This document shows, piece by piece, positions 1 through 64,000 of a DNA stretch of 64,000 nucleotides (its first letter is position 1; each line of letters begins with the position of its first letter). Location: NCBI GenBank assembly GCA_016866335.1, contig VGMT01000002.1:1-64000 (forward strand), in the 5' to 3' direction. The translations under genes and the position numbers were made by a program. Below the pieces are notes generated by a model. That model saw nothing but the letters and a program-made list of their open reading frames with translations, did no database searches and had not been told where the DNA came from. The stretch comes from Bacteroidota bacterium (lineage in GTDB: Bacteria > Bacteroidota > Bacteroidia > CAIKAF01).

Positions 1-3000
1 CCCCAGGTTGCGGTTGTGGTAATGCAGGGGTTGCCGGCCTAGGCGGTCAAGGTGGTACCTGTGGCCAATCCGGCGGCGGCGGCGGCGGCGGTCAGTTCGG
101 TGGTGGCGGTGGCTACTACGGTGGTGGCGGTGGCGGCTCTAGCTTTGCTAGTGCAACCCGCACGTCAAACACAACCCATACCCAAGGCTTCCGCTCTGGA
201 AATGGTCAAATTGTAATCTCGTACAACGTAACCCTTGTTTGCGCTAGCCCGCGCGTTCCTGCCGTTATTTGGTTGGATTCTTTGCCAGCTCCTACAGCGG
301 GTGGAGATACCGCCTTCTGCGGAAATGGCTCTGCATCTTTGACCGTAACTGGACCCAACGGTAACTACGCTTGGTACGATGCATGGGGAGGAAATTTGGT
401 GAACATTGGCCAAAACTGGACCACTCCAAACCTGACCCAAACCATCAATTACCATGTTAATTACAAGGTGAACGGATGTCCTTCTAAATTTGATACCGCT
501 AAGGTTACCATCAACCGTATTCCTTATGCATACCTAACCGACCCAGGCGTTGTTTGTGTTGGCAATGGTTTGGTGGATCTTGGTTTTGATCCCCCACTTT
601 TAGCCGACTCCAAAACATTCACCACTTGTGGTTACAATGGAGATTTTGGTCCTACCCAAGGAGCGGCAGACAGCACGTATGGTCCAGGGTTCGTTTCTGT
701 TCAAAACGGAATACAATTGTGGACTGTTCCCTACAATGGTGTTTATGAATTTATTGCTGCCGGAGCCGATGGGTCCTATGGTGGACTTAATCCATCAGGG
801 TATGGCGGAGGTGGCCGTGGTGCCATTATGAAAGGAAAATTCCAATTGACAGCGGGAACCGTTTTGAAGATTCTGGTTGGTCAACAAGGTAAGCACGGAA
901 CCAGTGCAGGCGGTGGCGGCGGAGGCACATTCGTGGCTACGTCAAACAACACTCCTCTTATTGTGGCCGGTGGTGGTGGTTCTAACCGTTCTGGTGCGAG
1001 TTTGAATTTGCCCATGATGGATGCGGCTACGGCACCCTGTGGAAGAACAGGAACAGGTGGCACAGGCGGTTGCGCTGGAAATGGTGCACCCTATGCCAAT
1101 GCTGGCCCTGGAGGTGCTGGCTTCTTAACCGATGGTCCACAAACTTCAGACACCCGTGCTATGTGCAACAAAGACGTGGCCTTGTCTTTCCTAAATGGAG
1201 GGCGCGGTGGAAAATTGTTGTACACGTGTGGAACAGCCCCAGCGAATTTGGTTTTGGGCGGGTTTGGTGGTGGAGCTGCCTCCGGTTGGGGAGGCTCTGC
1301 TGGCGGTGGCGGTTATTCCGGCGGCGGTTCAGGCACCAATTCAACCGTCGGTTATGGAGGTGGTGGCGGATCCTATCTAGCTCCTACCGCTTTTGATGTT
1401 GCTACTTCAGACGGACTTTATGATAACCTATCTCAGTTTAATAACGGTCCCATTGTTAACCTTGCTTCGGTTAATCAAGGTCAAGGCTATTTGATTGTTA
1501 ATTACAGCATCCCTCAGCCTTCCGATACCAACGGCGTTTGGTCTGGTGTTACCATTACCGACTCTGTTCAAGGTTTGTTTGATCCTCAATTGGGTGTTCT
1601 AGGCAACAACACCGTAGTTTACACCGTAAACAACAACGGCTGTACCTTCACCGATTCGCTGATCATCAACGTGGTTCAAGGTCCCGATGCCTCTATTACT
1701 ACGGCTTCTACTCAACTTTGCGATTACGACAACAGCATCAGCCTTGCTGCCCTAAACAGCGGCGGCAACTGGGCTGGTAACGGTGTAAGCGTAGTTGGAA
1801 ACAACGTTAGCTTCGACCCAGGTTCAGTAACCGCCGGTACCTACCAGGCTTACCACAGCATTCTAGATACCATCACCGGTTGCTTGAGCACCGACAGCGT
1901 TCAAATTGTGGTTAACCCCACCCCCAACGCTACGGTTTCTGGCCCGAATGTTATTTGCTCGGCCGACGCACCCTTTAACCTTAGCCCTGTTACCAGCGGT
2001 GGCGTGTTTACCGGTGCCGGAATAACCGATACCCTAACAGGTCAGTTTACACCGAACTCGAACTTGGTGGGCAGCACTATGGTGTACTACAATGTAACGG
2101 CCAACGGATGCGTAAACAACGACAGCACCCAATTGACGGTGTTTTTATCGCCCAACGCCAACATCAACAATGCACCTCAGCAGTTGTGCGCCAATGCCGG
2201 TTTGGTTCAGTTGATTCCAAGTCAGCAGGGCGGTAGCTGGTACGGAGCCGGAATGGCGAATCCGAACAGCGGAGTGTTTGATCCACAATTGGCAGGAACA
2301 GGAACCGCCCAGGTGGTGTACCTGATTTCGAATGCGAATTGCACCAACAGCGATACGGTGAGCATTGTGGTGAATGCCTTGCCAACGGTGAGCGTTTCTC
2401 CCAACACGATTCAGCAAGTCTGCGCGGGTTCCACCTTGCCATTGACGGCCTCGGGAGCAAGCAGCTACCAGTGGTTGAACAACGGCAGCCCAATTAGCGG
2501 AGCCAACACGGCTACGTATGCACCATCAACAGCGGGTTCCTACAGCGTAGTGGGCGTTGATGGCAATGGTTGCTCATCGACTTCGTCAGGAGTACAAGTG
2601 AACGTAGCTCCGAACCCAGTTGTTTTGCAGGTGAATGCCCCAACGGTATGCCAGGGCACAGCAACGGCCTTTACCCAAACTTCGGCCATAGGCCAAGGCG
2701 GTTTGATTACGGGTTACAACTGGGATTATGGAGACGGCAACACCGGCACCGGGTTTTCGTCCAACCACGTATATGCGGCACCAGGCAGCTACACCGCACA
2801 ATTGATTGTGGTAAGTTCTGCGGGTTGCAGCGATACGCTAACCCAAAACGTAACGGTTCATGCCAGCCCCGTGTTAGACTCGGTATTGGTAACCAACGCC
2901 TGCTTCCCGAACCCAACGAACTACCAGGCTTTTGTGTCGGGAGTAACGGTGGGCAGCTATCAGTGGAACTTTGGCAACAACGCCTTGGGCAATGGAGCCA

Positions 3001-3866
3001 ACGTAACGCATACCTATGGCTCTGCGGGTACGTATTACTACCAATTGGTGGTAAACTCAACCCAAGGCTGCTCAACGGTTCAGAATGGAACCGTGGTGGT
3101 TGAAAACCAACCCACGGCGAAATTCCTACCTGCGGCAGGTTGTACCAACCAGCCTCTAACCTTAGTGAATACCTCCACTGGAAGTATTACGGGGTGGAAC
3201 TGGAATTTCACGACCGGCACGGCAAATACGCAGAATCCGGCGTACACCTTTACCCAGCCAGGAACCTACCCTGTAACCCTAACGGTTAACACGGCAGGAG
3301 GTTGTACGGATTCGCATACCGAGTTGGTAACCATCCATGCTACGCCTGATGCTACGTACACCGGTACGAACCAAGGTTTGAATTTGGTTCAGTTTTCGCC
3401 CAGCAACCTAGTAAATCCAGGCAGCTATTTGTGGACCTTTGGCGATGGAACATCGAGCAACTTGAGCAGTCCGTTGAAGCAGTATGCGGTATCTGGAACG
3501 TATCAGGTTTGTTTGACCATTTCTGCCAATGGGTGTCAGAATACCAACTGCCAGAACCTTGAGGTGCGCGATATCACCTCAATAGGAGAGGCAAATGGCG
3601 ACGGTGTTGTGTTCAGCGCCTATCCCAACCCTGTGGTGGATGCCTTTAATGTAAACATCGAATTGACTTCAGCCTCTAGGGTTGTGATGAAGGTGTTCGA
3701 TATTGCAGGCAAGGAAATTGCTGCTGTAGATGCGGGCACCCTTTCTGCCGGAACAAACAGGTTGTCAATGAGTGCAGATGCATTGGGGATGGCAGAAGGA
3801 GTGTATGTAATAACCTTGTACGTAGAAGGGCAGCCGTTCAGCCTGCGCTTGGTTCGCACAAAGTAA
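1..3866 (+). CDS. Giant glycine-rich/Ig/PKD T9SS-secreted surface protein, 5'-truncated by window edge
   Basis: The reading frame is open from base 3, so the start lies outside the window. The visible order is: the tail of a glycine-rich domain (bases 3-250, runs of Gly with SSFAS and HTQG motifs), an Ig_7-like module with AWYDAWGG (about 270-520), a second glycine-rich domain starting after FDPPLL and containing WTVPYNGVY and IVAGGGG (about 600-1500), several Ig-like repeats with GGxWxGxG cores (1510-2640), PKD modules (NWDYGDG, QWNFGN, LWTFGDG; about 2690-3570) and a type A T9SS sorting domain (AYPNPVVDAF to the end). The glycine-rich part matches the ALK/LTK-like domain (PF12810). It is a paralogue of the gene that follows, and parts of the two are identical in DNA. 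It is probably exported by T9SS and attached to or released from the cell surface. Its ligand is unknown. Confidence 0.88.
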   Translation, partial: PGCGCGNAGVAGLGGQGGTCGQSGGGGGGGQFGGGGGYYGGGGGGSSFASATRTSNTTHTQGFRSGNGQIVISYNVTLVCASPRVPAVIWLDSLPAPTAGGDTAFCGNGSASLTVTGPNGNYAWYDAWGGNLVNIGQNWTTPNLTQTINYHVNYKVNGCPSKFDTAKVTINRIPYAYLTDPGVVCVGNGLVDLGFDPPLLADSKTFTTCGYNGDFGPTQGAADSTYGPGFVSVQNGIQLWTVPYNGVYEFIAAGADGSYGGLNPSGYGGGGRGAIMKGKFQLTAGTVLKILVGQQGKHGTSAGGGGGGTFVATSNNTPLIVAGGGGSNRSGASLNLPMMDAATAPCGRTGTGGTGGCAGNGAPYANAGPGGAGFLTDGPQTSDTRAMCNKDVALSFLNGGRGGKLLYTCGTAPANLVLGGFGGGAASGWGGSAGGGGYSGGGSGTNSTVGYGGGGGSYLAPTAFDVATSDGLYDNLSQFNNGPIVNLASVNQGQGYLIVNYSIPQPSDTNGVWSGVTITDSVQGLFDPQLGVLGNNTVVYTVNNNGCTFTDSLIINVVQGPDASITTASTQLCDYDNSISLAALNSGGNWAGNGVSVVGNNVSFDPGSVTAGTYQAYHSILDTITGCLSTDSVQIVVNPTPNATVSGPNVICSADAPFNLSPVTSGGVFTGAGITDTLTGQFTPNSNLVGSTMVYYNVTANGCVNNDSTQLTVFLSPNANINNAPQQLCANAGLVQLIPSQQGGSWYGAGMANPNSGVFDPQLAGTGTAQVVYLISNANCTNSDTVSIVVNALPTVSVSPNTIQQVCAGSTLPLTASGASSYQWLNNGSPISGANTATYAPSTAGSYSVVGVDGNGCSSTSSGVQVNVAPNPVVLQVNAPTVCQGTATAFTQTSAIGQGGLITGYNWDYGDGNTGTGFSSNHVYAAPGSYTAQLIVVSSAGCSDTLTQNVTVHASPVLDSVLVTNACFPNPTNYQAFVSGVTVGSYQWNFGNNALGNGANVTHTYGSAGTYYYQLVVNSTQGCSTVQNGTVVVENQPTAKFLPAAGCTNQPLTLVNTSTGSITGWNWNFTTGTANTQNPAYTFTQPGTYPVTLTVNTAGGCTDSHTELVTIHATPDATYTGTNQGLNLVQFSPSNLVNPGSYLWTFGDGTSSNLSSPLKQYAVSGTYQVCLTISANGCQNTNCQNLEVRDITSIGEANGDGVVFSAYPNPVVDAFNVNIELTSASRVVMKVFDIAGKEIAAVDAGTLSAGTNRLSMSADALGMAEGVYVITLYVEGQPFSLRLVRTK

Positions 3867-3887
3867 TATGTAGGTAATTTAGATTTG

Positions 3888-3921
3888 ACGGGAGGCGAGA
3901 AATCGCCTCCCGTTTTTTTTT
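3888..3921 (+). terminator. Intrinsic terminator of the first giant gene
   Basis: An 11-bp perfect stem (ACGGGAGGCGA with TCGCCTCCCGT) closes a GAAA tetraloop and is followed by nine Ts. It lies 22 bases after the stop codon. Confidence 0.9.
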
Positions 3922-3960
3922 GCTGTGGTGCCTGTTTTGGGGCGTTGATGCACTACAGCA

Positions 3961-4186
3961 CAGGGCGGCACCCAAACACAGGGCTACACCCAAACACAGG
4001 GCTACACCCTGTGCTTGGGTATTGCGCCCTTTCAGGGCTGGGCGGCTCGGTGCATATAGGGGGCAATTTCGCCTCGAAAACAAAACATTCCTGCATTCGT
4101 GGCTAAACCCAGGGCTACACCCTGTGCTTGGGTATTGCGCCCTTTCAGGGCTGGGCGGCTCGGTGCATATAGGGGGCAATTTCGCC
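3961..4186. repeat. Short hairpin repeat cluster, family II, with a 77-bp direct repeat
   Basis: Three units of 18 bases (CAGGGCTACACCCAAACA type) start at 3961, 3979 and 3997. The third runs into a 77-base block, 3997-4073, that recurs exactly at 4110-4186. Each block has the palindrome CACAGGG-CTACA-CCCTGTG (the first base lost in copy 2) followed by GCGCCCTTTCAGGGC. The same kind of unit, with a different but still self-complementary stem, occurs at 20283-20380. Short open frames cross it on both strands, but I regard them as accidental. Confidence 0.85.
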
Positions 4187-4484
4187 ATGCCTATGCTTTT
4201 TTGAAAACTATTTTAAAACTGAAATGGATGTTTTTGTCTGTTCCTTATTAAAGGGAGCCGGGTTGTTGTTGCTTCCAACCCACTTTTTGGCATTTAAATG
4301 GAGGAAAAACAAGGTGAACCTTTAATTTTAAAAATTTTAAATAGCTTATAATTAAAACAATACATATTTTTTACTCCCAAATTAACATTGTGTTGTGAAT
4401 ATTCTATTTAATTTTTTTTAACTTGGCGCTTCGTAAACTATCTTAAATCAAAACCACAACAATCATCTCTAATCGTTAACAAAA
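4187..4484. other. AT-rich leader region of the second giant gene
   Basis: No gene is visible. The stretch is AT-rich, in contrast with the GC-rich repeats before it, and must hold the promoter of the next gene. The only -7 box candidate is weak (TATCTTAA at 4439-4446), so I do not assign a promoter. Confidence 0.5.
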
Positions 4485-7400
4485 ATGTCTATGAAGAAAG
4501 GAATTACTCTTCGACGTTGGTTCAATCGTCTTTCGCTGCTTGCAGCGTTGATGGTAGGAACCATGGCCCAGGCTCAATGTCCGACACCCTCGGCTTTGAG
4601 TTCTGCCGCAACCTGTGGTCAAGCGGCCACCCTTACGGCTTCTGGTTCAACGGGTTTGTACCGCTGGTACAATCAGCCTAGTGGCGGCTCGGTGCTTGGC
4701 ACCGGCGCATCGTTTACCACGCCGGCCATGTTTGCCCAGGCTACCTATTATGTAGAGGCGGTAAACAGCTACAACAACCCCAACTGCATTAGCCCTCGGG
4801 CCGCCTTGGTGGTAACCGTAAATCCCTTGGCCATGCCAACGGGTACGGGTGCTACCGTAACCTGCGGCAGTTCGGCTACCTTGACAGCTTCGGGCTCCAC
4901 CGGCTTGTTCCGTTGGTTCTCGGTGCCTACAGGGGGAACCGTTTTGGGTACAGGAGCAAGTTTTTCTCCGCCCAGCACCTTGCAAACCACAACCTATTAT
5001 GTTGAGGCAACCAACAACCTGAACCCTTCGGCTACGGTTACCTTTAACTATACAGGTGGTCAGCAAAACTGGACTGTTCCAGCGGGTGTATTTAGCCTAC
5101 AGGTAACCATGGAAGGCGCCGAAGGCAGCCGCAACACCAACTACAACAACCGCGGAGGTTTCGGCGGTCGTGTGGTTGCCAACTTGGCGGTAACTCCCGG
5201 TCAAACCATTGCCATTTTTGTTGGTGGCTGGCCTGGAAATGCTCAATCTTCAGGTGGTTACAACGGTGGTGGTAACCAATTCTGGGGAACCTCTTGGGGT
5301 AATTCAGGCGGTGGCGGTACCGATATTCGGATTGGAGGCACAGGCCTTAACAACAGAGTAATGGTTGCCGGTGGCGGCGGCGGCGGCGGATGGAACTGCG
5401 GTGTAGATGGTTCTCGCGGTGGTGATGGTGGTGCAGCAACAGGCGAAGATGGCTACTACTGCAGCAGTACTGGAAATACCAGCTACACTGGTCGTGGAGG
5501 TTCGCAAAGCGCTGGAGGAGCTGCCGGTGGAAACTGGTGCTGCCCGCAAGCAGGAACTGCCGGACAAGGCGGACAAGGTGATTATCGTGGTGGCGCTGGT
5601 GGTGGCGGTTGGTTTGGTGGTGGTGGTGGTAGCTACGGCGGTGGCGGTGGCGGATCCAACTATGCTGACCCCGTATTGTGTACCAATATTGCCCATACCC
5701 GCGGAACACGCCAAGGTCATGGAGTTGTTACTTTCAATTATACTTCTCCCTTCTGCACGAGCAACCGGGTTCCTGTTCTCCTAACTGTTAACCCTCTTTC
5801 TGCTCCTACAGCCAATTCCATTAATACCACTTGCGGCAGCAACATTACCGCTTCGGCTTCTGGTTCTACCGGCTGGTACCATTGGTTCGCTGCCCCAACA
5901 GGCGGCTCGCCTTTGTCAACCCAGTCCAACTACGCTATGTCGTTTGTAACTCAAACCGACACCCTATTTGTTGAAGCGGTTTCTGATCCAAACCCTTCGG
6001 GCACTCAAACCTTTACTTATACTGGGGGCCAACAAACGTGGACTGTACCTGCTGGTGTTTTTGCCGTTACTTTTGATGTTCGTGGCGCCCAAGGCGGAAC
6101 GAATTCTTGGAACGATGGCGGACTTGGTGGCAAGGTTACAGGACTTTTAGCGGTAACCCCCGGTCAGGTTCTGAATATTTACGTGGGAGGTCAGCCTGGT
6201 TCAGGTGGATGTTGTATGGGTATTACCGGCCCAGCAGGTTGGAATGGTGGAGGAACAGGCTATGCTTACTACAGTGGTGACCAAGCACGCGGTGGTGGCG
6301 GAGCCTCTGATATCCGTATTGGTGGTACAACCCTGAATAACCGCGTAGTCGTTGCCGGTGGTGGTGGCGGTGCGGGTGGCCAATATTGCAATGGCAACCA
6401 AGATAAAGGTGGAGCCGGTGGCGGTTCAGGAACAGCTGGAAATGGTTTGGTTTGCAATGGTTACAATAACTGCTACTGCGGAACAGGCGGTACCCAATCT
6501 GCCGGAGGAACGAATGGTTGTGGAGGACAAACAGGTCAGTTTGGTATCGGTGGAAACGCATGGCAAGGCTGCTGCGGATATCCTTCAGGCGGCGGCGGCG
6601 GCGGCTGGTACGGTGGTGGCGGTGGCTACTACTACGGCGGTGGCGGTGGTGGATCTAGTTATGTGAGCCCAACCCTAACCAGCAATGTAACCCACACCCA
6701 AGGAGACCGTACCGGGAATGGTTTGGTTACAGTGAGCTTCATTAAAACGTATTGCTCTAGCACCCGTGTGCCAGTGGTTATCAACGTTGCTCCTTTGGCA
6801 GCTCCTGTTACCCAAGGCGACTCAGTAACCTGCGGTACTCCTGTAACCCTTACAGCCACCAGCAACACTTCGGTTTCTTGGTTCGATGCTCCAACCGGTG
6901 GCAATCTAATCGCCATTGGCCCCAGCATTTCTTTGCCTCCGGTATTGGGTTCTGATACCTTGTTTGCCGGCTCTCAATTGACCAGCAACCTAAGCGGTTC
7001 ACAAACCTTCAACTTTACAGGCTCAGCTCAAACGTACACTGTCCCTGCAAACGTTACTTCTATTACTGTAGATGTACAAGGCGCTCAAGGCGGAGGATCT
7101 ATTCCTAACCCTGGTAGCAACCCTGGCGGTTTGGGCGGTCGTGTTCAAACTACCCTAAGTGTAACTCCCGGTGAAATTCTTTCCATCAATGTTGGCGGAA
7201 CAACCGTTAACAATACCGGTGGTTGGAACGGCGGTGGCAACGGCGCCAACAGCGGTGCCGGCGGCGGCGGCGGTTCTGATATCCGCAGCGGTGGTACTGC
7301 TCTTGCAAACCGAGTTGTTACTGCCGGTGGCGGCGGTGGCGGCGGCTGGAACTGCGGTTCTGGCATGAACGGTGGACATGGCGGTGGCCCTACCGATGCT

Positions 7401-10400
7401 CAAAATGGATTTGATTGCGGAAGCAACAACTACAACAATTGCACCGTTGGAGGTGGAGCTTCACCCACTACGGGTGGATTGCAGCCCAGCTGCGGATGTG
7501 GAACTGCTGGAACCGCTGGCCAAGGTGGCCAAGGTGGAACCTGCGGATGGAATAGCGGCGGCGGCGGCGGCGGCGGTCAGTTCGGTGGTGGCGGTGGTTA
7601 CTACTCGGGCGGCGGCGGCGGTTCTAGCTTTGCTAGCCCAACACGTACCTCTGCAACCACTCATACTCAAGGTTTCCGCTCTGGTAATGGTCAAATTGTA
7701 ATCTCATACAACGTAACCCTTATTTGTGCTAGCCCACGCGTTCCTGCCGTTATTTGGTTGGATTCTTTGCCAGCTCCTACAGCGGGTGGAGATACCGCCT
7801 TCTGCGGAAATGGCTCTGCATCTTTGACCGTAACCGGCCCTAACGGAAACTATGCATGGTACAACTCTTGGGGTGGTACCTTGGTGAACATCGGTCAAAA
7901 CTGGACTACTCCAAACCTGACTCAAACCATCAATTACCATGTTAATTACAAGGTGAACGGATGTCCTTCTAAATTTGATACCGCTAAGGTTACCATCAAC
8001 CGTATTCCTTATGCATACCTAACCGACCCAGGCATTTTGTGTGCCGGAAATGGCAACGTTGATTTGGGCTTTGATCCCCCATTGTTGCAAGGTAGTATGT
8101 CGTTTACCAACTTAGGTAAAACGGGTAATACGGGTCCTGACCAAGCAGCAGCCAATGCCGCTTACGGTGCAGGTATGGTTACTGTGAACGCCGGAGTACA
8201 ACGATGGACTGTTCCTTACACCGGTGTTTACACCATTGAAGTTGCTGGTGCCAAAGGCGGAGGCAACCTGAACAACGCAGGTGGAAAAGGTGCCAAAATG
8301 CAAGGTAACTTCCAGTTAACCGCGGGTACTCAACTTGACATTATTGTTGGGCAAATGGGCGTTGATGCCGGTGGAAACACCTGGCAGGGCGGCGGCGGCG
8401 GCGGCGGTTCCTTCGTTTGGAATGCCAGCAACCTTAACCAACCACTTATTGTTGCCGGCGGCGGCGGCGGTGGTGGTAACAACCAGTCCAACAACAAAAA
8501 AGATGCTTGGACCAACAACGATGGCCAAACCAACGGCGAAAATGCTCCAGGTGGTACAGGTGGTAACGGCGGTGGCGCTGGTAACACCGGTAGCTGGGGC
8601 GGCGGCGGCGGCGGCGGTTTCTTGACCGACGGTGCTTCTGATGGCTCTTATGGTAAAGGCGGTAAAGCAGCCGTGAATGGTGGAAATGGCGGCCAATCCG
8701 GCGGCAGCTCTTACAATTCCGGTGGTTTCGGCGGCGGTGGCTCTGATGGCTACGACGGCGGCGGCGGCGGCGGCGGCTACTCTGGTGGTCGCGGTGGTGG
8801 CTACTCTGGTCATACCTTCCGCAATGGAGGTGGTGGTGGCTCATTCAATGCCGGTACCAACCAAATTAACCAAGCTGCTGCAAACAACAGCCATGGTTTC
8901 GTGAACATCAACTACTTTATCTCTCAACCCTCTGATACCAATGGCGTTTGGTCTGGTACTATGGTTACAGATACCGTAAATGGTATTCTAGATCCTTTGC
9001 TCGGTCAAATTGGTACCAATATGGTTTACTATACCGTTAACCTGAACGGTTGCGTACACTCTGACTCTCTATCTGTAACCGTGGTTCAAGGTCCCGATGC
9101 CTCTATTACTACGGCTTCAACTCAACTTTGCGACTACGACAACAGCATTAGCCTTGCGGCCCTCAACAGCGGTGGCAACTGGGCCGGTAACGGTGTAAGC
9201 GTAGTTGGAAACAACGTTAGCTTTGATCCAGGTTCTGTTCCTGCAGGTACCTACCAAGCTTACCACAGCTTATTGGATACTACTACCGGTTGCTTGAGCA
9301 CCGACAGCGTTCAAATTGTGGTAAATCCAACCCCGAACGCTACATTGGCTCTGCCTTCTACGGTATGTTCTGCCGATGCTCCGTTTAACTTGGTTCCCGG
9401 AACTCCCGGTGGCGTATTTACAGGTACAGGCGTAACCGATACCATCAACGGGGTATTTACTCCTTCGTTGAATGTGGTTGGAACACAAACCCTGACCTAT
9501 CAGGTTACCGCCAACGGTTGCTTCAATACAGCCAACACCAACGTTACTGTATTTGCTTCGCCCAATCCAACCATTTCAAATGCTCCTTTGCAACTTTGCG
9601 AAAATGCGTCCAACGTATTGCTTCAAGCTGCAACTGTAGGCGGCAACTGGTATGGCAGCGGTATGGCCAACAGCAACAGCGGTCTGTTTAACGTTCAATT
9701 GGCTGGAACAGGTACTGCCCAGGTTATCTATGTGGTTTCCAACGCAAACTGTACCAACAGCGATACCGTAAGCATCGTGGTAAATCCATTGCCTGTGGTG
9801 AACGTTACACCAAATACCATTCAACAATTGTGTTCTGGTTCCAACATTCCAATGTCGGCCACTGGAGCCATTAACTACCAATGGACCAACAATGGCAGTC
9901 CAATTAGCGGCGCCAACACGGCCAACTACACTGCGACTTCTGCCGGTAGCTACAGCGTAATTGGTACCGACGGTAATGGTTGCGTAAGCACTACGGCTCC
10001 TGTTCAAGTGAACGTATTGCCGAATCCCGTTATCTTCCAAGTTAACGCCTCTACCGTTTGTGCTGGCAACAACACGGTATTTGGCCAAAACTCTGGAATC
10101 GGGCAAGGTGGTGTAATTACCAACTACAGCTGGGATTTTGGTGACGGCAACAACGGTTCTGGTTTCTCAACCAACCACACCTACGCCAACGCCGGAACCT
10201 ACACTGCTCAATTGATTGTATCTACCCCCGAGGGTTGTTCCGACACCTTGGCTCAAACCGTAACGGTAAATGCCAATCCATCGGTTGACTCTGTAATGGT
10301 TAGCGGAGCTTGTTTCCCAAGCGCTGCCAGCTTCCAAGCTTTTGTTAGCGGAACCCCAATGGGTACCTACACTTGGAACTTTGGCAACGGCATCAACGGA

Positions 10401-11273
10401 AACGGAGTGATTGCCCAGCACCAGTATTCAACCCCAGGTGTGAAATACTACACCTTGAATGCGGTGGGTCAAAACGGCTGCTCTACTACCTACAACGGAA
10501 CCGTAACGGTTGATGAAGTGCCTACAGCTGCTTTCCTAAGCCAGCGTGGTTGCACCAACACTCCGATCAACGTAACCGATGTTTCAACAGGCAACATTTC
10601 AACATGGAGCTGGAACTACGGACAAGGAACAACAACAGGTCAAACTCCAAGCATTAGCTTTGCGCAGGCTGGTGTATATCCTGTAACCTTAACCGTAACG
10701 ACTCCTGCTGGTTGCAGCAACAGCACAACTCAAATGGTAACCATTGCTCCTTCTCCAAGTGCATTGTACAACTGGGCTAACCAAGGCTTGAACTTAATTC
10801 AGTTCGCTCCTCAGACTCCTGTTGTAGGTGCAACCTATTTGTGGAACTTAGGCGATGGAACTACCACAACGGTGTTGAGCCCCTTGCATCAGTACAACCT
10901 ACCTGGCAACTATCAGGTTTGCTTGACCATGGATGTGGACGGTTGCAGCAGCACCGAGTGTCAGGTTATCGAGGCCCGCGACATTACTTCGTTCGACGGC
11001 AACCAAGCCAACGAATTCGGTTTGAGCGTGTACCCGAACCCATTCCAGTCTCAGTTCTTCGTAGGTATGATGCTGAAAGAATCGACTGAGGTTAAAGCGA
11101 CGTTGCGCGATTTGACTGGCAAGCAGTTGGCAGCCTACACCTTCGGTGTGGTTCCTGCCGGCAGCCACAATCTGCCTGTATCGACCGCCGCATTGCAGTT
11201 GTCAACTGGAGTGTATGTACTTGAAATGAACCTGAACGGCGCGGTGTACTCTACCCGCATCATCCGGGAATAA
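4485..11273 (+). CDS. Giant glycine-rich/Ig/PKD T9SS-secreted surface protein (2262 aa)
   Basis: A signal peptide (MSMKKG... to AQAQ, about 32 residues) is followed by a first Ig_7-type module (residues 34-110, LYRWYNQPSGG). Three further Ig_7 modules are each interrupted by a glycine-rich domain: about 184-420, 505-755 and 839-1078. In each case the first strands end in YYVEA, LFVEA or a similar segment before the insertion, and the last strand (C-x-S-x-RVPV) follows it. A fifth Ig_7 module (about 1094-1172) is uninterrupted. A fourth, divergent glycine-rich domain spans about 1203-1481. Ig-like repeats, PKD modules (SWDFGDG near 1870) and a type A sorting domain (VYPNPFQSQF, about 2180-2262) complete it. 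The glycine-rich domains carry WTVPAGV, GGR/GGK, TPGQ, DIRIGG and VAGGGGGG as in ALK/LTK-type domains (PF12810). Export through T9SS is well supported. An adhesive or structural role is inference. Met 3 is an alternative start. Confidence 0.93.
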   Translation: MSMKKGITLRRWFNRLSLLAALMVGTMAQAQCPTPSALSSAATCGQAATLTASGSTGLYRWYNQPSGGSVLGTGASFTTPAMFAQATYYVEAVNSYNNPNCISPRAALVVTVNPLAMPTGTGATVTCGSSATLTASGSTGLFRWFSVPTGGTVLGTGASFSPPSTLQTTTYYVEATNNLNPSATVTFNYTGGQQNWTVPAGVFSLQVTMEGAEGSRNTNYNNRGGFGGRVVANLAVTPGQTIAIFVGGWPGNAQSSGGYNGGGNQFWGTSWGNSGGGGTDIRIGGTGLNNRVMVAGGGGGGGWNCGVDGSRGGDGGAATGEDGYYCSSTGNTSYTGRGGSQSAGGAAGGNWCCPQAGTAGQGGQGDYRGGAGGGGWFGGGGGSYGGGGGGSNYADPVLCTNIAHTRGTRQGHGVVTFNYTSPFCTSNRVPVLLTVNPLSAPTANSINTTCGSNITASASGSTGWYHWFAAPTGGSPLSTQSNYAMSFVTQTDTLFVEAVSDPNPSGTQTFTYTGGQQTWTVPAGVFAVTFDVRGAQGGTNSWNDGGLGGKVTGLLAVTPGQVLNIYVGGQPGSGGCCMGITGPAGWNGGGTGYAYYSGDQARGGGGASDIRIGGTTLNNRVVVAGGGGGAGGQYCNGNQDKGGAGGGSGTAGNGLVCNGYNNCYCGTGGTQSAGGTNGCGGQTGQFGIGGNAWQGCCGYPSGGGGGGWYGGGGGYYYGGGGGGSSYVSPTLTSNVTHTQGDRTGNGLVTVSFIKTYCSSTRVPVVINVAPLAAPVTQGDSVTCGTPVTLTATSNTSVSWFDAPTGGNLIAIGPSISLPPVLGSDTLFAGSQLTSNLSGSQTFNFTGSAQTYTVPANVTSITVDVQGAQGGGSIPNPGSNPGGLGGRVQTTLSVTPGEILSINVGGTTVNNTGGWNGGGNGANSGAGGGGGSDIRSGGTALANRVVTAGGGGGGGWNCGSGMNGGHGGGPTDAQNGFDCGSNNYNNCTVGGGASPTTGGLQPSCGCGTAGTAGQGGQGGTCGWNSGGGGGGGQFGGGGGYYSGGGGGSSFASPTRTSATTHTQGFRSGNGQIVISYNVTLICASPRVPAVIWLDSLPAPTAGGDTAFCGNGSASLTVTGPNGNYAWYNSWGGTLVNIGQNWTTPNLTQTINYHVNYKVNGCPSKFDTAKVTINRIPYAYLTDPGILCAGNGNVDLGFDPPLLQGSMSFTNLGKTGNTGPDQAAANAAYGAGMVTVNAGVQRWTVPYTGVYTIEVAGAKGGGNLNNAGGKGAKMQGNFQLTAGTQLDIIVGQMGVDAGGNTWQGGGGGGGSFVWNASNLNQPLIVAGGGGGGGNNQSNNKKDAWTNNDGQTNGENAPGGTGGNGGGAGNTGSWGGGGGGGFLTDGASDGSYGKGGKAAVNGGNGGQSGGSSYNSGGFGGGGSDGYDGGGGGGGYSGGRGGGYSGHTFRNGGGGGSFNAGTNQINQAAANNSHGFVNINYFISQPSDTNGVWSGTMVTDTVNGILDPLLGQIGTNMVYYTVNLNGCVHSDSLSVTVVQGPDASITTASTQLCDYDNSISLAALNSGGNWAGNGVSVVGNNVSFDPGSVPAGTYQAYHSLLDTTTGCLSTDSVQIVVNPTPNATLALPSTVCSADAPFNLVPGTPGGVFTGTGVTDTINGVFTPSLNVVGTQTLTYQVTANGCFNTANTNVTVFASPNPTISNAPLQLCENASNVLLQAATVGGNWYGSGMANSNSGLFNVQLAGTGTAQVIYVVSNANCTNSDTVSIVVNPLPVVNVTPNTIQQLCSGSNIPMSATGAINYQWTNNGSPISGANTANYTATSAGSYSVIGTDGNGCVSTTAPVQVNVLPNPVIFQVNASTVCAGNNTVFGQNSGIGQGGVITNYSWDFGDGNNGSGFSTNHTYANAGTYTAQLIVSTPEGCSDTLAQTVTVNANPSVDSVMVSGACFPSAASFQAFVSGTPMGTYTWNFGNGINGNGVIAQHQYSTPGVKYYTLNAVGQNGCSTTYNGTVTVDEVPTAAFLSQRGCTNTPINVTDVSTGNISTWSWNYGQGTTTGQTPSISFAQAGVYPVTLTVTTPAGCSNSTTQMVTIAPSPSALYNWANQGLNLIQFAPQTPVVGATYLWNLGDGTTTTVLSPLHQYNLPGNYQVCLTMDVDGCSSTECQVIEARDITSFDGNQANEFGLSVYPNPFQSQFFVGMMLKESTEVKATLRDLTGKQLAAYTFGVVPAGSHNLPVSTAALQLSTGVYVLEMNLNGAVYSTRIIRE

Positions 11274-11293
11274 TTCTAAAAATCCAATTGAAA

Positions 11294-11329
11294 GGGTCCG
11301 GACACTTCGGTGTTCGGGCCCTTTTTTTT
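11294..11329 (+). terminator. Intrinsic terminator of the second giant gene
   Basis: A 12-bp stem (GGGTCCGGACAC with GTGTTCGGGCCC, with one G-T and one mismatch) closes a TTCG loop and is followed by eight Ts. The T run is shared with the A-tract edge of element HP1 on the other strand. Confidence 0.88.
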
Positions 11330-11486
11330 GTGGCGGCTGCGGGCTTTCACCGGTAGTCCTTGGTGCTTGCCCAAGGGCCCAGCGGGCTTGCGGTGGCTCC
11401 TAAAGTCGCCTCCGCGCCGCGCGGGCCCTAGGGCCAGCTCCTTCGGGCTACCCTGGTTCAATCCCTGCCGCGGGCCGCTCAGGGCA
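11322..11486 (-). repeat. Structured intergenic element HP1
   Basis: Read on the minus strand, this copy has the outer box GCGGCCCGCGGCAGGGATTGA, the left arm (plus-strand 11414-11453), the core GGAGGCGACTTTAGGAGCC (minus strand, 11413-11390), the right arm (11389-11352), GGTGAAAGCCC and an edge of GCCGCC then A8. The arms are complementary (GGTAG, GCCC and AGGGCCC blocks pair). The outer box pairs with the far edge (GCGG with CCGC, GGG with CCC). It lies head to head with HP2 between convergent genes. Confidence 0.85.
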
Positions 11487-11516
11487 TTGCTGTTGTTGTA
11501 AAACCATTTTTAGCTG

Positions 11517-11674
11517 TGAGGCGCTGCGCCAGGGATTGCAGCGGCAGGCGGCGAAGCCGGCAAAACAAGCGGCAGGCAGCCGGGGCGGGCGACCTTGTGG
11601 AGCCACGCCGCGGCCCTGCTGCTTTTTGCCGGCTAGCCGACTACAGCGGAAAGCCCGTTAGGCGCCCCAAAAAA
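11517..11674 (+). repeat. Structured intergenic element HP2
   Basis: The outer box is TGAGGCGCTGCGCCAGGGAT, the core is GGCGACCTTGTGGAGCC (near 11588-11604), and the end is GCGGAAAGCCCG then GGCGCCCC and A6. Left (11538-11585) and right (11610-11644) arms share the complementary block GCCGGCAAAA. GGCGC of the outer box pairs with GCGCC near the edge. With HP4 it forms a subgroup that has GATTGCAGC and GCGGAAAG in place of GATTGAACC and GGTGAAAG. Confidence 0.83.
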
Positions 11675-11680
11675 GAACCA

Positions 11681-12076
11681 TTACGAAGCCTTGTTTGCCT
11701 CGTTTTTGTACCAGCGCAAGGCCAGCATTTCGAAGCCGGTGTACACCATATAGCAAAGGAAAAAAAGAAGTACAAAGCTCATGGTGATGCCTTCGCTGCT
11801 GATGTAAAACATAAGGCCTAAAAAGGCTAGGTAAGCCAGCATTTTAAAGGCCATGGCCATCATAAAATTCATTTGAAAGCGACTGGGGTTTGCGCTGATT
11901 GACCTTAAGAGCAACTGATGGCTAATGCCTGTAATTAAATAGAAAGCGGGAATAATCAAGAAATTTTCATCGACCAAGCTCATGCCCGAAGCTTTGCGAA
12001 AAGCGATGTAGGCGGCGCTAAGGCCTAAGGAAATCAAAGAAAGTACAAGGAAGTATTTGTTGCCGTTGTTTTTCAT
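11681..12076 (-). CDS. Small membrane protein of the AtpZ neighbourhood
   Basis: The 131-residue product starts MKNNGNKYFLVLSL and has about four hydrophobic segments (near residues 8-26, 40-60, 72-95 and 100-118), so it is an inner-membrane protein. The start at ATG overlaps the AtpZ stop by four bases (ATGA), which argues for translational coupling and against an upstream in-frame start. In many Bacteroidota a small membrane protein of unknown function sits between atpZ and atpB (I recall the family as DUF6168). This gene fits that place, but no atpB follows. The assignment rests on position more than on motifs. Confidence 0.7.
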   Translation of the reverse strand: MKNNGNKYFLVLSLISLGLSAAYIAFRKASGMSLVDENFLIIPAFYLITGISHQLLLRSISANPSRFQMNFMMAMAFKMLAYLAFLGLMFYISSEGITMSFVLLFFLCYMVYTGFEMLALRWYKNEANKAS

Positions 12077-12279
12077 GGTTTGCTTAATTTTTTTGCCACA
12101 TAGGCAATGGAAAGCAGTACAAAGATAAGAATGCAAATGGGCGATGCGATGTTGGTTTTGTAACGCTCATCAAGGTAATGGCCCAGAAAAGCTCCTAGGG
12201 CAATAAAACCGAGCATTTGCATTCCTAGGCCCGAATAGATTAGGGCCTGTTTCAGGGCTGTTTTTTTTTGGTTATTCAC
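12073..12279 (-). CDS. AtpZ/AtpI family membrane protein
   Basis: The 68-residue product has two transmembrane segments (LIYSGLGMQMLGFIALGAFLG and the ICILIFVLLSIAYV stretch) with the family signature G-x-x-LD between them (GHYLDERYKT). AtpZ/AtpI proteins (PF09527) help assemble the F0 rotor or carry magnesium or calcium beside the ATP synthase. I chose the GTG start, which overlaps the bactofilin stop by eight bases. An ATG 54 bases upstream (12333) would add 18 unconserved-looking residues and a 62-base overlap. Confidence 0.78.
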   Translation of the reverse strand: MNNQKKTALKQALIYSGLGMQMLGFIALGAFLGHYLDERYKTNIASPICILIFVLLSIAYVAKKLSKP

Positions 12280-12628
12280 CCGATTTTGATTCAAGCATGG
12301 TGCATTGCCCCTGAAATTGGGCACCGTTTTCAATGCTGAGCAGGGAGGTGCTTAGATTTCCCTTTAGAAGAGCGCTGCTTCGCAGGGTACAGCTGTTTTG
12401 GGCCAGAACGTCGCCAAAGATCTTTCCCAGCAATTCTAGGTGTTGGCAAACGATGTTGCCCTGAATTTCTGCGTTTTTTCCAATAACCAACCTAGCTGAG
12501 CAATGGATGTTTCCCTCTACTTTTCCGTCGATTCTTAAACTTTCGTTGGCTTCAACTTGGCCATGAATACGGGTCGATTCGTTGATAAGGTTTGGCGAAT
12601 CGGGGCTTATGGAACTTCTTTTAAGCAT
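12272..12628 (-). CDS. Bactofilin (polymer-forming cytoskeletal protein)
   Basis: The 118-residue product has the bactofilin (PF04519) pattern of short beta-helix rungs with regularly spaced hydrophobics and glycines: IHGQVEANESLRIDGKVEGN, then ARLVIGKNAEIQGNI and LLGKIFGDV. Bactofilins polymerise without nucleotide into filaments at the membrane and guide cell shape or wall enzymes. The length is typical for a small family member. It is eight bases downstream of sprE and shares its transcription unit. The N-terminal tail is short and carries no membrane segment. Confidence 0.9.
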   Translation of the reverse strand: MLKRSSISPDSPNLINESTRIHGQVEANESLRIDGKVEGNIHCSARLVIGKNAEIQGNIVCQHLELLGKIFGDVLAQNSCTLRSSALLKGNLSTSLLSIENGAQFQGQCTMLESKSGE

Positions 12629-12636
12629 GTGGGGCG

Positions 12637-15180
12637 TTATTTGTAGTTCTCTTTGGTCCAGAGTCGGAAGGCGGGAACATCTTGTTCTTTGAACAGCAAA
12701 CCCAAATTTGGAATGGATGTAGGGAGTAGAATGAGCTCTTTTTTGCCAAATGCTTCGCGAATGGCGGGGTCTTTTTCGGCGGCCTGAACATAATTCATCG
12801 CGTCTTTGGCGTCGTTGAATTTACGAAGGGTGAGCAGTTGTGTTTTTTTGCCTAGAACGGTGTTTGAGATGGTCAGGTTTTTGCTTTTGAAAGCCAGGGC
12901 ATTGAAGTTGCTAATGGCTGTTTTAAGGGGTTCGGGGTTGAAACCGGCATCGTCAATGATGGCAACCACCATATGCTGCAGGTTGTCGCGGTAGGTGTAG
13001 GGTAGTGGTTTGTCGGTTTTAGCGGCGGTATCGGCGGGAAGGGTGTCTGCTTTTTCCGCGGCTGGGGCTTTAACGCCGAGCATGCTGAGCATTCGTTCGG
13101 CTGTTTCGGCCGATTCTGTTTTAGGGTGTTTGCTTATAATTCCTTTCAGTGCTTCGATGAATGCGGGGTTGTTGGCCGTGTCGCGAAGGGCTAAGACTTC
13201 GAGCAGGTCGAACCTATGCAGCATTGGGCTTTCTTTGAGTTGGCTTTGAGCGGAACGAACGGTTTTTAGGCAGGCCTGCATATTGGCAGCGGTGTAAAAT
13301 TGGTAGGCTTCGCGGTATAGGGGCTGGGCCTTGTTTGCTTCTTCTTCTAAGCGTGCCAGGTAATTGGGGTCGGTAAGCAGTTGGGCATACTGGCTGCTTG
13401 GATATTCGGTAACAATGCGTTTTTTAATGTTATCGGCCTCGGCTTTTTGGTTGCCGCTAAGCAGGTTTAAATACCATTGATATAAGGCTAAAGGGTAGTG
13501 TCGGCTGGGGTTAAATCGGGTATCAAGTTCCTTGTAGGTAAGAATAGAGCGTTGGTTGTCGGCCAGTTTTTCTTTGTACACCTGGGCCAAGGCAAACAGG
13601 GCATCTTCGATGAGCAGCAAGGAGTTTTTTTTAGCCGAATCAGAAAGGGGAAGTTCGTTCAGGTAGGTTTCTGGATTGTAGCGTTGGGCCAAAAGGTTGT
13701 TGGCGGTGTCGATGCCCTCATTTCCGGGTGCCGAAGCCCCACCGCGGTAGCGCCTCCAATGATCGACCAGCGGTCGGTTTCCCCAAACTTTTTTAAATTC
13801 TTCGGCTCCCATGAGTTTAGCCTGAGGGTTTGTAAAGTACCAAGCACCTGTGGGTCCGTCGTTTCCAACAGCTTGGTCGCCTTCTTCTTTTTTCTTTTTT
13901 GCTTCTTCGTCGTCGAGTTGCAGTTGTTCTACATAGTTTTCGGCCCATTTTTGCCGTTCTTTATCGGGCAATCCGGCTAATTTTAACAGGGAGTCTTGAA
14001 GATGAATTGTTTTTAAATGTTGAACGGCTTCGGCTAGGTTGTCGCGCAAACGAACCACATCTTCGTACCGAGGGTGTTCTTTGTTTAGATTGGCGGCACA
14101 GGAATCGTAGTATGCTTGAGCTTCGGTGTAGTTGGGGAGATCCAATGATAGGTCGGCCAATTTTAGGTAGGCTGATGATTTTTGATCGGAGTTGTCGGTA
14201 GAGGCTGCAATGGATTTTTTAAGGTGATCTATGGCTTGAACCCGCTTGTCTTCTTTTAAATCAAGAATGGCAAGGGCATAATAAATCTGATCTCGGTACT
14301 CGATGTTTTTATCGTCCTTGAGCATTTTGGCAAACATCTTTCGGAGCGTTTCCGCGTTTTTGTTTCCGGCGTTGTTGGCCATGCGAATTTGAGCCTGAAA
14401 CTCCATGGCATATTCTGGTTTGGTTTTCAGGCAGGCTTCAAAAGCCTTGTATGCGGCATCTTGGTCTTTTGAAGCCTCGTGCAATTGCCCTAGGATAAAT
14501 TGGTATCTTGACAGGTACGGCTTTCGTTTTTCCAATTTAATGGCATCGGTAAGCAGGTCAATGGCTTCGGGGTAGCGGTTTTGCAGAATAAAATATTCGG
14601 TCTGGGCGGCATAAAAGTCGCTGGCCTGTTGGTTGTCGAGCACTTCTTTGTTCACGGCCCGAATGGCAGCTCTGGATTGGGCAAATTCTTTTTGTTGGTT
14701 GTACAGGCGAATCAGCCAAATTTTTGAAGTATTGCAGCTTTTTTCTGATTCTGTTTCTGCGGCAGAATAGGTAAATTGGCCGGCCGCAAGAAAGTACTCT
14801 TTTTTGTAAAAATTGCCTATGGCCATGATGCGGTAGCAATCGTCAATCCATGAATTGCATTGCTTACCATTGATAAGCATACTGTGTTTTTTAATCATCA
14901 GCCCCCCTTTTTCAATGGCCTTTTCGGCGTAGGTGTTTATGGGGGTCCATTGGTCTTCGCGCCCTTCTGGGAAAACCGGAAGGATTAGAGCATAATTGTC
15001 TTTTCGGTCTTTCAGAATGGCCTGATAGCCCTCCTTCAGTGCTTCGTTTCCATTGAAATAGCCGTTGTATCGGGTGTTTAAGCGGTGCCAAAATCGGCTT
15101 AGTTTCGTGTCCTTTCTAACCGAACATGCGCTGAGGAAAATCAGCAAGAAAACCACACTTTTTTGCGCAATCTGTTTCAT
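12637..15180 (-). CDS. sprE: T9SS-associated TPR lipoprotein SprE/PorW
   Basis: The 847-residue product begins with a lipoprotein signal (VFLLIFLSAC, lipobox LSAC) and then the stretch RYNGYFNGNEALKEG, which is characteristic of SprE/PorW. TPR-like helical repeats fill residues of about 100-650, and the C-terminus (LLFKEQDVPAFRLWTKENYK) matches the family's ending. SprE/PorW is an outer-membrane lipoprotein needed for type IX secretion and, in gliding species, for motility. It is reported to link the PorK/N ring to the translocon. The start overlaps the preceding lipoprotein stop by four bases. A location beside bactofilin and atpZ is the usual one in flavobacteria. Confidence 0.87.
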   Translation of the reverse strand: MKQIAQKSVVFLLIFLSACSVRKDTKLSRFWHRLNTRYNGYFNGNEALKEGYQAILKDRKDNYALILPVFPEGREDQWTPINTYAEKAIEKGGLMIKKHSMLINGKQCNSWIDDCYRIMAIGNFYKKEYFLAAGQFTYSAAETESEKSCNTSKIWLIRLYNQQKEFAQSRAAIRAVNKEVLDNQQASDFYAAQTEYFILQNRYPEAIDLLTDAIKLEKRKPYLSRYQFILGQLHEASKDQDAAYKAFEACLKTKPEYAMEFQAQIRMANNAGNKNAETLRKMFAKMLKDDKNIEYRDQIYYALAILDLKEDKRVQAIDHLKKSIAASTDNSDQKSSAYLKLADLSLDLPNYTEAQAYYDSCAANLNKEHPRYEDVVRLRDNLAEAVQHLKTIHLQDSLLKLAGLPDKERQKWAENYVEQLQLDDEEAKKKKEEGDQAVGNDGPTGAWYFTNPQAKLMGAEEFKKVWGNRPLVDHWRRYRGGASAPGNEGIDTANNLLAQRYNPETYLNELPLSDSAKKNSLLLIEDALFALAQVYKEKLADNQRSILTYKELDTRFNPSRHYPLALYQWYLNLLSGNQKAEADNIKKRIVTEYPSSQYAQLLTDPNYLARLEEEANKAQPLYREAYQFYTAANMQACLKTVRSAQSQLKESPMLHRFDLLEVLALRDTANNPAFIEALKGIISKHPKTESAETAERMLSMLGVKAPAAEKADTLPADTAAKTDKPLPYTYRDNLQHMVVAIIDDAGFNPEPLKTAISNFNALAFKSKNLTISNTVLGKKTQLLTLRKFNDAKDAMNYVQAAEKDPAIREAFGKKELILLPTSIPNLGLLFKEQDVPAFRLWTKENYK

Positions 15181-15401
15181 CGGTTTGCAGGTTCACAGCC
15201 TTGTTCTATGGCTCGGTTGCTAAACTCTGACCAAGATAATTTGGGCGTTTGGGGCAAGGCCTCGTAGGTATCTTGGCAAATTACGGTTTTGGGTAAATCG
15301 CCGCTATGATTTGTACAATCGATGCAATCGGGCGGGGCGCAAGAGAGCAAGCACACCAAAGCAGAAACTGCAAGGGCAAATAAAAAGCGTCTGTTCAGCA
15401 T
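15177..15401 (-). CDS. Small cysteine-containing lipoprotein
   Basis: The 74-residue product has a signal sequence with lipobox LLSC and a short mature part with two more cysteines in the first ten residues (CAPPDCIDC) and others later. I do not recognise the family. Its stop overlaps the sprE start (ATGA), so it is probably co-translated with sprE and may act at the outer membrane with the T9SS. It starts 22 bases after the upstream gene ends. Confidence 0.7.
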   Translation of the reverse strand: MLNRRFLFALAVSALVCLLSCAPPDCIDCTNHSGDLPKTVICQDTYEALPQTPKLSWSEFSNRAIEQGCEPANR

Positions 15402-15423
15402 AACAGGCTAAGAAGCAACTGTT

Positions 15424-16164
15424 TTAATGCTGAACAATAAGGCGGCCGTTTCCTAGGGAGTTGTTTCCACGAACAATGGACCACAAATACAATCCAGAAT
15501 GGACCCCATCAAGCGGTACCTGAACCTGTTCTTGTTCTTTTTTCAAGGGCTGCAACATCAACGTTTTACCGCTCAGGTCAAAAATACGTAAGCTTTCCAT
15601 GCCCTGAAGATTCAACCCCGAGGTATTGAAAAGCACAAATTCGTTGGCTGGAATTGGGCCGAATGGAACCGTGTTTTTTGTGGGTTGATTTTGAATGGAG
15701 GTGCCGCCGCTTACATCAAAATTCAGGGTAACATGAGCAGAATCGTTGGGGTTTGATGCATCAAAAAACACATAGCGGATGGTCCACAATCCGTTGGCGC
15801 CGCCTGGGAAAAAGTAGGAATAAAAAGACTCGTCGGTTGCCGCCCCCGCAATATCAACGGTATCGGTAGCTTGATTCGCTACAGGTGCATAGCACTGAAT
15901 GGACCAGCAAAATTGATTTTGAGAGCCGTTCGGAACATTGATTACCTGTCTTTTCACCAAAACCGGTTTGGTTAGAGAGGTTTCATTGGACACTTTCCCT
16001 TGCCATTTCAAGGGTTCATCGTTCGGAAAGTACAGGCTTGCACTGCCCGTAATGGTAACGGTATTGTTGGTGACATCTACCCCGTTTTTATCGGAAATGG
16101 TAAAAGACTGAGCGAAACTTATGCTTGCCAAAGACAAGGCAACAAGGGAAAACAAATTTTTCAT
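15424..16164 (-). CDS. T9SS type A cargo protein, unknown function
   Basis: The 246-residue product has a signal peptide ending at SFAQ, a beta-rich body without a family I recognise (WSIQCYAPV, ESFYSYFFPGG, NDSAHVTLNF), and a C-terminal sorting domain of type A (SLRIFDLSGKTLM, SGLYLWSIV, to the terminal IVQH). The usual YPNP motif is replaced by FGPIPA. It is the first gene of the minus-strand unit that leads to sprE, so a secreted protein and a part of its probable export system share a promoter. Confidence 0.8.
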   Translation of the reverse strand: MKNLFSLVALSLASISFAQSFTISDKNGVDVTNNTVTITGSASLYFPNDEPLKWQGKVSNETSLTKPVLVKRQVINVPNGSQNQFCWSIQCYAPVANQATDTVDIAGAATDESFYSYFFPGGANGLWTIRYVFFDASNPNDSAHVTLNFDVSGGTSIQNQPTKNTVPFGPIPANEFVLFNTSGLNLQGMESLRIFDLSGKTLMLQPLKKEQEQVQVPLDGVHSGLYLWSIVRGNNSLGNGRLIVQH

Positions 16165-16192
16165 GCGTTGTTGGGTTAAATCTAACAGGCTT

Positions 16193-16200
16193 CAAAGGTA
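16193..16200 (-). promoter_or_regulatory. Bacteroidota -7 box for the T9SS-cargo/sprE unit
   Basis: The minus strand reads TACCTTTG, an exact TAnnTTTG box, with TTG 20 bases further upstream as a -33 element. The start codon is about 28 bases downstream. Confidence 0.75.
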
Positions 16201-16356
16201 ATGAAAACCGATGTAGCTGGCAAGTTGGTCGAAGTCTTGTTGGGCCATCGCTTCAAAACCAATGCGGGTGCTTGCTTGAACCCTTTTTAGGTTTTTATGT
16301 AAGGTTTTTTAATGATTTCGTGGGTTTTTGGCAATGGACGGCTGAATTAAAGCCAC

Positions 16357-16364
16357 TACCTTTG
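16357..16364 (+). promoter_or_regulatory. Bacteroidota -7 box for the binding-protein gene
   Basis: TACCTTTG lies 15 bases before the ATG at 16380, implying a very short leader. This position also argues for that start over a longer in-frame reading from 16125, which would run back over the divergent gene. Confidence 0.72.
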
Positions 16365-16379
16365 TGCAAAATCCTGTGT

Positions 16380-17237
16380 ATGCGTATTCTATCTGCTTTT
16401 CTTTTGAGTTTGATGTTGTTGCCCGCTGCGGCACAATCTAGCTTATCTTCCAATGGAGCTCAAAAATCTACCCCTGAGGTAAAATTTGTAACCGTTCATT
16501 ATTTGGTGCGTCCGCCCCTAGCCATGAAGTCTGAGGTGAGCGGAGCTTCCATGCCCAAAGGATTGGAAGTGGATATTTTCATGCAGTTTGTTAATTGGAT
16601 GAAAGAAACCAAAAATATTGCCTTAAAACCAACTTGGAAAGCCCAAACCGAATTCGATGTTTTTTATAAGTCTGTTCGCGAGGGCGATGCCCTAACTTTG
16701 GGCTTTGGAAATGCAACCATTACCGAACGCCGCAAGCAGGAAGTTGCTTTTTCTCCAGCCTACTTGAACAACGTAAGCGTTTTTATTACCGACGGGTCGG
16801 TTCCAACCATTTTTACCGATGCTCAAATCGTAGAATCCCTAAAAGGTCTAAATGGAGTGTCTTCCGCCGGGTCAACCCATGCCGGGTATATGGCCGATTT
16901 AAAGCGGGCGCTACTTACTGGAATGACATTGGAATTCGTGGGCGATCAAAACAACATACCTCGTAAAATTTTAGCCAAACCCGGATATTGCGGTTACGTT
17001 GACATTATTACGTATTGGAACTTTATCAAAGAAACCAAAGGCTATTTGAAAATCCACAGGCATTTAAATAAAGACCATGAATCCATTGGTTTTATGATGC
17101 CCAAAAGCGGCGAATTGGAGGCCTATTTGAATGAGTTTTTTGAATCTGGCTTCGGTTTTACTGCCACCAAGAAATACCGTGAAATTCTTGAAACGTATTT
17201 GGGTTACGAGATTATTTCTACGGTCGAGGTGAATTGA
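16380..17237 (+). CDS. Periplasmic substrate-binding protein (SBP family 3-like)
   Basis: The 285-residue product has a signal peptide (MRILSAFLLSLMLLPAAAQ) and a two-lobed binding-protein fold of the SBP_bac_3 type: LEVDIFMQFVNWM near residue 60, TLGFGNATITERRKQEVAFSP near 105 (the family's T-x-x-R-x-x-x-x-x-FS-x-P element) and a C-terminal lobe ending YREILETYLGYEI. Such proteins bind amino acids or similar small solutes. No ABC permease or sensor kinase is adjacent, so the partner is unknown and the substrate cannot be named. It stands alone between a divergent gene and the cysteine-rich gene. Confidence 0.78.
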   Translation: MRILSAFLLSLMLLPAAAQSSLSSNGAQKSTPEVKFVTVHYLVRPPLAMKSEVSGASMPKGLEVDIFMQFVNWMKETKNIALKPTWKAQTEFDVFYKSVREGDALTLGFGNATITERRKQEVAFSPAYLNNVSVFITDGSVPTIFTDAQIVESLKGLNGVSSAGSTHAGYMADLKRALLTGMTLEFVGDQNNIPRKILAKPGYCGYVDIITYWNFIKETKGYLKIHRHLNKDHESIGFMMPKSGELEAYLNEFFESGFGFTATKKYREILETYLGYEIISTVEVN

Positions 17238-17365
17238 TGGGCTTGGATTACCATTAAGCCCCCCGGCTACAAACATTCGTGCATTCCTGCCAAACTAAAC
17301 TCCGTAGGCCCACCTCCGTTTCGGTTTTAGACCTTGCTTGATTTTGAATATCAAACCCAACTTAT

Positions 17366-17373
17366 TATTTTTG
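17366..17373 (+). promoter_or_regulatory. Bacteroidota -7 box for the cysteine-rich gene
   Basis: TATTTTTG matches TAnnTTTG and ends eight bases before the ATG, so the transcript is nearly leaderless. Confidence 0.65.
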
Positions 17374-17380
17374 CATAGCT

Positions 17381-18001
17381 ATGAAGCGAAGGATTTTAGC
17401 CACGGTTTTGCTCTTTTTGTTCTGCCTAACCAATGTGGGGGTGGTGGTGGGAGCCCATACCTGCCTTAAATCCAATCGAACGGACTTTTCTTTGTTTCCA
17501 GGTGCTCATTCCGGGGGTTGTTGTGAACGTGTGGAATCTTTTTCTTTACGCAAAACCGAGGGTTGTGTTGAGGTTCTAAACCCTTCTTCCGAATCTTCGC
17601 ATGGCTGTTCCCGCTCCTCTAAATTGACTCGGCAATCGAAGAATTGTTGCAGCTCTGTTCCAGGTGTCGAGGTTTCTAAGAACATGCATTGCCCCTCAGA
17701 GCAAAATGCTCGGTCGCAAGCTGTTGGAATTGAATGTGGCTTGCTCAAAACAAGCGTTGGTATTTCTGTCTGCACAGCTGAGTCATGTTGCCGGCTTGAT
17801 CAAGTCGCCCTACTCGATTTGCATGTGCGCACCCTTCCCGAAAAATTGTCTGGTCAAACCTTAGTGCTTTCCATGCCTCCGTGCATTCGGATTGTTGGCT
17901 CTGGTTTTTTTGTTTCTTCGAATTACGCTGGCTCGCTTGGAAAGGATTTTTCCTTGCCAAATGCGTGCACAGCCCCTCGCCTGCAGGTTTGGCGCTTATG
18001 A
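17381..18001 (+). CDS. Cysteine-rich exported protein, HYC_CC_PP-like
   Basis: The 206-residue product has a signal peptide ending near VVVG and 14 cysteines after it, including three adjacent pairs (GGCCER, NCCSS, SCCRL). HTC just after the signal peptide, the CC pairs and SMPPC near the end resemble the HYC_CC_PP family of Bacteroidota, although this protein is longer and has T in place of Y. Members of that family often precede a TonB-dependent receptor thought to handle copper or another soft metal. The same order is seen here, 64 bases apart. Metal binding is inference from cysteine content and context. Confidence 0.65.
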   Translation: MKRRILATVLLFLFCLTNVGVVVGAHTCLKSNRTDFSLFPGAHSGGCCERVESFSLRKTEGCVEVLNPSSESSHGCSRSSKLTRQSKNCCSSVPGVEVSKNMHCPSEQNARSQAVGIECGLLKTSVGISVCTAESCCRLDQVALLDLHVRTLPEKLSGQTLVLSMPPCIRIVGSGFFVSSNYAGSLGKDFSLPNACTAPRLQVWRL

Positions 18002-18065
18002 AAATGGAAAGTGATTTTCGGGGCTAGTCCCATGTTTTTCCTTCATCCATTTTTAGTTTAAAACC

Positions 18066-20279
18066 ATGACAAATTTTAATTTAATTTGGCGATTAAGCCT
18101 ATTTTTTATCTCTTGTGTAGCGGCAAATGCCCAAACCTTTCAAGGTAGGGTGAGCGATTCTTTAGACCGCCCCTTGCCTTCGGCCCGCGTGGTTTGGCTG
18201 CTTAGCCAAGGAGGAATAGGTGGGGGGCACTACACCGACAGCTTAGGTCGCTTTTCGTTTAATCTAAAAAGCCAACCTGAATCGGTTAAAGCCGTTGTGT
18301 CGGCCCCCAATTATTTTGCTGACACCATCTTGCTGCAATCCGGCATACCCTATCCTATTCAGTTGCGTGCAAAAACACTGAATGCCTATGAGTTGGTGGT
18401 GGAATCGTTTTCTACATCGCTGTACACAGCCAAACCCCAGTTTATTGAAAACATAGGTTCCAAAGAATTGAGGCGGGCTGCTTGTTGCAATTTATCGGAA
18501 TCGTTCGAAACCAATGCCACCGTTGATGTAGGCTTTACCGATGCAATTACGGGTGCCAAAACCATTCAGTTGTTGGGCCTTGATGGGCGTTATGTTTCCA
18601 TTACATCTGAACAATTTCCCTCCATTCGAGGCCTTGCCTCGTCCTATGGCATTGGATACATTCCTGGCCCATGGATGGAATCGATTCAAATTTCAAAAGG
18701 GTCGGGTTCCGTGGTGAATGGCTTTGAGTCTATGGCCGGGCAAATCAATGTGGAGCTTAAAAAGCCTGAAACCGCCGATCGGTTTTACCTGAATGGGTTT
18801 TTGAATCACCTGGGTCGGGTCGAAATGACCGTGCAGCATGCCGAACGGCTTAACCCTCGCTGGTCGGTACTTACTTTAGCACACGGCGATTATTTTGAAA
18901 CCATCACCGACCGTAACGTAGATGGTTTTTTAGACATTCCCTTTAAGAAATCGGTAAGCGGTATGCACCGCTGGAAATTTCAAGGCAAGCGCATGGAATC
19001 TCAAGTTGGAGTTAAGGTGTTGGCCGAGGACCGGAAAGGGGGTACGCTGTCTGCCTTTCAGCAGCCATCTCTGGGGCCTGTATTTATGGCTGCTGCCTCA
19101 ACTCTGCGGGCCGAGGGATATGGAAAAACCGGTTTTTTCTTTGCTGGCAAACCCTACCAATCCTTGGGTTTGATGTACTCGGGCACCTTTCATGACCAGC
19201 GTGGGCCCATCGCAGGGCGCTATTATTTAGGCCAGGAATACAGCGGATATTTTAATTTGGTTTTTCAATCGCGCATTGTCAACGACAATCATACGTTCAA
19301 AGCAGGCTCGTCGATGCTGTACGATCAGGTAGAAGAGGGGCTAGATTCGCTCGTTTTCTCTCGGACCGAGGCTGTCCCCGGGGTTTTTCTGGAGTACACC
19401 TGGAAGCCGCTAAGTTCCCTTCAAGTGGTAACGGGTGGGCGCCTTGACGCGCACAACTTGTTTGGCTTGGTTGCCCAACCGCGCTTTCATCTGCGCTGGG
19501 AACCCAAATGCGGTTATGTATTTCGGCTGAGCGGAAGCCGCGGTTTTCGCAGTCCCAACCCCTTTGCAGACCGTATGGGCATGTTGATGACCAGCCGAAG
19601 CATTTCGGTTGATATTCCAGAATGGAGGCCTGAATTAACCTGGACTTATGGTGGTGGTTTTCAGTGGGTGCGCACCCTTTTCGGGCGCGATGCTCAATTC
19701 ACATTGGATTTCTTTGAAACGCGGTTTGAGCGGCAATTTGTGGCCGACCGGGAACAAAGTGGGCAACTTCGCATGTATTATGTTGAGGGAAGGGGCTATT
19801 CACGGGTGGCACAGGCCAATGCGTCGTTTTTTCCATTGGAACGGTTTGAGCTGAGGCTGGGCTGGAAATGGCAGGACGTGCAGGCAGAATTTCAAGGTCA
19901 AATGTTGAGTATGCCGCTGATGTCGGACCACCGAGGTGTATTTACAGCGGGATATAACTGGAAAAAGGCGGGATTTACAGTAGATGCAACGGTGCAATTG
20001 ATGGGTCCTGGCCGTTATCCAACTGTTGTTGATCCGGGATTATCTGAGCCTAGACCGTTAAAAACACCTTGGTTTGGAATTGTATTGCTTCAAATGACAA
20101 AGCTCTTTGGACCGGTTGATTTGTATGCCGGGGTGGAAAATCTGCTGGATTACCGGCAAGAAAACCCATTGGTTGATCCAGGGAATCCAAATGGCAACAA
20201 TTTTGATGCTTCGTTGGTGTACGCGCCGATTTTTGGCCGCACATTCTACATTGGAATTCACCTGACGCCGTTTAAATAG
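18066..20279 (+). CDS. TonB-dependent outer-membrane receptor
   Basis: The 737-residue product has a signal peptide (to AANAQ), a CarboxypepD_reg-like beta domain (residues of about 22-110, GRVSDSLDRPLPSARVV), a plug domain (about 115-235, with SFETNATVDVGFTDAITGAK and the closing GQINVELKKPE) and a 22-strand barrel ending in ...RTFYIGIHLTPFK. Two adjacent cysteines (140-141) sit just before the plug core, a feature I associate with receptors paired with HYC_CC_PP proteins. It imports a substrate that needs TonB energy. The neighbour suggests a metal, not a siderophore or glycan, and there is no SusD partner. Confidence 0.9.
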   Translation: MTNFNLIWRLSLFFISCVAANAQTFQGRVSDSLDRPLPSARVVWLLSQGGIGGGHYTDSLGRFSFNLKSQPESVKAVVSAPNYFADTILLQSGIPYPIQLRAKTLNAYELVVESFSTSLYTAKPQFIENIGSKELRRAACCNLSESFETNATVDVGFTDAITGAKTIQLLGLDGRYVSITSEQFPSIRGLASSYGIGYIPGPWMESIQISKGSGSVVNGFESMAGQINVELKKPETADRFYLNGFLNHLGRVEMTVQHAERLNPRWSVLTLAHGDYFETITDRNVDGFLDIPFKKSVSGMHRWKFQGKRMESQVGVKVLAEDRKGGTLSAFQQPSLGPVFMAAASTLRAEGYGKTGFFFAGKPYQSLGLMYSGTFHDQRGPIAGRYYLGQEYSGYFNLVFQSRIVNDNHTFKAGSSMLYDQVEEGLDSLVFSRTEAVPGVFLEYTWKPLSSLQVVTGGRLDAHNLFGLVAQPRFHLRWEPKCGYVFRLSGSRGFRSPNPFADRMGMLMTSRSISVDIPEWRPELTWTYGGGFQWVRTLFGRDAQFTLDFFETRFERQFVADREQSGQLRMYYVEGRGYSRVAQANASFFPLERFELRLGWKWQDVQAEFQGQMLSMPLMSDHRGVFTAGYNWKKAGFTVDATVQLMGPGRYPTVVDPGLSEPRPLKTPWFGIVLLQMTKLFGPVDLYAGVENLLDYRQENPLVDPGNPNGNNFDASLVYAPIFGRTFYIGIHLTPFK

Positions 20280-20280
20280 G

Positions 20281-20385
20281 TTTGCGCCCTTTGATAGGGC
20301 TGCACCCTATCCTAGCGTATTGCGCCCTTTGATAGGGCTGCACCCTATCCTAACATATTGCGCCCTTTCAGGGCTTTGCGGCTTG
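20281..20385. repeat. Short hairpin repeat cluster, family II, 38-bp period
   Basis: TGCGCCC starts at 20283, 20321 and 20359, an exact 38-base period. The first two units carry the palindrome ATAGGG-CTGCA-CCCTAT; the third ends in GCGCCCTTTCAGGGC as in the 4-kb cluster. The stem differs from the one at 4 kb (CACAGGG/CCCTGTG) on both sides at once. Confidence 0.85.
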
Positions 20386-20950
20386 GAGGAATTTGTTTTA
20401 GTTGATGGTTGTTGGACAGGGATGGGAGCGGTTTGGCGTAAAGTTACGACGATTAGAGTCGCAATCTGTCTGTTTAACAGAAAGGACCCCCATGGGCTGG
20501 TCAAATTTATTCTTGATTGTTGCTGCGACAAAAAATTTGAAGTACGTTATAATTTCCTTCCTCCAACGTAATCAACCTTCTTTGTTTTCCGCCTCAACAA
20601 CCTATTTCAAAAAGGGTATATCGCCACTACACCCCGTCTCAATCCCTATATTCCCGCCTCAAGACTTCAGCAAAGTTACCTTTGTTATTGCCAAGAAGCA
20701 CCTTTGAGACCCCCGAGTAAACCTTGGATTTCCTTGCGGAAATCTTTTGACTTACCCATCACACTTCACTCCAAATGAACCCTAAGTGTTCTTCGCCACC
20801 CCAAATACGTGACGAAGCAAATTCATTCAAAAAATTGTTTCACTAGTGAGCTTCAAAATTACGAAGGGCGTATAGACTTGTCAAGTGAAATTTTCATTTT
20901 TTTGATTTTTTTTAGAAATGGGCTGTATGGTTTTGGACTGGCATTGTTTG
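20386..20950. other. Gene-poor stretch
   Basis: No convincing gene is seen. Open frames on both strands are short, lack family features and cross repeat sequence. The composition is AT-rich in its second half. It may hold decayed sequence or a small RNA, but nothing specific can be pointed to. Confidence 0.5.
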
Positions 20951-21113
20951 TGAGGATTGCGGGAGGGATTGAACCAGGTGGCCCGCAAGGGTGTCAAGCC
21001 CCGGCCCCGCGTGGGGCGGAGGCGACTTCAGGAGCCACCGCAACCCCGCTGGGGCCGAGGCTTACAACCGCGGACCACTGGTGAAAGCCCGTTTACCCGC
21101 CCCCCCAAAAAAA
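20951..21113 (+). repeat. Structured intergenic element HP3
   Basis: The outer box is TGAGGATTGCGGGAGGGATT then GAACC; the core at 21018-21041 is GGAGGCGACTTCAGGAGCC followed by ACCGC; the end is GGTGAAAGCCCG, CCCGCC and A7. Left arm 20975-21017 and right arm 21042-21080 are complementary over most of their length (GGCCCCGC with GCTGGGGCC, CAGG/CCACTG). GCGGG of the outer box pairs with CCCGC at the edge. It lies upstream of the AlbA_2 gene. Confidence 0.85.
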
Positions 21114-21170
21114 CCATGTTGTTCAGAGGCAAATTTTAATTTCAAGTGGATTTGTGTACTTTCAAATTCC

Positions 21171-21821
21171 ATGAAAACGGCTGTTGACCATTCTGTGCTG
21201 TTGCGAAAGTGGATTGCCGAGGGCGAGCATGCTCGGCAGGATTTTAAGTTTTTGGTGTCGGATGCCCGAAAAATAGCTCGGACCTTGTGCGCTTTTGCAA
21301 ATGCTGATGGGGGGCGGCTATTGGTTGGAGTAAAAGACAATGGCAGCATTTCGGGCATTCGTTCGGAGGAAGAGTTTTACATGTTGCAGACCGCATCGCA
21401 GTTGTTTACTAAGCCCCGCGTTCCTTTTACAACCGAAGTGCTTGTGTCGGCCGGAAAACAAGTGCTTTGTGTTCAGGTCGAGTCCTCGGTGCAACGGCCG
21501 CATTTGTTCCGAAACGAAGCCGAAGAGTGGCTGCCGTATTTCAGATTGGGCGACCGTGACGTACGGGCCGATGCTGTTGTGCTGCGAAATTGGGAATTGG
21601 ACTTGCAGCCCCGGGGCAACGTGCGCCCTTTTGGTGCAGCCGAGGCGAGGCTCTTGGAGTTTTTGCAAACCCATCCTTACATCACCCTTTCTAAAACCAA
21701 GCGGGTAACCGGATTGAGGTACCCCGCTGCGGTTGAACTGTTAGCAACCCTTTTGCGTTGGAATTTAGTGCAAGTAATTCCAAATTTAGAAGGTCTGGCT
21801 TACCGCTTAAAACCAAATTAA
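21171..21821 (+). CDS. AlbA_2 (Schlafen-like) domain protein
   Basis: The 216-residue product has an AlbA_2 domain (PF04326) over about residues 10-120: [11 protein letters not shown], then [11 protein letters not shown]-like [20 protein letters not shown] and the [12 protein letters not shown] stretch. A short helical C-terminus ([21 protein letters not shown]) looks like a winged helix. AlbA_2 proteins bind nucleic acid and many are thought to be regulators; the role here is unknown. I chose the ATG at 21171 because the longer in-frame reading would start inside element HP3 and translate its core. Confidence 0.8.
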
Positions 21822-21895
21822 CCTTAAAATTCAATCCTTGTTTTGCAACTCCGAAGGGGGAATGTATCTTTAGACCTTTAAAATCAAAAAACAAC

Positions 21896-22777
21896 ATGAG
21901 CGTACTGGTATCTAAGGCATCTAAAATTATTGTTCAAGGTTTTACAGGCAATGAGGGGACTTTTCATGCTTCTCAAATGATTGAATACGGAACGCAGGTA
22001 GTGGGAGGCGTTACTCCAGGAAAAGGAGGAAGCATGCATTTAGACCGCCCTGTTTTTAATACAGTGGCCGATGCTGTTGTTCAGACCGGGGCCCATGTGT
22101 CCATTATTTTTGTGCCGCCCGCTTTTGCTGCTGATGCCATTATGGAAGCGGCTGACGCAGGGGTGTCGGTCATTGTGTGCATAACGGAAGGGATTCCTAC
22201 CTCAGACATGATTCAGGTAAAGGCCTATTTATCTGAAAAATCCTGTAGGCTTATTGGGCCAAACTGCCCGGGGGTTATTACAGCCGAAGAGGCAAAAGTG
22301 GGTATAATGCCTGGTTTTGTATTTAAAAAAGGCAACATTGGAATTGTATCAAAAAGCGGCACCTTGACGTATGAGGCAGCCGACCAGGTTGTAAAGGCTG
22401 GGTTGGGTATAACCACTGCGATTGGAATTGGGGGCGACCCTATTATTGGAACTACTACCCGCGAGGCCGTTGAATTGTTGATGAACGACCCTGAGACCCA
22501 TGGAATTATTATGATAGGCGAAATTGGCGGTGGAATGGAGGCCGAAGCCGCACGCTGGATCAAAGAGCATGGAACGAAGCCGGTGGTTGGATTTATTGCT
22601 GGTCAAACGGCTCCTGCAGGGCGCAGAATGGGGCATGCCGGTGCCATTGTTGGCGGAGCTGATGACACAGCCGCTGCAAAAATAGCCATAATGGAAGCCT
22701 GCGGAATCCATGTTGTTCATTCGCCCGCAAGTATTGGCGCCAAAATGGCCGAAGTTCTTCAACCCGTTTCACTTTAA
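21896..22777 (+). CDS. sucD: Succinyl-CoA ligase (ADP/GDP-forming) alpha subunit
   Basis: The 293-residue product is full length for SucD. It has the CoA-binding Rossmann part ([20 protein letters not shown], residues 13-32), the [13 protein letters not shown] segment, GPNCPGVI, and the active-site histidine in [10 protein letters not shown] (His 247). With the beta subunit it converts succinyl-CoA to succinate while making a nucleoside triphosphate in the TCA cycle. SucC is not adjacent; split sucC and sucD are common in Bacteroidota. A -7 box variant (TATCTTTA, 21865-21872) lies 23 bases upstream and supports this start. It begins 74 bases after the AlbA_2 gene ends. Confidence 0.95.
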
Positions 22778-22795
22778 CTTTTAATTTAGAATCAA

Positions 22796-25669
22796 ATGAG
22801 GTATTTTTTATCCTTAGTCCTTGCATTATGTATTGGATTTAGCTCTACAGCCCAACAGGTACACCCCGATTATTGGGACGGACAAGTGTACGTTAAATTA
22901 AATTCGTACCGAGATTTAGGTGGGTTTTCAGAAGAGGTTAATTTGAAAGAGACCGATTTTATCACCGAATTGGCTGCTGAATTTGGAATTTACCGGTTGA
23001 GAAAGCCTTTTTACAGGGCTACAAGCACGGAGGTTTCTCATATTTATCAGCTGTATTTTACCGAGTCGGCCAAGGTAAAGGGATTGATTCAAAAGCTGCA
23101 GAGGCATGGATTTGTAGCGTATGCCGAGCAGGTTCCTATACTACGACCCACCTTGACGCCCAACGACATTGGCCCTCAATCGGGTACCAATAGCCAATGG
23201 TTTTTGTATCAGATTTCAGCCTTAACCGCTTGGGATATTTCAACGGGCTCAAGCAACATTAAAGTGGCTATTGTTGACGATGCGGTTAAAATCAACCACC
23301 CCGATTTGGCTCCGGTTATTTGGATCAATCCGGGTGAAATTGCCAACGATGGCATTGACAACGACGGCAATGGCTACATTGATGATGTGAACGGATTTGA
23401 TGTTGCCGACAACGACAACAATCCAATGCCACCAACTTCAAGCTTTAGCCATGGAACCCACGTTGCGGGTTGTGCCGGTGCCGCCACCAACAATGGAGTT
23501 GGCGTCGCCTCTATTGGTTTTGGAATTCGATTGATTCCCGTAAAATCTACCGACCAAGCTCAATATGTTACCGATGGGTACTCTGGGGTGGTGTATGCTG
23601 CCGATGCAGGAGCCGATGTGATTAACATGTCTTGGGGCGGAAGTGGCGGAGGCCAAACTGGGCAGAACATCATTAATTATGCCCGGAATAAGGGCTGTGT
23701 GCCCGTGGCAGCTGCCGGAAACAACAACAGCACCTCCATTTTTTATCCAGCTGGATATATCGGCGTGATTACCGTTGCCGCCACAACCACCGGCGATGCC
23801 CGGGCTTCGTTTTCCAATTACGGTTCTTGGATTAAAATTTCGGCCCCAGGCACCAGCATTCGTTCTACCTACATAGGTAGCAGCGGTTCTACCATAACGG
23901 ACACCTACGGAAGTTTGCAAGGAACTTCTATGGCCTCTCCCATCGTAGCTGGCCTCTGCGGTTTGATGTTAAGTCTAAACCCGAATTTAACACAACAGCA
24001 AATTGAGAACTGCTTGTACTCAACGGCCGACCCGGTTACCACAAACTCAGGTCAAATGGGAGCCGGTCGAATTGATGCCACGGCAGCCATGCAATGCGTG
24101 GCCAGCAGCATGAATACCGCTCCAATTTCCAATATCGGCTCAGATGTTCAGCAAATTTGCCCAGGCAGCAGCATTCAGTATTATGGAAGCAGCAGCAGCG
24201 GGGTTGCGAATACCTATTCTTGGTCTTTCCCTGGCGGGGTTCCCTCGACCTCAACAGCCCAGAATCCTATCGTAACCTATGCCAATCCAGGCAGCTACAA
24301 CGTTACCTTAATTACCAGCAACAATTTTGGAACAGATACACTTATTACAACCAATTATATTGCCGTGGGCAACAATGCCCTAGAAGTCATTTTTAAAGAA
24401 GATTGGGAGGCCAACAGCCCCACTATGGCTTCTTGGGGCGTTTCAAATCCCGACAACGGAAATACCTGGAGCCTTTTCACCACAGGCGGCAATTTGTCTG
24501 GGTCTAGGTCCATCGGAATGCGGTTTTTTACCTATCAAAATGCCTTAGGTCAAAGGGATTATTTGTTGTCTCCAAAATTGGATTTCAGCAACAATACCAA
24601 TATTGAAATGACCTTTTCGCACGCCCACCGAAGGTACTCTCAAAATGAAACGGACTCTCTAATCATTAAGGTAACCACCGACGGAGGAAATACCTGGGTA
24701 GAGATTTTTGCCGAAGGAGAATCCGGGCAAGGGACTTTTGCCACAAATTCAATTACAACCAACGAGTTTATTCCAAGCACTTCTACCGATTGGTGTTTTG
24801 GTGGAAATATCGGAGCGAGCTGCTTTACCCTAGATTTAAGTGCCTTTGACGGAGCCGATAGTGCCTACATTATGTTTGAAAGCGTGAATGCCTATGGAAA
24901 CAATTTGTTTTTAGATGATATTTCGGTTCGGGGTGTTTGTGGCGCCCCGCCAACCAGCGTGGTTGCCGCATTTACCGCTTCGAATACCACTATATGCCAA
25001 GGCGACCTGGTTAACTTTACCGATGCAAGTCAAAATGCCACATCTTGGGCGTGGAGTTTTCAAGGGGGAACACCAGCAACCTCAACCCAACAAAATCCAA
25101 GCGTTCAGTATTTAAACGCGGGAAATTTCACGGTCAGTTTAACCGCCACTGGAAACCAAGGATCAGATTCTGAAGTGCAAGCGGGCTTGATTACGGTTAA
25201 TTCAACCCCCTCGGCAAGCATCAGCCTAAATGGTTCGGTTTTGCAAGCGGTTCCAACCGGTATGACTTACCAATGGTTTTTGAATGGCGTGGCTATTCCT
25301 GGTGCAACTTCAGGCAACTTTACTCCCACACAAAATGGTGCTTACACGGTTCAAGTTACCAACGGCGATGGCTGTACATCTACCTCTGCGGCCTTTAATT
25401 TTGTAAGCAGCATAGACGAAGTTTCCGTTCAGGCTTTGATTTATCCCAACCCTGCATCAAATTTTGTTTGGGTTAAACTCAAAAACAAACCTTCAGGTAG
25501 TATGCTTGTGGAATTATTGGATGTGTCGGGCCGAAAAGTTTGGCAACGGTTGGGCTTGGCAGAACAAGAATTAATGGTTCCGCTTTCCAATTTGGCCGAC
25601 GGCACCTATACCCTGCGGTTGCAAACAGATCAAGGGACTTTGATTCATCGAATTCAAATTTTAAATTAA
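22796..25669 (+). CDS. Secreted S8 (subtilisin-like) peptidase with PKD modules and T9SS tail
   Basis: The 957-residue product has a signal peptide (to STAQ), a propeptide-like region (25-130) and an S8 catalytic domain with Asp 161 (VAIVDDAV), His 219 (SHGTHVAG), the oxyanion Asn in AAGNNNS and Ser 378 (GTSMASP). A PKD module (about 440-525), a jelly-roll or MAM-like module (about 528-715, LLSPKLDFSNNTNIEMTFSH), a second PKD module (about 725-800), an Ig-like part and a type A sorting domain (IYPNPASNF to the end) follow. It is an extracellular protease exported by T9SS that likely digests proteins for nutrition. It starts 18 bases after sucD, which may be chance. Confidence 0.92.
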   Translation: MRYFLSLVLALCIGFSSTAQQVHPDYWDGQVYVKLNSYRDLGGFSEEVNLKETDFITELAAEFGIYRLRKPFYRATSTEVSHIYQLYFTESAKVKGLIQKLQRHGFVAYAEQVPILRPTLTPNDIGPQSGTNSQWFLYQISALTAWDISTGSSNIKVAIVDDAVKINHPDLAPVIWINPGEIANDGIDNDGNGYIDDVNGFDVADNDNNPMPPTSSFSHGTHVAGCAGAATNNGVGVASIGFGIRLIPVKSTDQAQYVTDGYSGVVYAADAGADVINMSWGGSGGGQTGQNIINYARNKGCVPVAAAGNNNSTSIFYPAGYIGVITVAATTTGDARASFSNYGSWIKISAPGTSIRSTYIGSSGSTITDTYGSLQGTSMASPIVAGLCGLMLSLNPNLTQQQIENCLYSTADPVTTNSGQMGAGRIDATAAMQCVASSMNTAPISNIGSDVQQICPGSSIQYYGSSSSGVANTYSWSFPGGVPSTSTAQNPIVTYANPGSYNVTLITSNNFGTDTLITTNYIAVGNNALEVIFKEDWEANSPTMASWGVSNPDNGNTWSLFTTGGNLSGSRSIGMRFFTYQNALGQRDYLLSPKLDFSNNTNIEMTFSHAHRRYSQNETDSLIIKVTTDGGNTWVEIFAEGESGQGTFATNSITTNEFIPSTSTDWCFGGNIGASCFTLDLSAFDGADSAYIMFESVNAYGNNLFLDDISVRGVCGAPPTSVVAAFTASNTTICQGDLVNFTDASQNATSWAWSFQGGTPATSTQQNPSVQYLNAGNFTVSLTATGNQGSDSEVQAGLITVNSTPSASISLNGSVLQAVPTGMTYQWFLNGVAIPGATSGNFTPTQNGAYTVQVTNGDGCTSTSAAFNFVSSIDEVSVQALIYPNPASNFVWVKLKNKPSGSMLVELLDVSGRKVWQRLGLAEQELMVPLSNLADGTYTLRLQTDQGTLIHRIQILN

Positions 25670-25674
25670 AATTC

Positions 25675-25698
25675 AAACCCGCTTCGGCGGGTTTTTTT
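25675..25698 (+). terminator. Intrinsic terminator after the S8 peptidase
   Basis: An eight-base perfect stem (AAACCCGC with GCGGGTTT) around a TTCG loop runs into a T tract. Confidence 0.9.
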
Positions 25699-25707
25699 CT
25701 ATAACCT

Positions 25708-28266
25708 ATGCGTTTAGTCGTTTTTTCCTTTTTGATATTGGGTTTGGTTTGGTCTTGCAAATCCAATAAATCGGCCGCTTTTAGTGAACTTGAAGCGTTT
25801 AACATTAGTGAGGGAGCCGCTTCAAATACAACTCAAGTTGTTGTACCCAGCGCAAAGCGCTTAATTGATTTGAAGCATTTGGATTTGAGCATTGAGCCCA
25901 ATTGGGAACAAAGAACAATTGAGGGTAAGGCTCGGTATTCCGCCAAAATGGGGCCGCGGGGTGGAAATCGTATTTTGCTGAACGCTAAGGGCATGCTCAT
26001 TCGCCGGGTTCTCCTTTTTCAAGGGCCCGACACCCTAGATTTGGAGTTTCAATACAATTCCTATTACTTAGAAATCCAGTTACTTCGAATGTATCATGGC
26101 GGAGAAGACCTTCATTTTCAAGTAGATTATTTGGCTAGGCCGCATGCCCTTGCCGAACATTGTCCCGAATTGGATCCCTATGAACGGGGATTTTATTTTA
26201 TCAATCCCAACGAATACACCTCGACCAAACCAAAGCAATGCTGGACTCAGAACGAACCTGAAGCGGCCTCTATTTGGTTCCCCACATTTGATGTTCCAAA
26301 TCAGCAAATCACACACAGCTTAAAGGCCTTAATTCCTACTGGCATGCTGAGTTTATCTAATGGCATTCAAAAACCCAACCGCCCGGGGCCGGTTGCGGGT
26401 ACCGAATGGCACCATTGGGAAATGAACATGCCCCATGCCCCTTACCTGGTTATGTTTGCCGCAGGCCCATTTGCCGTTGTTAAAGACCAGTGGGGAGGAA
26501 TTCCAGTTCACTATTATACCGATTCTGCCTACGCAGACCAAAGCCGGCATATTTTTCGGAAAACCCTTGAAATGTTGGACTTTTTTAGCCAACGTTTAAA
26601 AACACCCTATCCCTGGCCCAAATACCACCAAGTTTGTGTGCACGATTTTACCTCGGGGGCTATGGAAAACACCACGGCTGTAGTGTTTGGAGAGTTCGTG
26701 CAAAAAGATTCCTCTGAAATGGAGGCACTGGGAAACGAATTGATTGTAGCGCATGAAATGTTTCACCACTGGTTCGGTGACCTGCTAACCTGCGAATCTT
26801 GGGCAAACCTTCCACTCAACGAATCGTTCGCGAACTATTCTGAGTATTTATGGTTGGAACATGCGTATGGAAAAGCTGCGGCAGACCAGCAGCATTACGA
26901 AGACGCTCAAGGTTATTTTTGGGAAACCTACAACTACGGAGGCAACAAAATTGAACCCCTGATTCGCTATGCCAATGATTCGCCCCACGATATGTTTGAT
27001 AGTCATTCTTACAATAAGGGGGGCCGCATTCTTCATATGCTGCGAAGGGAACTTGGAGATTCACTTTTTTTTGAAGGCCTCCGCGTTTACCTGCACGAAA
27101 ACAAGCACCGTGCTGTAGAGGTGCACGATTTGCGGCTGGCTCTTGAAAAGGTGAGCGGCATGGATTTAATGATTTTTTTCAATCAGTGGTTTTTGACCAA
27201 GGGGCATCCTCAAATCAATGTAAGTTACAGTTGGGATTCAGATTCAAAGCTATTAACCTTGGCACTTAAACAAGAACAAATCGCCCTGGGGCGCAGTACT
27301 GCCCTGTTTAAATTGGATTTAACCACCGCGATTTACCTTAAAGATACGACCTTGTTTATTCCTTGGACCACCTACAGCCAGGCCGACACCTTTCAATTTA
27401 AATTACCCGATTATCCCTTGGCCGTTGATTGGGATTATGGCCGCTACACCCTAGCCGAGACAATCGAAAATACCCCATTGGAGTGGACCTCTTATCTGTT
27501 TAGACATAGTCCTGATTTTTTGGTGAAAATGAGCATGTTGCAGCATGCCATTGATACCTATGGGGGCGAACCTGCTTTCGATGAATTGCTTTTGGAGGCA
27601 AGTCAAGCTGAATTTGAAGGTGTTCGTGTCATCGCCCTTGAAGCACTTCAGCGAATTTCAACGCCATGGCGCACCCAGCGGCTCAAGGCCCTGGTTTTTC
27701 AGGATCTCAGCGATAAGGTTCGCTTAACCGCAGCCCAAATACTTCAAGACACCTTGGATACCTTAGAAAAAACTCTGTTTGCCCGGCGAATTTTCAACGA
27801 AGATCCCTCTTTAATTATGAAAGCATTTGCGGTTGGCCTTGACCCTTTGCTCGCTTCTGAAGTCTCCCTAAATACGCTGCGCCCACCATCTGCCTTGATT
27901 GCCGCTCAGGCGGGCGCATGGGCGCAAAATGCCCAGGGCCGAGATTGGACTTGGTACCGCGATCATTTTACCTTATTAAGCGATCCAAATTCCGAAAATG
28001 AGTTCCTAGCCAGTATGGGTACCTTTTTAACCTCGCGGCCCGTTGAGGAACAGCGCCAGGGATTTGCCATGCTTAAGTCCATTATCGCAGAGGACCCCTC
28101 TTGGATTGTTCGGCTGGGAATTTATGGTGCTATGTATCAGCTTATTGAAGAACTTAAGGGGTCAAAAGAGTTTGGAGCTGAGGGCTTGGCAGAAGAAATG
28201 GAGCTCTTCTTTATTGGCTTTATTCAGCGTGAGAAGAACCAGGATCTCTTGAGGTATTTTCGCTAA
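25708..28266 (+). CDS. M1 family zinc aminopeptidase, lipoprotein
   Basis: The 852-residue product has a lipoprotein signal (lipobox VWSC), the substrate-binding GAMEN motif (near residue 317) and the zinc site HEMFH (349-353) followed after 18 residues by the third ligand Glu in NESFANY. The catalytic Tyr region and a helical C-terminal half (about 590-852) complete an M1 architecture. It trims N-terminal residues from peptides, probably on the periplasmic or outer face of the envelope. It follows the secreted protease, so the two may act in sequence in protein use, but a terminator separates them. Confidence 0.92.
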   Translation: MRLVVFSFLILGLVWSCKSNKSAAFSELEAFNISEGAASNTTQVVVPSAKRLIDLKHLDLSIEPNWEQRTIEGKARYSAKMGPRGGNRILLNAKGMLIRRVLLFQGPDTLDLEFQYNSYYLEIQLLRMYHGGEDLHFQVDYLARPHALAEHCPELDPYERGFYFINPNEYTSTKPKQCWTQNEPEAASIWFPTFDVPNQQITHSLKALIPTGMLSLSNGIQKPNRPGPVAGTEWHHWEMNMPHAPYLVMFAAGPFAVVKDQWGGIPVHYYTDSAYADQSRHIFRKTLEMLDFFSQRLKTPYPWPKYHQVCVHDFTSGAMENTTAVVFGEFVQKDSSEMEALGNELIVAHEMFHHWFGDLLTCESWANLPLNESFANYSEYLWLEHAYGKAAADQQHYEDAQGYFWETYNYGGNKIEPLIRYANDSPHDMFDSHSYNKGGRILHMLRRELGDSLFFEGLRVYLHENKHRAVEVHDLRLALEKVSGMDLMIFFNQWFLTKGHPQINVSYSWDSDSKLLTLALKQEQIALGRSTALFKLDLTTAIYLKDTTLFIPWTTYSQADTFQFKLPDYPLAVDWDYGRYTLAETIENTPLEWTSYLFRHSPDFLVKMSMLQHAIDTYGGEPAFDELLLEASQAEFEGVRVIALEALQRISTPWRTQRLKALVFQDLSDKVRLTAAQILQDTLDTLEKTLFARRIFNEDPSLIMKAFAVGLDPLLASEVSLNTLRPPSALIAAQAGAWAQNAQGRDWTWYRDHFTLLSDPNSENEFLASMGTFLTSRPVEEQRQGFAMLKSIIAEDPSWIVRLGIYGAMYQLIEELKGSKEFGAEGLAEEMELFFIGFIQREKNQDLLRYFR

Positions 28267-28310
28267 ACTTTTTGATTTAAAAATCAGGCTTAAGGCGAGG
28301 TGAAAGGGGG

Positions 28311-28465
28311 TTTTTAGGGCGGTTGCGGGCTTTCCGCGCTAGTCCGCGGTGCCGGGGCGCTTCGGCAGCGGGCCCAAGGTAGCTCCCAAGGTCGCTCCTT
28401 GTTCCTCGCGCCGAAGTGCCCCAGCCCCTTTCGGGCTAGCAGCTGCAATCCCTACCGCAGCGCCT
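28311..28465 (-). repeat. Structured intergenic element HP4
   Basis: Read on the minus strand: AGGCGCTGCGGTAGGGATTG, left arm (plus 28399-28443), core GGAGCGACCTTGGGAGC, right arm (plus 28336-28375), GCGGAAAGCCCG and a CCGCCCT edge. Arms pair through GCTAG, GGGGC and CTTCGGC blocks. The apical GGC/GCC pair of the other copies is AGC/GCT here, a paired change. It lies between convergent genes. Confidence 0.83.
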
Positions 28466-28482
28466 TATACCTAAGAATTCCC

Positions 28483-28968
28483 TTATTTTATAAAATCCCG
28501 TTCGTCAATGCGGCGCTGTTCTTGAGCATGAATAAGTTCCCTTAAGGGCGACATTCCCGATTTTCCCCAAGCATTCACCCAACCTACCATGGTGTCAACT
28601 CCAAGCCGCTCGCATTGAACTGCAAACAAAATGGTGTCTTGGTTGGGATGCCTATCCCAAAAAACCATCAAGGGCATTCTAAGCGGTAATGCGGCCTGTA
28701 CATTTCCTTTCGGGGGGCTAAACGAGAAAATAGCCCCATTTTTTTGAACATCTTCGGTGCTTGCCACTTTTCCCGTAAAGGGTTTCGTTTTCATTACCTC
28801 CGAATAGGGTGTTGGGGGCAAAGGACGCTCTCGGTTTCCTGCCCTTGGGATGCTGTCTATCGATTGTTCGGTCAAAACCACGGCGGGTTCGGTTGATTCT
28901 GAATTTCCGCCATTGCAGGCTGTTAGGGCAATGCCTACAAAAACCAAGCTGTAAATTTGAAATTTCAT
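28483..28968 (-). CDS. Lipoprotein of unknown function
   Basis: The 161-residue product has a lipoprotein signal (lipobox LTAC) and a mature part with a low-complexity acidic linker, then a compact domain containing FSFSPPKGN, PLMVFWDRHPN and ILFAVQCERLGVDTMVGW. I do not recognise the family. It starts ten bases after the RNase R gene ends and is probably co-transcribed with it. HP4 follows its stop. Confidence 0.75.
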   Translation of the reverse strand: MKFQIYSLVFVGIALTACNGGNSESTEPAVVLTEQSIDSIPRAGNRERPLPPTPYSEVMKTKPFTGKVASTEDVQKNGAIFSFSPPKGNVQAALPLRMPLMVFWDRHPNQDTILFAVQCERLGVDTMVGWVNAWGKSGMSPLRELIHAQEQRRIDERDFIK

Positions 28969-28978
28969 GCGATTTTGA

Positions 28979-31147
28979 TTAAAAGTCTTCTAAATTAAAA
29001 TCCAATTGCCTTCGTTGCAAATCGGTGTGCTTTACGCTTACCTGAACTCGATCGCCCATCCGAAAAAGATGCCCTTTTCGTTGGCCTCGCACGCAAAAGT
29101 TTTTTTCATCGAAGGAGTAATAGTCGCTTTCAATGTCGCGCAGACGTACCATTCCTTCGCACTTATTTTCTACCAGTTCAACATACATTCCCCATTCGGT
29201 CAGGCCGCTCACCATGCCTTCGAACACTTCACCCCGCCGTTCTCTCATGAATTCCACCTGCTTGTAGCGGTTGCTGGCTCTTTCCGCCTCGGCCGCTTTT
29301 TTTTCCATGGCACTGGAATGCTTGCACGCATCTTCAAGGGGCGGGGCGCTGGCTGCCGGTTTTCCTATCAGGTAATCGGCAATCAGACGATGAGCCAATA
29401 CGTCCGGATACCGTCGAATGGGTGAAGTAAAGTGGGAATAATAATCGAATCCAAGACCGTAATGCCCTATGTTTTTGGTGGTGTAAACGGCTTTTGCCAT
29501 GCTTCGAATGGCCAATGACTGGATGGTTTGTTGCTCCGGTTTTCCTTTTATTTCATCGAACAGGGCGTTTAGCCCTTTGGTGATGTTTTTGGGGTGGGTT
29601 AAATCTAGGCTGTATCCAAATAAGGCTATAAACCGTTTGAATTCCTTTAATTTTTCTTGGTCGGGTAAATCATGAACCCTATAAACGAAGGTTTTTACCT
29701 GCTTGTTCGGATTGTCTTTTTTCCCTGCATATTCGGCCACAGCTTTGTTTGCAAGCAGCATAAATTCTTCAATCAGGTGGTTGGCTTCTTTGCTTTCCTT
29801 AACAAACACACTTAAGGGTTTCCCTTTTTCATCTAGCTTGAACTTGATTTCTGTCGATTCTATGCGCAGCGCTCCGTGTTCAAAGCGGCGTTTTCGGAGT
29901 GCAAGTGCCATGCGGTGCAAAACCAAAAGGGGTTCCGAAGGAATTTTCTGCCCCTTCGTTTTACCGGTTTCTATAATTTCTTGGGCCTGTTCGTAGGCGA
30001 ATCTTTGGTCGGAGTGAATTATGGTTCGGCCTATCCAGGTGTTTGATATATACCCCTCTGAATTGATGGTAAAAACCACCGAAAACGTGAGTTTGTCTTC
30101 GTGCGGCCTTAAACTGCAAAGTCCGTTTGATAGTTTTTCAGGCAGCATTGGAACGGTCCGATCCACCAAATAGACACTGGTGGCTCGTTTGCGGGCCTCA
30201 TCTTCCAGTGCCGATCCGGGTTTAACGTAGTGCGACACATCGGCTATGTGCACTCCCACCTCCCAAAGCCCATCTGAAAGGGATTGAATAGAAAGGGCAT
30301 CATCAAAATCCTTGGCGTCCTCGGGGTCAATCGTAAGCGTTAAAACCTGCCTCATGTCGCGGCGGCTCGCAATTTCTTCGGCCGAAATTTCTGTTGAGAT
30401 GGCTTCCGCCTCTTTTTCGACCGCCGGGGGGAACTCGACCGAGAATCCAAATTCCAATAAAATGGCATGCATCTCGGTTTCATTTTCACCCGATTTCCCC
30501 AAAACCCGAATTACCTTAGCTGTAGCGTTTTTCCCATCGGCAGGCCATTCTACGATTTCAACCAGTACTTTTTCCCCGTTTTTTGCCTCGCCCAGCCATT
30601 TTCCTGGAATAAAAAAGTCCTGTTGAACTTTATCGCTGTCGGGAACCAAGAAAGCATAGGTGTCAGAAACTTGAAGGGTTCCCACGAATTGGTGATGCGC
30701 CCGTTCCAGAATCTCTACAATTTCAGCTTCCATACGCCCATTTTTTCGACGGATCGAAACAAAGGCCCGGACTTTATCTCCGTGCATGGCCGACATCATT
30801 TTGCCTGAAGGAATAAATACGTCTTGCGTCATCCCCTCTACGGCCAAAAAACCGTTTCCTGATGAAACCAAAGCAAGATGCCCTTCGATGTGACCTTTGG
30901 GGACGGTCCACTTGTATTTTCCGGGTTCTACTTCTTCAAGGTCCCCTTTTTGCACGAACGTATCCAAACATTCTTGCACCAGAATACGTGTAAAGGCGTC
31001 GGAAGATTCAACGCCGCAGCGGGAAGAAATTTGCTTGTAGTTAAGAGTCTGTGGAGGATTTTTATCGAAAATCGTGCGTATGTCTTTCAGCAACTGCCTA
31101 CGGACCTTGCTTAATTGTTGTTGAACCTTTTTTTTTCTTCTTGCCAT
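28979..31147 (-). CDS. rnr: Ribonuclease R
   Basis: The 722-residue product has an N-terminal winged-helix part (about 10-85), cold-shock-like domains (about 85-230), the RNB catalytic domain with the metal-binding aspartates in IDPEDAKDFDDA (273-284) and a C-terminal S1 domain (about 635-720, VSGLTEWGMYVEL). It degrades structured RNA 3' to 5' and takes part in RNA turnover and ribosome quality control. It lies 19 bases downstream of pdhB and ten bases before the lipoprotein gene, so the three look like one transcript. Confidence 0.95.
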   Translation of the reverse strand: MARRKKKVQQQLSKVRRQLLKDIRTIFDKNPPQTLNYKQISSRCGVESSDAFTRILVQECLDTFVQKGDLEEVEPGKYKWTVPKGHIEGHLALVSSGNGFLAVEGMTQDVFIPSGKMMSAMHGDKVRAFVSIRRKNGRMEAEIVEILERAHHQFVGTLQVSDTYAFLVPDSDKVQQDFFIPGKWLGEAKNGEKVLVEIVEWPADGKNATAKVIRVLGKSGENETEMHAILLEFGFSVEFPPAVEKEAEAISTEISAEEIASRRDMRQVLTLTIDPEDAKDFDDALSIQSLSDGLWEVGVHIADVSHYVKPGSALEDEARKRATSVYLVDRTVPMLPEKLSNGLCSLRPHEDKLTFSVVFTINSEGYISNTWIGRTIIHSDQRFAYEQAQEIIETGKTKGQKIPSEPLLVLHRMALALRKRRFEHGALRIESTEIKFKLDEKGKPLSVFVKESKEANHLIEEFMLLANKAVAEYAGKKDNPNKQVKTFVYRVHDLPDQEKLKEFKRFIALFGYSLDLTHPKNITKGLNALFDEIKGKPEQQTIQSLAIRSMAKAVYTTKNIGHYGLGFDYYSHFTSPIRRYPDVLAHRLIADYLIGKPAASAPPLEDACKHSSAMEKKAAEAERASNRYKQVEFMRERRGEVFEGMVSGLTEWGMYVELVENKCEGMVRLRDIESDYYSFDEKNFCVRGQRKGHLFRMGDRVQVSVKHTDLQRRQLDFNLEDF

Positions 31148-31166
31148 ACTGCGGTTTGCGGGACGA

Positions 31167-32147
31167 TTAATCCCTGTACATCACCTTTTTGGCAGCACGA
31201 ACAATTCGGTCGGCATTGGGCAAAAATGCATCAACCAGGGTTGGGGCATACGGAAGAGGCGTGTCGGCCCCGGTAACCCGCAAGGCAGGAGCGTCTAAAT
31301 AATCAAAAGCATGCTCTTGAACATGAAACGTCAATTCAGTAATGATGTTTCCTAAAGGCCAGCTCTCTTCGATGCACACCAGTCGGTTTGTTTTTTTAAC
31401 CGAATTCACGACCGAGGCATAATCTATGGGGCGCAAAGACCTGAGGTCAATGACCTCGGCCGAGATCCCTTCTTTGGCCAATTCTTCCGCTGCCAAAACA
31501 ACCTGCTTCATCATTTTTCCATACGAAACCAAGGTAACATCGCTGCCCTCACGGTCAATGCGGGCAAGTCCTAGGGGAATCAAATATTCCTCTTCAGGAA
31601 CCAATCCTTTGTCGCCATACATTTGCTCTGACTCCATAAAAATAACCGGGTCGTTGTCGCGAATGGCTGTTTTTAAGAGTCCTTTGGCATCTGCCGGGTT
31701 GCTTGGCACCACCACTTTCAACCCTGGGCAGTTGGCGTACCAATTGTCGAACGATTGACCATGGGTTGCAGCCAATTGCCCTGCAGAACCGGTTGGGCCG
31801 CGGAAAACAATGGGTACGTTAACCTGCCCGCCCGACATCTGGTACATTTTTGCGGCGTTGTTGATTATCTGGTCAATAGCCACCAACGAAAAATTAAAGG
31901 TCATAAACTCAACAATAGGGCGAAGACCATTCATGGCGGCACCTACGCTAATCCCTGCAAATCCCAGTTCGGCAATAGGGGTGTCAATTACCCTTTTCGC
32001 GCCAAATTCCTCCAACATTCCCTGGCTTACCTTGTACGCTCCATTGTATTCAGCTACCTCTTCGCCCATCAAGTAGATAGAAGTGTCGCGTCGCATTTCC
32101 TCGGTCATCGCTTCGCGAAGGGCTTCCCTAAATTGAATTTCTCGCAT
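31167..32147 (-). CDS. pdhB: Pyruvate dehydrogenase E1 component, beta subunit
   Basis: The 326-residue product matches alpha2beta2-type E1 beta subunits: REALREAMTEEM at the N-terminus, GEEVAEYNGAYKVSQG, the FAGISVGAAMNGLRPIVEFM core, FRGPTGSAGQLAATHGQSF and the C-terminal VTGADTPLPYAP. With the alpha subunit it binds thiamine diphosphate and decarboxylates pyruvate for the dehydrogenase complex. The alpha subunit is not in the window. I chose the internal ATG giving MREIQFREA, since the nine residues before it read back into the promoter. Confidence 0.94.
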   Translation of the reverse strand: MREIQFREALREAMTEEMRRDTSIYLMGEEVAEYNGAYKVSQGMLEEFGAKRVIDTPIAELGFAGISVGAAMNGLRPIVEFMTFNFSLVAIDQIINNAAKMYQMSGGQVNVPIVFRGPTGSAGQLAATHGQSFDNWYANCPGLKVVVPSNPADAKGLLKTAIRDNDPVIFMESEQMYGDKGLVPEEEYLIPLGLARIDREGSDVTLVSYGKMMKQVVLAAEELAKEGISAEVIDLRSLRPIDYASVVNSVKKTNRLVCIEESWPLGNIITELTFHVQEHAFDYLDAPALRVTGADTPLPYAPTLVDAFLPNADRIVRAAKKVMYRD

Positions 32148-32171
32148 GATTTCAGTAATCTTAATCTGGAA

Positions 32172-32179
32172 CAAAAATA
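32172..32179 (-). promoter_or_regulatory. Bacteroidota -7 box for pdhB
   Basis: The minus strand reads TATTTTTG, an exact TAnnTTTG, 24 bases before the pdhB ATG. It lies only 21 bases from the oppositely directed etfB box. Confidence 0.68.
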
Positions 32180-32200
32180 CAGATTAAAGCGAGATTTATG

Positions 32201-32208
32201 TACTTTTG
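32201..32208 (+). promoter_or_regulatory. Bacteroidota -7 box for etfB
   Basis: TACTTTTG matches TAnnTTTG. The etfB ATG follows 42 bases downstream. Confidence 0.68.
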
Positions 32209-32250
32209 CGAAGCATGATTAATGCTGTCTAAATTAAAAAATCGAGGCGT

Positions 32251-32994
32251 ATGAATATTTTGGTCTGTATTGCCAAAGCACCCGACACCACCACTAAAAT
32301 CAAGTTTAATGCCGAAGCAAATGCATTGGATGGAAACGGAGTTACCTGGATTGTAAATCCTTCAGACGAATGGTATGCCTTGGTAAAGGCGTTGGAATTG
32401 AAAGAGGCGGCTGGGCAGGGCAAGGTGAGCATAATAACAGTAGGACTTTCGGAAGACGATTCTATTATTAGGAAGGCTTTAGCGGTTGGAGCAGATGAGG
32501 CTTTTCGCATAAATATGTCGCCCGACAGCGCCGCTAGTGTGGCCGCTCAAATCGCGGCATGGATGAAGGGGCAGTCGTTTGACTTTATCTTAACTGGAAA
32601 GGAAACCATTGATTACAATGGTTCTTTAATGGGCGGATTGCTTGCTGCTGAACTCGATTTGCCCTATATCCCAATGATTGAAAAATTAGATGTGCAATCT
32701 GGAATTGCCACCATGTCGCGCGATATTGGTGGGGGTACAGAAGAAGTTCAGGTACAAGGTCCTTTTGTGGCTTCAGCTACCAAAGGCTTGGCAGAACAAC
32801 GTATTCCCAATATGCGGGGAATTATGGCTGCTCGAACAAAACCCATTACGGTTGTTGAACCGCAGTCCATTGATTCAACAGTTCAATACTTAGACTTTAC
32901 GTTGCCCGCCGAAAAGGGCGCCTGCAAAATGATTGACCCTGAAAACATGGATGAATTGGTTCGTTTGTTGCATTCTGAAGCTAAAGCCCTTTAA
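32251..32994 (+). CDS. etfB: Electron transfer flavoprotein beta subunit
   Basis: The 247-residue product begins MNILVCIAKAPDTTTKIKF, has the ALELKEAAGQGKVSIITVG element and the DFILTGKETIDYNGSLMGG motif (about 112-130), and ends with a tail that wraps the alpha subunit. It binds AMP and with EtfA forms the FAD-carrying heterodimer that passes electrons from acyl-CoA dehydrogenases to the quinone pool. The alpha gene follows after nine bases. Confidence 0.94.
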   Translation: MNILVCIAKAPDTTTKIKFNAEANALDGNGVTWIVNPSDEWYALVKALELKEAAGQGKVSIITVGLSEDDSIIRKALAVGADEAFRINMSPDSAASVAAQIAAWMKGQSFDFILTGKETIDYNGSLMGGLLAAELDLPYIPMIEKLDVQSGIATMSRDIGGGTEEVQVQGPFVASATKGLAEQRIPNMRGIMAARTKPITVVEPQSIDSTVQYLDFTLPAEKGACKMIDPENMDELVRLLHSEAKAL

Positions 32995-33003
32995 TTTTAT
33001 CGT

Positions 33004-33960
33004 ATGAACGTTCTTGTATACATTGATTTACAGCTGGGAAAACCCAGGAAAAATGCCGCGGAACTTCTTACCTATGCCAGCAAAATGGCCGACGGAGGAA
33101 CCGTTTCTGCCCTAGTCTTAGGGCCCTGTTCTGAGGACTTAACCCAGTTGGGTGATTTTGGAGCTCAAAAGGTACTCCATGCAAATGCACCCGAATTGGC
33201 TAGTTTCGACGGATTAACCCATGGAAAACTATTGGCCGAGGCTGTTCAGTTTAGCCAAAGCGATGTTGCAATTGTGGCATTTGACCACAGTGGAAGGGCG
33301 GTGGCACCTGTTGCGGCAGCTAAACTAAAGGCTGGGCTTGTTGCAGGAGCAGCGGGTTTGCCCCTTGGAAATTCTTTCCCAGTTAAAGCATTTTCAGGTA
33401 AGGCCTTGGCTAAAGTTAAGGTGTTGACTTCCGTTTGGGTGGTCGCCCTTACTCCCAATTCTATTCCCTCTGAAAAAACGGCAGGTACCGCAGCCCTGGA
33501 ATCATGGACACCCTCTTCCATCCCTGTTTCTAAAATTAAGGTGTTGGCAACGCATAAAAACGCTTCCGATATTCCATTGCCAGAAGCCGAACGGGTTGTA
33601 TCGGGCGGTCGCGGTTTGAAAGGGCCTGAAAATTGGGGCTTGGTTGAAGACTTGGCCAAAGAATTGGGCGCCGCTACGGCTTGCTCTCGGCCCGTTTCTG
33701 ATATTGGCTGGAGGCCACACCACGAACACGTAGGGCAAACCGGCATAACCATTCGGCCGAATTTATACATCGCGGCTGGAATTAGTGGAGCCATTCAACA
33801 TTTGGCAGGGGTCAATAGTTCTAAAACCATCGTGGTTATTAACACCGACGCCGAGGCTCCCTTTTTTAAGGCCGCTGATTATGGAGTTGTGGGTGATGCT
33901 TTTGAGGTGTTGCCAAAACTAACCCAGGCCATTAAAAAGTTCAAGGCAGAACAAGCCTAA
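33004..33960 (+). CDS. etfA: Electron transfer flavoprotein alpha subunit
   Basis: The 318-residue product has an N-terminal ETF domain and the C-terminal FAD-binding domain: SGGRGLKGPENW (about 200), TACSRPVSDIGWRPHHEHVGQTG (about 222-243), YIAAGISGAIQHL and the VVINTDAEAPFFKAADYGVVGD stretch. It holds the FAD that accepts electrons in fatty acid oxidation. It is nine bases after etfB and 19 before the nuclease gene, so the three probably share a transcript. Confidence 0.94.
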   Translation: MNVLVYIDLQLGKPRKNAAELLTYASKMADGGTVSALVLGPCSEDLTQLGDFGAQKVLHANAPELASFDGLTHGKLLAEAVQFSQSDVAIVAFDHSGRAVAPVAAAKLKAGLVAGAAGLPLGNSFPVKAFSGKALAKVKVLTSVWVVALTPNSIPSEKTAGTAALESWTPSSIPVSKIKVLATHKNASDIPLPEAERVVSGGRGLKGPENWGLVEDLAKELGAATACSRPVSDIGWRPHHEHVGQTGITIRPNLYIAAGISGAIQHLAGVNSSKTIVVINTDAEAPFFKAADYGVVGDAFEVLPKLTQAIKKFKAEQA

Positions 33961-33979
33961 CGGTATTTTAGGCCTAATT

Positions 33980-34573
33980 ATGAAGAAAATAGCCTTAGAA
34001 ATTGTTGGACTTCAATACAGTCAAACCCAATCGGGAGCCTATGTTTTGGTTTTGGGTGAAATGGGCGGCTCTCGCCGTTTGCCAATTATAATTGGAAGTT
34101 CTGAGGCTCAGGCTATTGCTATTGGATTGGAAAACATGGTGCCACTACGCCCGGTTACCCACGATTTATTTAAAACCTTCGCTCAAGAATTCGGGGTTAA
34201 AATGACCCAAATCTTGATTCATGAATTGCGCGAAGCGGTTTTCCATGCTACCTTGTTTGTCGCAGACGAAACTGGACGCGAGGTTTCCATTGATGCCCGT
34301 ACCAGCGATGCTGTAGCTTTGGCCGTTCGCTTCGGTTGCCCTATTTTTATCTATGAGAAAATTCTAGAAGATTCTGGCATTCGAATCAATGAAGAAGATG
34401 CCATAGCCTCTGATTTAGAAGAAGGCTTAGACCCTGAGCCCGTTGATGATTCGTTGGCTGAGTTGAGCGAAGATGTTCTTCAGAAGCGTCTTCAATATCT
34501 GCTTGATAATGAGGAGTACGAAGAAGCTTCTCGGGTTCGGGATGAATTAAACCGCCGCAAAGGCTCGGCTTAA
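33980..34573 (+). CDS. Bifunctional nuclease family protein with C-terminal UVR motif
   Basis: The 197-residue product has a BFN (DUF151, PF02577) domain over about 1-135: MGGSRRLPIIIGSSEAQAI, then HDLFKTFAQEF and SIDARTSDAVALAVRFGCPIF. An acidic linker leads to a UVR motif (about 163-193, LLDNEEYEEASRVRDELNRR) like that joining UvrB and UvrC. BFN proteins have reported DNase and RNase activity. The BFN-UVR fusion is common in Bacteroidota; its cellular job is not settled. It seems to be co-transcribed with etfBA. Confidence 0.9.
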   Translation: MKKIALEIVGLQYSQTQSGAYVLVLGEMGGSRRLPIIIGSSEAQAIAIGLENMVPLRPVTHDLFKTFAQEFGVKMTQILIHELREAVFHATLFVADETGREVSIDARTSDAVALAVRFGCPIFIYEKILEDSGIRINEEDAIASDLEEGLDPEPVDDSLAELSEDVLQKRLQYLLDNEEYEEASRVRDELNRRKGSA

Positions 34574-34761
34574 TTTTACCAAGGCTTTTAAATTCTGTTT
34601 TCCTTATCCCTAAATTCCTTTAATTCCCTCGTCTTTAGGTTGCCTTTGCCTCCTTTTTTGTTCCTTTGTAGCCTGTAGTTTACAAGTACGCTCATCAATT
34701 TGCTGTTTTTTTTGTTCTCATTGTTCTTAAGTCCAGCGTTTTTCTCGGTAAAATCTTGTTC

Positions 34762-34769
34762 TACCTTTG
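34762..34769 (+). promoter_or_regulatory. Bacteroidota -7 box for the aminotransferase unit
   Basis: TACCTTTG lies 31 bases before the ATG. The 190 bases upstream are pyrimidine-rich and hold no gene. Confidence 0.7.
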
Positions 34770-34800
34770 TTAAAACCTAAAACAAAAATCCCCTAATTAA

Positions 34801-36135
34801 ATGCCCAATACCGTTGCATTAAATCAAGGTTACCCAACCATTTCTGAATCGTTGAAATTGTACGAACAGGCTAAAGAAATTATGCCACCTGTAACTCAAA
34901 CCATGGCCAAAGGCCCTGGTCAGTATTCCCTTGGAGCCGCGCCTATTTATTTAAAAAAGGGGAAAGGGTCCCGGGTTTGGGATGTGGACGGCAACGAATA
35001 CTTGGATTGGAATGCCGCAATTGGCCCCCTTTCTCTTGGCTATGCTTGGCCTGCTGTCGATAAAGCCATCATTGATCAATTGGGCGACGGCATTACCTTT
35101 TCTCTGATGCACGAATTGGAATACAAGGTCGCAGAACGCCTACATCAAATTATTCCGAATGCTGAAGCTATTCGCATCAGTAAGTCGGGGGCCGACGTTT
35201 GTTCGGCTGCTGTTCGGATTGCCCGCGCCCATACAGGTAGAGAAAAAATCTTGTGCTGCGGTTACCACGGTTGGCATGATTGGTACATCGCCGTTACCTC
35301 TCGTGCGAATGGAATCCCCAGTTCGGTTGGAGAACTTACCAATACCTTTGATTACAATAATATCGAATCCTTAAAAGCATCCTTGGACTCTTCGGTAGCC
35401 GCTGTGATAATGGAGCCCTTCGTTTTTGACCGCCCATCAGACGGCTATTTGCAAGAGGTTGCTCGATTGTGCAAGGAAAATGGAACCCTGCTGATTTTTG
35501 ATGAAATGTGGACTGGGTTTAGATTGGCTTTGGGGGGAGCTCAGGAATATTTTGGAATCAAGCCAGACTTGGCCGTGTATTCCAAAGCGGTGGCCAACGG
35601 TATGCCTATTGCTTTCTTAACAGGCAGGCGCGATGTGATGGAACACTTTAATGCCAATGTTTTCTTCTTTACCACCTTTGGGGGCGAAGCACTTTCTTTG
35701 GCCGCTACCATGGCCACTCTTGATGAACTAGAGCGGTTAAATGTTCCAGCCGATTTGGCTTCAAAAGGACAAGCCCTTATGGATGGGTACAACTCCTTGG
35801 CTGAATCCTTACGAATGCAGCATTTAACAAAGTGCAAAGGGTATCCCTGCCGTACAACCATTACCCTTGAGGCTGCTGTTGGTAATGCCTTAGAAGTAAA
35901 AGCCTATTTTCAACAAGAAATGATTTGCAGAGGTGTTTTATGGCAAGGAAACCACAACATGATGGCAGCCCATTCCATGAACGACATTGATTATACCCTA
36001 AAGGCCTATGCCCAGGTGCTTCCACTAATTAAAGATGCCGTTGAAAAGGGCGATGTGGCTTCCCGTTTGAGAGGCAAACCACTCGAAGCGGTTTTCCGCA
36101 AGGTTGATAACTTTAACATGAAGCCTAAATCATGA
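34801..36135 (+). CDS. Class III aminotransferase (glutamate-1-semialdehyde aminomutase-like)
   Basis: The 444-residue product is a full class III PLP enzyme: VWDVDGNEYLDW (about 59-70), ISKSGADVCSAAVRIAR (about 128-144), GYHGWHDWY, the cofactor-contacting IFDEMWTGFR and the PLP lysine 262 in YSKAVANGMP. It resembles HemL in fold, but SKSGADVCSAA replaces the NSGTEA-type motif of true HemL, and the C-terminus differs. Enzymes of this kind occur in sugar, siderophore and amino-acid pathways. The substrate cannot be named. The next gene overlaps its stop by four bases. Confidence 0.85.
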   Translation: MPNTVALNQGYPTISESLKLYEQAKEIMPPVTQTMAKGPGQYSLGAAPIYLKKGKGSRVWDVDGNEYLDWNAAIGPLSLGYAWPAVDKAIIDQLGDGITFSLMHELEYKVAERLHQIIPNAEAIRISKSGADVCSAAVRIARAHTGREKILCCGYHGWHDWYIAVTSRANGIPSSVGELTNTFDYNNIESLKASLDSSVAAVIMEPFVFDRPSDGYLQEVARLCKENGTLLIFDEMWTGFRLALGGAQEYFGIKPDLAVYSKAVANGMPIAFLTGRRDVMEHFNANVFFFTTFGGEALSLAATMATLDELERLNVPADLASKGQALMDGYNSLAESLRMQHLTKCKGYPCRTTITLEAAVGNALEVKAYFQQEMICRGVLWQGNHNMMAAHSMNDIDYTLKAYAQVLPLIKDAVEKGDVASRLRGKPLEAVFRKVDNFNMKPKS

Positions 36136-36386
36136 GAATTCAAGTGATGGGCGGGGCTATGGCCAAGCGCTGGATGCTTTCATCTGGCCTCTTTTTAATT
36201 TTATTGGCCCTGTTTATCTTTAAGTTTCCTCGGTTTTTTGCCTATGCGTTGGGTGGAATTATTATGTTTTTTGGGGTTATGATTTTCATTGGTGGAATTA
36301 CGGCCCCTAAGCGCCCCAATACTGGCAGTTCTATGCCTGGGCAAAGCAATCAAACCGAAGATGGCACATGGGAAGACCTTTCCTGA
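36132..36386 (+). CDS. Small two-helix membrane protein
   Basis: The 84-residue product has two hydrophobic segments (SSGLFLILLALFIFKF and ALGGIIMFFGVMIFIGGI) and a polar tail. No family is recognised. Its ATG overlaps the aminotransferase stop (ATGA) and its 3' end overlaps the next gene by 19 bases, so the three are tightly coupled. Met 7 or Met 10 could also be the start. Confidence 0.72.
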   Translation: MRIQVMGGAMAKRWMLSSGLFLILLALFIFKFPRFFAYALGGIIMFFGVMIFIGGITAPKRPNTGSSMPGQSNQTEDGTWEDLS

Positions 36387-37948
36387 TAACCTGTTTTGCC
36401 CTCTTTTCTATTTTAGAAGCAAGGTCGCAGCAGCCCATTTTGCAATGGGGCGAAGGAATGCGTTTTTCTCGGAACGAAAAGCTGGCCGATTTCTATCCAA
36501 TTTCCAAAGATGAGGTTGGGTGGCTTCGTTTAAAATTTCCAACCCTTGGATACCACAAGGCGGTTCTGGATGTTTTTGACCTAGATTTATTAACGGCCCA
36601 ACGCAGTTTAGAACTCCACCACGGAAAAACCATTCAAGAACGCTATAGGTTTTACCGCCCTCGATTTGCAGGTTTGGCCTTTCAACAAAACCGCTTTTTG
36701 GTATTTCAAACCGGGTATGATCCCAACCGAAAACAGGCCTTGGCCTTAATTAATCCTCTGGATGTTGAGGGCCGAGAAGAAGACAAACCTCAAATCATCA
36801 TTGACGACCAAATTGAATCGAAATTAAAGGCTCCCTCCGTTCGCTTTATTCCCGATGCCGAACGCGGCCGGGTGGCTCTTTTTTTGGCAAATTCAATGGA
36901 AAGGCAGTTGGGGGTCGAGGTTGAGGTGGTGGTGGTTGACAGCAATTTGAATTTAGAATGGACCAACAAGGTCTTATTGCCCTTTCAAAGGAATGAACTT
37001 GGCCCCGAAGAAATTAAATTGAATGACAATGGGGTGGTTTGGGTGCTGTCTCAAATTAGGCCGCGCGAAACCGGCCTCTTTGCCAACCGAGAAGACAAAA
37101 GCTATTTTCAACTCATGTCGTTTTCGCCCGACGATAGTTCCACGCAATTTGGTAGCCAAACCCTTCAATACGGAGAGCGAAAAATTATGGGCGCAAGTTT
37201 GGTATCCGTTCAGGGTCAGGTCTGGCTTAGCATGACCTATGAAATACCCAATAAAAAGGCGGCAGTACTTTCTGGAATCCTTCTGCAGCCACTTCCATTG
37301 CATCCCCATGAGCCCTGGCCCAATTACATTGACTTGGCTTTGGATCCCGCTTTTATCCCCGATTTTCAGACCGATGCCTTAATTCAGAGCCGAGCCGATA
37401 AAGAGGCCGCTTTTGTAGAGGTACTCCAGATTTTTTCTTCCGACCATGGGCCTACATTTGTGGTTGCCGAACACCGACTTAACACCGAACATTGTTACAC
37501 CGATTATCGGACAGCTCAGCAATTTTGCACCTATGCCTATTTTAGAAACGATGTGTTTATCTTTGCTTTAGATTCCTTAAATCAATTGATTTGGAACATG
37601 AAACTGCCAAAGCGGCAGGTTAGCCGGAACGACGAAGGCCTGTTTTTGTCTTGCCTAACGGCCTTAAAGAACGACACTCTAAAGCTAGCCTGGCTTGAAA
37701 ATGCTGAAAACAAAGAAATTACAAGCGAAAAGGACCTAAGGTTTATGGACAACCCCCGAAGGGCCGATTTGCTTACTTGGAGCCTACCTATTTCTGGACG
37801 TCCTGAACGAAATCAAATGCCTTTGCCAAAACAAGGTAGGTTTCCCGTTATTCCTATGGTCGATAAAGGGCTGGTACTCAGCGATGGTTCGGTTTTTCTT
37901 TCGGGAATCCTGCGCCGAAAGGTGCTGCCAGGTTGGCTCAACTGGTAA
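36368..37948 (+). CDS. Exported protein of unknown function (526 aa)
   Basis: A signal peptide (MGRPFLITCFALFSILEARSQ) precedes a mature part of about 505 residues with evenly spread beta-strand patterns (LDVFDLDLLTAQRSLEL, NGVVWVLSQI, QVWLSMTYEI), as in a beta-propeller of about seven blades. No sorting domain is present at the C-terminus (RKVLPGWLNW). I do not recognise the family. Overlap with the small membrane protein gene suggests co-translation. Confidence 0.75.
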   Translation: MGRPFLITCFALFSILEARSQQPILQWGEGMRFSRNEKLADFYPISKDEVGWLRLKFPTLGYHKAVLDVFDLDLLTAQRSLELHHGKTIQERYRFYRPRFAGLAFQQNRFLVFQTGYDPNRKQALALINPLDVEGREEDKPQIIIDDQIESKLKAPSVRFIPDAERGRVALFLANSMERQLGVEVEVVVVDSNLNLEWTNKVLLPFQRNELGPEEIKLNDNGVVWVLSQIRPRETGLFANREDKSYFQLMSFSPDDSSTQFGSQTLQYGERKIMGASLVSVQGQVWLSMTYEIPNKKAAVLSGILLQPLPLHPHEPWPNYIDLALDPAFIPDFQTDALIQSRADKEAAFVEVLQIFSSDHGPTFVVAEHRLNTEHCYTDYRTAQQFCTYAYFRNDVFIFALDSLNQLIWNMKLPKRQVSRNDEGLFLSCLTALKNDTLKLAWLENAENKEITSEKDLRFMDNPRRADLLTWSLPISGRPERNQMPLPKQGRFPVIPMVDKGLVLSDGSVFLSGILRRKVLPGWLNW

Positions 37949-37959
37949 ATGCCTGCCTT

Positions 37960-38736
37960 CTATTTTTTGCTTCTTGAACCACCGGCCTCTACGCCCATGC
38001 CAAATAAAGCATAGTCAAGAAAGGCTGGGTCTTGGGGTAAAATCTGTTTCGCTCGGTCAGTTAGTTCAACCACCGATTGCCAATCATTCTGTTTTCGACT
38101 TAGCAATCCGAATTCACGGGCAACGGTGCCCGAATGAACATCTAAGGGAAGGTGAAGTTGGCTTGCCGGAATGGAGTTCCATAACCCAAAATCAACCCCA
38201 TTCTCTCTGCTTCTAACCATCCAACGTAAAAACATGTTTATCCGCTTGGCCGCCGACCCCCTTAGCGGGTCGGCAATGTGCTTGCCGCTCCGGCCAGGGT
38301 CCTGGCCCTTCAAAAATTGAGCTCTGAATTCATGCAGCCCTTGAGCATAATCTGCCTCTTTCGTAATTGCAGTTGAAAAACAGGCCTCCAAGCCCCCATT
38401 TTGATAGGTTTGGCGCAATTGCAATACCAACCATTTGGCATCGCTGCCATTGAAGGTGCGGTGTACAAATCCGCTGAGTGAGTTTAAGTCCGATTCTTCG
38501 GCTTGCATTACAAATTCATAGGGGCTATCCCACATAAGGTCCATCCACGTTTGTGCCGACCGAAGAATGCTCGCCCTATTTCCCCAACTAATAAGGGCTG
38601 TACAAAAGCCAGAAATTTCTACGTCTTCTTTTTTGGTGTATTTATAGGGAATTGAAATCGGATCGGCTTCAATAAAATCTGGCCCCGCATACCTATGGGC
38701 CAGTTCAATTAGGTCAGATTCGCTAAAAATGGCCAT
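37960..38736 (-). CDS. TIGR02757 family (DUF2400) protein
   Basis: The 258-residue product shows the family's features: EADPISIPYKYTKKEDVEISGF near the N-terminus, FVHRTFNG, the ADPLRGSAAKRINMFLRWMVR segment (about 155-175) and HLPLDVHSGTVARE. The fold resembles HhH-GPD DNA glycosylases, but function is not established. It is 48 bases downstream of cmk on the same strand and its 3' end faces the unknown exported protein across 11 bases. Confidence 0.88.
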   Translation of the reverse strand: MAIFSESDLIELAHRYAGPDFIEADPISIPYKYTKKEDVEISGFCTALISWGNRASILRSAQTWMDLMWDSPYEFVMQAEESDLNSLSGFVHRTFNGSDAKWLVLQLRQTYQNGGLEACFSTAITKEADYAQGLHEFRAQFLKGQDPGRSGKHIADPLRGSAAKRINMFLRWMVRSRENGVDFGLWNSIPASQLHLPLDVHSGTVAREFGLLSRKQNDWQSVVELTDRAKQILPQDPAFLDYALFGMGVEAGGSRSKK

Positions 38737-38784
38737 GGTGGGTCTGATTTTAGAAACCCCTTTTTAGAGAGAGCCGCTCCTTTT

Positions 38785-39522
38785 TCATTTTTTTAAAAAA
38801 CATTCTTTGTGCTTAGCTTGATGAACCCAATATAGGGCCAACGCTAACTGCTGTTCAGCGGTCAAATCGGTATTGTCTAAAATCCGAGCGTCTTCCGCTT
38901 GCCTTAAAGGATCTTCCTTCCGGTTTACATCCTCGAAATCCCTTGCAATTTGTTGGTCTAGAACGGTTTTTAAATCCATGATTTTGCCTTGGCCTTCCAG
39001 TTCTATTTGGCGGCGTTGGGCCCGCACAGACGGCTCGGCAGTCATAAAAATTTTAAGTTCTGCCCGTGGCATTACTACAGTTCCAATATCTCGCCCATCC
39101 ATAACCACCCCTTTTTCTTCTGCCATTTGCTTTTGCAAAATTTGCATGTGGTCGCGTACTTGCCTTATTTGGCTAACCTTGCTGGCTAAGGTGGCGATGT
39201 GTAAGTTGCGAATAAAGGGCTCAACCACCTGGCCTGCCAACGAAACCATTGAGGCCCCTGTTTCTGGGTCAATGGCAAATCCAACCTGGGTGTCGGGAAG
39301 GGACAGAATCAAGTTGGCTTCATCTACGTTTCCATCCTTGTCCACCAATCCTTTGTTTAGAGCAAAATAGCCAATTGCCCGGTACATGGCGCCTGTATCT
39401 AAATACCGGTAGTGCAATTCACGGGCCAAGGCTTTGGCTAGGGTGCTTTTTCCACACGAAGAAAAGCCATCGATGGCTATGTTTATGGGCTGGATTGGTT
39501 TAGTTTCCGGTTCGGGGGGCAT
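38785..39522 (-). CDS. cmk: Cytidylate kinase
   Basis: The 245-residue product has the P-loop GFSSCGKSTLAK, the YRYLDTGAMYRAIGY substrate segment, MDGRDIGTVVMPRAELKIFM (about 140-160) and the lid-region RRQIELEGQG. It phosphorylates CMP and dCMP with ATP. I chose the ATG giving MPPEPETKP, which overlaps the porQ stop by 23 bases; a start 27 bases earlier is possible. The porQ-cmk order is common in Bacteroidota. Confidence 0.93.
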   Translation of the reverse strand: MPPEPETKPIQPINIAIDGFSSCGKSTLAKALARELHYRYLDTGAMYRAIGYFALNKGLVDKDGNVDEANLILSLPDTQVGFAIDPETGASMVSLAGQVVEPFIRNLHIATLASKVSQIRQVRDHMQILQKQMAEEKGVVMDGRDIGTVVMPRAELKIFMTAEPSVRAQRRQIELEGQGKIMDLKTVLDQQIARDFEDVNRKEDPLRQAEDARILDNTDLTAEQQLALALYWVHQAKHKECFLKK

Positions 39523-40597
39523 CGGTGGCAGGTAATTTCTTTTTAGCAAACAATTTTCCGGCGTTGATTTGCAAGGTCAGGTGGTTGGGCGACCCCACGG
39601 CATGGTAAGTGGCCCTTGAATACGAAAACGTAAAATGCGAAATCCGAATGCCAAGCCCCCAACTTAACCCGGCAGCGGCATCCGACTGCAAAGAGCTAAG
39701 TTCGCCCCCTCGTAAAAAATTGTAACTCATTCTTAAAAACAAACGCTGTTTAAAAGGCATTAGTTCGGCCCCTATAATAAAATGCCTTAAAACATTGTCG
39801 CCCAAACTAATTCGGTTTATGCTTGTGTCGTTGGTTAAAGGGTCAATATTGATGGGATTTTCAATGTCTAAAAAACTTAGGTCAGGCCTTTGCAGGTTGT
39901 TTGCGGTTACCATTAGGCGCAGGGGGAGGTGCTCAAGCTGATGGGCGAAACCAAATTGTATTTGGAAGGGCATGGGTTCATAATTGTTGGTGGAATAGGG
40001 GTCTATCATGCTTCCCATGTTCTTAAACACCAGTGCAAGGATCGTTCTTTTGTTTTTACTTCGGTAGCTTAGCCCTAAGTCAACGGCTGCACCAATACTT
40101 GTGTAGCCGGCATAAGCACTAAAAATGGCCTTAAAATGCCCGCCTACATGCAAAATACTGTCTAAAACAGGTTGGGCATAACCCAAATAAATGGCCTGGT
40201 CGTTGGAATTGACCTCGCCTACAATTTGTCCGTTCTCTTGGGTTTCAATAATGCTGCCGTAGTCAAAGTACTGCACCCCTGCAAACACTGTTCCCCTTTT
40301 TTTGAATTTGTGGGCCAAGGCAAAAGATCCATAACCGATATTGGCAAAATAGGCATTGAAATCTAAGGCGGCCTGCAAATGCATGCTTTGGTTTAAAAGG
40401 GCAGGATTTTGAAAGGCCATGCCGGGATCGCTGTCCATAATTGCGACTTGGGTGCCGCCCAAGGCTTCAATTCGGGCCGATTGGGGCAACTGCAAAAAGG
40501 CATACGAAAAGCTACCTCCAACCTGGGCAGTCAATGCACCGAATAATAAACCCCAGGCCAATGCACTGAGCCTTAGGTATGCAAAATTCGCCTTCAT
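39500..40597 (-). CDS. porQ: Type IX secretion system protein PorQ
   Basis: The 365-residue product has a signal peptide (to LTAQ), the PorQ opening pattern GGSFSYAFLQLPQSARIEALGG and MDSDPGMAFQNPALLN, and a beta-barrel body of about 14 strands ending near LQINAGKLFAK. PorQ is an outer-membrane protein that works with the sortase PorU, PorV and PorZ to attach T9SS cargo to the cell surface. The protein would serve the several sorting-domain proteins in this window. Confidence 0.88.
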   Translation of the reverse strand: MKANFAYLRLSALAWGLLFGALTAQVGGSFSYAFLQLPQSARIEALGGTQVAIMDSDPGMAFQNPALLNQSMHLQAALDFNAYFANIGYGSFALAHKFKKRGTVFAGVQYFDYGSIIETQENGQIVGEVNSNDQAIYLGYAQPVLDSILHVGGHFKAIFSAYAGYTSIGAAVDLGLSYRSKNKRTILALVFKNMGSMIDPYSTNNYEPMPFQIQFGFAHQLEHLPLRLMVTANNLQRPDLSFLDIENPINIDPLTNDTSINRISLGDNVLRHFIIGAELMPFKQRLFLRMSYNFLRGGELSSLQSDAAAGLSWGLGIRISHFTFSYSRATYHAVGSPNHLTLQINAGKLFAKKKLPATDAPRTGN

Positions 40598-40605
40598 TCT
40601 TGCCC

Positions 40606-40613
40606 TAAAGGTA
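40606..40613 (-). promoter_or_regulatory. -7 box variant for porQ-cmk
   Basis: The minus strand reads TACCTTTA, one base from TAnnTTTG, eight bases before the porQ ATG. Confidence 0.55.
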
Positions 40614-40691
40614 CAAGACTGCCGTAAATTTTGGGCCCTTTCTTGCTTTTCTTTCCATTGGCCTGTTTATTTTGGTTGTGTGTATGCAACA

Positions 40692-40850
40692 ACGCGGCCC
40701 GCGCCCCCGATTGAGCCGGCAGGCGGCGATGAGCCACCGGCTTCGGCAAGCGGGCGAGGAGGCGACTTTAGGAGCCACCGCAGCCCCACTTGCCGACCGG
40801 TTGCTCAAGCCGACTACAGGTGAAAGCGGGACAAGGCGCCCCCCAAAAAA
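40692..40850 (+). repeat. Structured intergenic element HP5
   Basis: The outer box is CGGCCCGCGCCCCCGATTGA; the core at 40758-40781 is GGAGGCGACTTTAGGAGCC then ACCGC; the end is CTACAGGTGAAAGCGGG, GGCGCCCCCC and A6. Left arm 40715-40757 and right arm 40782-40820 pair through TGAGC, ACCGG and TCGGCAAG blocks. Here the second helix is CCC/GGG, the reverse of HP1-HP4. It lies in the divergent gap between porQ and purB. Confidence 0.86.
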
Positions 40851-40903
40851 TAATCCAAAGTGCTAAATTTTTACTTCGTAACTTCGTGCCCAAGAAAATG
40901 CAC

Positions 40904-42262
40904 ATGAGCTCCCTGAATGCCCTGAAATCCATAAGTCCGATTGACGGTAGGTATGCTGGAATTACTGCGGCTGCCTCTGTGTATTTCTCTGAATATGCGC
41001 TGATTAAGTATAGAATTCGGGTGGAAACCGAATATTTTTTGGCCCTTTCCGAGGCCAACTTGCCGGGCTTGCCCGCGCTGAGCCGGCAGCAAAAAGTGGC
41101 CTTGCGCGAACGGCTTTTGAAAATTCAAGATCAAGACGTGCTGGCCGTTAAGGAAATTGAATTGAGGACCAACCACGACGTGAAGGCCGTTGAGTACTTT
41201 ATGCAGCAGGTCTTTGACGACATGGGCCTGCCTCAGCAATCCAAAGCTTTTATTCATTTTGGCCTGACCTCGCAAGACATCAACAATACGGCCATTCCTT
41301 TAACGATTAAAGACTGGCATGAAGAGGTGGGCGAGCCCCTGCTGCAGGATTTGATTCAGCATTTACGCGTGCAGGCCGAGGCTTTCAAAGATGTGCCCAT
41401 GCTGGCGCGTACCCATGGACAACCCGCTTCGCCAACCCGAATGGGCAAGGAATGGATGGTGTTTGTAGAACGCCTTGAAAATCAGGCGAAAATGTTGCAA
41501 TCCATTGATTTTCAATGCAAATTTGGCGGCGCAACCGGGAATTTTAACGCCCATTATGCCGCCTATCCAGGCCAAAATTGGCCGGCTTTTGCCGACCGGT
41601 TTTGCCGAGAACACCTGGGTTTGGAACGGCAGCGCTTTACCACTCAGGTTGAACATTACGACATGTTGGGCGCTTTTTTTGATGCATGGAAACGCATTGC
41701 CGTAATTTTGATTGACTTTTGCCGAGATGTTTGGCAGTACATTTCCATGGATTATTTTCGGCAGCGGATTCGGAAAAATGAGGTGGGCTCGTCGGCTATG
41801 CCTCACAAAGTCAATCCGATAGACTTTGAAAACGCCGAAGGGAATTTGCTGTGGAGCATTCCCATGTTGGAGTTTTTTCCGGTCAAGCTTCCCGTAAGCC
41901 GCTTGCAGCGGGATTTGACCGACAGCACGGTGCTGCGCAACGTTGGGGTGCCATTTTCACATATTATGATTGCCCTGACTTCGATTAAGAAGGGTTTGGG
42001 GAAAATAAAACTGAATGCCCAGGCCATTTTGGACGATTTAAATCGGCATCCCGAGGTGATTGCCGAGGCCATTCAAACCATTCTGCGGCGCGAGGGCTTG
42101 GCAGATGGGTACGACAAATTAAAGGATTTTTCGCGTACGGGCGAATCGCTGGGTCTCGAGGATTTGCAAGCCTTTGTGCGCAGTCTTAAATTGAATTCGG
42201 CGGTCGAAAACGAGCTGTTGGCCCTGCACCCCCGGCATTATCTGGGCGATTTTTTGCATTGA
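40904..42262 (+). CDS. purB: Adenylosuccinate lyase
   Basis: The 452-residue product has SPIDGRYAGITAAASVYFSEYAL at the N-terminus, the TSQDINNTA motif (about 126-134), the ARTHGQPASPTRMGKE active-site segment and the superfamily signature SSAMPHKVNPIDFENAEGN (about 297-315). It splits adenylosuccinate and SAICAR in purine synthesis. An ATG six bases upstream is an equal start choice. A longer frame back to 40790 would translate HP5. The stop codon touches the T tract of HP6, so the gene is closely bracketed by two inverted elements. Confidence 0.95.
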   Translation: MSSLNALKSISPIDGRYAGITAAASVYFSEYALIKYRIRVETEYFLALSEANLPGLPALSRQQKVALRERLLKIQDQDVLAVKEIELRTNHDVKAVEYFMQQVFDDMGLPQQSKAFIHFGLTSQDINNTAIPLTIKDWHEEVGEPLLQDLIQHLRVQAEAFKDVPMLARTHGQPASPTRMGKEWMVFVERLENQAKMLQSIDFQCKFGGATGNFNAHYAAYPGQNWPAFADRFCREHLGLERQRFTTQVEHYDMLGAFFDAWKRIAVILIDFCRDVWQYISMDYFRQRIRKNEVGSSAMPHKVNPIDFENAEGNLLWSIPMLEFFPVKLPVSRLQRDLTDSTVLRNVGVPFSHIMIALTSIKKGLGKIKLNAQAILDDLNRHPEVIAEAIQTILRREGLADGYDKLKDFSRTGESLGLEDLQAFVRSLKLNSAVENELLALHPRHYLGDFLH

Positions 42263-42417
42263 TTTTTTTTGGGCGCCTTTTCCCGCTTTCACCTGTAGCG
42301 CCCGGCAGCCCAACCTGCAAACAGGGCCTTGCGGTGGCTCCCAAGGTCGCCTCCTCAGGCGCTGTTTGATGGGTTGGGCTGCCGGCCACTGCCGGTTCAA
42401 TCGGGGGCGCGGGCCTC
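42263..42417 (-). repeat. Structured intergenic element HP6
   Basis: Read on the minus strand: GAGGCCCGCGCCCCCGATTG then AACC, left arm (plus 42355-42395), core GGAGGCGACCTTGGGAGCC then ACCGC, right arm (plus 42293-42330), CTACAGGTGAAAGCGGG, GGCGCCC and A8. The arms contain a 13-base perfect match (CGGCAGCCCAACC with its complement) plus CAAACAG. Its boxes are nearly identical to those of HP5, while its arms are not. It starts on the base after the purB stop. Confidence 0.87.
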
Positions 42418-42468
42418 TTGCCGTTTTAATTTGATTTCTTGTTCCTTGAACGCCGCTTCAGTTTAGGC

Positions 42469-42501
42469 AAAAAAAAACGACCCGGTAAAAAACCAGGTCG
42501 T
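42469..42501 (-). terminator. Intrinsic terminator of mdh
   Basis: On the minus strand ACGACCTGG pairs with CCGGGTCGT around a T-rich loop and is followed by a T9 tract. Confidence 0.85.
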
Positions 42502-42526
42502 CGCTGTAGGGTAAAGAAAAGAACGC

Positions 42527-43459
42527 TTATGCGTTCATATTGTCCAATACATTCATCACTTCTTTAACGGCTCCAGCCGATTCTTTAACCAATTCCATTT
42601 CGGCTTCGGTCAGGTCAAGCTCAATAATGCGTTCAATGCCTTTGGCCCCCAAAACAACGGGTACGCCAAGGTAAATATCTTTCAATCCATATTCACCAGA
42701 AAGCCAGGCGCAAACAGGGAATATCCGTTTTTGGTCGCGCACAATGGCCTCAACCATTTGAGCCGCGGCTGCACCGGGTGCAAACCAAGCGCTGGTACCC
42801 ATAAGGTTTACCAATTCTCCGCCGCCTTTTTTGGTACGTTCAACAATGGCCTCTAAGGCTGTCTCGTCGATCATTTCGGTTACAGGAATGCCACTAACTG
42901 TGGTGTACCGTGGCAGTGGAACCATGGTGTCGCCGTGGCCACCAAGCAGCATGGCTTGAATGTCTTTGGGCGATACGTCCAGGGCTTCGGCCAAAAAGGC
43001 GCGGTAGCGAGCAGTATCTAAAATTCCGGCCATGCCCATAACCCGATGCGAAGGAATTTTCGCAGTTAGGTAAGCGCAATAGGTCATTACATCCAAGGGG
43101 TTTGAAACCACAATGATGATGGCATTGGGAGAATATTTAATGGTGTTTTCGGTTACCGATTTCACAATTCCTGCGTTGGTAGCGATCAAGTCGTCGCGGC
43201 TCATGCCCGGTTTCCGGGGCAGGCCCGAGGTAATAACCACAACATCGGAACCAGCGGTAGGTTCGTAGTTGTTGGTGTAGCCTTTTACACGGGTATTGTA
43301 GTAATTCACCGGAGCCGTTTGCCACATATCCAGTGATTTACCTTCGGCAAGACCCTCTTTAATGTCAATTAAAATGACCTCATTGGCCAATTCTTTGTGG
43401 GCAATAACATCGGCGCATGTTGCTCCTACGTTGCCAGCTCCTACGACGGTGATTTTCAT
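42527..43459 (-). CDS. mdh: Malate dehydrogenase (LDH-like type)
   Basis: The 310-residue product has the NAD-binding VVGAGNVGATCADVIA, the aspartate that selects NAD (ILIDIKEG), the substrate arginines in GLPRKPGMSRDDL, VVSNPLDVMTY and the catalytic histidine in LLGGHGDTMVP. It interconverts malate and oxaloacetate in the TCA cycle. I chose the ATG giving MKITVVGAG; the longer frame adds an unrelated 32 residues that cross the promoter. Confidence 0.95.
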   Translation of the reverse strand: MKITVVGAGNVGATCADVIAHKELANEVILIDIKEGLAEGKSLDMWQTAPVNYYNTRVKGYTNNYEPTAGSDVVVITSGLPRKPGMSRDDLIATNAGIVKSVTENTIKYSPNAIIIVVSNPLDVMTYCAYLTAKIPSHRVMGMAGILDTARYRAFLAEALDVSPKDIQAMLLGGHGDTMVPLPRYTTVSGIPVTEMIDETALEAIVERTKKGGGELVNLMGTSAWFAPGAAAAQMVEAIVRDQKRIFPVCAWLSGEYGLKDIYLGVPVVLGAKGIERIIELDLTEAEMELVKESAGAVKEVMNVLDNMNA

Positions 43460-43490
43460 ATGCTTTGTTTGATTAATTTTGATGCGTCCG

Positions 43491-43498
43491 CAAAGATA
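43491..43498 (-). promoter_or_regulatory. Bacteroidota -7 box for mdh
   Basis: The minus strand reads TATCTTTG, an exact TAnnTTTG, 31 bases before the ATG. Confidence 0.75.
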
Positions 43499-43563
43499 AA
43501 AAACCCAAGGCATTGGCCCCGAAAATCCATCATCTTTTTGTTTTTTTTCGTACAATTGGGATT

Positions 43564-45447
43564 ATGAAGGCATTTGCCCGATGTTTTGCGTTATTTGGGT
43601 TCCTGTTTTTGATGGTTTATTCCCATTCTTCTGCACGGGCTCAAACCCCAACTACCTCCGACTGTTTGGGGGCTATCCCCGTTTGCAATAACCTGTACGA
43701 TGTGCCGGTGTTGAATCCTCAGCCCAATAATTTCCCCAACGAGGTCAATGCCTCCTTAAGTTGTCTGAATGGCGAAACGAATGGGCAATGGTATGTTTTC
43801 ACGGTTCAATCCAGCGGAAATTTAGGTTTTAACATCATTCCATATACAGCGACCAGCGATTACGATTGGGCCTTGTTCAATCTTACCAATTTTGATTGTT
43901 CCGATATTGTCAGCAATGCCGCTTTGGAAGTGATTTGCAATTTTAGCGCTCAGACCACCAACAATGGTATAACGGGGGCAAATGGTCAATTGGGCGACCA
44001 AAATGAGCCTATGCTTCCGGTGGTTCAAGGGCAAACCTTTGCCCTGTACATTTCCAATTACACCTTTGGCCAAAACCAAAGCGGTTATCAACTGGATTTT
44101 TCGGTTGGTTCGGCGGCTGTTCCTGATAATACTGCCCCCGCTTTGGTTTCGGTAACCCCGTCGGCTGCCTGCAACGCTCAGCGTTTGGTTTTGGAGTTTT
44201 CTGAAAACCTGGATTGCAGTACTGTTCAAGCCGCCGATTTCCAGGTGCAAGGGCCGAATGGGCCCATTTCTGTTTTGTCTGTCTTTTCTCCGGACTGCGC
44301 TACGGGTGCCAGTTACAGCCGTACATTTGAATTAATCTTGGCTACGCCTTTATCAGGAAGCGGGCAGTATTCGGTTCAGGTGCAGGGATCTATTTCGGAT
44401 GTCTGCGGGAATGTGCTTTCGGGCGCTCCGCCCTTTGACTTTGATTACGTTAGCTTGGTACTGAATATGAGCAGTACCGATTCTCAATGCCCCGTTGATG
44501 ACGGAACCGCTAGCGTCAATGCCGCTGGAGGTATAGCTCCTTACTCCTATGTTTGGAATGACCCCGCCGCCCAAACCACCTTAACCGCTACAGGGCTACC
44601 CCGTGGTTACTACACCGTAACCGTAACCGATGCTCAGGGCTGTTCGGCGACCGACTCCGTGTACGTGGGCGATCCCACTGCCTTTGTTTTGCAGGTGCTG
44701 GCCAAAAACGATACCTGTTATCAAGGTTTTGGTTGGTTTCAAATTGTTCCGGTAGGCCCTACAGCCCCATTCACCTTTATTTGGAACGACACCCTGCCTG
44801 GCACCGATGCCTTAGGTAATTTGATGGGAGGACAATGGATTAACGTGCAGGTAATAGATGCAAACGGTTGCAAACGCGACACTTTGCTTCAAGTGGGCGT
44901 TGAATTGAACGACAGCCTGACGGCCTATTTTACGGTTGACTACGATGTGGTGGACTTTTTGACTCCTCAGGTTACCTTTACCAATGCCTCCCTTTTTGAA
45001 ACCAGTATTTTTTGGGACATGGACGACGGCTCAAGCTATGTGCTGCCTTCCTTTACCCACAGTTTTGACAGCATTGGTAAATTTGAGGTAACCTTATATG
45101 CCTACGACCGAAATGGATGTGTAGATACCTTTATTCAGGTAATTGAGGTGGATTATCATTTTTCGCTGTTTGTACCCTCGGCATTTACTCCAAACCAAGA
45201 CGGGAAAAACGAGCGGTTTACGGTTACAGGGGTGGGAATGAACCCCAATACGTTTCATTTATGGATTTTTGACCGTTGGGGGCAGGCCGTTTACGAAACG
45301 ACCGACATGGATTATGGTTGGGACGGAAGTTGGTATGGCTCCGGGCCAGGAGAGGCTCCACCGGGAGTGTATGCCTACAAAGTAGAGGTAGACGAAATGG
45401 ATGGTACCCCAAGAGACTTCTTGGGGAAAGTGGTTTTGATTCGCTAG
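43564..45447 (+). CDS. T9SS type B cargo protein with SprB-like repeats
   Basis: The 627-residue product has a signal peptide (MKAFARCFALFGFLFLMVYS to ARAQ), a jelly-roll-like N-terminal region (about 30-190, GQWYVFTVQSSGNLGF), an Ig-like domain (about 195-300), a SprB repeat (about 305-370, GGIAPYSYVWNDP and GYYTVTVTDAQGC), a PKD-like part and a C-terminal CHU_C domain (VPSAFTPNQDGKNE, IFDRWGQAVYET, GVYAYKVEV). The last is the type B sorting signal, which needs a PorP/SprF-like partner. It is probably a surface adhesin. Starting at 43513 would put 17 residues before the signal peptide, so I prefer the later ATG. Confidence 0.9.
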   Translation: MKAFARCFALFGFLFLMVYSHSSARAQTPTTSDCLGAIPVCNNLYDVPVLNPQPNNFPNEVNASLSCLNGETNGQWYVFTVQSSGNLGFNIIPYTATSDYDWALFNLTNFDCSDIVSNAALEVICNFSAQTTNNGITGANGQLGDQNEPMLPVVQGQTFALYISNYTFGQNQSGYQLDFSVGSAAVPDNTAPALVSVTPSAACNAQRLVLEFSENLDCSTVQAADFQVQGPNGPISVLSVFSPDCATGASYSRTFELILATPLSGSGQYSVQVQGSISDVCGNVLSGAPPFDFDYVSLVLNMSSTDSQCPVDDGTASVNAAGGIAPYSYVWNDPAAQTTLTATGLPRGYYTVTVTDAQGCSATDSVYVGDPTAFVLQVLAKNDTCYQGFGWFQIVPVGPTAPFTFIWNDTLPGTDALGNLMGGQWINVQVIDANGCKRDTLLQVGVELNDSLTAYFTVDYDVVDFLTPQVTFTNASLFETSIFWDMDDGSSYVLPSFTHSFDSIGKFEVTLYAYDRNGCVDTFIQVIEVDYHFSLFVPSAFTPNQDGKNERFTVTGVGMNPNTFHLWIFDRWGQAVYETTDMDYGWDGSWYGSGPGEAPPGVYAYKVEVDEMDGTPRDFLGKVVLIR

Positions 45448-45558
45448 TTGTGCGCAATCAATACGAAATTCAAACACCATTGGCCGCCAAAACCATTCGG
45501 TGGGCGAAAAGGGGCAACCCTGAGTAAAATTTCGATGTAAAATTAGCACCTTTGTGGC

Positions 45559-46575
45559 ATGCGAATAGTTTTGACCGGAGCAGCGGGTTTTATCGGGTCC
45601 CACACCTTGGTTGTGTTGCAAGAGCTTGGGCACGATGTAGTAGCGATCGATGATTTTTCAAATTCAGAGCCCCATATTCCAGCTCGAATACAAGAAATTA
45701 CCGGGCAGAAGGCCGAATGGATGGAATTGGACGTAGCCAAGCCTGGAGCCCTTAAGCAGGCCCTTGAAAATGGTCCTGCGGTTGACGGCATTATTCATTT
45801 TGCCGCTTTTAAGGCTGTTGAGGAATCCGTTAATCACCCTTTAAAATACTACCGAAACAATCTGTATGGTTTGGTTGAGGTATTGGATTGCATGCGCAAG
45901 CTGAGTATTCGGAATCTGGTGTTTTCGTCTTCATGCACCGTGTACGGAAATCCGGAACACCTTCCGGTTGACGAATCGGCCCCCTTTCGCCCTACAGTTT
46001 CACCCTATGGCGAAACCAAGCAAATGGGCGAACGGATTTTGCAAGACAGCCTAAAAGCTTATCCTGAATTGCGGGCCTGCATCTTGAGGTATTTCAATCC
46101 CATTGGCGCTCATCCAAGTGGTTTGATTGGAGAACTTTGCCGAGGCGTGCCCAGCAACCTAATTCCCTACATTACCCAAACTGCCATCGGGAAACGAGAG
46201 CGTTTGCGCATTTTTGGAAACGATTACTCGACGGCTGATGGCACCTGTATTCGTGATTTTATTCATGTTTGCGATTTGGCCGATGCCCATGTTCGGGCTT
46301 TGGATTATGTAAATAGGACCGACCAAAACCCCTGTATTTTTAATGTTGGAACTGGGAAAGGTGTTAGCGTACAAGAGGCCGTAGATACCTTTAATTCTAT
46401 TTGGGGAAAGCCCCTGCCGGTGGAATATGCACCCAGGCGAGCGGGCGATGTAGAAAAAATTTGGTCGGACACCCAAAAAATTGAACAGGAATTGGGTTGG
46501 ACTGGTCAGCGTAGTTTGGCCGATGCTCTGCAAGACGCGTGGCGTTGGGAGCAAAATTTAGCCAAAGATAGGTAG
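45559..46575 (+). CDS. galE: UDP-glucose 4-epimerase
   Basis: The 338-residue product is a short-chain dehydrogenase of GalE type: TGAAGFIGSHTLVVL at the N-terminus, IIHFAAFKAVEESV, the catalytic SSSCTVYG serine region and the YGETK Tyr-Lys pair, then RYFNPIGAHPSG and RAGDVEKIWSD. It interconverts UDP-glucose and UDP-galactose for surface sugars. A -7-like box (CACCTTTG) lies just upstream, off consensus at the first base. Confidence 0.93.
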   Translation: MRIVLTGAAGFIGSHTLVVLQELGHDVVAIDDFSNSEPHIPARIQEITGQKAEWMELDVAKPGALKQALENGPAVDGIIHFAAFKAVEESVNHPLKYYRNNLYGLVEVLDCMRKLSIRNLVFSSSCTVYGNPEHLPVDESAPFRPTVSPYGETKQMGERILQDSLKAYPELRACILRYFNPIGAHPSGLIGELCRGVPSNLIPYITQTAIGKRERLRIFGNDYSTADGTCIRDFIHVCDLADAHVRALDYVNRTDQNPCIFNVGTGKGVSVQEAVDTFNSIWGKPLPVEYAPRRAGDVEKIWSDTQKIEQELGWTGQRSLADALQDAWRWEQNLAKDR

Positions 46576-46640
46576 CCTTAGGCTTTAATTATTCGGCAAT
46601 TCCAGTTGCCGTTCCCCCTGTCCCTTGCTATCTTTACCCC

Positions 46641-49460
46641 ATGAATCCAAACGGCAGCCAATCAAAAATGGTTCTTATCGATGGCTATGCCATGGTGTAT
46701 CGGGCCTATTTTGCCTTTATTAAAAACCCCAGGGTTAACTCAAAAGGCGTAAATACCTCGGCCGCTTTTGGCTTTACCAATTTACTGAACGACCTGCGCC
46801 GAAAATTAAATCCTACCCACCTGGCTGTGGTATTTGACCCCGCTAGCGACCATGGAGAAAGGGCCGAAATTTACCCGGAATACAAAGCCCACCGCGAGGC
46901 CATGCCAGAAGATTTGCGGAATTCACTGCCCCATATCCTAGCTATTTTAGATGCCTTAAATATCCCATTAATTCAGGTCGAGGGTTTTGAGGCCGACGAT
47001 GTAATTGGAACCATAGCCACCCAAGCCGAGCAACGTGGACTTACTACCTATATGGTAACCAGCGACAAAGATTATGGTCAACTGGTCAGCGATAAGCGCC
47101 TTTGGTATAGACCTGGCCGAATGGGTAGCCCCGACCAAATATTAGGCCCAGCTGAAGTGTGTGAAAAATTTCAGGTCAGTCAGCCCATTCAGGTAATCGA
47201 TTTACTGGGTTTAATGGGCGACACCTCAGACAACATCCCCGGAATACCTGGGGTTGGAGAAAAAACAGCCATAAAATTGTTGGCCGATTACGGTAGCGTT
47301 GAGGGAGTGTTGCAAAACCAAGACGAAATCTCAGGAAAGCTTGGAGAGCGCATTCGGGAACACGCCAACTTGGCCTTGATTTCAAAGAAACTGGCCACCA
47401 TTGTGTTGGATGTACCCATAGATTGGACCGAACAAAGTTTAAAATGCCAAGAGCCAAATGCCGAAAGCTTGGCTAGGGTTTTTGGAGAATTGGAGTTCAG
47501 GAATTTGGCCGAACGCATGCTGGGCGCTACAAGTCCAAGTCCGGCGGCTCAGCCAACACCCAAAGCAGCGCCCCAAGATTTATTTAGCTATCAAGACCAA
47601 TGGGAAGGTAGCCCTGTAGAAGTGCCTGCGGCAGATCCCCTGCAATGGAAAACCATTCAAACCGAACCGCATCAGTATTTTGTGGTTCAAGATTCACAAT
47701 GGCGGGCCGAGCTGCTGAATCAACTTATGCAAGAGCCCAGCATTGTCATCGACACCGAAACCACCGATATTGACCCCTTAAAGGCAGAACTGGTTGGCTT
47801 GGTTTTTAGCCTAAAGCCTGGGCAGGCCTTTTATTTGCCCATGCCCGAAGACCAAGAACAAGTGCAGGTTTTGATTCAGGAATTTGCTCCCTTGTGGGCC
47901 CGTACCGATCTGGAATGGATAGGGCAAAACATAAAATATGACCTGCTGGTGCTTCGAAACTACGGTGTATCCTTGCATGGTAACATCTTTGATACCATGT
48001 TGGCCCATTACCTTATGGAACCGGAACTGAGGCATAATTTGGATTTTTTGGCCAGAACCTATTTGGGCTATGAAACCATTCCAACCGAAGCCCTGTTAGG
48101 TCCGAAGGGAAAACAACAAAAGACCATGCGTCAGGTTGCCCTAAAGGAGGTGGCGGATTATGCCTGCGAAGACGCCGATATAACCGGACAATTGGCTTTG
48201 CATTTTAGGCCCTTGTTGGAGAAGGCCGGGGTAAGTAATTTGTTCAACGAGGTTGAAATGCCCTTGGTTGGAGTGTTGGCCGATATGGAATGGGAAGGGG
48301 TAAGCATAGACTCAAACCGGCTTGCAGAGCTGAGCCTGTCTTTTGGCAAGCAAATTGAGAGCGAAGACAACATCATTCAAGAAATGGCAGGGCAGAAGTT
48401 CAATACTGCCTCGCCAAAACAGCTGGGCGAAGTTTTATTTGACCATTTGAAGTTGGATGCCAAAGCAAAAAAAACCAGAACGGGTCAGTATGCCACCAAC
48501 GAAGAGACCCTAAAAAAATTGGAAGGGAAACATCCCATTATCGAGCATATTTTTGAATTAAGGGAGCTTCAAAAATTAAAGGGCACCTACCTAGATGCCT
48601 TACCCGATTTACGTTTGGCTCGCAGCGGCAGGGTTCATACCAGTTTTAATCAGGCCGTTGCAGCCACTGGCCGTCTGAGTTCAACCAATCCCAACCTTCA
48701 GAATATTCCCAATAGAACGGCTCGGGGGCGCGACATTCGTACTGCTTTTGTGCCCCGTTCTGCAGATTTTCGGTTGGTTTCGGCCGATTACAGCCAGGTG
48801 GAATTGCGTTTGATTGCCGAATTGAGTGGCGAAGAGCACATGAAAGAGGCCTTTCGTCTTGGGCAAGACATTCATGCTGCTACCGCTGCACGGATTTTTG
48901 CTGTGCCCCTTGAGCAGGTTGATAAAAGCATGCGAAACAAAGCCAAGATGGTGAATTTTGGAATCATCTATGGCATTTCAGCCTTTGGATTGTCTCAACG
49001 CCTTGGAATACCTAGAGCTGAGGCGGCCGACATCATTTCGGCCTATGTGGCTACCTACCCTGGAATTCGCGATTACATGGATTCGCAGGTGGAATTTGCT
49101 CGGAATCATGGATACGTAGAAACCCTGATGGGGCGGCGGCGCTACCTTAGAGACATTGCTTCGGCCAACCATACCGTTCGTGGGTTTGCCGAACGAAACG
49201 CCATCAATGCCCCCATTCAGGGGTCGGCGGCCGATATCATAAAGTTGGCCATGATCCGAATTCAGCATGCTATGCTTCAAGATCAGCTGAAAAGCCGCTT
49301 GGTGCTGCAGGTGCACGATGAATTGGTTTTTGATGCCCATGTGTCGGAGCTGGAACATGTGGTTGAATTGGCAAAGACCCACATGCCGGCGGCCTATCCG
49401 CTTTCGGTTCCTTTAGAAGTAGAGGTTGGAATAGGAAATAACTGGCTTGAAGCTCACTGA
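46641..49460 (+). CDS. polA: DNA polymerase I
   Basis: The 939-residue product has a 5'-3' exonuclease domain (1-295, LIDGYAMVYRAYFAF and GIPGVGEKTA), a 3'-5' exonuclease domain with an intact metal-binding motif (IDTETTD, Asp 371 and Glu 373) and a family A polymerase domain with motif A (SADYSQVELRL, Asp 716), KMVNFGIIYG and motif C (VHDE, Asp 893). It fills gaps and removes primers in replication and repair. All three activities look intact. A -7 box variant (TATCTTTA) precedes the start. Confidence 0.96.
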   Translation: MNPNGSQSKMVLIDGYAMVYRAYFAFIKNPRVNSKGVNTSAAFGFTNLLNDLRRKLNPTHLAVVFDPASDHGERAEIYPEYKAHREAMPEDLRNSLPHILAILDALNIPLIQVEGFEADDVIGTIATQAEQRGLTTYMVTSDKDYGQLVSDKRLWYRPGRMGSPDQILGPAEVCEKFQVSQPIQVIDLLGLMGDTSDNIPGIPGVGEKTAIKLLADYGSVEGVLQNQDEISGKLGERIREHANLALISKKLATIVLDVPIDWTEQSLKCQEPNAESLARVFGELEFRNLAERMLGATSPSPAAQPTPKAAPQDLFSYQDQWEGSPVEVPAADPLQWKTIQTEPHQYFVVQDSQWRAELLNQLMQEPSIVIDTETTDIDPLKAELVGLVFSLKPGQAFYLPMPEDQEQVQVLIQEFAPLWARTDLEWIGQNIKYDLLVLRNYGVSLHGNIFDTMLAHYLMEPELRHNLDFLARTYLGYETIPTEALLGPKGKQQKTMRQVALKEVADYACEDADITGQLALHFRPLLEKAGVSNLFNEVEMPLVGVLADMEWEGVSIDSNRLAELSLSFGKQIESEDNIIQEMAGQKFNTASPKQLGEVLFDHLKLDAKAKKTRTGQYATNEETLKKLEGKHPIIEHIFELRELQKLKGTYLDALPDLRLARSGRVHTSFNQAVAATGRLSSTNPNLQNIPNRTARGRDIRTAFVPRSADFRLVSADYSQVELRLIAELSGEEHMKEAFRLGQDIHAATAARIFAVPLEQVDKSMRNKAKMVNFGIIYGISAFGLSQRLGIPRAEAADIISAYVATYPGIRDYMDSQVEFARNHGYVETLMGRRRYLRDIASANHTVRGFAERNAINAPIQGSAADIIKLAMIRIQHAMLQDQLKSRLVLQVHDELVFDAHVSELEHVVELAKTHMPAAYPLSVPLEVEVGIGNNWLEAH

Positions 49461-49464
49461 TGCT

Positions 49465-49848
49465 ATGATGACCTTAAAGAATGCGGTTTGGGTGTTTTTG
49501 GCCTGTGGAAGTGGGGGCTTGGTTCGTTTTGCGGTTCAATCGGCTTGTTCGGTATGGATGCCCTTGGCTTGGCAAGGTTGGGCTACGGTGTTGAGCAACG
49601 GTTTGGCTTGTTTTTTAGCCGGATTTTTAAGTGGTGTTCTTGCTGCTGGAAGCAATCTGCGCTTGGCTTTACTTACTGGGTTTTGTGGAGGTTTAAGTAC
49701 GTTTTCAGCTTTTGCCTTAGATTATTTGCCCCTGGTGCGCGAGGGGCAATGGGCGGGTTGGCTGTATGTGTTGGCCCAGGTTCTGTTCGGTTTGGCGTTG
49801 GCTTGGCTTGGCTTGGCCTTGGGCGAAAGCATGAGGACTGTTGCCTAA
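49465..49848 (+). CDS. crcB: Fluoride channel FluC/CrcB
   Basis: The 127-residue product has four membrane segments with the family signatures GSGGLVRFAV near the start, NGLACFLAGFLSG and TGFCGGLSTFSAF (the last holds the phenylalanines that line the pore). Dual-topology dimers export fluoride. The ATG lies four bases after the polA stop; ATG three bases later is equal. It is probably translated from the polA transcript. No fluoride riboswitch was seen upstream. Confidence 0.9.
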   Translation: MMTLKNAVWVFLACGSGGLVRFAVQSACSVWMPLAWQGWATVLSNGLACFLAGFLSGVLAAGSNLRLALLTGFCGGLSTFSAFALDYLPLVREGQWAGWLYVLAQVLFGLALAWLGLALGESMRTVA

Positions 49849-49858
49849 GACCGGGTTC

Positions 49859-51034
49859 TTATTGTTCTTGGCTTTTTTGTTTTTTCAGGTCGAGCGAAGT
49901 AGCACGCAGCACAGCACCTTGGCCAAATCGGTTGCGTAGTTTGTCCATGGCTTGGTATAGCTGTTGTTGTGGGGCGGGATTGTCGAACAACGAGAGTAGG
50001 GGAGGGGCCGACACCCAGCCACTGAGGCGGATTCCGATAAGCCGTACTCGGCTGCGGCGAACAAACAAGAGTTTCAGCAGTTCGCCTGCGTGTTGAATCA
50101 GCATTTGGTCGGAACAGGTAAAAGCAATTTTTCGTTGTTTGGTGTGGGTTTGGAAATCAGAGTAGCGGATTTTTACCGTGATTTCGCTGCACATGCGGTT
50201 TTGTGACCGAAGTTCTTGCCCCAGTCGTTCGGCCAAAACAATCAAGTGTCGCCGCAATTCCAGGGGGTCGGCCAAATCTTGGTCGAACGTGGTTTCTGCG
50301 CTCATGGATTTCTGTTCTCGAAATGGAGTAACCGGCATGGGGTCGATGCCCCTTGCTTTTTGACCTAGTTCAAGCCCCTGTTTCCCAAAGGCCTGACTCA
50401 TCCAGCTAAGCGGAATTTGCTGAAGCCGCTCAATTTGAATGATTCCCATGTTTTCGAGTTTGGAGGTAATAACAGGGCCGGCCATGGGAATGCTGCGAAC
50501 AGGTAGGGGAGACAAGAATGGAATTTCTTGGCCCTGAGGAACCGATTTGCTGCCGTTGGGCTTGGCCTGGCCGGTGGCTATTTTTGACACGGTTTTGTTG
50601 ATGGACAAGCCAAAGGAAACGGGCAAACTTAGTTCTTGAATCATAGATTGCCGAAGTTCTTGGGCGTATTTTATGCCTCCGAAAAACCGCTCCATGCCGC
50701 TAAGGTCAGCATAAAACTCATCGATGGACGCCTTTTCAAGGCAGGGTAGGCGTTCTTGCAGGAGTTCGGTGATTTCTTGCGAGGTTCGGGTGTATAAATC
50801 CATGTCGCCCCGCAAGACCAATGCCTCGGGGCACAGCCTTCGCGCAGTTGAAAGAGGCATGCCCGAGCGAATGCCCAGTGTTCGGGCCTCGTAGCTGCAC
50901 GAGGCGACCACACTTCGCGCCGAATGCCCGCCAATCAGCAAAGGCCTGTTTTTAAGGCGGGCATCTCGGCGCTGTTCAACCGAAACAAAAAAGGAATCCA
51001 TATCAATATGAAGCACCAAAGGCGGAAATGCCAT
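49859..51034 (-). CDS. dinB: Y-family DNA polymerase (Pol IV type)
   Basis: The 391-residue product has LHIDMDSFFVSVEQ at the N-terminus, ASCSYEARTLGIRSGMP, the catalytic SIDEFYADLSG, FGLSINKTVSKIATGQAKP and a C-terminal little-finger domain (about 240-350). It copies past damaged bases. It is divergently arranged with an S24/HTH regulator, a usual pairing in Bacteroidota, so damage induction is likely. The name dinB follows length and motifs; UmuC-like annotation is possible. Confidence 0.9.
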   Translation of the reverse strand: MAFPPLVLHIDMDSFFVSVEQRRDARLKNRPLLIGGHSARSVVASCSYEARTLGIRSGMPLSTARRLCPEALVLRGDMDLYTRTSQEITELLQERLPCLEKASIDEFYADLSGMERFFGGIKYAQELRQSMIQELSLPVSFGLSINKTVSKIATGQAKPNGSKSVPQGQEIPFLSPLPVRSIPMAGPVITSKLENMGIIQIERLQQIPLSWMSQAFGKQGLELGQKARGIDPMPVTPFREQKSMSAETTFDQDLADPLELRRHLIVLAERLGQELRSQNRMCSEITVKIRYSDFQTHTKQRKIAFTCSDQMLIQHAGELLKLLFVRRSRVRLIGIRLSGWVSAPPLLSLFDNPAPQQQLYQAMDKLRNRFGQGAVLRATSLDLKKQKSQEQ

Positions 51035-51073
51035 AAAATTTGTCTTTTTTACGACAACAATTTAAACAATTTA

Positions 51074-51087
51074 CTGTATATTTGCAG
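51074..51087 (+). promoter_or_regulatory. Promoter (-7 box TATATTTG) inside a candidate LexA-like operator
   Basis: TATATTTG at 51077-51084 is an exact -7 box for the regulator gene. It is framed as CTG-TATATTTG-CAG, a dyad with the spacing of LexA boxes, so a repressor bound here would cover the promoter. Two direct repeats of ACAATTT (51057, 51066) lie beside it toward the polymerase gene. Confidence 0.5.
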
Positions 51088-51140
51088 AGGCAACCCTGCT
51101 TTTTTGGGCTTGCCTTTGTTCCTCTAACCAAAGTACCCAT

Positions 51141-51956
51141 ATGGAAACCTTTTTAGCCGATAACCTGAAGTTTTTGCGCCAAGAGCGAAAGCAGTCGCAA
51201 GAAGCCTTGGCCGCCATTTTAGAGGTGAAGCGCACAACCTACAGTGCGTACGAGTTGGGTAAGGCCGAACCCAATTTGATGACCTTATTGAAAATTGCCG
51301 AATGGGCCCAGCTCAGTACCGATTATTTAATTTCAAGGTCTTTGCGCCAAACCCTTCCATCTACAATAGTTGAATGGCAGGGCTCGTATCGGGCTGATCT
51401 GCATGGTAAAAACATTCGCATACTGACGGTTCGGGATGTGGACCCGGAGTTGGCGGGGCCTTCTTTTGATGCGGTGAAAACCACCGCCAGTGCCGGTTAC
51501 ACTGCAGGGTACGCCGACCAGGAATTCATTCAAGCTCTTCCCACCTTTCGCATGCCGTTCTTGCGGCGCAGGCTGAATGGGCGGACCTTCCAGATTAAGG
51601 GCGACAGCATGCCGCCCGCCCCAGATGGGTCTTGGGTGGCCGGAACCTATCTGGAAGATTGGACCCTGATCCGCAACGGAATGCCATATATAGTGGTAAC
51701 CCGTGAGCATGGAATTGTCTTTAAGTTGGTGGAAAACAAACTCAACGAGGGGGGCTTTCTGCGCTTGTCTTCAACCAATACTTTTTATAAGCCCTTCGAT
51801 GTTTCCAAAGAGGATATCGTAGAAGTATGGGAATTTAGCTTTTATATTACCGAGGAATTTTGCCCTCAAGAAGATCCGGCTCATGCCATAAATCAAGCAG
51901 TAAGAATGCTGCAAATTGAAGTTGAAAACTTAAAATCCAATGGCCTGATTTCTTAA
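51141..51956 (+). CDS. HTH/S24 LexA-like transcriptional regulator
   Basis: The 271-residue product has an XRE-type helix-turn-helix (about 5-60, SQEALAAILEVKRTTYSAYELG) and a C-terminal S24 domain with the cleavage site Ala118-Gly119 (TASAGYTAGY), the nucleophile Ser 156 (KGDSMPP) and the general base Lys 195 (IVFKLV). Such proteins repress genes and cut themselves when RecA filaments form or on another signal. It lies divergent from the Y-family polymerase, its likely target, and probably represses itself as well. Confidence 0.9.
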   Translation: METFLADNLKFLRQERKQSQEALAAILEVKRTTYSAYELGKAEPNLMTLLKIAEWAQLSTDYLISRSLRQTLPSTIVEWQGSYRADLHGKNIRILTVRDVDPELAGPSFDAVKTTASAGYTAGYADQEFIQALPTFRMPFLRRRLNGRTFQIKGDSMPPAPDGSWVAGTYLEDWTLIRNGMPYIVVTREHGIVFKLVENKLNEGGFLRLSSTNTFYKPFDVSKEDIVEVWEFSFYITEEFCPQEDPAHAINQAVRMLQIEVENLKSNGLIS

Positions 51957-51994
51957 ATTTTACACAAATTTAAAGCAGGATAAATCCAAAATAT

Positions 51995-52002
51995 TACCTT
52001 TG
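51995..52002 (+). promoter_or_regulatory. Bacteroidota -7 box for the GEVED protein gene
   Basis: TACCTTTG matches TAnnTTTG exactly, 67 bases before the ATG. Confidence 0.7.
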
Positions 52003-52069
52003 TGTTAAGAAATTAAATCAATCTGAAATGCTCGAAATGGCATTCTAATTCAAATTAAAACCAAACTTT

Positions 52070-55000
52070 ATGAAAACAATCCGTACACGATTGGGGCTTC
52101 TTTCGACGAAAGTTGCATTGATTGCGGGGCTCTTTTTGGCAGGGGTAAGCCTGCAAGCCCAATATTGCATTCCTTCAGGCAACTGTTCTTTCGGAGACGA
52201 AATTCAAAACTTTACCTTAAACACCATTAACAACAACACTTCCTGTACAGGTGGTTATTCCGATTTTAGTGGCAGCATAAGTACAACCTTGAATGCGGGA
52301 ATCCCATACCCGTATTCCGCTACGTTTGGTTATTCTGATCAAGGTTTAGGGATGTGGTTGGACATAAATCAAGATGGCGATTTTGACGATGTAGGGGAGT
52401 TTGTTTCTTCGGTTCCTTATGTTTTTGGCTCTTTTTCTGCCAACGGAAGCCTTACCATTTCGGGTACGGTCAATTCAGGAACCTACCGCTTGCGCGTGCG
52501 AAATTGGTGGAACAATGATTTTCTTGGTTTTCCTGGCGAGGCCTGTCAGGCGGTTAGTTACGGCGAAACAGAAGATTACACCGTTGTTGTTGTAAATAAT
52601 GCCTGTGTGGCTCCTCCAAACCCAGGCGTTGCCAATGCGCCCGCTTCCGTTTGTGCTGGTGTTGCTTTTAATGTTTCCCTAAGCGGGATGTCGCTAGGAA
52701 GCGGTCAAACCTACCAATGGCAATCTTCGCCCAATGGTACAACCTGGGCCTCTATTCCTGGCGCTACAAACATCAACCTATCTACTACTGCCAATTCCCC
52801 AACGCATTACCGCTGCATTGTTACCTGCTCAGGGCAATCTGATACTTCTGGCGCAGGTGTACTATCAACCATTATACCCGCCAATATTTGCAATGTATGT
52901 GCCTCTTCCGGTATGTTTAGTGGCGATACCTACCTTGAAGGGGTTCAGCTTGGGGCGATCAATGCCATCAACACGGCTTGTGCAAACTATACCGACAACA
53001 CCAACCTTTCAACCCTGGTAATTAAGGGCGGAAATTATTCCGGAAACATTATTCATGGCGATTGCGATGGGGGGGGAGTTTATTCTAGAGGAGTTTTGGT
53101 TTGGGCCGATTGGAATGCCAATGGCTTGTTTACTGACCCCGGCGAACAACTTATGTCTATTTCTGCCCCTGGAACAGCAAGCCAGGCCGAAGCCCTTAGC
53201 TTCACCGTTCCTTTAAATGCCGCAAATGGCCCCATTTTGATGCGCGTGATCGCCTCAGAAGACGGAGTTACAACGCCACCCTGCGGTTCATACTTCTACG
53301 GCGAAACCGAAGATTATGTGTTGATCGTTGCCGACCCTCCTTACAACGATGCCGGAATTGCCCAATTGATTTCTCCCTCCCCAAATCTATGTTTCGTCTC
53401 CGATACCATTCGGGTTCGTCTAGAAAACGTTGGTCAGGTGCCTTTAACTACCTGCCAATTTAACGTTAGGGTAAACAATGGATCGGTTCAAACATTCAAC
53501 TGGACCGGCAACATTGGGCCCAATACGGCTCAGAACGTGTTTGTAGGTAGCACCGTTCTTAACGATGGCGACTTCTTGAAAGTTTGGACCAGCTTACCTA
53601 ATGGCGTTCAAGATTCCTTGAATTTTAACGACACATTGCAACAGAATGTGTACCAATCTATGAATGGTATTTATACCATTGGTGGTAGCAATCCCAATTT
53701 CAGTACCATCAATGCAGCCTTGTCTGCCCTGCAAACCCGCGGTGCATGCGGCAACGTTACGTTGAATGTTAGGTCTGGTACCTATGTTGAGCAAATGAGG
53801 TTGCAAACCTTCCCCGGAAATGCTACTTCTAGCGTTGTTTTGCAGTCTGAGGTTCAAAATGCCGACTCGGTGCGCATACAATTTGCCGCAAACACCCAAG
53901 TCGGAAATTACGTGGCTTGGTTTGAGACGGTCGAGAAATTTACCCTTAATCAGGTAACCTTGGCAGCTACAGGCTTTAGCTTTTCTACCAATGTTTTGTT
54001 GAGTGGCAATGGAAAAGACAATACCATTCAGAACTCTAAAATTATTGGAGATACCTTGGCTACGTTTGACAGCAACAACTCCTTTAACATTAAATCTTTG
54101 GTTGACAACGACAATAATTTTGGCCTATTGAACAATACCATTTGGGGAGGTTCAAGGGCTGTAAGTCTTTCGGGGACTTCGGCTGCCAACCCTGAAAAGG
54201 GCGTTCGTTTGATTGGCAATACCATTGAGAAATTCTATTTCGTTGGGGTTGGCTTGTTCAATCATGAAAATCCCGTCGTAAATGGCAATACGATTATTGC
54301 CAGCGGGGGCAACACAAACATGTTTAGATTGTACCTAAATACCGTTTACAATGGTTGCAGCGTTAGCGGCAACAAAATTGGCGGTTCAAATGGAGGTTTT
54401 GGTGTAAATATGGATGGGGTAAGCGGTAGCGTTAGCAACTCTGCGGTTCTGTCGAACAATTTCATTCACATGGGCGATACCATGAATGCCCAAAACTCAG
54501 AAGCAATTTACATTCAAAATGGCTCCAACCTAATGAATGTATACCACAACAGCGTTGCTGTTTATTCACAAACTGCGAACTCTGCCGCTCTTACCATTGG
54601 TGTAGGTGCGAATGTAGACATCAATCTTAAAAACAACATCTTTGCCCACTACGGGCAGGGTGCTGCCTATGAAATTGATGGTTCACTCAGCATCGCCTCA
54701 TCAAACAACAACGACCTGTTTACCGCGAACGGTCCCTTGGCCCGCTATGCCGGTACTACCCATTCTAATTTGGCTGCTTTCAGTGCTGCAACTGGGCATG
54801 ACTTGAATTCCATTTCGGTTGACCCCTTGTTTACAAACCTTGATATGCATACCTGCTTGGTTGATTTCGACAATGTTGGAGTGGGAGTGGGCGTGATGAA
54901 CGATGTAGACGGAGATACGCGCAATGCTACCACGCCTGATTTGGGGGCCGATGAATTTGTTTTGCCCGCTACTTTTACCTTGGGCAACGACATCTACAAA

Positions 55001-55675
55001 TGTTCTTCGGATAGCGTTATGCTTGGTGCCGAGGTTATTTTGGATGGAACCTATTATTGGAGCACCTTTAGCAACGATCCGCTCATTTATGTTTCAGCAC
55101 CAGGCGAATACAGCCTAACGCTTGTTGCCAACTGTGGAGTGGTGGACGATACCATTGAAGTGTTTGATATCCCAGCACCCGTGGCCAACTTTACCAGCAT
55201 CAACAGCTTCTACACCTATGTGTTTACAAACACCTCGACCAACTCAACTTCGTACAGTTGGAACTTTGGAGACGGCAACACATCTACCGATGTTAACCCC
55301 TTGCATATTTATGGCTCTGATGGAACCTATACCGTAACCCTAACGGCCACAAATTCATGTGGAGAAACCAACACCAAAACCATGCAAGTAACGGTGAATG
55401 TAACTTCCATTGAAGAGAGCGATGCCGCTTCTATTCAGGTGTATCCTAACCCGACGTCTGGAATCACCACTCTAACCATTCAAGGTTTGAATTCTACCCA
55501 AGCTGAAATTCAGTTGATGGATTTGACGGGCCGAATTTTGATGACCAAACAGGTTGAGCTGCTATCTGAAGGCGTAGAAACGACCTTGAACATGAGTAAA
55601 TTCGCCGCAGGGGTTTATGTGGTTCGCATACAGAGCGGAGATTTTAAGGCTGTTCGTCGAATTGTTCGGAAGTAA
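52070..55675 (+). CDS. T9SS cargo protein with GEVED, Ig, beta-helix and PKD modules
   Basis: The 1201-residue product has a signal peptide (to SLQAQ) and a first GEVED module (about 75-180, GLGMWLDINQDGDFDD and SYGETEDYTVVV). An Ig-like module (about 185-270), a second GEVED module (about 285-425, ADWNANGLFTDPGEQ and YGETEDYVLIV) and a CARDB-like module (about 430-520) follow. Next come a right-handed parallel beta-helix (about 530-960, ending in the PDLGADEF motif), a PKD module (about 1040-1115, SWNFGDGN) and a type A sorting domain (VYPNPTSGI to the end). Beta-helix modules often bind or cut polysaccharide, but no catalytic motif is evident. It is a surface or extracellular protein. Confidence 0.9.
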   Translation: MKTIRTRLGLLSTKVALIAGLFLAGVSLQAQYCIPSGNCSFGDEIQNFTLNTINNNTSCTGGYSDFSGSISTTLNAGIPYPYSATFGYSDQGLGMWLDINQDGDFDDVGEFVSSVPYVFGSFSANGSLTISGTVNSGTYRLRVRNWWNNDFLGFPGEACQAVSYGETEDYTVVVVNNACVAPPNPGVANAPASVCAGVAFNVSLSGMSLGSGQTYQWQSSPNGTTWASIPGATNINLSTTANSPTHYRCIVTCSGQSDTSGAGVLSTIIPANICNVCASSGMFSGDTYLEGVQLGAINAINTACANYTDNTNLSTLVIKGGNYSGNIIHGDCDGGGVYSRGVLVWADWNANGLFTDPGEQLMSISAPGTASQAEALSFTVPLNAANGPILMRVIASEDGVTTPPCGSYFYGETEDYVLIVADPPYNDAGIAQLISPSPNLCFVSDTIRVRLENVGQVPLTTCQFNVRVNNGSVQTFNWTGNIGPNTAQNVFVGSTVLNDGDFLKVWTSLPNGVQDSLNFNDTLQQNVYQSMNGIYTIGGSNPNFSTINAALSALQTRGACGNVTLNVRSGTYVEQMRLQTFPGNATSSVVLQSEVQNADSVRIQFAANTQVGNYVAWFETVEKFTLNQVTLAATGFSFSTNVLLSGNGKDNTIQNSKIIGDTLATFDSNNSFNIKSLVDNDNNFGLLNNTIWGGSRAVSLSGTSAANPEKGVRLIGNTIEKFYFVGVGLFNHENPVVNGNTIIASGGNTNMFRLYLNTVYNGCSVSGNKIGGSNGGFGVNMDGVSGSVSNSAVLSNNFIHMGDTMNAQNSEAIYIQNGSNLMNVYHNSVAVYSQTANSAALTIGVGANVDINLKNNIFAHYGQGAAYEIDGSLSIASSNNNDLFTANGPLARYAGTTHSNLAAFSAATGHDLNSISVDPLFTNLDMHTCLVDFDNVGVGVGVMNDVDGDTRNATTPDLGADEFVLPATFTLGNDIYKCSSDSVMLGAEVILDGTYYWSTFSNDPLIYVSAPGEYSLTLVANCGVVDDTIEVFDIPAPVANFTSINSFYTYVFTNTSTNSTSYSWNFGDGNTSTDVNPLHIYGSDGTYTVTLTATNSCGETNTKTMQVTVNVTSIEESDAASIQVYPNPTSGITTLTIQGLNSTQAEIQLMDLTGRILMTKQVELLSEGVETTLNMSKFAAGVYVVRIQSGDFKAVRRIVRK

Positions 55676-55699
55676 TTGAGAAGGGCTATCCTAGTTAAG

Positions 55700-55731
55700 G
55701 GCAAACCGGGTAACCGGTTTGCCTTTTTTTT
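55700..55731 (+). terminator. Intrinsic terminator of the GEVED protein gene
   Basis: A ten-base perfect stem (GGCAAACCGG with CCGGTTTGCC) around a GTAA loop is followed by eight Ts. Confidence 0.92.
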
Positions 55732-55750
55732 GTTGCTTTTTTTACCTTAT

Positions 55751-55911
55751 TGAGGCTCAGCGGCCCGGATGGAGCCGGCACCGCGGGCGGCCCTTGGGCT
55801 GCAGAACGGAGCAGGGCGGGGGCGACCAGGGGAAGCCACCGGCCGGCCCGTTATGCTGCAAGGGCCAACCAAGGTACAGGTGACAGCCGGATAAGCCGCC
55901 CCCCAAAAAAA
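55751..55911 (+). repeat. Structured intergenic element HP7
   Basis: The outer box is TGAGGCTCAGCGGCCCGGAT then GGAGCC; the core near 55819-55842 is GGCGACCAGGGGAAGCC then ACCGG; the end is TACAGGTGACAGCCGG, GCCGCCCCCC and A7. Left arm 55772-55818 and right arm 55843-55880 pair through GGCCCTTG and GCAG blocks. GCGGC of the outer box pairs with GCCGC at the edge and CCGG with CCGG. It follows the terminator and precedes the next promoter. Confidence 0.84.
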
Positions 55912-55961
55912 TGAATTGAAACTGATTTTTTTGTTCATGCTGACCAATTGAAAAAAGAATG

Positions 55962-55969
55962 TAAATTTG
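55962..55969 (+). promoter_or_regulatory. Bacteroidota -7 box
   Basis: TAAATTTG matches TAnnTTTG, 18 bases before the ATG of the following gene. Confidence 0.62.
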
Positions 55970-55987
55970 AAATATTAACCCAACATT

Positions 55988-57475
55988 ATGCCCAAACGGG
56001 ACAAGCTTTTTCAGCTGGTTCGCTCGCTTTCCAAAACCGAAAAGCGGTATTTTAGCATTTATACTCAGTTGCATGCAAAAAGCGAAAACAACGATTATTT
56101 AAAGCTTTTTCGGGAATTTGAACGCCAAGAAACCTTGGACGAGGGAAAGATAAAACTGAATTTGGCTGGAGAGCGTTTGTTGGATCATTATGCAGTAACC
56201 AAAAGCTACTTGTACGACCTGATTTTAAAGGCTATGCGTTCGTACAGCAAGCATTCTGAAGATAAGCGGGTGCTTGATTTAATTCAAGATGTGGAATTTT
56301 TGACCAGCAAAGGCATTTTTGATCAGGCCCTGCTGATGCTTCAAAAAGCCAAAGAAATTGCCGAACAAAATGGGCTTTTGGCTAATTTAGATTTGCTTTT
56401 GCATTGGGAAAAACGCATCCATTTAGCCTCTAGATTTGTGTGTTTTGATGACCAACGGCTGCAAACCCTTGGGGGGGAGCAGTTGGATGTGCAACAAAAA
56501 CGAAGAATTCAGAATAAATTATGGGTTAAGAATGCCATGCTTACTGGAAAGACCTTGGGACGGAATTACGACTTTGACCCTTTGCTGGGATTTTCGGAAA
56601 TGGAATGGCAACTTGTGAAGGCTCTTGAGGGCCATGCCCGCAATGAATTGCCCATCACTTTAATTGAGGTAAAAACCAAGGTGGCCAATGGACAGCTTGA
56701 AGAGGGGCTTCAAATATTGATTTCGTTAAAAAAGTCTTGGCTTGAGCAGAAAATACACATGGAGTTTCCGCTCTTGTTTATTCAAATTTTGGTAGGAATA
56801 ATGGACCTGCTTTTTGAAATGGATAAGGCCAAAGAACTTGACCAAGAACTTCAAGCTGCTCAAAAGGATTCTGAATGGAACCAATTGAACGATTTTGTGG
56901 CGGCCTGGGTTCGTTGTACTCCCATTTTTTATGCTGGATATAGAGCGGCCCTTCAGCGGGATGAGTTGAACCTTAGGCAGTTTCTTCAAGCTTGGGATCG
57001 CAGGCCAATTTTGGATCAACTCTATCTGTTTGGGTATGAAACCAAAGCCACCTTTTTTGTGGGGTATTCCTGTTTTTTGCGCCGTAAATTCGAAGATGCC
57101 GAACACGAATTTGCAGCGGTATGCAAGGCCTCTGATGATTGGTACTGCCTTTCAACTCTATTTTCAGCCTGGATTTTTCGCTTGATTTGTCAAATGGAAA
57201 TGGGCAGCTGGAAAAAGATTATTCGTTTGGCCGAGCGATTTAAGGCTTTGGTCGATGAGCATGGCTCGCTCAACTATCCAAAATTGTCTACGGCACTGGA
57301 CCTTATTTTAAAATGTACAAATGGGAATGAGGTGGCAGGGGGCTTGTCTGAATTCAAAAATTTGGATTGGCAGGAAATAGGCTTAGATTCGAACAGGGTT
57401 AATTTGCTGGGCTTGACTAAGATTGAATGGGAGGCCCATACCCAGGAAGATTTAAATCCTTCGGAATGGAAATGA
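55988..57475 (+). CDS. Conserved helical protein of unknown function
   Basis: The 495-residue product is cytoplasmic (no signal) and almost wholly alpha-helical, with TPR-like repeats. The start PKRDKLFQLVRSLSKTEKRYF is of a kind I have seen in many Bacteroidota hypothetical proteins. No catalytic motif is visible. The C-terminus contains a short tryptophan-rich end (NPSEWK). nadK follows after 34 bases and may share the transcript. I do not assign a function. Confidence 0.8.
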   Translation: MPKRDKLFQLVRSLSKTEKRYFSIYTQLHAKSENNDYLKLFREFERQETLDEGKIKLNLAGERLLDHYAVTKSYLYDLILKAMRSYSKHSEDKRVLDLIQDVEFLTSKGIFDQALLMLQKAKEIAEQNGLLANLDLLLHWEKRIHLASRFVCFDDQRLQTLGGEQLDVQQKRRIQNKLWVKNAMLTGKTLGRNYDFDPLLGFSEMEWQLVKALEGHARNELPITLIEVKTKVANGQLEEGLQILISLKKSWLEQKIHMEFPLLFIQILVGIMDLLFEMDKAKELDQELQAAQKDSEWNQLNDFVAAWVRCTPIFYAGYRAALQRDELNLRQFLQAWDRRPILDQLYLFGYETKATFFVGYSCFLRRKFEDAEHEFAAVCKASDDWYCLSTLFSAWIFRLICQMEMGSWKKIIRLAERFKALVDEHGSLNYPKLSTALDLILKCTNGNEVAGGLSEFKNLDWQEIGLDSNRVNLLGLTKIEWEAHTQEDLNPSEWK

Positions 57476-57509
57476 GCCATTGGAAGGTGGTTTTCGCTAC
57501 TTTTAATCT

Positions 57510-58382
57510 ATGAAAATCCTGTTGTTAGGTAAAAGTCTGGGCAAAGAAGATATTCCCTTGCTTATTAATATGCGGGATTTCCTGCTGAAGCGAAACGTCC
57601 AAATTTGGGTTTACGCCCCATATCAGGATTACCTTCTTGAACAGCACAAACTGGATTTGGGATTGCCCTTGTTTACTTCCTTAAGCCTGCCAGATAAATC
57701 GGATGTGTTGATTGGATTGGGAGGAGATGGGACAATATTGGAGGCGGCAACCGTATTGAAATCAAGCGGTATTCCCATGTTGGGAATCAATTTGGGCCGG
57801 CTGGGTTTTTTGTCGCCCGTTCCCAAACCTTTGGTAGAACAAGCCCTAACCTTATTGACGGAAGGCAATTTTACCATTGAACAAAGGGGGCTTCTGCAGG
57901 CCGAGATTGAAGGTGTTCCAAGGGAAGGTCAACTGGCATTAAACGAAGTAACCGTTTTGAAAAGAGACAGTTCTTCGATGATTGAATTAAGGTGCTTGTT
58001 GGATGGACAATATTTCAACACGTACAGGTCTGATGGGCTTATTGTATCAACGCCGACGGGTTCTACGGGGTATTCATTAAGTTGTGGGGGCCCCATTGTT
58101 CATCCCTTATCTCCGGTTTTGGTCATTACACCTATTGCGCCGCATAACCTGACCCAACGCCCCTTTGTTGTATCGGACGCCGCCGTTATAGAATTGCAGT
58201 GCACCTCGCGCACCGGCGATTATTTGGTGAGTTTAGATGGGCGAAGCTATAGGTTGCCCGACTCCATGTCCATCCGCGTTCGAAAAGCAAACCATAAAAT
58301 AGGCTTCGTGCATCTTAAATCTATGAACTACCTGCAAACCCTTCGAAATAAATTGCTTTGGGGTTTGGACCCAAGAAACTAA
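57510..58382 (+). CDS. nadK: NAD kinase
   Basis: The 290-residue product has the GGDGTILEAA motif (about 71-80), the NLGRLGFLSP segment, LNEVTVLKRDSSSMIEL and the glycine-rich DGLIVSTPTGSTGYSLSCGG stretch. It phosphorylates NAD to NADP. In Bacteroidota it usually opens the block that leads to bamA, as here. A -7 variant (TACTTTTA) lies just before the start. Confidence 0.94.
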   Translation: MKILLLGKSLGKEDIPLLINMRDFLLKRNVQIWVYAPYQDYLLEQHKLDLGLPLFTSLSLPDKSDVLIGLGGDGTILEAATVLKSSGIPMLGINLGRLGFLSPVPKPLVEQALTLLTEGNFTIEQRGLLQAEIEGVPREGQLALNEVTVLKRDSSSMIELRCLLDGQYFNTYRSDGLIVSTPTGSTGYSLSCGGPIVHPLSPVLVITPIAPHNLTQRPFVVSDAAVIELQCTSRTGDYLVSLDGRSYRLPDSMSIRVRKANHKIGFVHLKSMNYLQTLRNKLLWGLDPRN

Positions 58383-58412
58383 CTTGGGGTTGATTTATTC
58401 AATAATGCTAAC

Positions 58413-58420
58413 TACCTTTG
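58413..58420 (+). promoter_or_regulatory. Bacteroidota promoter (-33 TTG and -7 box)
   Basis: TACCTTTG at the -7 position is preceded by TTG at 58390-58392, a 20-base spacer. This is one of the cleanest promoters in the window. Confidence 0.78.
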
Positions 58421-58444
58421 TAAGGTATCTTAATTTCTGCTCCT

Positions 58445-59395
58445 ATGAATCGATTGGCATCCCCTTTAACTCTGCTCTTTGTTTTGGCTTTTTCTACTTT
58501 GGGAATAGCTCAGTCACGCCGCTATGCGACAGAGCAAAGCTGGAAGGAGAATTTTCGCGTTGTAACAGGGCTGGGAACCATGAATTTTTTAGGAGATGTA
58601 GGTGGCGCCAACGACATTGGGCGCTCTTTCCTTGCCGATTGGGATTGGGAGGCAGTTCGTCCTGTTATTCAAGTTGGGGCACGTTACCACTGGCATCGTC
58701 GTTTTGCCACCAGAGCCTCTTTTAATTTTGGATGGACCATTGGAAAAGATGCTTGGACGGAAGACCCTGCCCGCAACGCCCGAAATTTATCGTTCCATTC
58801 GTTCAATTTTGAGTGGGGATTTTTGCCTGAATTTTATTTCTTGCCCGATGTTCCCTTGAAAGGCAGGTACCGTCGCCGTGGAGTAACTGGAAAAACAGGC
58901 CGACCTGTGTTGGGGTACATTTACACCGGAATCGTCGGCTTTACGATGAATCCTATGGCCCGCAATCCCTACGACGGCCAAACCTACGAATTGCAACCTT
59001 TGGGCACCGAAGGCCAATTCGTTCTGCCCACCCGCGATCCTTATAGCTTGGTTCAGGTTGCCATTCCAATTGGCGTAGGGTTTTCATTTAAACTTACCAA
59101 CGACATTAACCTTGATGTTGAGGTGGGTTGGAGAAGGACCTTCACCGATTACATGGACGACGTGTCAAGCACGTATGTTGACCCCAACTTGTTCGATAGC
59201 GATGTGGCAAAGCAACTTTCTATTGGAACTCAGGCCTACTATTTGGATCAAACTCCTGAGCCAGGTGTACAAATCTTCGGCCCCGGCGATCAACGAGGAA
59301 ATCCTCAAGACAACGATACCTACATGTTTTTTGCCTTTAATTTGAGCTGGAAGTTGACCGCCTTCCAAAATTCCGCGCCCAAATATCCTCGTTAA
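58445..59395 (+). CDS. DUF6089-like outer-membrane beta-barrel protein (first copy)
   Basis: The 316-residue product has a signal peptide (to LGIAQ) and the motifs of this Bacteroidota family: TMNFLGDVGGAN near the start, VGARYHWHRRFATRASFNFGW, a long EFNFL-like FEWGFLPEFYFLP strand and RRTFTDYMDDVSSTYVDP near residue 240. It is likely an eight- to ten-stranded outer-membrane barrel. The family usually lies just before uppS and bamA, suggesting a link to outer-membrane assembly, but function is unproven. It shares the TFTDY-DD motif with the next gene. Confidence 0.82.
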   Translation: MNRLASPLTLLFVLAFSTLGIAQSRRYATEQSWKENFRVVTGLGTMNFLGDVGGANDIGRSFLADWDWEAVRPVIQVGARYHWHRRFATRASFNFGWTIGKDAWTEDPARNARNLSFHSFNFEWGFLPEFYFLPDVPLKGRYRRRGVTGKTGRPVLGYIYTGIVGFTMNPMARNPYDGQTYELQPLGTEGQFVLPTRDPYSLVQVAIPIGVGFSFKLTNDINLDVEVGWRRTFTDYMDDVSSTYVDPNLFDSDVAKQLSIGTQAYYLDQTPEPGVQIFGPGDQRGNPQDNDTYMFFAFNLSWKLTAFQNSAPKYPR

Positions 59396-59451
59396 TTTTT
59401 TCGAGGGGATACCAAACCCCTGTAAACGGCGTTTCCCCTAATACGTTGATT

Positions 59452-60282
59452 ATGAGGCAATGCTCGATTTTTACTTGGTTGCTGTTCTTGCCTTTGTTGG
59501 TATCAGGGCAAACCCACGAACTCGGTTTCGGTTTGGGTGGAATGTACTATCAAGGGGATATTAACCCCGAGTTTCCTTTTCAACAATCTCAGCTGGCTTG
59601 CCAAGTATTTTACCGAAAAAATTTTGATTACCATTGGTCCATTCGAGCGGGAGGTGTTATTGGAAAGGTTGCAGGAGACGATTCCCTGGGAACCTACGAT
59701 TTTCAGGCCAACAGAAATTTGCGGTTTGAATCGGACATTTACGAAGGTTTTGGATGGCTTGAATTCAACTTTTTACCGTTTAGACCAGGCAGAACAAACA
59801 AAGGTGGAGTTTGGACGCCTTTTCTTTTTGCAGGGCTTAGCTTATTTTATTTTTCTCCTCAGGTTAACTACAACGGAAGTCTAGTTGACTTGGCCTCCTT
59901 GAATACCGAAGGGCAAAATCTTCCTGGATCAACCCTTGGCGATTATGGCTTTTTGTCAATGGCAGTTCCTTTTGGCGCCGGAATAAAATTGAAATTGTCG
60001 AATCGATTTAGCCTTTTGGGGGAGTGGGGCATGCGCATGACATTTACCGATTATTTGGACGACATTAGCTACCAGTATCCAAATCAGGCTCAAATGGTAA
60101 TTATTAACGGGCAATTGGCATCAGAGTTGTCTGATCCATCTTTAAGCGGAACCGTAGGTGGAAGTACTTTGGCTGGGTATCAACGGGGCACCTCAAATAA
60201 TTTAGACTGGTATTCCTTTTTCAATGTATCTTTGGTGTTCAAATTCAATGACCCCAAAATCTGTTACATGAATGGTCTTTGA
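59452..60282 (+). CDS. DUF6089-like outer-membrane beta-barrel protein (second copy)
   Basis: The 276-residue product has a signal peptide (to LVSGQ), GFGLGGMYYQGDINPEFPF, a FLPFRPGRTNKGG loop and MTFTDYLDDISYQYPN, matching the previous gene in order and spacing of motifs but not closely in sequence. It is a second envelope barrel of the same family. It follows after 56 bases and leads into uppS after ten bases, so it is likely co-transcribed with uppS and bamA. Confidence 0.83.
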   Translation: MRQCSIFTWLLFLPLLVSGQTHELGFGLGGMYYQGDINPEFPFQQSQLACQVFYRKNFDYHWSIRAGGVIGKVAGDDSLGTYDFQANRNLRFESDIYEGFGWLEFNFLPFRPGRTNKGGVWTPFLFAGLSLFYFSPQVNYNGSLVDLASLNTEGQNLPGSTLGDYGFLSMAVPFGAGIKLKLSNRFSLLGEWGMRMTFTDYLDDISYQYPNQAQMVIINGQLASELSDPSLSGTVGGSTLAGYQRGTSNNLDWYSFFNVSLVFKFNDPKICYMNGL

Positions 60283-60292
60283 CCATTAGGCA

Positions 60293-61045
60293 ATGCGTAT
60301 GGGATTTAGAGAGCACATTCAAACAGAAAAACTGCCTCAGCATGTTGCCATTATTATGGACGGCAATGGGCGTTGGGCTAAGCAAAAGGGGCGGTTGCGT
60401 ACTTTTGGGCATAAAGTGGGCGTGAAGGCCGTCCGCGAAACCGTTGAGGGGGCTGCTGAAATTGGCCTGAAAGTGCTGACTTTATATGCATTTTCAACCG
60501 AAAACTGGAACCGCCCAAAACTGGAAATCAACACCTTGATGAATTTGTTGGTTGAAACCATTCACCAGGAAACCCCAAGATTGATCAACAACGGTATTCA
60601 ACTAAGGGCCATGGGCGACCTTAGTCAACTCCCTAAAAATTGCCAGATTCAACTTCAAAACAGCATTGATCAAACGGCAGACCAAACGGGAATGATTTTA
60701 AATTTGGCCTTGTCGTACTCCGCCCGTTGGGAAATTTTACGGGCGGTTAAAGAATTGGCAAACCAAGTGAGGGTCGGCTTATTGAATCCCGATGATATCA
60801 ACGAAGCCGTATTCAGCAAACACCTTTGTACTGCAGAATTTCCCGACCCAGAACTGCTTATTCGTACCAGTGGCGAACAGCGCATTAGCAATTATTTGCT
60901 TTGGCAAATTGCCTACAGCGAATTGTATTTTACCTCTTGCCTTTGGCCAGATTTTACCCGGGAACATTTGTTTGAAGCCTTGGTGGCTTACCAACAAAGG
61001 GAACGTCGTTTTGGAAAAATTAGTGAACAAGTTGCCCCATTGTGA
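60293..61045 (+). CDS. uppS: Isoprenyl transferase (undecaprenyl diphosphate synthase)
   Basis: The 250-residue product has the active-site IIMDGNGRWAKQKG, GHKVGVKAVRETV, LYAFSTENWNRP and the C-terminal RTSGEQRISNYLLWQIAYSE motif. It builds the long cis-prenyl carrier lipid for peptidoglycan and surface glycans from farnesyl and isopentenyl diphosphate. ATG at 60299 is an alternative start. Its stop overlaps the bamA start by four bases. Confidence 0.95.
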   Translation: MRMGFREHIQTEKLPQHVAIIMDGNGRWAKQKGRLRTFGHKVGVKAVRETVEGAAEIGLKVLTLYAFSTENWNRPKLEINTLMNLLVETIHQETPRLINNGIQLRAMGDLSQLPKNCQIQLQNSIDQTADQTGMILNLALSYSARWEILRAVKELANQVRVGLLNPDDINEAVFSKHLCTAEFPDPELLIRTSGEQRISNYLLWQIAYSELYFTSCLWPDFTREHLFEALVAYQQRERRFGKISEQVAPL

Positions 61046-63687
61046 TTAGAACGCTCCTTTTTTCCTTCGTTGTCCTCTGCGTTTTGTCGCAAGCAGCCTC
61101 AGCCCAAAAGCCAAGCTTTGATGTAGATTACCGTTACCCGCGTACCTACACCATTGATCGAATTCAGGTGCAATCTCCAAATCAAAAATTGGACTCCACC
61201 TACGTGATTTTACTTAGCGGATTAAACGCCGGCGATAAAATTCAAATTCCCGGCAGGGAAACCGCTGCTGCCATTCGCAAACTTTGGAAAGAAAAAGTAT
61301 TTAAAAACATTCGAATTTCGGCCAATGAAATCCAGGCAGGACATGCCGAATTAATTATCTACGCCGAAGAGCAACCTCGAATTCTAAAGCCCGTTATTTT
61401 TGGTATCAAAAAAGGAGAGCAAGAAGACATTACTGGCCTAATAAAATGGTACCGGGGTGAAGTGTACTCCGAAAACCTGCGAAAGGTGGCCGAATACCGC
61501 ATACGTGATTTTTTGGCCGAAAAGGGTTTTTTAAATCCCAAAATCGAATTCAGAACCGAAACCGATAGCACCATGCCGCCAGACTTCGTTAATCTGGTTA
61601 TTGATATCGACCGGGGCGAAAAGGTTAAGGTGGGATCCTTAGAAATCTCAGGGAATGTTTTGGTTAATACCTCAAAAATTCGCCGAACCATTAAAGAAGC
61701 ACTGGTCGAAAAGTCTAGGATTGATTTGGCACGAGATTTCTTCCTTTTCCTTAAAGGAAATCCCGAATTGGCCGAACTTGACTCCGTTCTGCTTGGTAAA
61801 GGCTTTTATGCCTCTACACTGGAATACCTTAGGAACGCCAATAGAATCAACGTTTTTACAAAATCAAAATACAACGAGCTGGAGTGGGACATGGCCATGC
61901 GTAGCATCGTAAACCTGTACCAATCAAAAGGCTATCGGGACGCTCGTGTGGTTCGCGATTCGGTTTTTTATGCTCAAGGGGAATTGCATGCTAAAATTGA
62001 AATTTCAGAGGGTAGGCAATACCACTTTAGAAACATTCGTTGGTTGGGTAATCAAAAATACACTTCGGGGAGACTAGACAGTTTGTTGGGAATAAAACGC
62101 GGAGATGTGTACGACCAAGAGCGCCTTTCCAAGCGCCTTAACATGGACCAAAATGCCCTAGATCTTAGTTCCCTTTATCAAAACGACGGCTACCTGTTTT
62201 TTAGGGTTGAACCGGTCGAGGTTTTGGTAGATGGAGACAGCATTGATTTAGAAATCCGAATCTCGGAAGGCAAACAAGCCCGGATTCGTAAGATTATTTT
62301 ATCGGGCAACACAAAAACAAACGACCGGGTTTTGCTGCGTGAGGTACGCGCTAAGCCTGGCGACCTGTTTCGCCGCTCCGACGTCATCCGAACTCAACAA
62401 GCCCTATCTCAACTGGGAATTATTGACCCTCAGGCATTGGAGATTATTCCTAGGCCTGACCCTGTAAATGGAACGGTTGACCTTGAATTTGTAGTAACCG
62501 AATCTCCGTCTGACCAAATTGAATTATCGGGTGGCTGGGGTGCAAATCAGGTCGTTGGAACCCTGGGTTTGTCGTTCCGAAATTTCAGCTTACGTAATAT
62601 GTTGAAACCATCAACATGGTCACCCCTGCCCTCGGGCGACGGACAACAACTGTCCATTCGGGCTCAGTCAACCGGACCTCAATTTCAAGCCTATAATTTT
62701 AGTTTTAATGAACCCTATTTGGGGGGTAAAAAACCCATCTCGCTCGGCCTTTCTATCAACCATAGTTTGTTTTCTTTTGGCCTTTCTGATTCTTCTTCTA
62801 GGCTCATGAACACCTCGGTTGGCCTTAATGTTGGAAGGCAGCTTCGATGGCCCGATGATTATTTTCAAATTTCCGGAGGCATTTCCTACAACCGATACGA
62901 TGCCCGCGACTACAGGCTAATTGCGGGAACAGCCCAAAATTTTACCGGGGTTTCAAACAACTTCAACATCAATGTGGGTTTAATACGCAATTCAACCGAT
63001 GATTTTATTTTCCCAACCTCGGGTTCCCTATTCATGTTTAATGTTGAACTTACTCCTCCTTTTAGCGCTTTTAATTCGGTCGATTATGCCTCCCTTCCTC
63101 TTCAAGAACGCTATCAGTGGCTTGAGTACCACAAATGGAAATTTCAAGGGAAATGGTTTATACCTCTTGATAAACGCGCCAACGACAAACCATCTAAGTT
63201 TATTTTAATGCTTAGAACCGAATTCGGATTCCTTGGTCAGTATTCGGAAAGGGTAGGCCCCACTCCCTTCGAGCGCTTTTTCTTGGGCGGCGACGGCTTA
63301 ACCGGCTTTAATATTGATGGACGAGAAATTATTTCCTTACGCGGATATCCAAATCTATCCTTGACACCAGGTTTTGACGGAAATTCCGTGAACTCTGTGG
63401 GGGGAACCATCTACAACAAACATACCATGGAACTAAGGTTTCTCCTGTCCCCAAATCCTCAAGCCAAAATATGGGTGCACGGATTCCTTGAGGCAGGAAA
63501 CGCTTGGGACGGGTTTGAAAACTATACCCCATTCCAACTTCAACGTTCTTGGGGACTTGGAATGCGGTTCTTCTTGCCCATGTTTGGTTTGTTGGGCATC
63601 GATTATGGCTGGGGCATGGATCCCCTTCCTCCCAACAATACACCGCCCGGCGGTCAGTTCCATTTTATGATTGGTCAACAATTTTAA
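61042..63687 (+). CDS. bamA: Outer-membrane protein assembly factor BamA
   Basis: The 881-residue product has a signal peptide (to ASAQ), a series of POTRA repeats over about 35-470 (for example EKVKVGSLEISGNVLVNTSKIRR and QARIRKIILSGNTKTNDRVLLRE) and a C-terminal Omp85 barrel with the L6-type LRGY motif (near 767) and a terminal aromatic (HFMIGQQF). It inserts barrel proteins into the outer membrane. The start is GTG in a GTGA overlap with the uppS stop, so the two are coupled. Confidence 0.95.
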   Translation: MIRTLLFSFVVLCVLSQAASAQKPSFDVDYRYPRTYTIDRIQVQSPNQKLDSTYVILLSGLNAGDKIQIPGRETAAAIRKLWKEKVFKNIRISANEIQAGHAELIIYAEEQPRILKPVIFGIKKGEQEDITGLIKWYRGEVYSENLRKVAEYRIRDFLAEKGFLNPKIEFRTETDSTMPPDFVNLVIDIDRGEKVKVGSLEISGNVLVNTSKIRRTIKEALVEKSRIDLARDFFLFLKGNPELAELDSVLLGKGFYASTLEYLRNANRINVFTKSKYNELEWDMAMRSIVNLYQSKGYRDARVVRDSVFYAQGELHAKIEISEGRQYHFRNIRWLGNQKYTSGRLDSLLGIKRGDVYDQERLSKRLNMDQNALDLSSLYQNDGYLFFRVEPVEVLVDGDSIDLEIRISEGKQARIRKIILSGNTKTNDRVLLREVRAKPGDLFRRSDVIRTQQALSQLGIIDPQALEIIPRPDPVNGTVDLEFVVTESPSDQIELSGGWGANQVVGTLGLSFRNFSLRNMLKPSTWSPLPSGDGQQLSIRAQSTGPQFQAYNFSFNEPYLGGKKPISLGLSINHSLFSFGLSDSSSRLMNTSVGLNVGRQLRWPDDYFQISGGISYNRYDARDYRLIAGTAQNFTGVSNNFNINVGLIRNSTDDFIFPTSGSLFMFNVELTPPFSAFNSVDYASLPLQERYQWLEYHKWKFQGKWFIPLDKRANDKPSKFILMLRTEFGFLGQYSERVGPTPFERFFLGGDGLTGFNIDGREIISLRGYPNLSLTPGFDGNSVNSVGGTIYNKHTMELRFLLSPNPQAKIWVHGFLEAGNAWDGFENYTPFQLQRSWGLGMRFFLPMFGLLGIDYGWGMDPLPPNNTPPGGQFHFMIGQQF

Positions 63688-63726
63688 CCCTACCTTTATA
63701 CCCGGTAGCCTAATTCTTTCCTTGGT

Positions 63727-64000
63727 ATGAAATACATCTTTCTTTTTACGGCATTTCTTTTTCTTTCAAGTTCAGGCCTTTCAGCTCAAAAATCCGTTTA
63801 CGTCGATAGCGACTACATTCTGAGCAATGTCCCCGAATACAAGGCCGCTCAAAAACAATTGGAAGACATCGCCACCGAATGGCAAAAAGAAATCGAAACC
63901 CGTTTGGCCGAAATTGACCAACTCTACAAAACATTTCAGATTGAAAAAATCTTGCTCAGCGAAGAAATGCGCATTAAACGAGAAGATGATATCCTTAAAA
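63727..64000 (+). CDS. OmpH/Skp family periplasmic chaperone, cut by the window edge
   Basis: The first 91 codons are present. A signal peptide (MKYIFLFTAFLFLSSSGLSA) is followed by VYVDSDYILSNVPEYKAAQKQL and a charged coiled-coil stretch, the OmpH/Skp pattern. Skp holds unfolded outer-membrane proteins on their way to BamA. A -7 variant (TACCTTTA, 63691-63698, with TTG 17 bases before it) may give it its own promoter. Confidence 0.9.
   Translation, partial: MKYIFLFTAFLFLSSSGLSAQKSVYVDSDYILSNVPEYKAAQKQLEDIATEWQKEIETRLAEIDQLYKTFQIEKILLSEEMRIKREDDILK

What the first reader, a model, noticed from the sequence alone, without database searches (positions are those of the whole stretch)
11322..55911. 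Unrecognised family of seven structured intergenic elements (HP1-HP7)
Seven elements of 155-165 bp lie at 11322-11486 (-), 11517-11674 (+), 20951-21113 (+), 28311-28465 (-), 40692-40850 (+), 42263-42417 (-) and 55751-55911 (+). All share, in the same order, a GC-rich outer box ending in GATTGAA or a close variant, a core GGAGGCGAC...GGAGCCACCGC, a TGAAAGC box and a C-rich edge ending in A5-A8. Between these boxes lie two arms that pair with each other in every copy. All copies are intergenic. I know of no named family with this plan. It could be a structured RNA, a REP-like or MITE-like mobile hairpin, or both. No transposase of the RAYT (Y1) type is in the window to explain mobility.
Basis: partly seen in the sequence, partly recalled or inferred. 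Interest (0 to 1): 0.92.

Follow-up and report, generated by a model that had tools for sequence, protein, structure and literature searches.

The report
Bacteroidota-wide hairpin repeat, long-armed form
The seven elements belong to a large family of long hairpins scattered between genes of freshwater Flavobacteriales, related at their base to a catalogued but unexplained motif called Flavo-1, and the way they mutate suggests that what is being kept is a folded strand of DNA rather than an RNA.

Summary
In detail: all seven hairpins are real. They belong to a family with 84 full-length copies in the third of the genome I read (about 250 per genome if that holds); the six genus genomes searched all carry it. 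It is not unconnected to named families: its base, with three near-invariant mismatches (A.G, G.A, C.A), recurs in compact hairpins in 96 of 295 class genomes searched, and a profile built only from this genome's copies finds a member of Rfam Flavo-1 (RF01705) that is over Rfam's cut-off. The window copies do not reach that cut-off.

Five of seven copies sit at the same place and orientation in two sister species of 73-80% identity. Their arms changed in step: 44 double changes that keep the pair, 4-6 expected under independence. So the fold is maintained. G.U wobbles are rare and little commoner than A.C, unlike in tRNAs, and mismatches on one strand are mostly purine-purine. I read this as a folded DNA strand, REP-like in function, not a classical RNA. 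Two of the six genus genomes, including this one, have no detectable Y1 transposase. Function remains inferred.

The parts
11322..11480 (-). HP1, long hairpin element; its A-tail abuts the T-tract of an intrinsic terminator
   Evidence: cmsearch R1 144.6 bits; same place and orientation in G001, G003, G004
11294..11329 (+). intrinsic-terminator-like hairpin plus T8 that ends in the edge of HP1
   Evidence: read from sequence
11517..11676 (+). HP2, long hairpin element, inverted relative to HP1 between convergent genes
   Evidence: R1 87.3 bits; same place in G001, G003, G004
20950..21111 (+). HP3, long hairpin element
   Evidence: R1 146.7 bits; present in G001, not found at the corresponding place of G003
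28308..28467 (-). HP4, long hairpin element, AGCGAC core form
   Evidence: R1 131.4 bits; in G001 only the A-tail-side foot is recognisable, next to tandem repeats
40692..40850 (+). HP5, long hairpin element
   Evidence: R1 100.2 bits; same place in G001 and G003
42262..42419 (-). HP6, long hairpin element
   Evidence: R1 104.8 bits; same place in G001 and G003
55751..55910 (+). HP7, long hairpin element, lowest-scoring of the seven
   Evidence: R1 58.2 bits; same place in G001 and G003

Best explanation
The seven elements are the long-armed form of a class-wide (Bacteroidia) family of REP-like intergenic hairpins, whose compact form Rfam lists as Flavo-1 RNA. SHOWN: high copy number; one hairpin with a near-invariant foot (fixed A.G, G.A and C.A mismatches) and, in this genus, a conserved tip (GGC-GA-CYTTRG-GA-GCC); arms free in sequence but kept complementary; 5 of 7 genomic places conserved; intergenic siting with the A-tail end close behind stop codons. 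INFERRED: the selected molecule is the plus strand of the element folded as DNA, when it is single-stranded or extruded; a host protein reads the foot and tip through their fixed mismatches, while the arms only hold them together. Copies were spread in the past, presumably by a single-strand DNA (Y1/HUH-type) transposase, and most are now kept in place as boundary or anchor sites behind gene ends, as REPs/BIMEs are thought to act in enterobacteria (recalled). The reading protein is not identified.
For: 84 full-length copies in 819 kb. Model R1, built from own-genome copies only, matches G059:C42:~167,400-167,505 at E 7e-7, a Flavo-1 match over Rfam's cut-off (47.1 bits). Foot model R2: 96 of 295 class genomes; A.G 38/38, G.A 38/38, C.A 37/38 rows. 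Own-genus fixed mismatches A.G 97/99, G.A 99/99, A.G 90/99, C.A 71/87. 5 of 7 places conserved in G001 and G003; in those five, G000 v G003: 44 double changes keeping the pair, 7 one-sided kept, 22 broken, 192 same, 4-6 doubles expected under independent change. G.U 60 and A.C 38 against 4,435 Watson-Crick (same picture at all cut-offs); tRNAs 18 and 1 of 293 pairs (Fisher P 0.003). G.A/A.G 103 v C.T/T.C 7. Plus strand more stable than minus with DNA parameters in 62 of 84. A-tail edge to a facing 3' gene end: median 17 bp (n=49), other edge 92 bp (n=51), P 4e-7. PMC9723704 (passage): Flavo-1 hits seemed indistinctly in sense or antisense of transcribed regions and many were not in them.
Against: G.U still exceeds A.C a little on the plus strand (60:38, P 0.03). 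Flavo-1 itself gives too few mismatches to decide (24 G.U, 13 A.C; isolated 8 and 7). With RNA parameters neither strand is clearly favoured (33 of 84 plus; P 0.054). The tRNA yardstick is small (14 of 22 distinct tRNAs could be scored). The tip CYTTRG resembles an RNA tetraloop (recalled). No orientation bias relative to GC skew (45 of 84, but the skew is weak). Spacing is not clearly even (13 of 1000 under a uniform null, 56 of 1000 under a gap-based null). No reading protein found. Y1 linkage is weak. The same PMC9723704 passage also says that several transcribed 5' regions coincided with Flavo-1 hits.
Confidence: 0.5

Rival explanations
1. A structured RNA, as Rfam files Flavo-1: a small RNA or 3'-UTR element made from the plus strand, whose foot and tip bind a protein.
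For: Strong covariation; tip CYTTRG like a tetraloop (recalled); plus-strand preference of mismatches fits a transcript of one strand; Rfam type 'sRNA'; several transcribed 5' regions of F. psychrophilum coincide with Flavo-1 hits (passage).
Against: G.U wobble 1.3% of pairs against 6.2% in tRNAs, and G.U:A.C 60:38 against 18:1. Siting has no constant relation to transcription direction: +- 28, ++ 23, -- 21, -+ 10 of 82. In F. psychrophilum Flavo-1 hits seemed indistinctly sense or antisense and many were untranscribed (passage).
Confidence: 0.25
2. An active mobile hairpin (REP or MITE) moved now by a Y1 transposase (RAYT or IS200-like) and neutral to the host.
For: Best pair of copies 96% identical, 23 of 84 with a neighbour of 90% or more. 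RAYT-like gene in G003 with a copy 149 bp upstream, and the matching G004 contig ends about 20 bp before where that copy would begin. In G002 and G005, 5 of 7 Y1 genes have a copy within about 300 bp; these are 3 of 4 independent loci. In 11 of 11 independent Y1 loci with a copy within about 0.8 kb, the foot edge of that copy faces the Y1 gene (counted after seeing the data; copies farther off, as L204:6767-6930, do not all do so).
Against: No Y1 in G000, G001 and G014, all rich in copies, nor in 4 of 22 class genomes picked for 6 or more R2 matches (two of the four under 90% complete). Across the class few Y1 loci carry one: R1 3 of 30 and 1 of 23, about 2 kb away; R2 4 of 30 and 2 of 47 (overlapping sets). 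G005 has 18 matches in 160 kb, so chance proximity is not negligible. The RAYT-like genes of G003/G004 carry other palindromes of their own. Places conserved for 5 of 7 with compensatory change.
Confidence: 0.15
3. A transcription terminator or roadblock for the gene whose 3' end abuts the A-tail.
For: A-tail edge lies a median 17 bp behind a stop codon where a gene faces it; 28 of 82 copies between convergent genes.
Against: Read from that gene the T-tract precedes the hairpin, the wrong order for an intrinsic terminator; HP1 has a separate terminator in front. 10 of 82 copies lie between divergent genes.
Confidence: 0.12
4. No selection: arms stay complementary because replication template switching keeps correcting one arm from the other.
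For: Wobbles are rare and changes that keep the pair are mostly double, as arm-to-arm copying would leave.
Against: The same mismatches are kept at the same sites in nearly every copy and across the class, and mismatches are 103:7 purine-purine over pyrimidine-pyrimidine. Copying would erase or balance both.
Confidence: 0.06

Closest known systems
Flavo-1 RNA, Rfam RF01705 (Weinberg et al. 2010, PMC2864571: table row seen in passages)
   Same: Same foot layout in Rfam's printed consensus (GAUuGaAGcGG .. AgCGgAaAGC, unpaired A and GaA); multi-copy in Bacteroidota; R1, built from long copies, hits a Flavo-1 member over the cut-off; compact class copies score just under the cut-off (8 of 12 loci, 31.6-41 bits against 42).
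   Different: Long copies are about 155-162 nt with a genus-specific tip, against a 76-position model; none in the window reaches 42 bits and 10 own-genome loci with long copies give no Flavo-1 match even at E<=5. The own genome has 3 Flavo-1 matches at E<=0.1 (best 2.2e-4); I did not see their places.
REP / BIME / REPIN elements and TnpA-REP (RAYT), incl. Bacteroidetes subclass 2.6 with 'atypical secondary structures' (PMC6006769: sections 12 and 25 read, other passages seen)
   Same: High-copy intergenic hairpins with conserved mismatches; Bacteroidetes; a RAYT-like gene beside one copy in G003.
   Different: About 155 nt instead of 20-40; no GT[AG]G foot; no Y1 gene detected in this genome; RAYT-like genes of sister species carry other palindromes.
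IS200/IS605 and subclass 1.2 TnpA-Y1 (PMC6006769, passages)
   Same: Single-strand hairpin recognition; some Y1 genes of this type (my assignment from motifs) lie close to copies in G002 and G005.
   Different: No Y1 gene inside the elements; linkage not general across the class.
ERIC / MITE-like intergenic repeats (recalled)
   Same: Size of 100-200 nt, palindromic, intergenic.
   Different: No target duplication could be shown; fixed internal mismatches and covariation across the whole length.

Membership tests
Rfam Flavo-1 (RF01705) | score at or above the gathering score of 42 bits | tested here: not met
   0 matches in the window; none at E<=1 for HP1/HP2; none for 10 own-genome loci with long copies at E<=5; own genome 3 matches at E<=0.1, best 2.2e-4
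Rfam Flavo-1 (RF01705) | foot structure and conserved letters | tested here: met
   R1 matches a Flavo-1 member over the cut-off in G059; shared A.G, G.A and C.A mismatches in compact relatives
Rfam Flavo-1 (RF01705) | transcribed RNA | not testable with these tools
   no expression data for this lineage; G.U:A.C pattern argues against; PMC9723704 passage
REP elements of RAYT systems | 20-40 nt hairpin | tested here: not met
   about 155-162 nt; compact relatives mostly 69-102 nt
REP elements of RAYT systems | GT[AG]G tetranucleotide at the hairpin foot | tested here: not met
   the foot reads GCGGcaGGGATTGA .. GAAAGCCC, no GTAG/GTGG at its base in the consensus
REP elements of RAYT systems | cognate tnpA-REP gene flanked by copies | tested here: not met
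   own genome: no Y1_Tnp over the cut-off, best 14.1 bits at a place whose ORFs do not read as a transposase; class: rare proximity; one RAYT-like gene in G003 has a copy 149 bp upstream
REP elements of RAYT systems | high copy, extragenic, palindromic | tested here: met
   84 in 819 kb, 0 overlapping predicted genes by more than 60 bases
MITE | terminal inverted repeats with target-site duplication | tested here: inconclusive
   no clean empty site with readable flanks; non-coding flanks too diverged
intrinsic terminator | G+C-rich hairpin followed by a T-tract on the transcribed strand | tested here: not met
   plus strand typically ends in A; on the minus strand the T-tract precedes the hairpin

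The most novel reading that the evidence does not exclude
Flavo-1 and its relatives are not RNAs. They form a Bacteroidia-wide system of folded-DNA sites, read by an unidentified conserved protein through near-invariant A.G, G.A and C.A mismatches, and kept by selection at fixed places between genes (chromosome organisation or gene-end boundary), with clade-specific arms and tips such as the long form found here.
Probability: 0.33. Interest if true: 0.8.

Novelty: new variant of a known kind. Interest (0 to 1): 0.6.

Why it matters
Flavo-1 has been catalogued as an RNA of unknown function since 2010. The search found three papers in the held library; the passages of them that I saw give no function. 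Linking it to a larger family, with a fixed mismatch code and compensatory change at conserved places, turns 'what is Flavo-1?' into a test: does folded DNA or folded RNA of the foot hold a specific protein? It also warns that strong covariation alone does not prove an RNA.

Tried and rejected
Active RAYT mobilisation: searched PF01797 in the own genome and 59 relatives, then read 20 regions around Y1 matches and 20 more around weak-scoring Y1 matches, and scanned Y1 loci with R1 and R2. Proximity is occasional; rejected as the present cause, kept as a possible origin. The orientation pattern (foot edge towards the Y1 gene in 11 of 11 independent loci with a copy within about 0.8 kb, counting L215/L218, L216/L220, L204/L207, L185/L221 and L199/L212 once each) was seen after the fact and is only a lead; at larger distance L210 (2 kb) agrees, L204:6767-6930 and its counterpart at L207:1-119 do not.

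Replication-strand bias: orientation against local GC skew, 45 of 84; the skew is weak, so not decisive. Even spacing: a first null gave 1 of 500, fairer ones 13 and 56 of 1000; dropped. Common neighbour gene of compact copies: among 30 loci no ORF cluster spans more than two loci. Empty-site and target-duplication reading at HP3, HP4 and further loci: flanks too diverged or replaced by other repeats. Rfam below threshold on HP1/HP2: microRNA, CRISPR-repeat and int-alpA matches taken as chance. A first G.U/A.C count mixed fixed sites in (75 v 197) and was replaced by the site-wise count. A first tRNA yardstick could not see A.C (9 tRNAs) and was replaced; of its 22 distinct tRNAs 14 could be scored. 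An 'isolated mismatch' count gave 25 G.U v 37 A.C for long copies (one fixed site removed) and 5 v 15 for Flavo-1; the latter includes the fixed C.A site, so it was redone further out. In the Flavo-1 counts 39 distinct elements of 53 loci entered; the rest were duplicates or had no recognisable feet. A first reading of class-wide mismatch columns was off by one for three of four sites and corrected.
Full report
WHAT IS THERE. The seven reported hairpins were read and aligned. A profile from them, run over the window plus seven contigs or parts of contigs of the same genome (819,064 of 2,451,745 bases), gives 84 full-length copies at E<=1e-6 and no more on iteration; at the same density the genome would hold about 250 (extrapolation). 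Lengths are tight (about 155-162 nt). Median identity between copies is 57%, best pair 96%, and 23 of 84 have a neighbour of at least 90%, so the family is mostly old with some younger amplification. No copy overlaps a predicted gene by more than 60 bases.

STRUCTURE. Each copy aligns to one long imperfect hairpin. On 84 rows and 54 pairs, 48 pairs show changes on both sides; 83.7% of cells pair (shuffles 63.7%), covariation score 0.453 (shuffles 0.140; slid partners 0.08-0.15). To avoid a model that favours wobbles, I aligned each 5' arm with the reverse complement of its own 3' arm under symmetric scoring (101 of 103 copies from G000, G001, G003 and G004 used; two lacked a recognisable core). 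Mismatches at fixed sites are nearly universal: A.G 97/99, G.A 99/99 and A.G 90/99 in the base GGGATTGAAC/GTGAAAGCCC, C.A 71/87 further in, A.C or A.A 66/74 near the tip. The loop mostly reads GA-CTTTAG-GA (37 of 83) or GA-CCTTGG-GA (19 of 83), its inner pair covarying (U-A 48, C-G 28 of 84).

DNA OR RNA. At all other sites that are mostly Watson-Crick, G.U is rare (60 against 4,435 Watson-Crick, 1.3%) and only somewhat commoner than A.C (38); the picture holds at every cut-off tried. In tRNAs from the held loci (22 distinct found, 14 fitting a four-stem pattern and scored) the counts are 18 G.U and 1 A.C of 293 pairs (Fisher P 0.003 on the ratio, 5e-7 on the G.U share). A helix kept as RNA should tolerate G.U far better than A.C. 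Mismatches are purine-purine on the element's plus strand (G.A/A.G 103 against C.T/T.C 7; G.G 36 against C.C 4), and DNA energies favour the plus strand in 62 of 84. I read this as a folded plus DNA strand. Against it: G.U does exceed A.C slightly (P 0.03), RNA energies do not separate the strands (33 of 84 plus), the yardstick is small, and the mismatches are not independent events. For Flavo-1 itself the numbers are too few (24 G.U, 13 A.C; isolated 8 and 7).

CONSERVATION AT FIXED PLACES. The window is syntenic with G001 (contig lengths as in CAILUT, the MAG ErkenSummer_bin-6618; about 80% identity) and G003 (contig lengths as in CAIKAF, LaPlata_bin-1703; about 73%). HP1, HP2, HP5, HP6 and HP7 have a same-orientation copy at the matching place in both, HP1 and HP2 also in G004; HP3 in G001 only; HP4 in G001 only as a remnant foot beside tandem repeats. 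For the five, G000 against G003: 192 pairs unchanged, 44 changed on both sides and kept, 7 changed on one side and kept, 22 broken (alignment and structure made from the same sequences). Independent change at the same divergence would give 4-6 kept doubles. Not every locus is stable: at L026:1256-1413 G001 has short GTAG-type palindromes instead and G003 a diverged copy.

WHERE IT SITS. In element orientation the neighbouring genes are +- 28, ++ 23, -- 21, -+ 10 of the 82 copies with both neighbours. Where a gene's 3' end faces the A-tail edge the gap is a median 17 bp (n=49, 29 within 25 bp); where it faces the other edge, 92 bp (n=51, 10 within 25 bp; P 4e-7). Between some convergent pairs there are two copies, A-tails outward, as HP1/HP2. 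No bias against GC skew (45 of 84), with a weak skew; spacing not clearly even.

RELATIVES. Model R1 finds matches in 20 of 60 relatives, with 48 or 49 matches (49 candidates scored per genome, so a floor) in all six genus members searched. Further out the arms often shorten and the tip changes but the foot stays. A foot model, R2, finds 96 of 295 class genomes at E<=1e-4. In 38 aligned rows (37 distinct, from 36 loci; 7 of the distinct rows had lent their feet to R2) A.G is 38/38, G.A 38/38 and C.A 37/38, with covariation 0.284 against 0.091 in shuffles (the alignment was fitted to R2). Of 12 loci holding compact copies searched below threshold, 8 match Rfam Flavo-1 at the place of the copy, 31.6-41 bits, cut-off 42. 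R1's match in G059 (locus L162) is a Flavo-1 match over the cut-off (47.1 bits). In the 60 relatives Flavo-1 itself is over the cut-off in 13. So the family is a long-armed relative of Flavo-1, not a Flavo-1 member by Rfam's own criterion.

LITERATURE. PMC2864571 (table row seen in passages) lists Flavo-1 as a probable RNA, not cis-regulatory, in Bacteroidetes. PMC9723704 (passage) reports that in F. psychrophilum several transcribed 5' regions coincide with Flavo-1 hits, but that hits seemed indistinctly in sense or antisense and many were not in transcribed regions, which fits a DNA element. PMC9029176 (passages) lists it among abundant sRNAs without function. PMC6006769 (sections 12 and 25 read, other passages seen) describes Bacteroidetes subclass 2.6 TnpA-REP genes flanked by atypical hairpins without GTAG; its supplementary list was not available to me. 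Searches for the foot letters, for RF01705 and for Flavo-1 phrases (listings only) brought no description of the long form; one search listed 20 of 124 papers.

MECHANISM. Y1 transposases could have spread the family, but G000, G001 and G014 have no detectable Y1 gene while rich in copies, and 4 of 22 class genomes with 6 or more R2 matches also lack one. The RAYT-like genes of G003/G004 carry other palindromes of their own; strict patterns for three of these have no match in the 819 kb of G000. I therefore favour host-kept DNA hairpin sites, REP-like in function, read by an unidentified protein. The reading protein, the moment when the strand folds, and the benefit are all inferred.

Noticed in passing
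G000:C40:15481-15569 (L282): A compact 89-nt member in the same genome, looking like an internal deletion of a long copy: foot kept, tip lost.
   Followed up: partly
L204:2978-3835 and L207 (G003:C5, G004:C206): A RAYT-like gene with its own GTAGAGACGCAC..GTGCGTCTCTAC palindromes on both sides and inside the gene; upstream of it one of our hairpins has its second half replaced by such a palindrome.
   Followed up: partly
L205:2781-3413 (G003:C26): A RAYT-like gene with a YIHQNP motif holds palindromes (GGGGCAGAC.., GGGCGAAC..) within its reading frame and has a long hairpin 149 bp upstream.
   Followed up: partly
window 20280-20390: Two to three repeats of TTGCGCCCTTTGATAGGGCTGCACCCTATCC; a sub-threshold match to Rfam Acido-Lenti-1 (33.8 bits, cut-off 37) lies at about 20331-20375.
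   Followed up: no
G001:C56 about 30,750-31,500: Tandem repeats occupy the place of the HP4 counterpart; G003 has a different short tandem repeat there.
   Followed up: no
L044 about 13,713 and G001:C62:2462-3189: G001 has 728 bp more than G000, reading like part of a RES-Xre toxin-antitoxin pair (recalled, no family search); G000 seems to keep only the end of the second gene.
   Followed up: no
L339-L342 (viral contigs) and 25 Bacteroides/Phocaeicola/Parabacteroides plasmid records: A strict 3'-foot pattern occurs in 4 viral contigs, and a compact member finds partial matches in 25 plasmid records, so compact forms may travel on mobile DNA.
   Followed up: no
L215-L220 (G002, G005): IS200-like Y1 genes lie beside long hairpins at 5 of the 7 Y1 loci read (L214-L220), each time with the foot edge towards the gene.
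   Followed up: partly
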